Source of the DNA: Opitutaceae bacterium
GTDB taxonomy: Bacteria; Verrucomicrobiota; Verrucomicrobiia; Opitutales; Opitutaceae
Direction: 5' to 3'
Assembly (NCBI GenBank): GCA_031254955.1
Contig: JAIRTK010000019.1
Coordinates: forward strand, 1 to 26,197
Length of the DNA stretch: 26,197 nucleotides
Shown here: piece after piece, positions 1-26,197 of the stretch
Position numbering within the stretch: position 1 is the first letter of the stretch
Layout of the letters: each line of letters starts with the position of its first letter
Program-made: the position numbers and the translations under genes
Notes under the pieces: generated by a model
What the model was told of the DNA's origin: nothing
What the model saw: only the letters and a program-made list of their open reading frames with translations
The model's database searches: none

Positions 1-192
1 TTCACCGAGTTGCTCCTGCGCATCCGCCTCGACAACGCCCGCCGCCTGCTCGCGCGCGACAGCAGCACCGTGGTGGAAATCGCCGCCGCCTGCGGTTTCA
101 GCGAGCAAAGTTATTTCACTCGCGTCTTCAAAAAAACCTTCAACGAAACCCCGCTCGACTACCGCCGCCGCGTGCGCGCCCGTGCCCCGTGA
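1..192 (+). CDS. AraC-family transcriptional regulator, C-terminal part
   Basis: This is the 3' end of a gene that begins before the window. The frame is open from base 1 and stops with TGA at 190-192, leaving 63 codons. The peptide is the second helix-turn-helix of an AraC/XylS DNA-binding domain. It has the family pattern R-L-x-x-A-R-x-L-L, then V-x-E-I-A-A-A-C-G-F, then the hallmark S-Y-F-T-R-V-F-K-K-x-F-x-x-T-P-x-x-Y-R. Proteins of this family bind promoter DNA as activators, usually in response to a small molecule bound by the missing N-terminal domain. The gene converges on the minus-strand cluster across about 840 bp of repeat-rich DNA, so nothing seen here ties it to that cluster. The family call is firm; the target and ligand are unknown. 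Confidence 0.88.
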   Translation, partial: FTELLLRIRLDNARRLLARDSSTVVEIAAACGFSEQSYFTRVFKKTFNETPLDYRRRVRARAP

Positions 193-204
193 CTTAATAA
201 ATAT

Positions 205-246
205 CGTTCTCGTTCTCGTTCTCTTTCTCTTTCTCTTTCTCTTTCG
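205..246. repeat. Hexanucleotide microsatellite
   Basis: Seven uninterrupted 6-bp units start 12 bp after the AraC-type stop codon: three CGTTCT, three CTTTCT and a final CTTTCG. One strand is pure pyrimidine except for four G residues. Tracts like this change length by replication slippage. It lies outside any credible reading frame, so it would affect the 3' end of the transcript rather than a protein. Confidence 0.9.
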
Positions 247-300
247 TCTGAGTAGCACGCGCGATAACCCCTAAAATCAATCCATAAAAAACAAAACTCC

Positions 301-343
301 CGCAAAGCCGCAGAGCCGCAGAGCCGCAAAAACGCAAAAACGC
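301..343. repeat. Degenerate short-word intergenic repeat (CGCAAAG / GCCGCAGA type)
   Basis: The stretch is built from overlapping short words: CGCAAAGCC, three GCCGCA words in a row separated by GA, then two CGCAAAAA words. Similar words recur in other gaps of this window, near 13404-13433 and 22885-22895. It is non-coding, and no function can be read from the sequence. Confidence 0.55.
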
Positions 344-384
344 CTCCTCTCTTTATAACTGAAGTTACACGCAGGCGCGGCGAC

Positions 385-528
385 GGATGTAGGGGCTTCG
401 CTTGCGAAGCCCGTTGCCGGACAGCAGCCGCGCGCGTTTGTGTTTTATGCGACTGCGCCGGCGCACTGGCGGAGGCAAATCCGTGGCACCCTTCCGCGAC
501 GGGCTTCGCAAGCGAAGCCCCTACATCC
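385..528. repeat. Perfect 30-bp inverted repeat, REP-like, with palindromic arms
   Basis: The left arm (385-414) and right arm (499-528) are exact reverse complements over 30 bp, separated by 84 bp. Each arm contains the 20-bp near-palindrome GGGCTTCGCTTGCGAAGCCC or its complement, preceded or followed by a TGTAGG/CCTACA word. Each arm could fold alone as a 9-bp-stem hairpin, or the two arms could pair with each other. Paired palindromic units in opposite orientation between converging genes are typical of REP/BIME elements. They could also serve as a bidirectional terminator. No RAYT transposase gene is visible in the window. Confidence 0.75.
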
Positions 529-784
529 TCGCCTTTCCCCTCGCTTTTCATACCGTCTTTCGGCCTGCCCTATTGTAATTTTGTTAGGCGCTCTTATTTT
601 GATGCGACCTATGTCAAAACGCATGCGCACGGCACCGGTGCCAAGGGCGGCACGCAAGCGGTCGGACGCACAAAAGGGGGCTTAACACGAAAGTGCACGG
701 TGCCGTGGATGTTCATGGTATGCCGCTTCGAGCAAATCCGGTGTCTTTACCTCTGGCTCAAAATCTCATGACGACACACTCTAG

Positions 785-896
785 CACCCTGCGCGAATAG
801 GCGAGTTGCGTGGAAATCCGAATTTTTCGAAGATTATCATACCCTTTCCGAATTAAATTCACACTTTATACCCTTTGCGAATGAAAATCACACTAT
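785..896. repeat. 29-bp tandem repeat with degenerate upstream copies
   Basis: Two adjacent 29-bp units, 839-867 and 868-896, agree at 25 of 29 positions. Both begin ATACCCTTT, continue CGAAT and end with TCACACT. A shorter match, CACCCTGCGCGAAT, lies at 785-798, and a weaker AATCCGAATTTTT lies at 815-827, suggesting an older array. It is AT-richer than its surroundings. It could be a decayed mobile-element end or a protein-binding array; nothing decides between these. Confidence 0.6.
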
Positions 897-1033
897 GGAA
901 GCCGTTAATGGCAGGTCGATTTTTGACTGCAAAAGGTATTAATATTGCATTTGTGACAGGCATTCCTCTGCCCCAATTCAATTTGCCGGCATTTTCCGTA
1001 AAGTCGCTGGTTTCGCTATCGCGTCATGCCTTG

Positions 1034-4000
1034 CTAGCGATGGCATCTTCCGCGTCTCACGGCGCGGAGAATGCTGAGGATGGTGAGCGCGGTGAAGAGA
1101 AGGGGGGAGGGCAGTCCGCCTCCGCCGCCGCCACCATCGGAACTACCGCCGCCTGCGGGGTTGACTTTGAGAACAGCGGCGTTGCTGGTGGGCGAACCAG
1201 CGGGGTTGCTTACGCGGACGGTGTAGCTGCCTGCATCCGATTGTTGTGCGTTGGTGATCGTGTAACTTGCGCTGGTCGCACCGGAGATAGGGAATCCGTT
1301 TTTCATCCATTGGTAGCCTAGGCTTTCGCCGGTGGCGGTCACGGTGAAGGTCGCGCTGTCTCCGATGGTGATGGTTTTTGACGCCGGATGCGTTGTGATG
1401 ACAGGCGCGGCAAGGGGGCCGACGCTTACCTTGTAGCCTGCGGAGAAAATAATCTCGCCGGTGGGCGCGGTCAGCGCGATGGAGTAGGTTCCGGCGTGCA
1501 CGGCGGCGATGGCGTTGGTGGCTGTGTAAGTGGCGGAGGTCGCGTTGCCGATTACGAAGTTGTCGAGATACCACTGGCGCGCGGAGGGCGCAAAGCCGCT
1601 CGCATTGGCCGTGAGCGTGAAGCCGCCGGCCGTGGGAACGCTGGCCTCGGTATTGTTCGCTGTCGCGCCTGATCCGTTCACCGTCGCGCTGATGTTCGCG
1701 GTGCCGGTGGTGGCGGCAGGTGTGAGGGAATTTTTGCCGGCGGTGTTGCCTGCATTCGCGGTGATGTCGATCGCTGTGACGCTGCCGTCGGAATCCACGA
1801 CATGCGAATAGCCTGGAACAAAGACTTTGTCGCCGCCCGGCGCCGTCGTGCCTGCGGTGCCGAGCATAAGGTCGTCGAGCGAGCGAAGCAGTCCGGTGGA
1901 TTGTTTTGCGAGAGGATTGTTCACACCTTGGTAGATGTTGCGCACGGAGAGAATTTGCGCGCCTGCACCGGCCACGGTGGCGGTCGTGTTACCGGTTGCG
2001 GTGAGGTAATTGTTGAACATCAACACGCGGGCGTTGGTGACTGCGGGCATGTCGGCGCGCAGGCCGGTGTCCCAAAGATTGTGATCGAAAAGGATGCCGA
2101 TGACAGGGCCGGCGTTGGAAATGATCATGGCCGAGCCGCCGCCTTGGGGCGTGGCCGCGAATTTATTCCACGAGAAGGCGACATTGTCCGAGCCGCCGAT
2201 GATCGAGACCGGCGTGTCGGTGAAAGTGCAGTGGGAGATGTTCACATCGTTTGCGCCGTCGATGACGAAGGCGGTGCCGGTGAAGTTGAGTCCGAGGATA
2301 ACGGTGTTGCTCGCGCTTGCGGCGAGCGTCAGGCTCCCGGCGATGGTGGCGGTGGTATCCGAGCCGACGATGGTCTTGCCTTTGCTGACGGCGGCTCCGC
2401 CGACGAGCGAGAGGTCGATTGTGCCGGTCACGGTGACGGGGGTTGTGCCCGAGGTTTCGAGTTGTTCCTTGAGTTGCAGCGCCGCGAGGATCGTCGGATC
2501 GAGGTCGATCGTAAGCGTGGCGGCATTGCTGGCGACCGTATCTCTATCGTTGGTGGCGAGGCAGCGGTAGCGCATGCCGTTCATCGGCAGGGTGACGGCG
2601 GTGAGGGTGAGTGTCGTGCCGGTCGCTCCGGAAATGTCCATCCATGTGGCGCCGTTGGGCGAGGATTGCCACTGATACGTGGGAGAAGGCGCGCCGGTGG
2701 CCGCGACGCTGAAGGTGGCGTTTTCCCCAACGGTGCGGCTTATGTTTGCGGGTTGCGTGGTGAACGCCGGTGCAACGGCCAGCGTGAATGAGAGGCCGCT
2801 GACTGTTTCACGTCCGTCTGCACAGCGGATGGTGATCTTGCCGCCCGCAGCCAGAGTGTCAGGCACCGTCACGGTGATTTTGGTGGCGGAGGCCACGGTG
2901 AATTCCTGCGCTGGCACGCCGTCAAAAAGCACGCTGCTTACGCCGATAAAATTGTTCCCTGTGATCGTCACGCTTTGGCCGGGCACCATATAATCGGGAA
3001 ATGCGCTGATCGCCGGCGGCGGCACCGGGCTTATAGTGAGGGTGCCGTTCTCGAACGAATGGAACACCGCGACGCCGGCGTTCACCGTGAAATCGGTTGC
3101 GGCAAGGTTATGGGCGCCTGTGATGGCGATGATGCCTGTCCCGGCCGGAGTGGCGGCGGTGACGCCGGTCAGGTTGATCTCAATGGCGCCGATTCCGGTT
3201 TTTGTGACGGTCGTGAGCGTGAGCGGCGCGGAGGCCGGAGGAGAACTCGCAAACGCGATGTTGAGGCGGAGCGCTCCCTGGAGGCTGAGGGTGTTGTCGA
3301 TGCTCAGGGCGGTGTCGGGCGCGAGGATGATGTCGGTGGCGGCGGGGAGTGTCACGGGCACGGCGATTGTGTGGCGGCCTTGGTGCACGGCGAGCACGGG
3401 CGTTCCCGAGTCGGCTTTGAGCACAATCACGCCTGTGTCGTAGGTCAGGGTGCCGTCGGAGCTTTTAATCGAGTCGGCTGCGATGGTGTAGGCGTGCTCA
3501 CTGCGAAAGGTGAGCGCGGCTAATGTGCAGGACTGGGCGAGTTTCACGGTTGCAGGCGAGGTGATCGACGTGCCAAAAAGGGCGCTTTCGGCGCCCGTGT
3601 CGGGGCGGTTCCAATAAAACCAGTTGCGCGGGTCATACCAATCCGCGCTGTATTCGCCCTCCCAGTTGCGCAAGCCCGAGGGGGGCTGGATGATGTCTAG
3701 GGTGACGGAGGCGGTGAAATTCACTCCCGCGGGAAGCGTGTCAACGGAGCCGAGGTAATTGCCGTGCGCGTCGAATGACTTGATGATGCCGCCGGTGCTT
3801 TCGCGAACATACACCGTGCCGTCACCGGACTGCGCAAGCGCGTCGGGAGCGCTGGCGAAGGTGTGCCCTCTTGCGAAACGTCCCAGAGGGGCGTCTTGAT
3901 AGTGGGTGGTTTCGTAGCGGTTCACCGTGGCGCTTTCGCATTTTATGTAATGCGCGGGCGCAAGGGTGCGGAAATTTTCCAGCCGGTGAAAGGTGAGCAG

Positions 4001-5206
4001 ATTCGAGTCGTGGCCGCGCGGCGGGCTGTAACTGTCCGTCGCCGTCTTGAATGCGGTGCGCGAGGCGATGGCGAGGTCGTCGCCGTCAATAATGAAGGTG
4101 AAATACTGCCACCCGGTGTGATCGGCGTCGCGGGCGTGGATGAATATTTTCTCAATATCCCAGTGGATCAAATCCTTCGAGGAAGCGAGCGTGGCGGTGT
4201 TGCGGATCAGCTCGTGTTTCACCTGCTGACTGTTGGGGTCGATCACGCTCTTGTCGGCATGGAGGACCGTGTTGGTCAACGCATAGTATTTCTGGGAGAC
4301 GAAATCGTAGGTCGCGCCGAATTTTTTTTGCGCGCCGGCCAGCGGCACGAAGTCCTGCTCCGGCGCGAAGGTCATGGTGCCGTCCGCGGCGTTGATGTGG
4401 AACAGCGCGGTGTGGGGAACCGCGTTTGGGGATGTAAACTGGATTTTCGGCATGATGGTGACACCATGCTCCGGTGATGCGACGATCTGGGCCTCCGTCC
4501 ACGTCCCGCCGGCGCCACCGAAATGCAGGGCGACCGGCGCCGGCCATTTGGCTATCGCCGCCTCAGTTTTTTGCGCCGCCGGCGTACTTCGCGTCCACGA
4601 GGACTCCTTCATCAAATCCGAGGAAATCGACGCCGAATACGCCCGGTCCGTGCCGAGGGAAAGCCAGACGCGGTTATTGTGGATCATGGGTGTTTTTGTG
4701 GTGCCCGTCTCGCCGGAACGAAGGAGTCCGTTGTTGGCATCCGCCGGCGTGGTCCATGTGGCGCCGTTGTCGGTGGACTTCAGGATGCCGACATTAAAGG
4801 TGCCGTCTTTATTCAGCGAGTAGCTCCCGATGAGATAGAGCGCGTTATTATGCACAAAAAGAGACGCGCGCCGGAGGCCGGTGACCTCTTTCATAAGCGT
4901 CCATGTTTCGCCATTGTCGGTGGAGCGGAATATTTTTGAGACGGGCGAGGTGTCCGCCGTGGTGTCTCCTCCGAACAGGCTGTGGGTCATGACATAGTCG
5001 CCATTGGGCAGTTTCGCGATGGCGGGATCGGCAACATAAATCTCTTTCCCGCTTCGCTTCATTTTCACTCCCGTGCTGCCGACTTTGATGTAATAAATAT
5101 CGGGCGAGGGCGTGTGGCTCACCTGCACGCCCGCTCCAGTGGGCGCGGCTGCGAACAGACGCGAAACGCAAAGAATCAGGAGACAAACTGCCAGGGAGGG
5201 TTTCAT
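1034..5206 (-). CDS. Giant secreted protein: BNR/sialidase-like propeller, IPT/TIG, Ig-like and pectate-lyase-like domains, C-terminal sorting tail
   Basis: The protein has about 1390 residues. The ATG at 5206 is preferred over an in-frame ATG at 5251 because it begins a clean signal peptide (MKPSLAVCLLILCVSRLFAAA). The upstream ATG would overlap the antiporter gene by 17 bp. Residues 40-430 look like a sialidase-type propeller with two clear Asp-boxes, STDNGETW and STDNGATW. The FRIP arginine motif of true sialidases is not seen. A linker near residues 510-540 (W-x-x-x-x-x-N-W) leads to beta-strand repeats. An IPT/TIG domain follows near 730-805, an Ig-like domain near 807-898, a PL1-like right-handed helix near 900-1110, and two further Ig-like domains near 1170-1350. 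The end is Gly-rich, then PSPLLFTALTILSIL, then an Arg-rich tail. This resembles GlyGly/PEP-CTERM-type sorting signals, so surface attachment or processed release is likely. It probably binds or trims a polysaccharide, but the substrate is unknown. It lies 28 bp behind the antiporter gene. Confidence 0.82.
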   Translation of the reverse strand: MKPSLAVCLLILCVSRLFAAAPTGAGVQVSHTPSPDIYYIKVGSTGVKMKRSGKEIYVADPAIAKLPNGDYVMTHSLFGGDTTADTSPVSKIFRSTDNGETWTLMKEVTGLRRASLFVHNNALYLIGSYSLNKDGTFNVGILKSTDNGATWTTPADANNGLLRSGETGTTKTPMIHNNRVWLSLGTDRAYSASISSDLMKESSWTRSTPAAQKTEAAIAKWPAPVALHFGGAGGTWTEAQIVASPEHGVTIMPKIQFTSPNAVPHTALFHINAADGTMTFAPEQDFVPLAGAQKKFGATYDFVSQKYYALTNTVLHADKSVIDPNSQQVKHELIRNTATLASSKDLIHWDIEKIFIHARDADHTGWQYFTFIIDGDDLAIASRTAFKTATDSYSPPRGHDSNLLTFHRLENFRTLAPAHYIKCESATVNRYETTHYQDAPLGRFARGHTFASAPDALAQSGDGTVYVRESTGGIIKSFDAHGNYLGSVDTLPAGVNFTASVTLDIIQPPSGLRNWEGEYSADWYDPRNWFYWNRPDTGAESALFGTSITSPATVKLAQSCTLAALTFRSEHAYTIAADSIKSSDGTLTYDTGVIVLKADSGTPVLAVHQGRHTIAVPVTLPAATDIILAPDTALSIDNTLSLQGALRLNIAFASSPPASAPLTLTTVTKTGIGAIEINLTGVTAATPAGTGIIAITGAHNLAATDFTVNAGVAVFHSFENGTLTISPVPPPAISAFPDYMVPGQSVTITGNNFIGVSSVLFDGVPAQEFTVASATKITVTVPDTLAAGGKITIRCADGRETVSGLSFTLAVAPAFTTQPANISRTVGENATFSVAATGAPSPTYQWQSSPNGATWMDISGATGTTLTLTAVTLPMNGMRYRCLATNDRDTVASNAATLTIDLDPTILAALQLKEQLETSGTTPVTVTGTIDLSLVGGAAVSKGKTIVGSDTTATIAGSLTLAASASNTVILGLNFTGTAFVIDGANDVNISHCTFTDTPVSIIGGSDNVAFSWNKFAATPQGGGSAMIISNAGPVIGILFDHNLWDTGLRADMPAVTNARVLMFNNYLTATGNTTATVAGAGAQILSVRNIYQGVNNPLAKQSTGLLRSLDDLMLGTAGTTAPGGDKVFVPGYSHVVDSDGSVTAIDITANAGNTAGKNSLTPAATTGTANISATVNGSGATANNTEASVPTAGGFTLTANASGFAPSARQWYLDNFVIGNATSATYTATNAIAAVHAGTYSIALTAPTGEIIFSAGYKVSVGPLAAPVITTHPASKTITIGDSATFTVTATGESLGYQWMKNGFPISGATSASYTITNAQQSDAGSYTVRVSNPAGSPTSNAAVLKVNPAGGGSSDGGGGGGGLPSPLLFTALTILSILRAVRRGRCHR

Positions 5207-5234
5207 GGGTTTCTTAGTATAATTATTATATAAT

Positions 5235-6584
5235 TCAGGCTTTTTCCTCATAGCCGTGCGGCTTGGCGCGCCAGATTAACAAAAAGATGCCCATGCCGAT
5301 GAGCGCGGTGACAACGATGGCGATGTGGATGCTGTTCCAGCCATAGCGCTCGGCGACGAAACCGAAGCCGATGCCTGATACCGCCGTGCTCCCGTAGCCA
5401 AAGATGCCCGTGAACCCAGCCGCGCTGGCGGCGACTTTTTTCGTGGCCTGATTCGAGACCGCGATCGTGATGAGCGTTTGCGCGCCGTAGATGAAAAAAC
5501 CGACGCCGCAGAGGGCGGCAAGCAGCATCCACGCCGGCGAGCCGGATGGGATTTGCCAGAAAACGAAGGCGAAGAGCGCCGCGCCCGCCATGCAGAAAAC
5601 ACAGGTGCGGTGCGCATAGCCCTTCAGGTAGCGGTCGGTCGCCCAGCCCGCCAGAACCATCCCGACGATGCCGGTGACTTCAAAAAGCGCCACCAGCCAG
5701 CCCGCATTCACCAGACTCACGCCCTTGGACTGCTGGAGCAGCATCGGGCCCCAGTCGAGGATCGACATGCGCACCACATACACGCAATATTTAGCCCCGC
5801 TGATGATCCAGATGACCGGGTTGAAAAAAACCTTTTCCCGCAGTAGCGCGCGGTATTCCTTCGATTTGTCCACGGCTTTTTTCAGCTTCACCGTGGTGCC
5901 TTCCAGCTCCGGCAGGCCGACCGAGGAAGGGGTGTCCCTCAAAAACACAAGCAGCACAACCGAGCCGGCCAGCGCGATGCCCGCCGGTATCCAGAAGCAC
6001 CAGCGCCACGCGCCGTAGCCCGTGCCTTCCGCGCCCATGTGTTTCATTATATAACCGCACAGGATGATAACCAGCCCCGCGCCGATGGAGTGCGAGGTGT
6101 TCCAAATGGCCATTTTTGTGGCCAGATTCCCTGGCGGCACCCAATGCGTGAGCAACCGCACGCAGGGCGGGTAGCCCGCGCCTTGCATCACGCCGCAGAC
6201 CAACCATGTGATGCCCATGAACAAGACCAGCGCATTCGAGAAATCCAGTCCTGATGGCGCGCCCGTGATCCATGAGGCGATGTCCACCCCGAAGCCCATC
6301 GAGAAATTGGCCGCGGCGCACAGCGCAAGCCCGATCGCCATGTGGAAACGGGCATTGAGCTTGTCGGCCAGAAAGCCATTGGCGAAGCGCGAAAAGCCGT
6401 AGATAATGCCGTTGAGCGTGAGGAAAATGCCGAGGCTCGTCTTGGAGATGCCGAGGTCGGTTTCGAGACCTGGCATGGCCATGCTGAAGTTTTTTCGGAC
6501 AAAATAATACAGTGCATATCCGCCTATGGTGAGCATGAGCGTTCGAGTCTGCCAGTGGCGGAAGGTGCGGGATGTGTGTGGCAT
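5235..6584 (-). CDS. MFS organophosphate:phosphate antiporter (GlpT/UhpT type)
   Basis: This 449-residue inner-membrane protein has about 12 hydrophobic segments, the usual OPA-family length. It carries the family signature G-Y-A-L-Y-Y-F-V-R-K-N-F near residues 22-33, and V-V-R-M-S-I-L-D-W-G-P near 270-280. R30 and R272 align with the two arginines that bind substrate phosphate in E. coli GlpT (R45 and R269). H165, in W-N-T-S-H-S-I-G-A-G, matches the conserved GlpT histidine. The family exchanges a phosphorylated organic compound, such as glycerol 3-phosphate or a hexose 6-phosphate, for inorganic phosphate. A phosphodiesterase-like gene in the same cluster favours glycerol 3-phosphate or a related product, but sequence alone cannot separate GlpT, UhpT and PgtP specificities. 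The gene ends 28 bp before the large surface protein and starts 147 bp after the third autotransporter. Confidence 0.9.
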   Translation of the reverse strand: MPHTSRTFRHWQTRTLMLTIGGYALYYFVRKNFSMAMPGLETDLGISKTSLGIFLTLNGIIYGFSRFANGFLADKLNARFHMAIGLALCAAANFSMGFGVDIASWITGAPSGLDFSNALVLFMGITWLVCGVMQGAGYPPCVRLLTHWVPPGNLATKMAIWNTSHSIGAGLVIILCGYIMKHMGAEGTGYGAWRWCFWIPAGIALAGSVVLLVFLRDTPSSVGLPELEGTTVKLKKAVDKSKEYRALLREKVFFNPVIWIISGAKYCVYVVRMSILDWGPMLLQQSKGVSLVNAGWLVALFEVTGIVGMVLAGWATDRYLKGYAHRTCVFCMAGAALFAFVFWQIPSGSPAWMLLAALCGVGFFIYGAQTLITIAVSNQATKKVAASAAGFTGIFGYGSTAVSGIGFGFVAERYGWNSIHIAIVVTALIGMGIFLLIWRAKPHGYEEKA

Positions 6585-6632
6585 GGAAATTCTGGATTCC
6601 GAAAATGGAGGATATGTTTTTAGCAGCGAAGG
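6585..6632 (-). promoter_or_regulatory. Leader of the antiporter gene, similar to the third autotransporter's leader
   Basis: Read on the minus strand, the 48 bases before the antiporter start contain CTTCGCTGCTAAAAACA, then ATCCT, GGAATCC and AATTTCC directly before ATG. The leader of the autotransporter at 13362-13413 has the same words in the same order: CTTTGCTGTTAAAACA, ATCCT, AGAATCC and AATTTTTTC before ATG. Two unrelated coding genes sharing an upstream segment suggests a common regulatory or translation-initiation element, or a copied leader. No strong Shine-Dalgarno motif is present in either. Confidence 0.45.
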
Positions 6633-6649
6633 AGTGAATATCCGGAGGG

Positions 6650-6675
6650 TTTTGAACCGCGGATGCGCACAGATG
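6650..6675. repeat. Dispersed intergenic repeat, TTTTGAACCGCGGATG type
   Basis: The sequence TTTTGAACCGCGGATGCGCA sits between the third autotransporter and the antiporter. A closely related copy, TTTTGAACCGCGAATGGGCG, lies at 22902-22921 upstream of the receptor gene. Both copies run in the same direction on the plus strand and continue with a purine-rich ATAAA-like or AGATG tail. Both are strictly intergenic. Confidence 0.6.
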
Positions 6676-6731
6676 CCCGTGCCACCCGATTCGTCCGGGC
6701 TGGCGGCTTGTGCCTTTTGGCGGATATTATA

Positions 6732-9700
6732 TTAGAACTGGCAGCGAACGCCCAGGCTGATGTCCCAGGGTTTTTTGTAATTGTCGCCGCAGGCGGCCTC
6801 GTAGTCGAAGTAGAGATGGAATTTTTCGAGGGGACGCCAGATCGCGCCCACGCCCGCCTCGCCGCGGCTGCCGTCCAGGTTGGGACGCCAGGTTTCGGAG
6901 CCGATGCGCACGTCGCCGCCCATGCTGCTCTCACGGACATAGGCAACGCGCCCGGCAAGCTCGATCACGCCGGCCCCGGCGGTGCGCCACGCGCGACCGG
7001 CGCGCACTGCGCCGCGCAGACGGGTGACGGTGGCATTCGCATTGCGCACGCGCATGGGCATGTCGCCCTTGGTGAGGTAATCGGACCGGTCAAACCGTGC
7101 ATAGGACAACAGGGCCGCTGGCTCGGCAAACCAGCCGGATTCGACGCCGAGGGTGAAACGTTTGCCGGCCTCAAGGCTCACGCCATAAGTCGTGTCGTTG
7201 TAGTCGGCGGTATTGTGATTGCCGCTTTGGTCGGAAACATCGAAGTTGTTTTTGTGACGCGCCGCCGTGACGGTCGCGTTCGCAAACCAGCCACGGCTGT
7301 TGAACCAGAGGGCATAGAGGCCGCCGCCGAGCAGGTCGCTGCCTCCGCTGGCCTTGGTTCCGGCGAGGCTGGCGTCGAGAGTGAAATCCTGGCTGCCACT
7401 GCCGTAACCGAAGAAGAGTCCGAGGCTGAATTTGTCCTCGGAGAGCATCCATGTTTTGTCGGCGCCGGCCTCGACTCCCCAGAGTGTGAGGCTCGAGGCG
7501 GTCATGCCTTCGCTGGCGTCGAGATCGGATTGGCTGGCGCGGGCGCGCGCCCAGAAATCCCAGCGTTTGCCGGCGTGCCTTGTTTCATCATTCTCCAGGG
7601 CGGCGGAGCGCAGCTCGCCGAGGCGTTTGCCGAGGTTGTCCTGCTGGCCGAACCACGCGAGGCTTTGCGCGCCGGGCACGCCGCGTATGGGCGCGTGGGC
7701 GGTGGAGAAGCCGTTGTTGACGATGTGGACCTGACTGTCCCTTTGTTCGAACACGTAATTGAACGGGCCGTAATCAAAACCGCCTGTGAAGACCGGGCCG
7801 CTTGGGAGGATGAAATCGCCCGTGTAGTCCGCGCCGTCCAATCCGCTGATAGTGACAAGGGTGAGCACCGGTTCGTCGCCCTTGGGCAGCGCGGGACCGG
7901 CGGCTGGATGGATGAGGAGACGAAATGTTCCAGTGGCGTCGCCGTTGACGATGAGCTGGTCGCTTTGGCCGGAGCTGAGGTCGATCTTCATGCGGAAGTC
8001 GCCGGAGCCGTCGAGAGAGTCGAGCGTGAGGGTGCGGTAACCGTCGTAGGCGGGCGTGATGATCTCGCCGGGGGCGCCTCCAATGGCGAGGTTGGAGGGG
8101 CCGCCGAAGTCGATTTCGCCGCCGTTGATGAAATGCACCGGGCCAAGGCGCGCGGCGGCCCCGCCGTTGAGGCGGATGACGCCGTCGTAAAGGGTGACAT
8201 TACCGGTGAAGGAATTTTGCGCGCTGAGGATGAGCGTGCCGCCGCCGTCCTTGGTGAGCGAGACGCCGTCCCAGCCGGAGGTGACGCCCGCGCGGTCGCC
8301 GAGGGGAACGTCAACGTCGAAACTCTGCCCGGCGGGGATGGCGAAGGTGCCGTGGGCGCTGCCCGGGAGTCCGTTCCAAGCGAGGCTGTAACCGGCGTGG
8401 TATTCGGTGCCGTTTTCGAGAATGTAGCCGCCGGCAACGAGATAGTCGGGGGGAATCACGCCCGGCGCGGTGATGGCATTGAAGCTGCCGCTGATGCCAC
8501 CTTCGGCGCGGAGGATGAGGATGCTGTCGCTGACGAGTTCGCTGGCCTTGGTGCCAGAGGGGATGAGGCCGTTGAAGCCGTTGACGATGAGCGCGCCGTC
8601 GAGGGATGCGGAGCCGTCGGTTGACACATAAGGGGTGTCGTGTCCGGGGGCCAAGTCGATGGCTAGGGTGCTGATGGCGTTCTGCGTATAATTGCCGCCG
8701 AGAGTAACGGAGCCAGTCGGCGTGATATTGAGGAGCCCCGTGCCGCTGACGCCGACCGAAAGCGAGCCGCTGCTCTGCCAGAGACCGGCGACGATGGCGG
8801 TGCCATTGCCCCCTTCGTATTGGCCGATGTAGCCGAAGGCGCTTGTGATGGTGCCGCTTTGTTCGATTTCGATGTAGCCGGTGCCGTAGCGTCCGACGGA
8901 AACGCCGACGGCGTTTTCCCAGAGGCCGGCGACAAAGGCCGTGCCGCTGCTGGCGGCGGAGTTGTAGGCGAGTAGGCCCTGATTGCTTGCGACGATGCCG
9001 CCTTGCTCGATTCTGAGAAAGCCCGCGCCGTTGTAGCCGACCAGCAAGTTGCCGTTGTTCTTCCAGAAGCCTGCAACGATGGCCGTGCCCGTGGTATTCG
9101 CACCATACCCGACATTGCCGGTGTTGTTGCTGACGGTGCCGGTCTGGATGATGTCGAGAACACCTCCGCCGCCGTTGGCATTGCGACCAATATAAAAATT
9201 GTCGGTATGTTGCCACAAGCCTTCGACGATGGCGGTGCCGCTGCTGCCGGCATTGAACCCAATGTAACCATACTGGCTGCTGACGGTGCCGCTTTCCGCG
9301 ATGTGAAGCACGCCCGTGCCGCCGTAGCCAACGTAAAGATAGTTGTTGGTGTTCAACAGACCGGCAACAAAAACGGTGCCGGTGGCGGTGGTGTTGCTTG
9401 CGATGGCAACCTCGCTGGATGCGCCGGTGGCGAGGATGGTGCCGGTTTGCTCGATTTTGAGGTAGCCAGAGCCGCCGAATCCGACGGCAAGGGAGCCGCT
9501 GTTTTGCCAGAGACCTTCCACGATGGCCGTGCCGTTGGAATTGGCGTCGTAGGCGATATAAGCGTTGGCGTTCGAAACGGTGCCGGTTTGTTCGATTTTG
9601 AGCCAGCCGCTGCTGTTGGAGTAGCGCGAAAGAATAAAATTGCCGTCGTTTTGCCAGAGGCCGGCAACGATGGCGGTGCCGGAGCCATATTGTCCGACCC

Positions 9701-12700
9701 TGCCAATGCCAGTGTTGGTGATGACGCCGGTTTGCTTGATTTCGAGATAACCAGTGGAGTTGCGCCCGGCGCCGACCATGAGATCGCCGCTGTTGCTCAA
9801 CCACACGCCGGAGACAAAGGCGGTGCCGGTGCCTGCGGCTGCTGCGCTGGCGGTGTTGCCTCCGCCGACATAGCCACCGCCGCTGACGACGGTGCCGGTT
9901 TGGGTGATGTCGAGAACGCCATCGCTGCCGGCATAGCGGGCGAGGTAAAGGATGCCGGCACTTTGCCACAAGCCCTCGACGATGGCTGAGCCGCTGCCAT
10001 ACAGGCCGACCCTGCCGGCACTGTTGCTGACAACAGAGCCGCTTTGCTCAACTTTGAGATAGCCGGCGGCGTTGCTCCCGCTTCCGACCTGAACCTCGCC
10101 TGTGTTCGTCCAGAGACCGGCGACGATGGCCGTGCCCGAGCCGCCGGCGGATTCGCCGATAATGCCAAACGAGTTGCTGACGGTGCCGGTTTCCGTGATG
10201 CGAAGCATGCCGTTGCCGCTGTTGCCGACAGAAAGCGTGCCGCTGCCGGCCATCCAAATGCCCGCGACGGTGGCGTTGGCGCTGGAGTTGGCGTCATAAC
10301 CGACAATGCCGCCGTCGCTTGATGCCGAGCCGGTCTCGGTGATTTCGAACCAGCCGCTGCTGCTGGCATAACGTCCGATATAAAACGCGCCGCCGCTCTG
10401 CCAGTAACCGTCCACGATGGCCGTGCCGCCGCCGCGTTGACCGACCCTGCCGAAGCCGTTGTTGATGACGGTGCCGGTGGATTCGATTTTGAGATAGCCG
10501 GTGCCATTGCGCGCGGTTCCGACAATAAGGTCGCTGTTGCTCAGCCAGAGGCCGGAGACGAAGGCGGTGCCGCTGGAGGCGGCGGTATCAGACGCATTAT
10601 TGCCCCCGCCGAGATAGACATTGCTGGCGCCGACGATGCCGGTTCGGGCGATAACGAGGACGCCGGAGCTGTCGCCATTGCGCCCGATATAAAAGTTGGA
10701 GCTGTTCTGCCACAATCCTTCGACGAAGGCCGTGCCGCTGCTGCCCGCGTTGAAGCCGACATAGCCATACGTGTTGGCGACAGTGCCGGTCTCCCCGATG
10801 TGGAGCACGCCCGTGCCTTCGTAGCCGGCAAAAACCGAGCCGCTGCTGACGGTTTGCCAGAGTCCATCGACCAGAAGCGTGCCATTCTTGCCGGAGGTCT
10901 CGCCGATGAGAGCCGACCCGCCGCCGGTGTAGGTGCCTGTGAGCGACAAGGTGCCGCCGTTGATGATTGTCCTGCCCGTGTAACTGTTGCTGGCGGAAAG
11001 CGTGAGCAGGCCGTCGCCGAGTTTGGTGAGAGAGCGTCCGTCCCAGCCGGAGGTGATGCCGGCGCGGGCATCCAGGGAAACGTCAACATCGAATGCGTCG
11101 CCGGCATTGATGGTAAAGGTGCCGTGGGCGAGATTGACGGGTGCGAGCCAGGACAGGCCGTAGCCGACATCGTAGCGGTCAATGAGACTGCCGTTGCCGC
11201 GCTTGTTGGTGACAGGGGCAATGTAGTCGGGGGATGACCCGCCGTCGAGGCCGGTGATAGTGGCGAAGTCGCCGATGATGCCGCCAGTGGCGCTGATGAT
11301 GGTGATGGCGCTGGTGGCGAGGTCGCTGGCTTTGGTGGCGTTGAGGTAGGAATCAAGTTGGTCAAAGCCGGTGATTGCGAGTGTTCCTTGGAGGATGGCG
11401 GCGCCACCGACAGTGAGGTGCGCATCGGCGCGGGCGGCGTCGAGTTCGATGGCGAGGGTGCTGGCGGCATTCTGGGTGTAATTGCCGCCGGCGAGCACGG
11501 TGCCGGTCTTTGTGATGTCGAGGAGGCCAGTGCCGCTGACGCCGACTGAAAGGGAGCCGCTGTTCTGCCAAAGGCCCTCGGCGATGGCCGTGCCATTGCT
11601 CCCGGCGTATTGGCCGATGTAACCGACGGCGTTTGTGACAGTGCCAGTTTGTTCGATTTCGAGATAACCGGCGCCGGAGCGTCCGACGGAAACGGCAACG
11701 GCGTTTTCCCAGAGGCCGGCGACAAAGGCCGTGCCGCTGCTGGCGGCGGAGTTATAAGCGAGTATGCCCTGATTGCTTGCGACGATGCCGCCTTGCTCGA
11801 TTCTGAGAAAGCCCGCGCCGTTGTAGCCGACCTGCAAATTGCCGTTGTTCTTCCAGAAGCCTGCGACGAGGGCCGTGCCCGTGGTATTCGCACCATACCC
11901 GACATTGCCGGTGTTGTTGCTGACGGTGCCGGTCTGGGTGATGTCGAGAACACCGCCGCCGCCGTTGGCATTGCGGCCAATATAAAAATTGTCGGTATGT
12001 TGCCACAAGCCTTCGACGATGGCGGTGCCGCTGCTGCCGGCGTTGAAGCCAATGTAGCCATAGGGGATCATGACAGTGCCGGTTTCCGCGATGTGGAGCA
12101 CGCCCGTGCCGCCGTAGCCAACGTAAAGATAGTTGTTGGTGTTCAACAGACCGGCAACAAAAACGGTGCCGATGGCGGTGGTGTCGTTTGCGATGACAAC
12201 CTCGCTGGATGCGCCGCTGGCGAGGACGGTGCCGGATTGCTCAATCTTGAGAACGCCGTTGCCGCCAAATCCGACGAAAAACGAGCCGCTGTTCCGCCAA
12301 AGACCTTCGACCACGGCGGTGCCGCTGGAATTGGCGTTGTAGCCGATGAACCCGGCGGCATCGGTGATGGTTCCGGTTTGTTCGATTTTGAGATAACCGG
12401 AACCGCCGTGGCCGACGTTGAAATTGACGGTGTTGTTCCAGAGGCCGGCGACGATGGCCGTGCCGGTGGCGGTGGCATCATAACCGACATAGCCGGTGGC
12501 GTTTGAAACGGTGCCGGTTTGTTCGATGTCGAGCCAGCCGTCGCTGTTGGCATAGCGCCCGATGATAAAGTTGTCATTGCTTTGCCAGAGGCCGGCGACG
12601 GAGGCCGTGCCGGAGCCATACTGGCCGACCCTGCCGATGCCGGTGTTGATGACCGTGCCGGTTTGCTCGATTCTAAGGTAGCCGGTGGCGCCGCCTCCGA

Positions 12701-13361
12701 CTCCGACGATAATGTCGCCGTTGCTCCGCCAAAGGCCGGAAACGAAGGCTGTGGCGTTGCCAGCCCCTGCGACAGCGGCGCTGTTGCCGCCGCCGACATA
12801 GCCGCCGCTGCTTATGACGGTGCCCGTTTGCGCGATGTCGAGCCATCCGTCGCTGCCGGCAAAGCGGGCGAGGTAAAGGATGCCGCCACTTTGCCACAAG
12901 CCTTCGACGAAGGCCGTGCCGCTGCCATACTGGCCGACCCTGCCGGCGCTGGTGCTGATGACCGTGCCGGTTTGCTCGATTTTGAGATAGCCGACGGCGT
13001 TGCTTCCGCTTCCGACCTGAAGCTCGTTCGTGTTTCTCCAGAGACCCGCGACGAAGGCCGTGCCGCTGGCGCCCGTGCCGAAGCCGATCTGACCGAGGGC
13101 GTTTGTGGCCGAAACGCCAAGCCCGATGGTCACGCTGCCGCCCTCTATGAAGGCGGTGCCGCTCGCGGCGGGCGCGTTGGACGGGGTGCCGAAGGTTGTG
13201 CTGGTGAACCAGCCGTTGGGCGTGAACCAGGTGCCGGAGGGCGAGTTCCAGTAAAAGCTGGCGGCGGATGCCTGAAGGCAGAAGAGCAAGAGCAGCGGCC
13301 AGAGAACGGACTCCAGAGGGCGGAAGGCTGAAAAGCGCGTGGCAGGTGTGCTGGGTTTCAT
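6732..13361 (-). CDS. Giant autotransporter adhesin-like protein with 26 GLW-type repeats and C-terminal beta-barrel
   Basis: This type V secreted protein has about 2209 residues. The ATG at 13361 is chosen because it starts a signal peptide (SVLWPLLLLFCLQASA, cleavage near residue 33); the frame is open upstream but holds no signal there. The passenger carries 26 units of roughly 37-46 residues built on G-T-A-x-V-x-G-L-W-x-N, then V-G-x-x-G-x-G-x-L-x-I-x-x-T-G-T-V, predicted to form a long beta-helix. Units 1-11 and 17-26 are duplicated blocks. Each block is followed by a segment with Y-T-Q-N-A and a PATR-type strand (L-x-L-S-x-x-N-S-Y-T-G). Residues 1760-1900 resemble a pertactin-like passenger module (S-G-Q-S-D-Q-L-I-V-N-G). 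The final 280 residues form the autotransporter barrel, ending in Phe. Its barrel is paralogous to that of the gene at 14482 (N-Y-K-K-P against N-Y-K-R-P near the end). The likely role is surface display, adhesion or ligand capture; no catalytic motif is seen. Confidence 0.85.
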   Translation of the reverse strand: MKPSTPATRFSAFRPLESVLWPLLLLFCLQASAASFYWNSPSGTWFTPNGWFTSTTFGTPSNAPAASGTAFIEGGSVTIGLGVSATNALGQIGFGTGASGTAFVAGLWRNTNELQVGSGSNAVGYLKIEQTGTVISTSAGRVGQYGSGTAFVEGLWQSGGILYLARFAGSDGWLDIAQTGTVISSGGYVGGGNSAAVAGAGNATAFVSGLWRSNGDIIVGVGGGATGYLRIEQTGTVINTGIGRVGQYGSGTASVAGLWQSNDNFIIGRYANSDGWLDIEQTGTVSNATGYVGYDATATGTAIVAGLWNNTVNFNVGHGGSGYLKIEQTGTITDAAGFIGYNANSSGTAVVEGLWRNSGSFFVGFGGNGVLKIEQSGTVLASGASSEVVIANDTTAIGTVFVAGLLNTNNYLYVGYGGTGVLHIAETGTVMIPYGYIGFNAGSSGTAIVEGLWQHTDNFYIGRNANGGGGVLDITQTGTVSNNTGNVGYGANTTGTALVAGFWKNNGNLQVGYNGAGFLRIEQGGIVASNQGILAYNSAASSGTAFVAGLWENAVAVSVGRSGAGYLEIEQTGTVTNAVGYIGQYAGSNGTAIAEGLWQNSGSLSVGVSGTGLLDITKTGTVLAGGNYTQNAASTLAIELDAARADAHLTVGGAAILQGTLAITGFDQLDSYLNATKASDLATSAITIISATGGIIGDFATITGLDGGSSPDYIAPVTNKRGNGSLIDRYDVGYGLSWLAPVNLAHGTFTINAGDAFDVDVSLDARAGITSGWDGRSLTKLGDGLLTLSASNSYTGRTIINGGTLSLTGTYTGGGSALIGETSGKNGTLLVDGLWQTVSSGSVFAGYEGTGVLHIGETGTVANTYGYVGFNAGSSGTAFVEGLWQNSSNFYIGRNGDSSGVLVIARTGIVGASNVYLGGGNNASDTAASSGTAFVSGLWLSNSDLIVGTARNGTGYLKIESTGTVINNGFGRVGQRGGGTAIVDGYWQSGGAFYIGRYASSSGWFEITETGSASSDGGIVGYDANSSANATVAGIWMAGSGTLSVGNSGNGMLRITETGTVSNSFGIIGESAGGSGTAIVAGLWTNTGEVQVGSGSNAAGYLKVEQSGSVVSNSAGRVGLYGSGSAIVEGLWQSAGILYLARYAGSDGVLDITQTGTVVSGGGYVGGGNTASAAAAGTGTAFVSGVWLSNSGDLMVGAGRNSTGYLEIKQTGVITNTGIGRVGQYGSGTAIVAGLWQNDGNFILSRYSNSSGWLKIEQTGTVSNANAYIAYDANSNGTAIVEGLWQNSGSLAVGFGGSGYLKIEQTGTILATGASSEVAIASNTTATGTVFVAGLLNTNNYLYVGYGGTGVLHIAESGTVSSQYGYIGFNAGSSGTAIVEGLWQHTDNFYIGRNANGGGGVLDIIQTGTVSNNTGNVGYGANTTGTAIVAGFWKNNGNLLVGYNGAGFLRIEQGGIVASNQGLLAYNSAASSGTAFVAGLWENAVGVSVGRYGTGYIEIEQSGTITSAFGYIGQYEGGNGTAIVAGLWQSSGSLSVGVSGTGLLNITPTGSVTLGGNYTQNAISTLAIDLAPGHDTPYVSTDGSASLDGALIVNGFNGLIPSGTKASELVSDSILILRAEGGISGSFNAITAPGVIPPDYLVAGGYILENGTEYHAGYSLAWNGLPGSAHGTFAIPAGQSFDVDVPLGDRAGVTSGWDGVSLTKDGGGTLILSAQNSFTGNVTLYDGVIRLNGGAAARLGPVHFINGGEIDFGGPSNLAIGGAPGEIITPAYDGYRTLTLDSLDGSGDFRMKIDLSSGQSDQLIVNGDATGTFRLLIHPAAGPALPKGDEPVLTLVTISGLDGADYTGDFILPSGPVFTGGFDYGPFNYVFEQRDSQVHIVNNGFSTAHAPIRGVPGAQSLAWFGQQDNLGKRLGELRSAALENDETRHAGKRWDFWARARASQSDLDASEGMTASSLTLWGVEAGADKTWMLSEDKFSLGLFFGYGSGSQDFTLDASLAGTKASGGSDLLGGGLYALWFNSRGWFANATVTAARHKNNFDVSDQSGNHNTADYNDTTYGVSLEAGKRFTLGVESGWFAEPAALLSYARFDRSDYLTKGDMPMRVRNANATVTRLRGAVRAGRAWRTAGAGVIELAGRVAYVRESSMGGDVRIGSETWRPNLDGSRGEAGVGAIWRPLEKFHLYFDYEAACGDNYKKPWDISLGVRCQF
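8680..10140 (-). repeat. Internal duplication, copy 2, within the giant autotransporter gene (repeat units 17-26)
   Basis: This is the second copy of a large direct duplication inside the coding sequence. Bases 8911-9390 match 11701-12180 at an offset of 2790 bp. Counting by eye gives 22 mismatches in 480 bases, about 95% identity. Farther upstream in the gene the offset becomes 2928 bp, for example CTTCCGACCT at 10081 and 13009. The 138-bp difference corresponds to one 46-residue unit (unit 5), which is present only in the other copy. Confidence 0.85.
11470..13070 (-). repeat. Internal duplication, copy 1, within the giant autotransporter gene (repeat units 1-11)
   Basis: This is the N-terminal partner of the copy at 8680-10140. 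The units correspond in order: 1-4 with 17-20, and 6-11 with 21-26. Unit 5 (GLWNNTVNF) has no partner. Between the two copies lie the first PATR segment and five further units (12-16), which are less similar to the rest. Confidence 0.85.
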
Positions 13362-13413
13362 GAAAAAATTGTGGATTCTGGAAGATGAATAAGGATTTGT
13401 TTTAACAGCAAAG
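13362..13413 (-). promoter_or_regulatory. Leader of the giant autotransporter gene, similar to the antiporter leader
   Basis: This short segment between the intergenic repeats and the ATG at 13361 shares ordered words with the leader at 6585-6632: GCTG(T/C)TAAAA, ATCCT, GAATCCA and AATTT(T) before ATG. It is AT-rich compared with the flanking genes and shows no GGAGG-like ribosome-binding site. It may be a common translation-initiation or regulatory segment. No promoter boxes could be assigned with confidence. Confidence 0.45.
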
Positions 13414-13520
13414 GGCGCGAAGAGGCGGGAAGATCGGAGGAGATGTTTTTTCGTGATTCCGTGTTTTCGTGATTCATACAATTCCGGCGCTCTGCGGACT
13501 CTGTGCCGAAAATGGACTTC
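13404..13520. repeat. Degenerate short-word intergenic repeats
   Basis: The gap between the phosphodiesterase-like gene and the giant autotransporter gene holds CAGCAAAGGGCGCGAAGAGG, then a doubled CGTGATTC separated by CGTGTTTT, then CTCTGCGGACTCTGTG. These belong to the same style of short-word repeat seen at 301-343 and 22890-22985. No small gene or clear terminator is visible. Confidence 0.5.
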
Positions 13521-13533
13521 AAAGAGTTTCCCT

Positions 13534-14358
13534 TTAGATTGCAGCCGGCTCCTTGCCGCCACCGGGCGGGCATTCCTTGAGATATAACGCAGGCTCGTTG
13601 ACCAGGGGGAAGTCAACGCCGGCGGCAAAAAGTTCGCGGCAGTGCTTCGGAGATTTGACGCCGAAATAATTCACCTTCACGCCCGCCGCCTTCAACTGCC
13701 TCATTTCCTCCGGCGAACAGAGTTTTGTGAGTTGGATAAACTGGCATTTTTGCCGAATGGTCTCCTGCACATAGCGCGAGGCGTCGCCGCCTTGCCTGTC
13801 CATGTTGCAAATCATGATTTGCGGGTATGCCTTGCGGACGGCATTTGCGCGGCTTTGCGTGCAAGACATGAATGCCTGGTGCTCCCGCTTTTTTTCAACA
13901 ATGATGCGCGCAACCCTGACCGCGGCTTTTTCATCAGCGTAGGTGTGGACGTTGATCCAAAGGTCGCGAGGCAGGGAATCCAGGGCTTCCTCAAGCGTTG
14001 GAATCTTTGCCCCGGCGAATTTCGCGTCTTTTTTGATTCCTGCGTCCAGCTTTCTGATTTGGGCAAATGTCAAATCGGATATCCGCCCTTTGCCGTTGGT
14101 CGTGCGGTTCACCGTCGTGTCATGAATGATGACCAAGTGCCCGTCTTTTGTGCTGCGGACGTCGAATTCGACTTGTTGCACGCCCAGCCTGACCGCTTCA
14201 CGAAATGCGGGGATGGTGTTTTCCGGATGTGTGTCATTTGCGCCGCGATGCGCGCTGATCCCGCGCTGGGGAAGGGCGGGGGCGGCGGATGCGGAGAGCG
14301 CGGCCAGCGCCAGCGCAGGACAGAGAATGCGAAGCAATAGGGAATGGAGTGTTTTCAT
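13534..14358 (-). CDS. Secreted glycerophosphodiester phosphodiesterase-like protein (GDPD/UgpQ family)
   Basis: This 274-residue protein has an N-terminal signal peptide (LLLRILCPALALAALSASA, cleavage near residue 26), so it is periplasmic or exported. The GDPD fold begins with H37-R38-G39, then E46-N-T, E64-F-D66-V and H79-D80. These are the usual two catalytic histidines and the first metal ligands of enzymes that split glycerophosphodiesters into glycerol 3-phosphate and an alcohol. The later family motif (E-x-K, as in N-x-E-I-K), which supplies another metal-binding glutamate, reads W-I-N-V-H138-T-Y here. His therefore replaces Glu, and Tyr replaces Lys. Activity or metal use may differ, or this may be a recognised subfamily. 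The gene sits between two autotransporter genes on the same strand, with gaps of 123 and 172 bp. Together with the GlpT-type antiporter it suggests use of a phosphodiester substrate. Confidence 0.85.
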   Translation of the reverse strand: MKTLHSLLLRILCPALALAALSASAAPALPQRGISAHRGANDTHPENTIPAFREAVRLGVQQVEFDVRSTKDGHLVIIHDTTVNRTTNGKGRISDLTFAQIRKLDAGIKKDAKFAGAKIPTLEEALDSLPRDLWINVHTYADEKAAVRVARIIVEKKREHQAFMSCTQSRANAVRKAYPQIMICNMDRQGGDASRYVQETIRQKCQFIQLTKLCSPEEMRQLKAAGVKVNYFGVKSPKHCRELFAAGVDFPLVNEPALYLKECPPGGGKEPAAI

Positions 14359-14481
14359 AAAAAATGAGGAATGAGATGTGTTTTTGTGTTTTGGATAGGG
14401 ACTGTTCGGTCAGAGGGAGGACGGAGGTCGGAGGGAAGTTCAGGAAAGGGATTTTTCACGCGGGGCCGCAGTGCCGCGAGA

Positions 14482-17265
14482 TCACCATGCCTTGGCGAAA
14501 CCGATGCTCACTACGCAGGGGCGTTTGTAATTGGCAGCGAGGACCGCGTCGTAATCGATCCAGAGGCGGTTGGTCGGGCCGAATTGCCGGAAAAATCCGA
14601 CGGACGCCTCGACGCGGATGCCATCAATCAAAAAGTCGGCCTTTGTGATGCCGCCGCCGGTGATGCCGCCGTCGGAGGTGTTCAGCCAGGAGCCGGCCAT
14701 GCGGGTGCGGATACTCCATTTTTTATAGAGTTCGCGGCCAAAGGCGATTTGCGCGCGGGCATGGGTGGCGGTGATGGTGTCCTGCCGGACGTGGAAACGG
14801 TATGCGGCATCGGCGGAGCGGGTGTCGTAGCTGGCGCTGCCGATGCCAGCATAGCCGATTTCGACGGACGGTTCGGCCCACCAGCCTGTGAGACTAAAGC
14901 CGGACAAGAACCGGCCAAATTGGAGGGTCGCGCCAAAGGCGTTGGCGGAGTAGTCCGCGGAAAGGGAGGTGTGAAGGTCGCGGACATCAAGATCGTGATC
15001 GGCTTTTTCAACGCGAAGAGTCAGCGCCGCGTGCCAGCCGCCGGGACGCTGGTAGAGCGCGTAGAGACCGCCGCCGAAAATGGTTGCACGCCCGTCGGCA
15101 TCGCCGGAAAAGTCGCGATGGCTGTAGCCGGTGCCGGCAAAGATGCCGGCGGTCATCGCGGGTTTGCCATTGCCGCCTCCCCAGCGCAGGTCGGCGCCGG
15201 TGGAGAGGGCAAAGGTTTGCTGCCGGAAGCCGAGGCCGGGCGCATCGCCGCCAACCGTGGTGTAAGCGGTGTTGCCGGAGAGCCAGAAGGCGCCGGAATT
15301 GCCATCGGCATAGTGTGCGCCCGCGCCCATCGTGCCGCTTTCCCGCAGTCCGGCGAGATGGCGGGAGACGGGGGCGCCCGCGTCGAAAAAGTCGGCGGCG
15401 GCGAGAGCGGAGGTGTTGATGATGGCGGCGCCGGCAGGGCTGAAACCGCCGCCGGTCAGGTAAACGCCGTCGGGGCGGTTTTCGAGGCCGTGATAGGCAA
15501 AGAGGCGGTTGGCGGCGGGGGCCGCGAGTTGGAACGCGTCGGAGGCGAGCGCGCCGGTGTCGTCACGGATGACGCGCAACTCGGGCTTGCCGAGGGCGTC
15601 GGCGTGGATGCTTTGGACGATGAGGCGGCCTTTGCCAAGGAGTCCGCCGGCGAGCACGAGGTCGTCGCCGCGCGCGTCGGCAAGAGTAATGACCACGGCG
15701 GGGTCGGCGAGGGTGAGCGGCGCGGTGAGCGTGAGCCGGGTCGCGGGGGCGACGCGGAGGTTGCCGCCGGCGGCGAGCGTGAGTGCGTTGGGGAAAACAA
15801 GGGCGCGGTTGTCGGCGGGGAGCAGTGTGTAGGCGGCTCCGCCGCTGAAGCTGAAATCGCCGAGCACGCGGCTGGTGTTGTCGAGGGTGAGTTCGAGGCT
15901 GGAACTGCCGGCGAAGGCGACGGCGTCGATGGTGGAGCCGCCGGTGAGGAGAACCCTGGCGGTGGCGGAGCCGGAGGCGGCCAGGGTGCCGGTGATGGTG
16001 GTGTTGTCGGCGGAAAGATTGAGGACGGCGCCGCCGGAGAGCACGATGCCGTTGGTGATGGCGGAGTCGGCGAGGGTGACGGTGGCGGTGGGCGCGGTGC
16101 CGGAGAGTCGCAGCGCGCCGTCGAGGCGGGAGGCGGCTCCGTTGAGGATGAATTGAGCGCCGTCGTTGACAAAAACATCACCGTCGAGGGCGCTGTCGGT
16201 GAAATTCAAACGGACGATGGTGGGAATCTCGGTAATCGTGGCCCCGTCAGCGCTGGTGGCGCTGGAAGTCATGCGGAACGCGCCGAGCGCACCGGAGATG
16301 GTGGAGGAGACGACGGTGAGGTCGTAATAGCCGGCGATGGAGGGCTGCGGGTTGGCGAGGCCGGGGCGGGAGACGAGGCCGGGCAGGTTGGTGTTAAGCT
16401 CGATGCCCATGCCGGCGTCGGATTGCACGAGCGCGTTCTGAAACACGCCGGTGAATTCCATGATGCCGTTGCCAAAGGCGGAGCTGACAATGCCGGAACC
16501 GAGCCAGAGACCGGGGGAGAGCGCGCCGGTGGTCTGGATGAGTCCGTCATCGAGAATAAAATAAACGCGCGAGCCGATGGCTTGAAACCCTGGGGCGACA
16601 TCGCCGGTGGCGTTGATGGTGGATGAGGTGAGCATGACGGTGCCGGCGCCGGCCATGCGAATGGCGGCGACGGAGCCGGAGTTTTGTATGACGGAGCCTT
16701 CGAGAATGACCCGGTTGCCGCGGTTGTTGGTCATGTAGATGGCGTTGACTTGCGGACCGACGGCCTCGATGCGGAGATTTGTGCCGTGAAACTCAGTGCG
16801 TCCGCCAATATAAGTGGCGTAAGTGACGCCGGTGGACGCATTCGCCTCGGTCTGACGGATGACGCTGTCGATGAGCACGACTTTGGGGCCGCCGGTGAGA
16901 TACAGGGCATGGCGGCTATTGCTGGAGGTGCCGCTGCCCAGGATGGTGAGATTGGAGCCGCTAAAAACGGTGTTCCCGGCTTCGGAGGCCTGAACGTAGA
17001 CGGCGGCAAAGTTTCCGGCATCGGTCCCGGAATTGGAAAAGGTCATGTCGTTAAACGTCCATGTTCCGGGGGAGGTGTAGTAGGTGCCGGTGTCGCGCAG
17101 GATGTAGGTGCCGCCGCTGGCTAGGGTTGTGCGGAATTGGTTGGCGTCCTGCGGCGCGATGATTTGCGCGTTGAGCACGCCAGACGCGATGAGTGCGCAG
17201 AGCAGCGCGCAGTGGCGCGTGGCGAGGAGCGCGTGGCGGGCGGCGGAAGTGCGAAGTGTTTTCAT
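14482..17265 (-). CDS. Autotransporter with beta-helix passenger and C-terminal beta-barrel
   Basis: The product has 927 residues. The ATG at 17265 starts a signal peptide (HCALLCALIASGVLNA, cleavage near residue 33). Residues 35-640 are a Ser/Thr/Gly-rich parallel beta-helix with repeated short strands such as V-I-L-E-G-S-V-I-Q-N-S-G and L-T-S-S-T-I-N-A-T-G. A pertactin-like module follows (A-R-G-D-D-L-V-L-A-G-G-L-L). Residues from about 645 form the autotransporter barrel, ending in A-K-A-W with a terminal aromatic. The barrel resembles that of the giant autotransporter. No protease or lipase catalytic motif is visible, so surface binding is the likely role. The start region ATGAAAACACTTCGCAC closely matches those of the neighbouring autotransporter (19245) and phosphodiesterase (14358). 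The gene lies 57 bp after the previous autotransporter. Confidence 0.85.
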   Translation of the reverse strand: MKTLRTSAARHALLATRHCALLCALIASGVLNAQIIAPQDANQFRTTLASGGTYILRDTGTYYTSPGTWTFNDMTFSNSGTDAGNFAAVYVQASEAGNTVFSGSNLTILGSGTSSNSRHALYLTGGPKVVLIDSVIRQTEANASTGVTYATYIGGRTEFHGTNLRIEAVGPQVNAIYMTNNRGNRVILEGSVIQNSGSVAAIRMAGAGTVMLTSSTINATGDVAPGFQAIGSRVYFILDDGLIQTTGALSPGLWLGSGIVSSAFGNGIMEFTGVFQNALVQSDAGMGIELNTNLPGLVSRPGLANPQPSIAGYYDLTVVSSTISGALGAFRMTSSATSADGATITEIPTIVRLNFTDSALDGDVFVNDGAQFILNGAASRLDGALRLSGTAPTATVTLADSAITNGIVLSGGAVLNLSADNTTITGTLAASGSATARVLLTGGSTIDAVAFAGSSSLELTLDNTSRVLGDFSFSGGAAYTLLPADNRALVFPNALTLAAGGNLRVAPATRLTLTAPLTLADPAVVITLADARGDDLVLAGGLLGKGRLIVQSIHADALGKPELRVIRDDTGALASDAFQLAAPAANRLFAYHGLENRPDGVYLTGGGFSPAGAAIINTSALAAADFFDAGAPVSRHLAGLRESGTMGAGAHYADGNSGAFWLSGNTAYTTVGGDAPGLGFRQQTFALSTGADLRWGGGNGKPAMTAGIFAGTGYSHRDFSGDADGRATIFGGGLYALYQRPGGWHAALTLRVEKADHDLDVRDLHTSLSADYSANAFGATLQFGRFLSGFSLTGWWAEPSVEIGYAGIGSASYDTRSADAAYRFHVRQDTITATHARAQIAFGRELYKKWSIRTRMAGSWLNTSDGGITGGGITKADFLIDGIRVEASVGFFRQFGPTNRLWIDYDAVLAANYKRPCVVSIGFAKAW

Positions 17266-17322
17266 GGAGAGGGTGCGGAGTTGGGATGCTGGATTTTAGA
17301 AGGGTTCATCGTTGCGGGCTTG

Positions 17323-19245
17323 CTACCACATGCAGTTGACCGAGAGGGAGGCAGTCATGCGGTCGTGATGCGCGCCGCGTTCGTAGCCGAGCGACAGGCC
17401 TGCATGGACGCGGCGGGTGAGAGCGACACCGAGGGACGCGCCGAGCGAGACGGTGTCCTCGTAATAATCGCCTCGTTCCAGCGTGAAACCGCGCTCCGAA
17501 TAATCGCGAAAGGCCGCGGCAAGCGTTGTCCGTGGCTCGCTCACATGGCGTTTGAGGCCGAGGCTGACGCCGGCCAGCGCGGCGCGCTTGAAGAGCGTGA
17601 GGCGGCGCGCCGCATCGACCGCGAGGTTAACATGCGCGAGCGAGTCGCTGAAATCCTCCACGACCATTTGGCTCGCGCCGATGGGAGCGCGCTCCTTGTA
17701 GTCACTGATATCCATGCTCGTGTAACGCACCGCGACGCGCGGGCGCAGGAATCCATCCTTCCAAGGGCGGAGCACCGCACCGACTTCGAGGCCGCCTCCG
17801 CTGAAATGGTTGCTCCAATGGGCGATTGTGGAGCCGTTAGCCTCGCGGCGCAGCGACTCGGAGTCGGCATTGCCGGAAAAGGCGTCGGCGGTGATGTAGA
17901 AATGCTTGAAACGCGGGGTCACGCTCACGCCAAAATAACGCTGCTTGGACAGGAGCGAGGCCGCGCCGGCGGTGTCGAGATTGCTTTCCGTGATTCCGCC
18001 GTAGAGTCCGAGGTTGACCCGCTGGCGATACGCGCTGTCGAGGCCGAGCACGAGGCCGCTGAGCCGCCCGTTGTGGCCGGGGCGGTTGTCGCCGCCGGTT
18101 TCATAATCAACCGAGCTGAAAAGGCCGCGCAGCCAGGCGTTGTTGTTCCATTTGCGCGGACGACGCTGGGCGGGTGCGTCGGCGGCGGGCAGAAGAAAAA
18201 GCTCGTTGAGACGGCCCGACACGGTGTCGATGATGGTGTCGATTGCGGCGGTGGTCATGGCGATGTCGTGCATGGGATTCGCGCCTTGGTTGATGACAAG
18301 GTAATCGCGCCGCTGGCGTCCGCTGCTGCCGACGACGCTGGTGGCGTCGAGACTGTAGCCTGCGGGCGCGGCGGCGAGGATGTCGGGGCTGGCGGAGCCG
18401 GGGGCGAGCGCGGCGTATTCGAGGCGTATGAGGCCGGCACCGCCAAAGGTGAAGGTCGCGTCCGGGTCGAGCGCGAGCGTGCCGGTGACGGTGAGGTTTG
18501 CGCCGGGGTTGAGCATGAGCGTGCTGGTGGCGTCAACGGCGAGAATGCGCGCCACGATGGCGTAGTTGGTCTGGGCGAGCAGGCCGGAGACGCCGGGCGT
18601 GATGCCCTCGCGGCCAAGCACGAGAGTCGAGTTGTCGGCGATGGAGACGGCGACGTTGGCGCCGCCCAGCCCGCTGGAGAGCGTGCCGCTGGCCAGCGCG
18701 TAGAGGCGCGAGCGCGTGACGGCGAGTTCGCTGAAATCGCTGTTGGCCGAGGCCAACGCGCCAATGACAAAGCCGTGGCGGTAATTGAGCGTCATGTCGC
18801 TGTCCGCGATCTCGACGCGCCCGCCGCCGGTGATGGCTTGCGGAAAATTCATGCCGTCGCGGATGCCGCGCATCACGAATGTGGCTCCGGAGTTGACTAC
18901 GAGATTTCCCGTGCCAAGCGCGCCGACATGCGTGACAACGAGTGTGCCGGAGGAGACGGCATTGGGGCCGAGAAACCAGTTGCGCTGGCCGGTGATGGAG
19001 AGTGTGCCGTCGCCGGTTTTGATGAAAGCGCCGCCGGTGGCGATTTCCCGGTAGTCGCTGGTGCCCGTGATGCGGCCCGAGATGGTGGTGTCGGCGTCAA
19101 CGACAAACGTGTCCGTCCGGTCGGCGAGGTAAATGTCGCCGGTGTAATCGCCGCCGGTGAAGACGACTGTGTCGGCGCGGAGCGTATGAAACGCACAGAG
19201 AACGGACGACAGAAGACAAAGGACAAAAGTGCGGAGTGTTCTCAT
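17323..19245 (-). CDS. Small autotransporter with PATR-type passenger and C-terminal beta-barrel
   Basis: The product has 640 residues when started at ATG 19245, which opens a signal peptide (MRTLRTFVLCLLSSVLC, cleavage near residue 24). An upstream in-frame ATG at 19287 would put 14 extra residues in front and spoil it. Residues 25-340 are passenger with autotransporter-associated beta-strand repeats (I-K-T-G-D-G-T-L-S-I-T-G, then S-G-T-L-V-V, then N-L-V-V-N-S-G-A-T-F). Residues 360-640 are the outer-membrane barrel, ending in N-C-M-W. The barrel differs clearly from those of the other two autotransporters. The gene starts 81 bp behind the TonB-dependent receptor, so co-transcription is plausible. 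No enzyme motif is seen. Confidence 0.82.
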   Translation of the reverse strand: MRTLRTFVLCLLSSVLCAFHTLRADTVVFTGGDYTGDIYLADRTDTFVVDADTTISGRITGTSDYREIATGGAFIKTGDGTLSITGQRNWFLGPNAVSSGTLVVTHVGALGTGNLVVNSGATFVMRGIRDGMNFPQAITGGGRVEIADSDMTLNYRHGFVIGALASANSDFSELAVTRSRLYALASGTLSSGLGGANVAVSIADNSTLVLGREGITPGVSGLLAQTNYAIVARILAVDATSTLMLNPGANLTVTGTLALDPDATFTFGGAGLIRLEYAALAPGSASPDILAAAPAGYSLDATSVVGSSGRQRRDYLVINQGANPMHDIAMTTAAIDTIIDTVSGRLNELFLLPAADAPAQRRPRKWNNNAWLRGLFSSVDYETGGDNRPGHNGRLSGLVLGLDSAYRQRVNLGLYGGITESNLDTAGAASLLSKQRYFGVSVTPRFKHFYITADAFSGNADSESLRREANGSTIAHWSNHFSGGGLEVGAVLRPWKDGFLRPRVAVRYTSMDISDYKERAPIGASQMVVEDFSDSLAHVNLAVDAARRLTLFKRAALAGVSLGLKRHVSEPRTTLAAAFRDYSERGFTLERGDYYEDTVSLGASLGVALTRRVHAGLSLGYERGAHHDRMTASLSVNCMW

Positions 19246-19326
19246 AAAAGATGTGGAGAGGGGACGGGAGATCGGTGGCATTATCATTCTTAATTTTGTA
19301 TTTTACATTAGCGCGCACGGCGCGTG

Positions 19327-22300
19327 TCAGAACGCTCCTTTCAGGCTCACGTTCCAGTAGGAGCCGCGCAGGGTGTAGGCGGCGAGGCGGTCGGGGACGT
19401 TGGAATAGATGATCGCGGGCGAATTGGTGATGTTGCGCACGCTGAAGGAAAGTTCGCAGCGCCGGGTGAGCTTGAAGCCGCCGCTCAGATCCATGATGAA
19501 GCGGCTTTTCAGGTAGCGGTGGTCGTTGAGGAAATAATTTCTGAGGCCCGACGGGCGGGTGACCGAGTAGAGGGTGGTGTCATTCCATGTGCCGCGAAGC
19601 TGCAGGTGCACGCGTCCGACGCGGTAGCGGATGCCGCCGTTGGCCGACTTGCGCACCTGGCCGATTTTTTCCTCGTCGGTCTGCGAGCCTTGAATGTCCG
19701 ACCAGGTGACGGAGCTGAAGACGCTCAAGCCCTTGAGGTAGCCTGGCAGAAAGGTGAGCTGCTGGTTGTATTCAAGGGTCATGCCATAGACGGAGAGGCG
19801 GCTGCGGGAATTGATGGTGGTGTAAAAGGCGGTGTCGCTTGCATTATCGACCTCGGTCGTATCACCGGTATCGGGGGTGCCCCCGGTGACGGAATCGTCC
19901 GACTCGTCGTCAATGATATCGCCCAGCGGATAGCCGACTATGCGCTCGGCCTCGGCGCGGCTGATTTCGATATGGCTGATTTGTTTGTTTTTGATATCCA
20001 TGCGGTAGGCCTGAAGGCTGAGGGTGCCGGCTGGTTCGAGGCGCCAGTTCAGGCCGGCGAAAATCTTGGTCATGTATTCGGGTTTGAGGGTGGAGTTGGG
20101 GATGGTGGCGGTGCTGAGTTCCTCGTCGTAGCTGACGGTGCCGGAGAGATTGGGATAATCGGGGCGCATGATGGACTGGCTGGCGGAGAGCTGGGCCTGA
20201 AGATTGCGGGTGATGTCGTATTTGAGTCCTCCGGAGAAAAAGCCGTTGCCGTAGCTGTTGCGACGGTTGACGCGCTCGCCGTAGTGGTATTGGTAGCGGA
20301 CGCCCTCCTCGGTCGTGGCCTGTCCTTTATCATTGACCGGATAGCCGGCGGCGGTGAGTTCGGCGCTGGTGCGGCGCGGGACGCTAAGGGTCTCGACCTC
20401 GGTCTTTTCAAAACGCGCGCCAAGGTTGAAGCGAAGGCGGTTGATACGGGTGTTCATCTCAAAGTAGGCGGCGCTGATGTCCTCGACGAGATGCCGCCTG
20501 TTGGTGAACTCGCGTCGCAGGTTGGCGACGGTGCCGGTGAACCAGTTGGGGTGTTCCCTGAATATGTCGTAAAGCGCGTAAGTGTCGTCGATGCGCCAGC
20601 CTTGCTCGGAAATGTTGCCTCCCTTGCCGCCCAAGGGGAAATCGAAGACATAGTTTTGGGTGTGGGGAATGGGGGCTTCCTGCGGGCGTCCGGTCGGGCC
20701 GAGGTAATTGTAGCGGGTGTCCTTGCGCCAGTAGTCGTAGGTGTTGCGGCGGAAGTGGCCGCCGGTCTGGAATGTGACAGGCACGCCAAAGACGGGGACG
20801 GCATAGGAAAGGTCCAGGCCACCGACATACTGCTCGGTCTCCGCGCGTGTCGGATAGGAGCGGATGCCGAGGTTGGAATAGTTGCGTTTGCTCCAGTTTT
20901 CGGGATTTCCCCACGGGTCGCCGCTGGTCTGGGTGAGCGTCCACGTGGGCGAGTCGCTGGAGGGGCGGTCGGCGACCCAGCCGATGTTGCTCACGTAGGA
21001 ATTGGTGGCGTAGAAGAAGCCCTTTTCTCCGTCGCGGTAACGTTTGAAGGTGTTGGCGTAGCCACCGTGGATCTCGGCGGAAAAGCTGTCGCGCTTGTAG
21101 GTGAGGCGCGGCGTGGCGAAACGGGTGAGCGTCGAGTGCTGGCGGTGGACGTAGCTGTTGAAGAGACGGGTCTCGGTGGATCCCGCATTATTGACGACCC
21201 AGTGGATGAGGGTGGAGTTTATCCGGTCAACGCTCGCAGTGGGCGCATAGCGACGGTCCACGCTGTCGGCGGTGTTGTTGTAGGCGCGAAGCGCGGTGGT
21301 GAGCGAGTAGGACTCGCGCGCCTCATGATAGAAGCCCCCGCGCATCGAAACGGTGAGAAAGGGGCTGATCTTGTAGCCGAGATTGAGGTTGGCGCCATAC
21401 CGGTTCAAGAGCTGCACTAGCGGGCGCCAGGAGAGATTGACGATCACCGGCTCATGGTCGAGGTAGTCATACTGGGGGTTGGCAGCGAGGTTGGGGTTGA
21501 GGTAGGAGTAGCCAATCGCATGTTGCTGCACCAGATTGTAGCTGCCATTGTAGCTGAGATTAAAATCGACGGCGAGGCGACGCCTGAAAAACACGCCGCC
21601 GTAGTTGATTTGCCAACTGGGAAAAACGAGACGGTGCTTGCGGTCGTCGGGCAGGTAAGAGCCGCCCCAGTTGGTGGCGCTGCTGTGGCCGTTCAAGCCG
21701 AACTGGTAGCGAATCTGCCTGCCGCGCCGGCTGAACGGGTCCTTGGAGCGGAAGTTGATGCGCCCGGCGGCGGCCCCGGCGTCCATGCTTGCCGTCAGCG
21801 TCTGCACAAACTCAATGGTCTCGATGCCTGTGGAGGTGATATCGGTAAGGTCAACCGCGCGCCCGCTCGTCGAGATGGCGACGCCGTCGAGCGCGGCGGT
21901 GGTGTATTTGCTGTCAAGCCCGCCGATGCGCACGCCGGTCGCGTCGGCATCGCCGTATTCGAGGGTGATTCCCGGCATGTATTTGAGGACTTCGCCGATG
22001 GCGCCCATGGTGACGTCGCCGAAATTGTCGGAGGCAATGAGGGTGACTGCGTTCGGAGCGGCACGCTGGTCCATGATGGCCTTGGCCTGGCCTTCGCGAT
22101 CCTCGGTGACGACGAAACGATCGAGCGTGACAACCGGCCCCGTGGCGTCGCTGGCCGAGGGGGCGATGATGAGCGGATGGAGGTCGAAGTTGAGAACATT
22201 GGGCGCGCCCGCAGTGGCGGTGATCGTGCTGGTGCGCTGCTGGACGCCCGAGTAGCTGGCGATGAGTTCGACCGTGCCGGCGGGCGCTTCGATGGCGTAG

Positions 22301-22785
22301 GAGCCGTCCTCCCCGGTATAGACGTAGCGCTCGGTGCCGGCGACGCGCACCTCGGCGTTATGCAGGTAGGCGTCGGCGGCGACGTTGAGCACGCGGCCGG
22401 TTATGGTGACGGTTTGCGCGAGTGTCTTTTTTTTTGCGCCGGGTGTGGTGTTTGCATGGCGCACGGTGAGGGTTCCGCCCTTCGCGGTCTGCTCGACGAC
22501 GAGGCCTGTGTCCGCGAGCATGATTTCGAGCGCCTCGCGCGCGGTGTAGTCCCCCTTGACGGGTTTGGATCGGATGTCGCGGATGGTATTCGTCGGCACG
22601 AGGATATTCACGCCGGTTTGCTGAAAAAGTGTCTTGATGGTGTTTTCCACAAAGCCGGCGGGCACATCAATGGCACGCTTTTCCGATGCGGGATCGGAGG
22701 CGGAAAGGCACGCGATGAGTGTGAAAAACGATAATAATGCGGCAACGTGTTTGAGGAAAGCGCGGGAAAGGCGACGAGAGGTCAT
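19327..22785 (-). CDS. TonB-dependent receptor/transducer with STN domain
   Basis: This 1152-residue outer-membrane protein starts with a signal peptide (residues 1-29). Its hydrophobic part ends L-I-A-C, which also looks like a lipobox. Residues 37-110 form an STN domain (V-E-N-T-I-K-T-L-F-Q-Q-T-G-V-N-I-L-V-P), the signalling module that contacts FecR-type anti-sigma factors. Residues 125-205 are a carboxypeptidase-regulatory-like beta-sandwich (T-I-T-G-R-V-L-N). The plug follows near 215-355 (M-G-A-I-G-E-V-L-K-Y-M-P-G-I-T-L). The rest is the beta-barrel, ending in Phe. Such receptors import siderophores, cobalamin, oligosaccharides or other large solutes using TonB energy. The STN domain and the neighbouring sigma/FecR pair imply substrate-induced transcription. 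A run of nine A residues (22427-22435, complement) lies between the STN and sandwich domains. The substrate is not readable from the sequence. Confidence 0.93.
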   Translation of the reverse strand: MTSRRLSRAFLKHVAALLSFFTLIACLSASDPASEKRAIDVPAGFVENTIKTLFQQTGVNILVPTNTIRDIRSKPVKGDYTAREALEIMLADTGLVVEQTAKGGTLTVRHANTTPGAKKKTLAQTVTITGRVLNVAADAYLHNAEVRVAGTERYVYTGEDGSYAIEAPAGTVELIASYSGVQQRTSTITATAGAPNVLNFDLHPLIIAPSASDATGPVVTLDRFVVTEDREGQAKAIMDQRAAPNAVTLIASDNFGDVTMGAIGEVLKYMPGITLEYGDADATGVRIGGLDSKYTTAALDGVAISTSGRAVDLTDITSTGIETIEFVQTLTASMDAGAAAGRINFRSKDPFSRRGRQIRYQFGLNGHSSATNWGGSYLPDDRKHRLVFPSWQINYGGVFFRRRLAVDFNLSYNGSYNLVQQHAIGYSYLNPNLAANPQYDYLDHEPVIVNLSWRPLVQLLNRYGANLNLGYKISPFLTVSMRGGFYHEARESYSLTTALRAYNNTADSVDRRYAPTASVDRINSTLIHWVVNNAGSTETRLFNSYVHRQHSTLTRFATPRLTYKRDSFSAEIHGGYANTFKRYRDGEKGFFYATNSYVSNIGWVADRPSSDSPTWTLTQTSGDPWGNPENWSKRNYSNLGIRSYPTRAETEQYVGGLDLSYAVPVFGVPVTFQTGGHFRRNTYDYWRKDTRYNYLGPTGRPQEAPIPHTQNYVFDFPLGGKGGNISEQGWRIDDTYALYDIFREHPNWFTGTVANLRREFTNRRHLVEDISAAYFEMNTRINRLRFNLGARFEKTEVETLSVPRRTSAELTAAGYPVNDKGQATTEEGVRYQYHYGERVNRRNSYGNGFFSGGLKYDITRNLQAQLSASQSIMRPDYPNLSGTVSYDEELSTATIPNSTLKPEYMTKIFAGLNWRLEPAGTLSLQAYRMDIKNKQISHIEISRAEAERIVGYPLGDIIDDESDDSVTGGTPDTGDTTEVDNASDTAFYTTINSRSRLSVYGMTLEYNQQLTFLPGYLKGLSVFSSVTWSDIQGSQTDEEKIGQVRKSANGGIRYRVGRVHLQLRGTWNDTTLYSVTRPSGLRNYFLNDHRYLKSRFIMDLSGGFKLTRRCELSFSVRNITNSPAIIYSNVPDRLAAYTLRGSYWNVSLKGAF
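22427..22435 (-). repeat. Nine-base homopolymer inside the TonB receptor gene
   Basis: On the coding strand nine consecutive A residues encode Ala-Lys-Lys-Lys at the junction between the STN and beta-sandwich domains. A run this long is notable in GC-rich coding DNA and is a possible site of replication or transcriptional slippage. The reading frame is intact in this sequence. Confidence 0.85.
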
Positions 22786-22802
22786 ACATAAATTAAAACG
22801 CC

Positions 22803-22849
22803 CCGTCGGGAAAAATTTGACACGAGAAATACAAAAAAAATTCCGACGG
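22803..22849. repeat. Inverted repeat flanking the candidate receptor promoter
   Basis: CCGTCGG at 22803-22809 and its exact reverse complement CCGACGG at 22843-22849 flank 33 bp of AT-rich DNA. This DNA lies between the start codon of the receptor gene and the dispersed repeat. The arms bracket the candidate ECF promoter described separately, so they could form an operator or an mRNA hairpin near the start. Confidence 0.5.
22819..22844 (-). promoter_or_regulatory. Candidate ECF sigma-factor promoter of the TonB receptor gene
   Basis: On the minus strand GGAA (22844-22841) is followed after 16 bases by CGTGTC (22824-22819). This resembles the GGAAC...CGTC shape common to many ECF promoters. 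Transcription would begin near 22812, giving a leader of about 27 nt before the ATG at 22785. The T-rich spacer and the position between FecR and the receptor gene are favourable. The exact motif of this sigma factor is unknown, and the same motif was not recognised before the other genes. Confidence 0.4.
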
Positions 22850-22884
22850 AAAAATCTCTCATCAAATCAATCCGGGAAAATCGT

Positions 22885-23105
22885 CGCAAAGAGGCGTGAG
22901 TTTTTGAACCGCGAATGGGCGCGAATAAATAAATTCACACCTTCTCTATGATCTCCGTGTGATTGTGGATTGTTGATTACCCGGAGGACACGGCGCGCAG
23001 AGGCTTGGGGGCGACTGTTCGCATCATTCTCATGCGAGAGTTTGTTCTTATGGGGAAATCAAAGCGATTGTTTCTTTTGCGTTTCTTGCCTCTTGGCGAC
23101 TATTT
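22885..23105. repeat. Gap between FecR and receptor genes made largely of degenerate repeats
   Basis: This is the larger part of the only gap of about 320 bp inside the cluster. It contains CGCAAAGAGGCG, then TTTTGAACCGCGAATGGGCG (22902-22921; a copy lies at 6650-6669), then CTTCTCTATGATCTCCGTGTG and CGGAGGACACGGCGCGCAG. These short words resemble the repeats in other gaps of this window. No small gene is supported in it. Confidence 0.5.
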
Positions 23106-24341
23106 TCAGTCTTCCGTCCGCTGTTGTGCTTCGTCCTCTGGCTCAATTTCCTCCTTGCGAAGGATGATTACGTCTCCCCGGCGCTCGCTTGCGATGCCCA
23201 TGCTCACATGGAGCACATCCACAAAAGCTGCGATGTCGCTGGCGGGAAAATAACCGCTTACCGGCTCCGCCTTCATGTCGGACAGCGATTCGTCCATCAC
23301 GAGACGCGTGTTTGCGCTGCCATCGGGCAACTGTGAATGGCTGTTGATCAACGCCACCGCCTCGGCCAGTGGTGTCGCGGAAAACTCCAGCCGCGAAACG
23401 CGCCAGGCCAGGCGCTCGTTGATTTCATCGGGGGTCACTGCCATCAAGACAGGAGCGTCTGCCGCTGCCGCGGTTTCCACCACGAGGCGCTCGCGCATGC
23501 CAAGCGTCGCCACGAGGACAGGCCCGGCGGTTGAGTCGATTGCGGGCTTGGGCGTGCTCGTTTTCTGCGCGTCCACATCCGCTGCCGTGATTGTTTCCTG
23601 CATTGCCGTGTCCGGCTGGGATGCAGGTTTTTCCACGGCGACACACCCTTCGGTGACCAGGACTTCCGTCTGCTCATTGCCAAGGTCCACGGAGAACGCT
23701 GTGCCGACCGCCCTCACTTCAATGTCTCCGGCCGCAACCACAAACGGACGTGACAATTCTTTCGCGACTTGGAAATACGCCTCGCCGCTCACCAGAACGA
23801 CCCGGCGGACGGTGTCATCGTAGCGCATGTCAATGACGGCGCCCTGCCTGATTTCCACCATCGAACCATCCGGCAGTTCACGTTGTTCGGGGCTTATGAC
23901 AGTCACGATGCTTTGTCTGGGGTGCGCGGGCACGGTCTCTTCGGAGCTTGCGGTCACAACAGATGCCGGCAGCGCATCAAACGGCGGCAATTCCATGATT
24001 TCGCGCCGCCGCTGCCACAGGGAGGCAAAGGCGATTACCACGACGGCGCAAGTCGCCGCGGCTGCGATTTGCACCCGCCGCGTGCGGCGTCGGCGCGCCT
24101 GGCGGCGGAGCGTGCGCGCGCGCAGTTCGCGCACAAGCGCGCTCTTTTCATCAGCGAGCAACGGGCGGTCAAGAGCCGACCATGCGCGCGAGCAGTATTC
24201 AAACGCGACCTCGTGCCGTGTGTCCGCTGAGCGCCATTGCACAAACTCCGCTACCTCCGCCGCCGACAGGCCGGCGTCATGCCGGGCGACCCAGCAGGCG
24301 GCGGCCTCGAAAATGGCTTTCTGGTCGGAGTCTTTGTTCAT
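23106..24341 (-). CDS. FecR-type anti-sigma factor / sigma regulator
   Basis: The product has 411 residues. Residues 8-55 match the N-terminal cytoplasmic module of FecR proteins (A-C-W-V-A-R-H-D-A-G-L-S, then F-x-x-W), which holds the sigma factor. An Arg-rich stretch at 70-89 precedes a single membrane helix near 90-109. The periplasmic FecR domain runs from about 143 to 240 (L-P-D-G-S-M-V-E-I-R-Q-G-A, then V-S-G-E-A-Y-F-Q-V, then V-G-T-A-F-S-V). A Thr/Ala-rich linker follows. The C-terminal module near 310-400 (L-E-F-S-A-T-P-L-A-E-A-V) resembles the DUF4974/STN-like part that meets the receptor. The start ATG overlaps the sigma-factor stop as ATGA, so the two are translationally coupled. 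The protein should relay receptor occupancy to the sigma factor. Confidence 0.9.
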   Translation of the reverse strand: MNKDSDQKAIFEAAACWVARHDAGLSAAEVAEFVQWRSADTRHEVAFEYCSRAWSALDRPLLADEKSALVRELRARTLRRQARRRRTRRVQIAAAATCAVVVIAFASLWQRRREIMELPPFDALPASVVTASSEETVPAHPRQSIVTVISPEQRELPDGSMVEIRQGAVIDMRYDDTVRRVVLVSGEAYFQVAKELSRPFVVAAGDIEVRAVGTAFSVDLGNEQTEVLVTEGCVAVEKPASQPDTAMQETITAADVDAQKTSTPKPAIDSTAGPVLVATLGMRERLVVETAAAADAPVLMAVTPDEINERLAWRVSRLEFSATPLAEAVALINSHSQLPDGSANTRLVMDESLSDMKAEPVSGYFPASDIAAFVDVLHVSMGIASERRGDVIILRKEEIEPEDEAQQRTED

Positions 24342-24925
24342 GTTTTGTTTTGCTTTGTTTCAATCGCGCCGCGCTTGGCAAAAAATGTCACCAGCCTCAA
24401 GATGCCACGACAGACCTGTTGCCCGACGGCGGCCTCGGTGGTGGAGAGGAGCGTGGCGACCTCGCGCTGCGGCATTCCCTGGAGTTTGCGAAGGAGGATG
24501 ATTTCACGGCATTGCGGCGGGAGCGAGTCGATGGCATCGGCCAGCAACGCAATTTCATCACTGACGGACGCGGCTTCGACGGGATCCTTGCCATCATCTA
24601 TGACGTCCAGCACGGCCAAATCTGACACGGCAACTATCGGGGATTTTTTCTGGCGTCGGATCGAGTCGATTGCCAGATGCCTGGCCACCGTGAACAAAAA
24701 CGCCTTGACTGACCCGATGGGCCTGGCTGCGTTTGCGAGCCACGTGCGCAAGTAGGATTCCTGCACGATATCCTCGACATCGACGGAGGGAAAGGATCTG
24801 CGGATGTAGGATTCGAGATGAGTGTTATGGGCATGCACCTCGTCTTCGAACCAGCGCGTTTTTTCCATCGGAATGGTCGCGCAGGGCGGCGTGCAGAGAG
24901 GAGACTCATGTGAAATATTGCTCAT
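24338..24925 (-). CDS. ECF (FecI-like) RNA polymerase sigma factor
   Basis: This sigma factor has 195 residues when started at ATG 24925. ATG 24868 (176 residues) is also possible, and the frame is open upstream to 25045, which would add an unlikely leader. Region 2 lies near residues 30-100, with D-V-E-D-I-V-Q-E-S-Y-L-R-T-W (core-polymerase and -10 contact) and A-F-L-F-T-V-A-R-H-L-A-I-D. Region 4 lies near 120-180, with L-P-P-Q-C-R-E-I-I-L-L-R-K-L-Q-G-M-P-Q-R-E-V-A, a helix-turn-helix that reads -35 DNA. No region 3 is present, as is normal for ECF factors. It is coupled to the FecR gene by a 4-bp overlap. By analogy to FecI it should transcribe the receptor gene, and possibly the downstream cluster, when the receptor is occupied. 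Confidence 0.92.
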   Translation of the reverse strand: MSNISHESPLCTPPCATIPMEKTRWFEDEVHAHNTHLESYIRRSFPSVDVEDIVQESYLRTWLANAARPIGSVKAFLFTVARHLAIDSIRRQKKSPIVAVSDLAVLDVIDDGKDPVEAASVSDEIALLADAIDSLPPQCREIILLRKLQGMPQREVATLLSTTEAAVGQQVCRGILRLVTFFAKRGAIETKQNKT

Positions 24926-25232
24926 GGAGCTTGGTAAGAAAGTCCGTAAATTTGTCGGCAGTGTGATGGATATGTTTTTCCTTGTGTCAAGTTTGAGTGG
25001 TTGCGGCGAGGGTGATGGCGCCGGCCAAGTGGCAATGAAAAACAAAAGGCGCGTAGCCCTCCGTTTCGCGCAGACGGGTTTGTGCTCCGAGACGATTTTG
25101 ATACGCAGGAAGTCGGGTGCGTTCTATCGCGAAGGCGCGGCGAAGACCTCGGCATATTGAATATTTCGGTTTTTGGGAACGCTCAGGAAATGGGCGGTGC
25201 CCCGTCCGAGTGTCGCGAGGCTGGTGTATCGG

Positions 25233-25269
25233 AAAAACGGGGTGATTTTTGCCCGCACTTCCCGTTTTT
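25233..25269. terminator. Possible bidirectional terminator hairpin
   Basis: AAAAACGGG (25233-25241) and CCCGTTTTT (25261-25269) are exact reverse complements with a 19-nt loop. The stem ends in a run of T in either direction. Only four base pairs are G-C and the loop is long, so strength is doubtful. It would separate the transposase remnant from the sigma gene. Confidence 0.3.
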
Positions 25270-25281
25270 TGCCAGCAAACC

Positions 25282-25312
25282 GCCGCCACAACGCAAATGT
25301 GCCTGTGGCGGC
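25282..25312. repeat. 9-bp inverted repeat (hairpin)
   Basis: GCCGCCACA (25282-25290) and TGTGGCGGC (25304-25312) pair perfectly around a 13-nt loop. The stem is GC-rich. There is no T-run directly after it on either strand, so a simple terminator is unlikely. It could belong to the end region of the neighbouring insertion-sequence remnant. Confidence 0.45.
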
Positions 25313-25344
25313 AATCGGCGGCATTTTTAAGTAAGCAAGGTTTT

Positions 25345-26197
25345 TTAAAGAACAAAAGTTGGCGTCACCCCCAGTCGTGCCGTTCGCCCGTGAGCAATCC
25401 GTCCCCCGCTGAAAACCACTCGCTGTGCCTCGACTCGCGCAATTCCGTGTCACGCCTCCATCGGTGTTCGCCCGCCCAAATGCTGATGTGGACGCACTGC
25501 GTTATACCAAAACGAAAAATCCCCCAGCACGCCCCCCAGCATGTCCGCGTCGGTGACCTCCCACGCATCGAGTTTTTATTTGAGTGTCAGGAAAACCGCT
25601 CCACGCGCCCGTTCTGCCAGGGGCATCCCAAGTCCGACCGCTGATGCCGTATCCCCAGCAAACGCAGCCTCCATCGAAAACGCCGCGAGCAAAAACACGC
25701 CTTATTGTCGGTTCGCAGCGCTTTTGGCTTTCCGCACGCCGCAATCGCAAAACACAAGTGCCCGAGCAGTGCTCACGAGCATGTTTTCGCGGCAACGCAC
25801 AGCCACGCGGCCCGCCGCGTGCCGTGGTCAACGATGCCCGGTATCGAATGCACCTCGCCGCAAGCGTCCGCCTTTCCCGTCAAGTCCACCCCAAAAAAAC
25901 TGCATTCGCCGGCAGCCCGCACGGCATCCGCCATTTGAACCGCTCGCGCACCCACGCCACTTCCGCCCTATGCCGCCTGAGTGTATAACTGACAAACGTC
26001 TTCCCCGCCGAGACACCCCGCGCCGCCGCGAAGCGTCGGTTGAAAAAAAGCGAAAGCGTCCGGCACCCCGGCCCCCTCGCCGACAACGCCGCCAATTTTA
26101 TAATCTCGCCGACCACCACCCCCGGCTTGCGCCGGCAAACGCCTGCCCGCCCGCCGTCATCTTTGTGCCATTACCATCCAGATAGCCCCCGTGCCCC
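25345..26197 (-). pseudogene. Decayed DDE (rve-type, IS481/IS3-like) transposase
   Basis: Reading the minus strand across frames rebuilds an integrase-core transposase. It runs from K-P-G-V-V-V-G-E-I-I-K-L near the window edge, through V-S-Y-T-L-R-R-H-R, G-V-D-L-T-G-K-A-D (first catalytic Asp, near 25874-25890), L-R-T-D-N (second Asp, 25701-25718) and W-Q-N-G-R-V-E-R-F (catalytic Glu, 25599-25601), to W-Y-N-A-V-R-P-H-Q-H-L-G-G-R-T-P (25461-25509). The catalytic triad is therefore recognisable, but the gene is dead. A frameshift lies at a T-run just before G-V-D-L-T and another just after V-E-R-F. Stops occur at 25773-25775 (TGA), 25576-25578 (TAA) and 25450-25452 (TGA, where Trp is expected). 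The residual frame ends with TAA at 25345. The 5' end lies beyond or near the window edge. No terminal inverted repeats could be fixed. Confidence 0.82.

Follow-up and report, generated by a model that had tools for sequence, protein, structure and literature searches.

A nine-gene cluster in a bacterium related to Ereboglobus: a candidate route for acquiring glycerophosphodiesters from the cell surface

Which nutrient would a bacterium take up with a gene set in which a sigma/FecR/TonB-receptor set is joined to three autotransporters, a GDPD-family enzyme, an organophosphate carrier and a further surface protein? This question is raised by a cluster found in a bacterium related to Ereboglobus. 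The stretch of DNA analysed here (hereafter the window; 26,197 nucleotides) is the entire contig C45 of a MAG with 69% completeness, and the left border of the cluster is therefore the end of the contig. The original prediction described nine genes on one strand; this arrangement was confirmed, and the names given to the genes agree with Pfam and NCBIfam. All nine are co-oriented on the minus strand, from 24925 to 1034, in the order sigma factor, FecR, STN/TonB receptor, autotransporters AT1 and AT2, GDPD-family enzyme, autotransporter AT3, GlpT-like carrier and Ig/propeller surface protein (Table 1). The earlier statement that most gaps are 28-172 bp was also right: the distances are 39 bp (receptor-AT1), 57 bp (AT1-AT2), 123 bp (AT2-GDPD), 172 bp (GDPD-AT3, with the AT3 start at 13361), 147 bp (AT3-carrier) and 28 bp (carrier-Ig protein, with the start of the latter at 5206), the exceptions being the 320 bp between FecR and the receptor and the 4 bp overlap of sigma and FecR. 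The sigma reading frame is open from 25045, and either 24925 or 24868 is a candidate ATG. A search of the literature (listed titles and beginnings of abstracts, with subscription journals mostly outside its scope) showed no description of this gene composition. Since parts of the gene set stay together in relatives of several genera, the cluster is probably a real nutrient system, a chance grouping being less likely.

Table 1. Genes of the cluster, listed in the order of the minus strand
Gene product	Position	Strand	Basis
ECF sigma factor, FecI-like	24338..24925	-	Sigma70_r2 + Sigma70_r4_2; TIGR02937
FecR-type anti-sigma factor	23106..24341	-	PF04773 53 bits, DUF4880 25 bits
TonB-dependent receptor: weak STN, CarbopepD_reg_2, plug, barrel	19327..22785	-	profile matches
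Autotransporter AT1, partner gene of receptor subfamily	17323..19287	-	PF03797, weak PATR
Autotransporter AT2	14482..17265	-	TIGR01414 72.8 bits
GDPD-family phosphodiesterase, signal-like N-terminus	13534..14358	-	PF03009 126 bits
Giant autotransporter AT3, T5SS/PEP-CTERM repeats + barrel	6732..13361	-	TIGR04393 21 stretches; TIGR01414 184.6 bits
GlpT-like organophosphate carrier, OPA family	5235..6584	-	GlpT 1pw4 E=1.2e-61
Surface protein: sialidase/GH93-like propeller, TIG + Ig domains	1034..5206	-	domain matches, homologues, predicted fold

Gene products of the cluster

FecI/FecR/FecA is a cell-surface signalling system, and the window resembles it in that an ECF sigma gene overlaps FecR and is followed by the adjacent STN receptor. 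The STN call is weak because its score (25.3 bits) is below the Pfam cut-off of 28.4; residues 25-137 of the receptor also match the N-terminus of FecA. Unlike FecI/FecR/FecA, the cargo of the window consists of surface proteins, a phosphodiesterase and an organophosphate carrier instead of iron uptake. Among the 20 matches listed in a survey of the receptor family, three (the window, G080:C38 and the G051 455 kb locus) align from residue 1, and in all three the genes immediately upstream are sigma and FecR; for the other 17, the alignment begins no earlier than residue 106 (in one case, which is cut, at 220). The three sigma/FecR loci each contain a phosphoesterase-family gene, with a different fold in every case (GDPD, Exo_endo_phos or metallophosphoesterase), and the products have a signal-like start as judged by eye. 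The original prediction had placed the carrier and the GDPD gene under sigma/FecR control. This part found no support: these two genes were seen in one of the three sigma/FecR loci, the window, and not in the other two, one of which lies on a contig that ends too early, and in 17 of the 30 carrier loci described below a SorC-type regulator is present instead. Control through Pho boxes was also considered and gained no evidence: 18 matches were found versus 12.7 expected, and 9 of 100 shuffles reached 18, in a weak test with the Pho-box consensus.

The enzyme had been called a GDPD-like phosphodiesterase, and its family membership was upheld; its predicted structure (pLDDT 93) has 2pz0 as the top PDB match. 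Like GlpQ of B. subtilis, it keeps the equivalents of His43, Arg44, His85, Glu70 and Asp72 (PMC7086022): H37, R38 and H79 (catalytic His-Arg and His) and the acidic metal ligands E64 and D66 are present in 40/40 aligned clade members. Unlike GlpQ, all of these 40 members have a His, His138, at the position of Glu152, the third calcium ligand of GlpQ (PMC7086022). Because of this replacement, which holds throughout the clade, the enzyme is named at the level of the GDPD family and not assigned to GlpQ; a standard glycerophosphodiesterase is not supported, and plain GlpQ activity cannot be assumed. GDPDs of this His clade are rare in the bacterial family: besides the window, 150 genomes yielded only three matches (47-50% identity), and none at 1e-20 came from G046 or G077, two genomes of the same genus. 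The GDPD match of G051 is split in two pieces and looks interrupted.

The carrier scores above the Pfam MFS cut-off and under the cut-offs of all ten NCBIfam models listed, including those for GlpT, UhpT and PgtP, and its name therefore stops at "GlpT-like". It keeps an Arg, a His and a second Arg, which we take to be the residues of the GlpT phosphate site. The Arg pair is kept in 22/22 carriers aligned with that of the window, and the His in 21/22.

AT1 appears to be a dedicated partner of the receptor subfamily, as 10 of its 11 strongest homologues (E<=1e-50, six genomes) lie at most 20 kb from a member of it; in L039, L040 and L077 the AT1-receptor pair has no phosphate gene in view. AT2 gave no Pfam match at 0.05, and its classification as an autotransporter is based on TIGR01414; AT2-like genes lie downstream of the receptor in L079, L080, L078, L130, L133 and L075. 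The C-terminal tail of the Ig/propeller protein is Gly-rich and hydrophobic-basic. A PDB sequence search with its N-terminal domain returned nothing below E 0.15, and the predicted fold matches sialidase/GH93 structures at 8-14% identity; its substrate is left unassigned because the likeness comes from this predicted fold only. A propeller-like protein of Ereboglobus (L053:22611-23303) shares 46% identity over 136 aa with one encoded beside a His-clade GDPD in L049, and has no detectable relation (E 0.14) to the receptor-adjacent propeller-like protein of L081.

Neighbourhoods in related genomes

The carrier survey yielded 36 matches in 19 of 150 genomes of the family, and 30 of these 36 loci were examined. 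At least one of a GDPD, a glycerol-1-phosphate-dehydrogenase-like (G1PDH-like) and a glycerol-3-phosphate-dehydrogenase-like (GlpD-like) gene is present in 27 of the 30 (G1PDH-like in 21, GDPD in 14, GlpD-like in 13). Of all 30 loci, 16 contain a HAD gene and four contain AT1. The G1PDH-like and GlpD-like genes (tested in L081) and the carriers pass the Pfam cut-offs and miss those of NCBIfam. The receptor subfamily occurs in 10 of the 30 carrier loci, in six genera (the window, G002, G051, G046, G006, G082, G104, G007, G115 and G043). Thus, the check on conservation that could have overturned the original prediction came out mostly in its favour, with the qualification that receptor, carrier, GDPD and AT1 are all together in only four of the 30 loci, from two genera. 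Viewed from the receptor, the carrier is near 8 of the 20 matches; of the other 12, six lie on contigs of less than 10 kb and are uninformative.

The composition of these loci can be seen in G046, which belongs to the same genus. There (L128, L080, L129), a SorC gene, a carrier (70%), a HAD gene, a GlpD-like gene, a 3-keto-disaccharide hydrolase gene, AT1 and the receptor are followed, all on one strand, by an AT2-like gene, a giant autotransporter, GH2, GDPD, a CBM-metallophosphoesterase, an S1/P1 nuclease and another giant autotransporter. G002 and G051 have SorC opposite GDPD, a carrier (71%), an S1/P1 nuclease, a GlpT, AT1 and the receptor, and then an AT2-like gene, a giant autotransporter, a metallophosphoesterase and an autotransporter. 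The window's own genome contains two additional carrier loci, one with SorC, HAD and GlpD-like genes (C515) and one with SorC and a partial G1PDH-like gene (C462). The closest sister cluster is L053 of Ereboglobus sp., with main segments at 85-89% nucleotide identity and a sigma factor that is 89% identical over 188 aa; it has no GDPD between AT2 and AT3, has an Exo_endo_phos gene after FecR, and lies on a contig that stops short of the place where the carrier would be. Recent horizontal transfer of the cluster from Ereboglobus was rejected: between the window's genome and G080, nucleotide identity is 87.6-89.4% for rpoB and 84.8-88.9% for the main segments of the cluster, and this absence of excess identity therefore gives no sign of such a transfer. 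G046 is nearer by rpoB (91.8%), yet its receptor is only 42% identical, and given this value the cluster may have been lost or transferred long ago.

Based on these families and neighbours, we consider it somewhat better than even (a probability of roughly 0.57) that the locus serves the surface-to-cytoplasm acquisition of glycerophosphodiesters, the candidate substrates being deacylated phospholipid head groups and teichoic-acid-like or glycerophospho-sugar fragments. The route proposed originally is backed in large part, though not wholly, by the neighbours in related genomes, and its "phosphodiester polymer or head group" is narrowed to glycerophosphodiesters because of the genes that accompany the carrier, including the receptor. 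AT1-AT3 and the Ig/propeller protein would bind the substrate on the cell surface, where the propeller may trim it, and the TonB receptor would bring it across the outer membrane; from the architecture, we infer that the loaded receptor would signal through its STN region and FecR, freeing sigma and raising expression of the locus. The GDPD-family enzyme, with its altered metal site, would then hydrolyse the diester in the periplasm, and the carrier, as judged from its family, would exchange glycerol phosphate for phosphate. Finally, the glycerol phosphate may be oxidised to DHAP; genes for candidate enzymes, GlpD-like or G1P dehydrogenase-like, lie on other contigs of this genome.

Alternative readings and known systems

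It should be noted that AT1, receptor, AT2 and AT3 could instead form a generic glycan-utilisation core with interchangeable cargo, in which case the substrate would be a polysaccharide whose phosphoglycerol decorations are handled by the phosphodiesterase and the carrier. This core recurs with GH2, GH127, CBM domains and 3-keto-disaccharide hydrolase; at the G051 455 kb locus, 42 kb were examined without finding a carrier or GDPD, and GH127 and a GH2-like gene are among the cargo, which suggests a glycan, and the sialidase/GH93-like propeller of the window would fit as well. However, the window is without any certain glycosidase, S1/P1, Exo_endo_phos, metallophosphoesterase and several GDPD genes recur, and nearly all carrier loci contain glycerol-phosphate dehydrogenase-like or GDPD genes. 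We therefore regard a glycan substrate as unlikely, while giving it serious weight. It is more doubtful still that two independent units merely adjoin, namely a surface module (sigma, FecR, receptor, AT1, AT2) and a separately controlled GDPD-AT3-carrier-Ig unit. Such a division is suggested by the sister L053, which retains sigma through AT3 without GDPD, and by the frequency of SorC-type regulators in carrier loci, but the window genes share a single strand with short gaps after the receptor, and G046, G002 and G051 have carrier, AT1 and receptor on one strand. Also against it, a weak consensus scan of positions 6000-25500 placed its sole minus-strand terminator-like site inside AT2 and none in a gap. 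The overall numbers for this region say little, with 16 terminator-like sites versus 22.2 expected and, in the promoter scan, 5 versus 4.2 expected. It is very improbable that the sigma factor, FecR and receptor form a classical iron or siderophore system of the FecI/FecR/FecA type beside genes unrelated to it, for despite the sigma, FecR and STN receptor architecture and the weak similarity to FecA and CirA, the window proteins include no iron-uptake family beyond these receptor matches, and the receptor subfamily travels with an organophosphate carrier.

The acquisition of glycerophosphodiesters can be compared with several known systems. In E. coli, the glpTQ-type pair consists of the periplasmic GlpQ and the carrier GlpT; the window likewise combines a GDPD-family enzyme with a GlpT-like carrier, but a giant autotransporter gene separates the two, and an outer-membrane receptor and sigma/FecR are linked to them. 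By analogy, the closest known kind is represented by the phosphate-utilisation (PUS, PusCD) loci of Flavobacterium, in which the genes for a TonB-type outer-membrane importer lie together with those for phosphodiesterases/phosphomonoesterases and for organic-phosphorus transporters of the inner membrane; the authors who described them propose that PUSI scavenges lipid head groups and nucleic acids (PMC8115612). The window similarly has its receptor clustered with a phosphodiesterase and an inner-membrane organic-phosphorus transporter. No SusD was matched by Pfam among its nine proteins, and where PUS has SusD the dedicated autotransporter AT1 lies beside the receptor. Unlike PUS, the loci described here have FecI/FecR-type or SorC-type regulators, whose phosphate response is putative at most, and the relatives of the window have glycerol-phosphate dehydrogenase-like genes, which suggest a use for carbon as well as phosphorus. 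Bacterial uptake of G1P/G3P through GpxB and UgpB, of the PhnT and CUT1 transporter families, has been described (PMC12718374). In that uptake, and in our proposal as well, bacteria make use of glycerol phosphates with either configuration, whereas the carrier here is of the MFS type and a G1P dehydrogenase-like gene adjoins it in relatives.

A more specific version, which we hold only tentatively and think rather unlikely in its entirety, is that the dedicated AT1 would serve the TonB receptor as SusD does in Bacteroidota, and that the system would be used to consume polymers of glycerol phosphate or lipid head groups in both stereochemical forms. The sn-3 form would be processed by GlpD and the sn-1 form by a G1P dehydrogenase acting in catabolism, and G1P of archaeal or teichoic-acid origin may be among the substrates; the window would then be the version under signal control, and its GDPD would belong to a His-ligand clade whose chemistry is altered. 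If the locus does serve such an acquisition, it would define a route in Verrucomicrobiota from phosphodiester-bearing molecules to central metabolism, would give a role to one of the many autotransporters of this phylum, and might provide an entry point for the catabolism of sn-glycerol-1-phosphate.

The cluster and the reading it supports

As originally predicted, the nine genes share one strand; their order is sigma, FecR, TonB receptor, AT1, AT2, GDPD, AT3, GlpT-like carrier and Ig/propeller protein (AT, autotransporter), with 320 bp between FecR and the receptor and gaps of 28-172 bp downstream of the receptor. The contig (C45), which the window covers entirely, comes from a MAG that has 574 contigs and is 69% complete. 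Its receptor has relatives on contigs of Ereboglobus sp. isolate Reactor_metabat.82 (89% identity) and Opitutaceae bacterium Nm470_bin120 (62%), which would place the genome in the Opitutaceae. The genes, their order, the kept residues and their recurrence are directly observed, and the cluster is a real locus, conserved in part. Near the contig end lies a low-complexity tract with an Arg-Glu repeat in one frame and no Pfam match, which is probably not a gene.

The original prediction was a route from surface to cytoplasm for a phosphodiester-containing polymer or head group, ending in the exchange of a phosphorylated product for phosphate. The route stands as the best explanation, as carrier/receptor neighbourhoods recur in relatives, with its substrate narrowed to glycerophosphodiesters. 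We give this reading a probability somewhat above one half (about 0.57), its regulation and chemistry being putative: acquisition would involve surface binding, uptake, signalling, cleavage, antiport and oxidation. The cytoplasmic steps need not be encoded in the window, because two other contigs of its own genome hold such genes, C515 (SorC, carrier, HAD and GlpD-like) and C462 (SorC, carrier and a partial G1PDH-like gene).

Carrier, receptor and AT1 across the family

The window carrier matches GlpT (1pw4) with E=1.2e-61 over residues 7-437, and SLC37A4 less well. It contains the Arg, His and Arg of the GlpT phosphate site; all 22 carriers aligned with it, including one plain GlpT, retain both Arg, and 21 retain the His (Thr in locus L152). 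The carrier points to glycerol phosphate as its probable substrate. With at most 11 candidates scored per genome, the 150 family genomes gave at least 36 matches to this subfamily at E<=1e-80, in 19 genomes. Surroundings of 3-50 kb were inspected for 30 of the 36 (left out: G102:C110, G046 5.09 Mb, G046 5.14 Mb, G080:C21, G006:C25 and G102:C328). A GDPD, G1P dehydrogenase-like or GlpD-like gene lies near the carrier at 27 of these 30 loci (14, 21 and 13, respectively), and none of the three was found at G002:C6, G051 1.37 Mb and G000:C445, a 3-kb contig. A SorC-type regulator is present at 17, an HAD phosphatase at 16, the receptor subfamily at 10 and AT1 at 4, the last in genera g1 and g3 only. 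The order SorC, GDPD, G1PDH, carrier, HAD, GlpD recurs in L136, L137, L146 and L149. Genes were named by running Pfam and NCBIfam on example proteins; since the carriers and the G1PDH-like and GlpD-like proteins of locus L081 exceed the Pfam cut-offs and miss those of NCBIfam (in L081, 179 vs 413 and 341 vs 360 bits, respectively), these names hold at the family level only. Pfam bore out two of the weak GDPD matches in carrier operons (L136, L146).

A search with the receptor, scoring no more than four candidates per genome, found at least 20 matches (E<=1e-150), spread over 14 of the 150 genomes and 7 of 49 genera. The carrier subfamily is near in eight (window, G002, G046, G104, G082, G115, G043:C52 and G006); of the 12 with no carrier nearby, six are on contigs <10 kb. 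Two further receptor-carrier loci were reached from the carrier or GDPD (G051 2.41 Mb, and G007, with the receptor in two pieces). The two genes are ~3-8 kb apart in relatives and 13 kb apart in the window; with genome sizes of 3.6-8 Mb, such closeness would be rare by chance, and the loci are of common ancestry. In genera g7, g8, g41 and g44 a SorC-G1PDH-carrier-HAD operon lies opposite the receptor, accompanied by GlpD except in g44. Directly after the receptor, g8, g41 and g44 encode a conserved propeller-like protein that belongs to no known family; that of L081 has 71-91% identical counterparts in L082, L084, L085 and L147, with no Pfam or NCBIfam match for L081 and no Pfam match for L082.

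At E<=1e-50, AT1 has 11 homologues in six genomes, 10 of them on the same contig as, and <=20 kb from, a member of the receptor subfamily, and nine adjoining it as the next reading frame; the others are at G051 437 kb (17 kb away) and G077:C625 (no receptor seen). Most of the ten weaker matches, down to 1e-30, look like autotransporters of other kinds, which means that the pairing does more than reflect how abundant autotransporters are; one of the ten, G077:C708, broken by the contig end, also adjoins a receptor. AT1 looks like a partner of this receptor. Downstream of the receptor, G046, G002, G051 (at two loci), G080:C32 and G080:C38 carry genes resembling AT2 and AT3. AT3 carries a T5SS/PEP-CTERM repeat in 21 stretches.

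The Ig-type protein of G046, a genome of the window's genus, is 62-64% identical to parts of the window Ig protein. The same G046 region is dense over ~80 kb in phosphoesterase, carrier, dehydrogenase-like and autotransporter genes (GDPD, Exo_endo_phos, metallophosphoesterase, S1/P1 nuclease and glycerol-phosphate dehydrogenase-like families).

Coordinates and gene orders of the features discussed
Feature	Location	Strand	Content
Nine-gene cluster	window 24925-1034	minus	
GDPD	window 13534-14358	minus	
Ig protein tail	window 1034-1150	minus	
Low-complexity tract	window 159-551		
Exo_endo_phos gene	L053:8424-9659		
Propeller-like protein	L081:7319-8512		
G1P dehydrogenase-like gene	L081:12936-14444		
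Dense G046 region	1.737-1.819 Mb (L128/L080/L129/L156/L157/L145/L158)		
G046 locus	~37 kb, one contig	single	SorC, carrier (70%), HAD, GlpD-like, 3-keto-disaccharide hydrolase, AT1, receptor, AT2-like, giant AT, GH2, GDPD, CBM-metallophosphoesterase, S1/P1 nuclease, giant AT
G046, 45 kb beyond			Exo_endo_phos genes, metallophosphoesterase, GDPDs, Ig-type protein, carrier-G1PDH-GpsA-GDPD group, GlpT
G002 and G051 loci (GDPD and metallophosphoesterase each matched as two pieces in G051)			SorC opposite GDPD, carrier (71%), S1/P1 nuclease, GlpT, AT1, receptor, AT2-like, giant AT, metallophosphoesterase, AT
G080:C32 locus (no carrier seen)			SorC opposite GDPD, AT1, receptor, AT2-like, giant AT, metallophosphoesterase, AT

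Signalling genes, GDPD and Ig/propeller protein

Three of the 20 receptor matches (window, G080:C38 and G051 455 kb) align from residue 1, and so include the N-terminal signalling region; the same three have sigma and FecR directly upstream, while some other contigs end before that side. In G043:C46, sigma and FecR lie >=7 kb from the receptor, beside a fragment similar to another receptor's STN region. With 21 matches in six genomes, FecR is not routine in these genomes. At each of these three loci with sigma and FecR directly upstream there is a gene for a phosphoesterase-family protein whose start looks signal-like by eye, each of a different fold: GDPD (window), Exo_endo_phos (G080) and metallophosphoesterase (G051). 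In the Ereboglobus sp. sister cluster (L053), an Exo_endo_phos gene occupies the place of the window's FecR-receptor gap. The G080:C38 contig stops past AT3, and in the 42 kb examined at G051 455 kb neither carrier nor GDPD was found, the cargo including GH127 and a GH2-like gene. Since, of the three, only the window was seen to have GDPD and carrier, the putative sigma/FecR-carrier link comes from their common strand and the short intervening gaps on a single contig.

The GDPD model (pLDDT 93) is nearest to the structures of GDPD 2pz0 and GlpQ 5t9b. In an alignment of the window GDPD with 39 sequences of 46-78% identity, drawn from 120 of 2223 matches, the His-Arg, Glu, Asp and second His of GlpQ are invariant. 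According to PMC7086022, the third calcium ligand of GlpQ is Glu152; this position is His138 in all 40 aligned members, which may mean an altered metal or leaving group. Matches of this His clade bear Planctomycetes and Verrucomicrobiae names. Among 12 GDPDs from related loci, two have His (L047, L049) and the others E, D or K, in a column made uncertain by gaps. Within the family this GDPD has few close relatives (three matches of 47-50% identity in 150 genomes), and the same-genus genomes G046 and G077 gave no match at 1e-20.

Residues 16-450 of the Ig protein have 87 relatives, some labelled exo-alpha-sialidase or neuraminidase (Ruficoccus, Sedimentisphaera), and are predicted to fold as a sialidase/GH93-type propeller (pLDDT 85, best TM ~0.5, 8-14% identity). 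Beyond the propeller come TIG and Ig domains and, at the C-terminus, a hydrophobic, basic tail rich in Gly and Arg that resembles a surface-sorting signal.

Known systems and glycerol 1-phosphate

The closest described kind is the PUS loci of Flavobacterium (PMC8115612), in which SusCD is paired with phosphatases and phosphodiesterases, and of which PUSI is a proposed scavenger of lipid head groups and nucleic acids. What sets the window apart is its autotransporters in the place of SusD and its FecI/FecR-type genes, together with the glycerol-phosphate pathway of its relatives. Bacterial G1P uptake was described in 2025 via GpxB (PhnT family) and UgpB (CUT1 family) (PMC12718374). In L081 the G1P dehydrogenase-like gene adjoins the uptake carrier, and its homologues at 21 of the 30 carrier loci are often accompanied by a GlpD-like gene; this adjacency suggests that a bacterial G1P dehydrogenase may act in a catabolic role.
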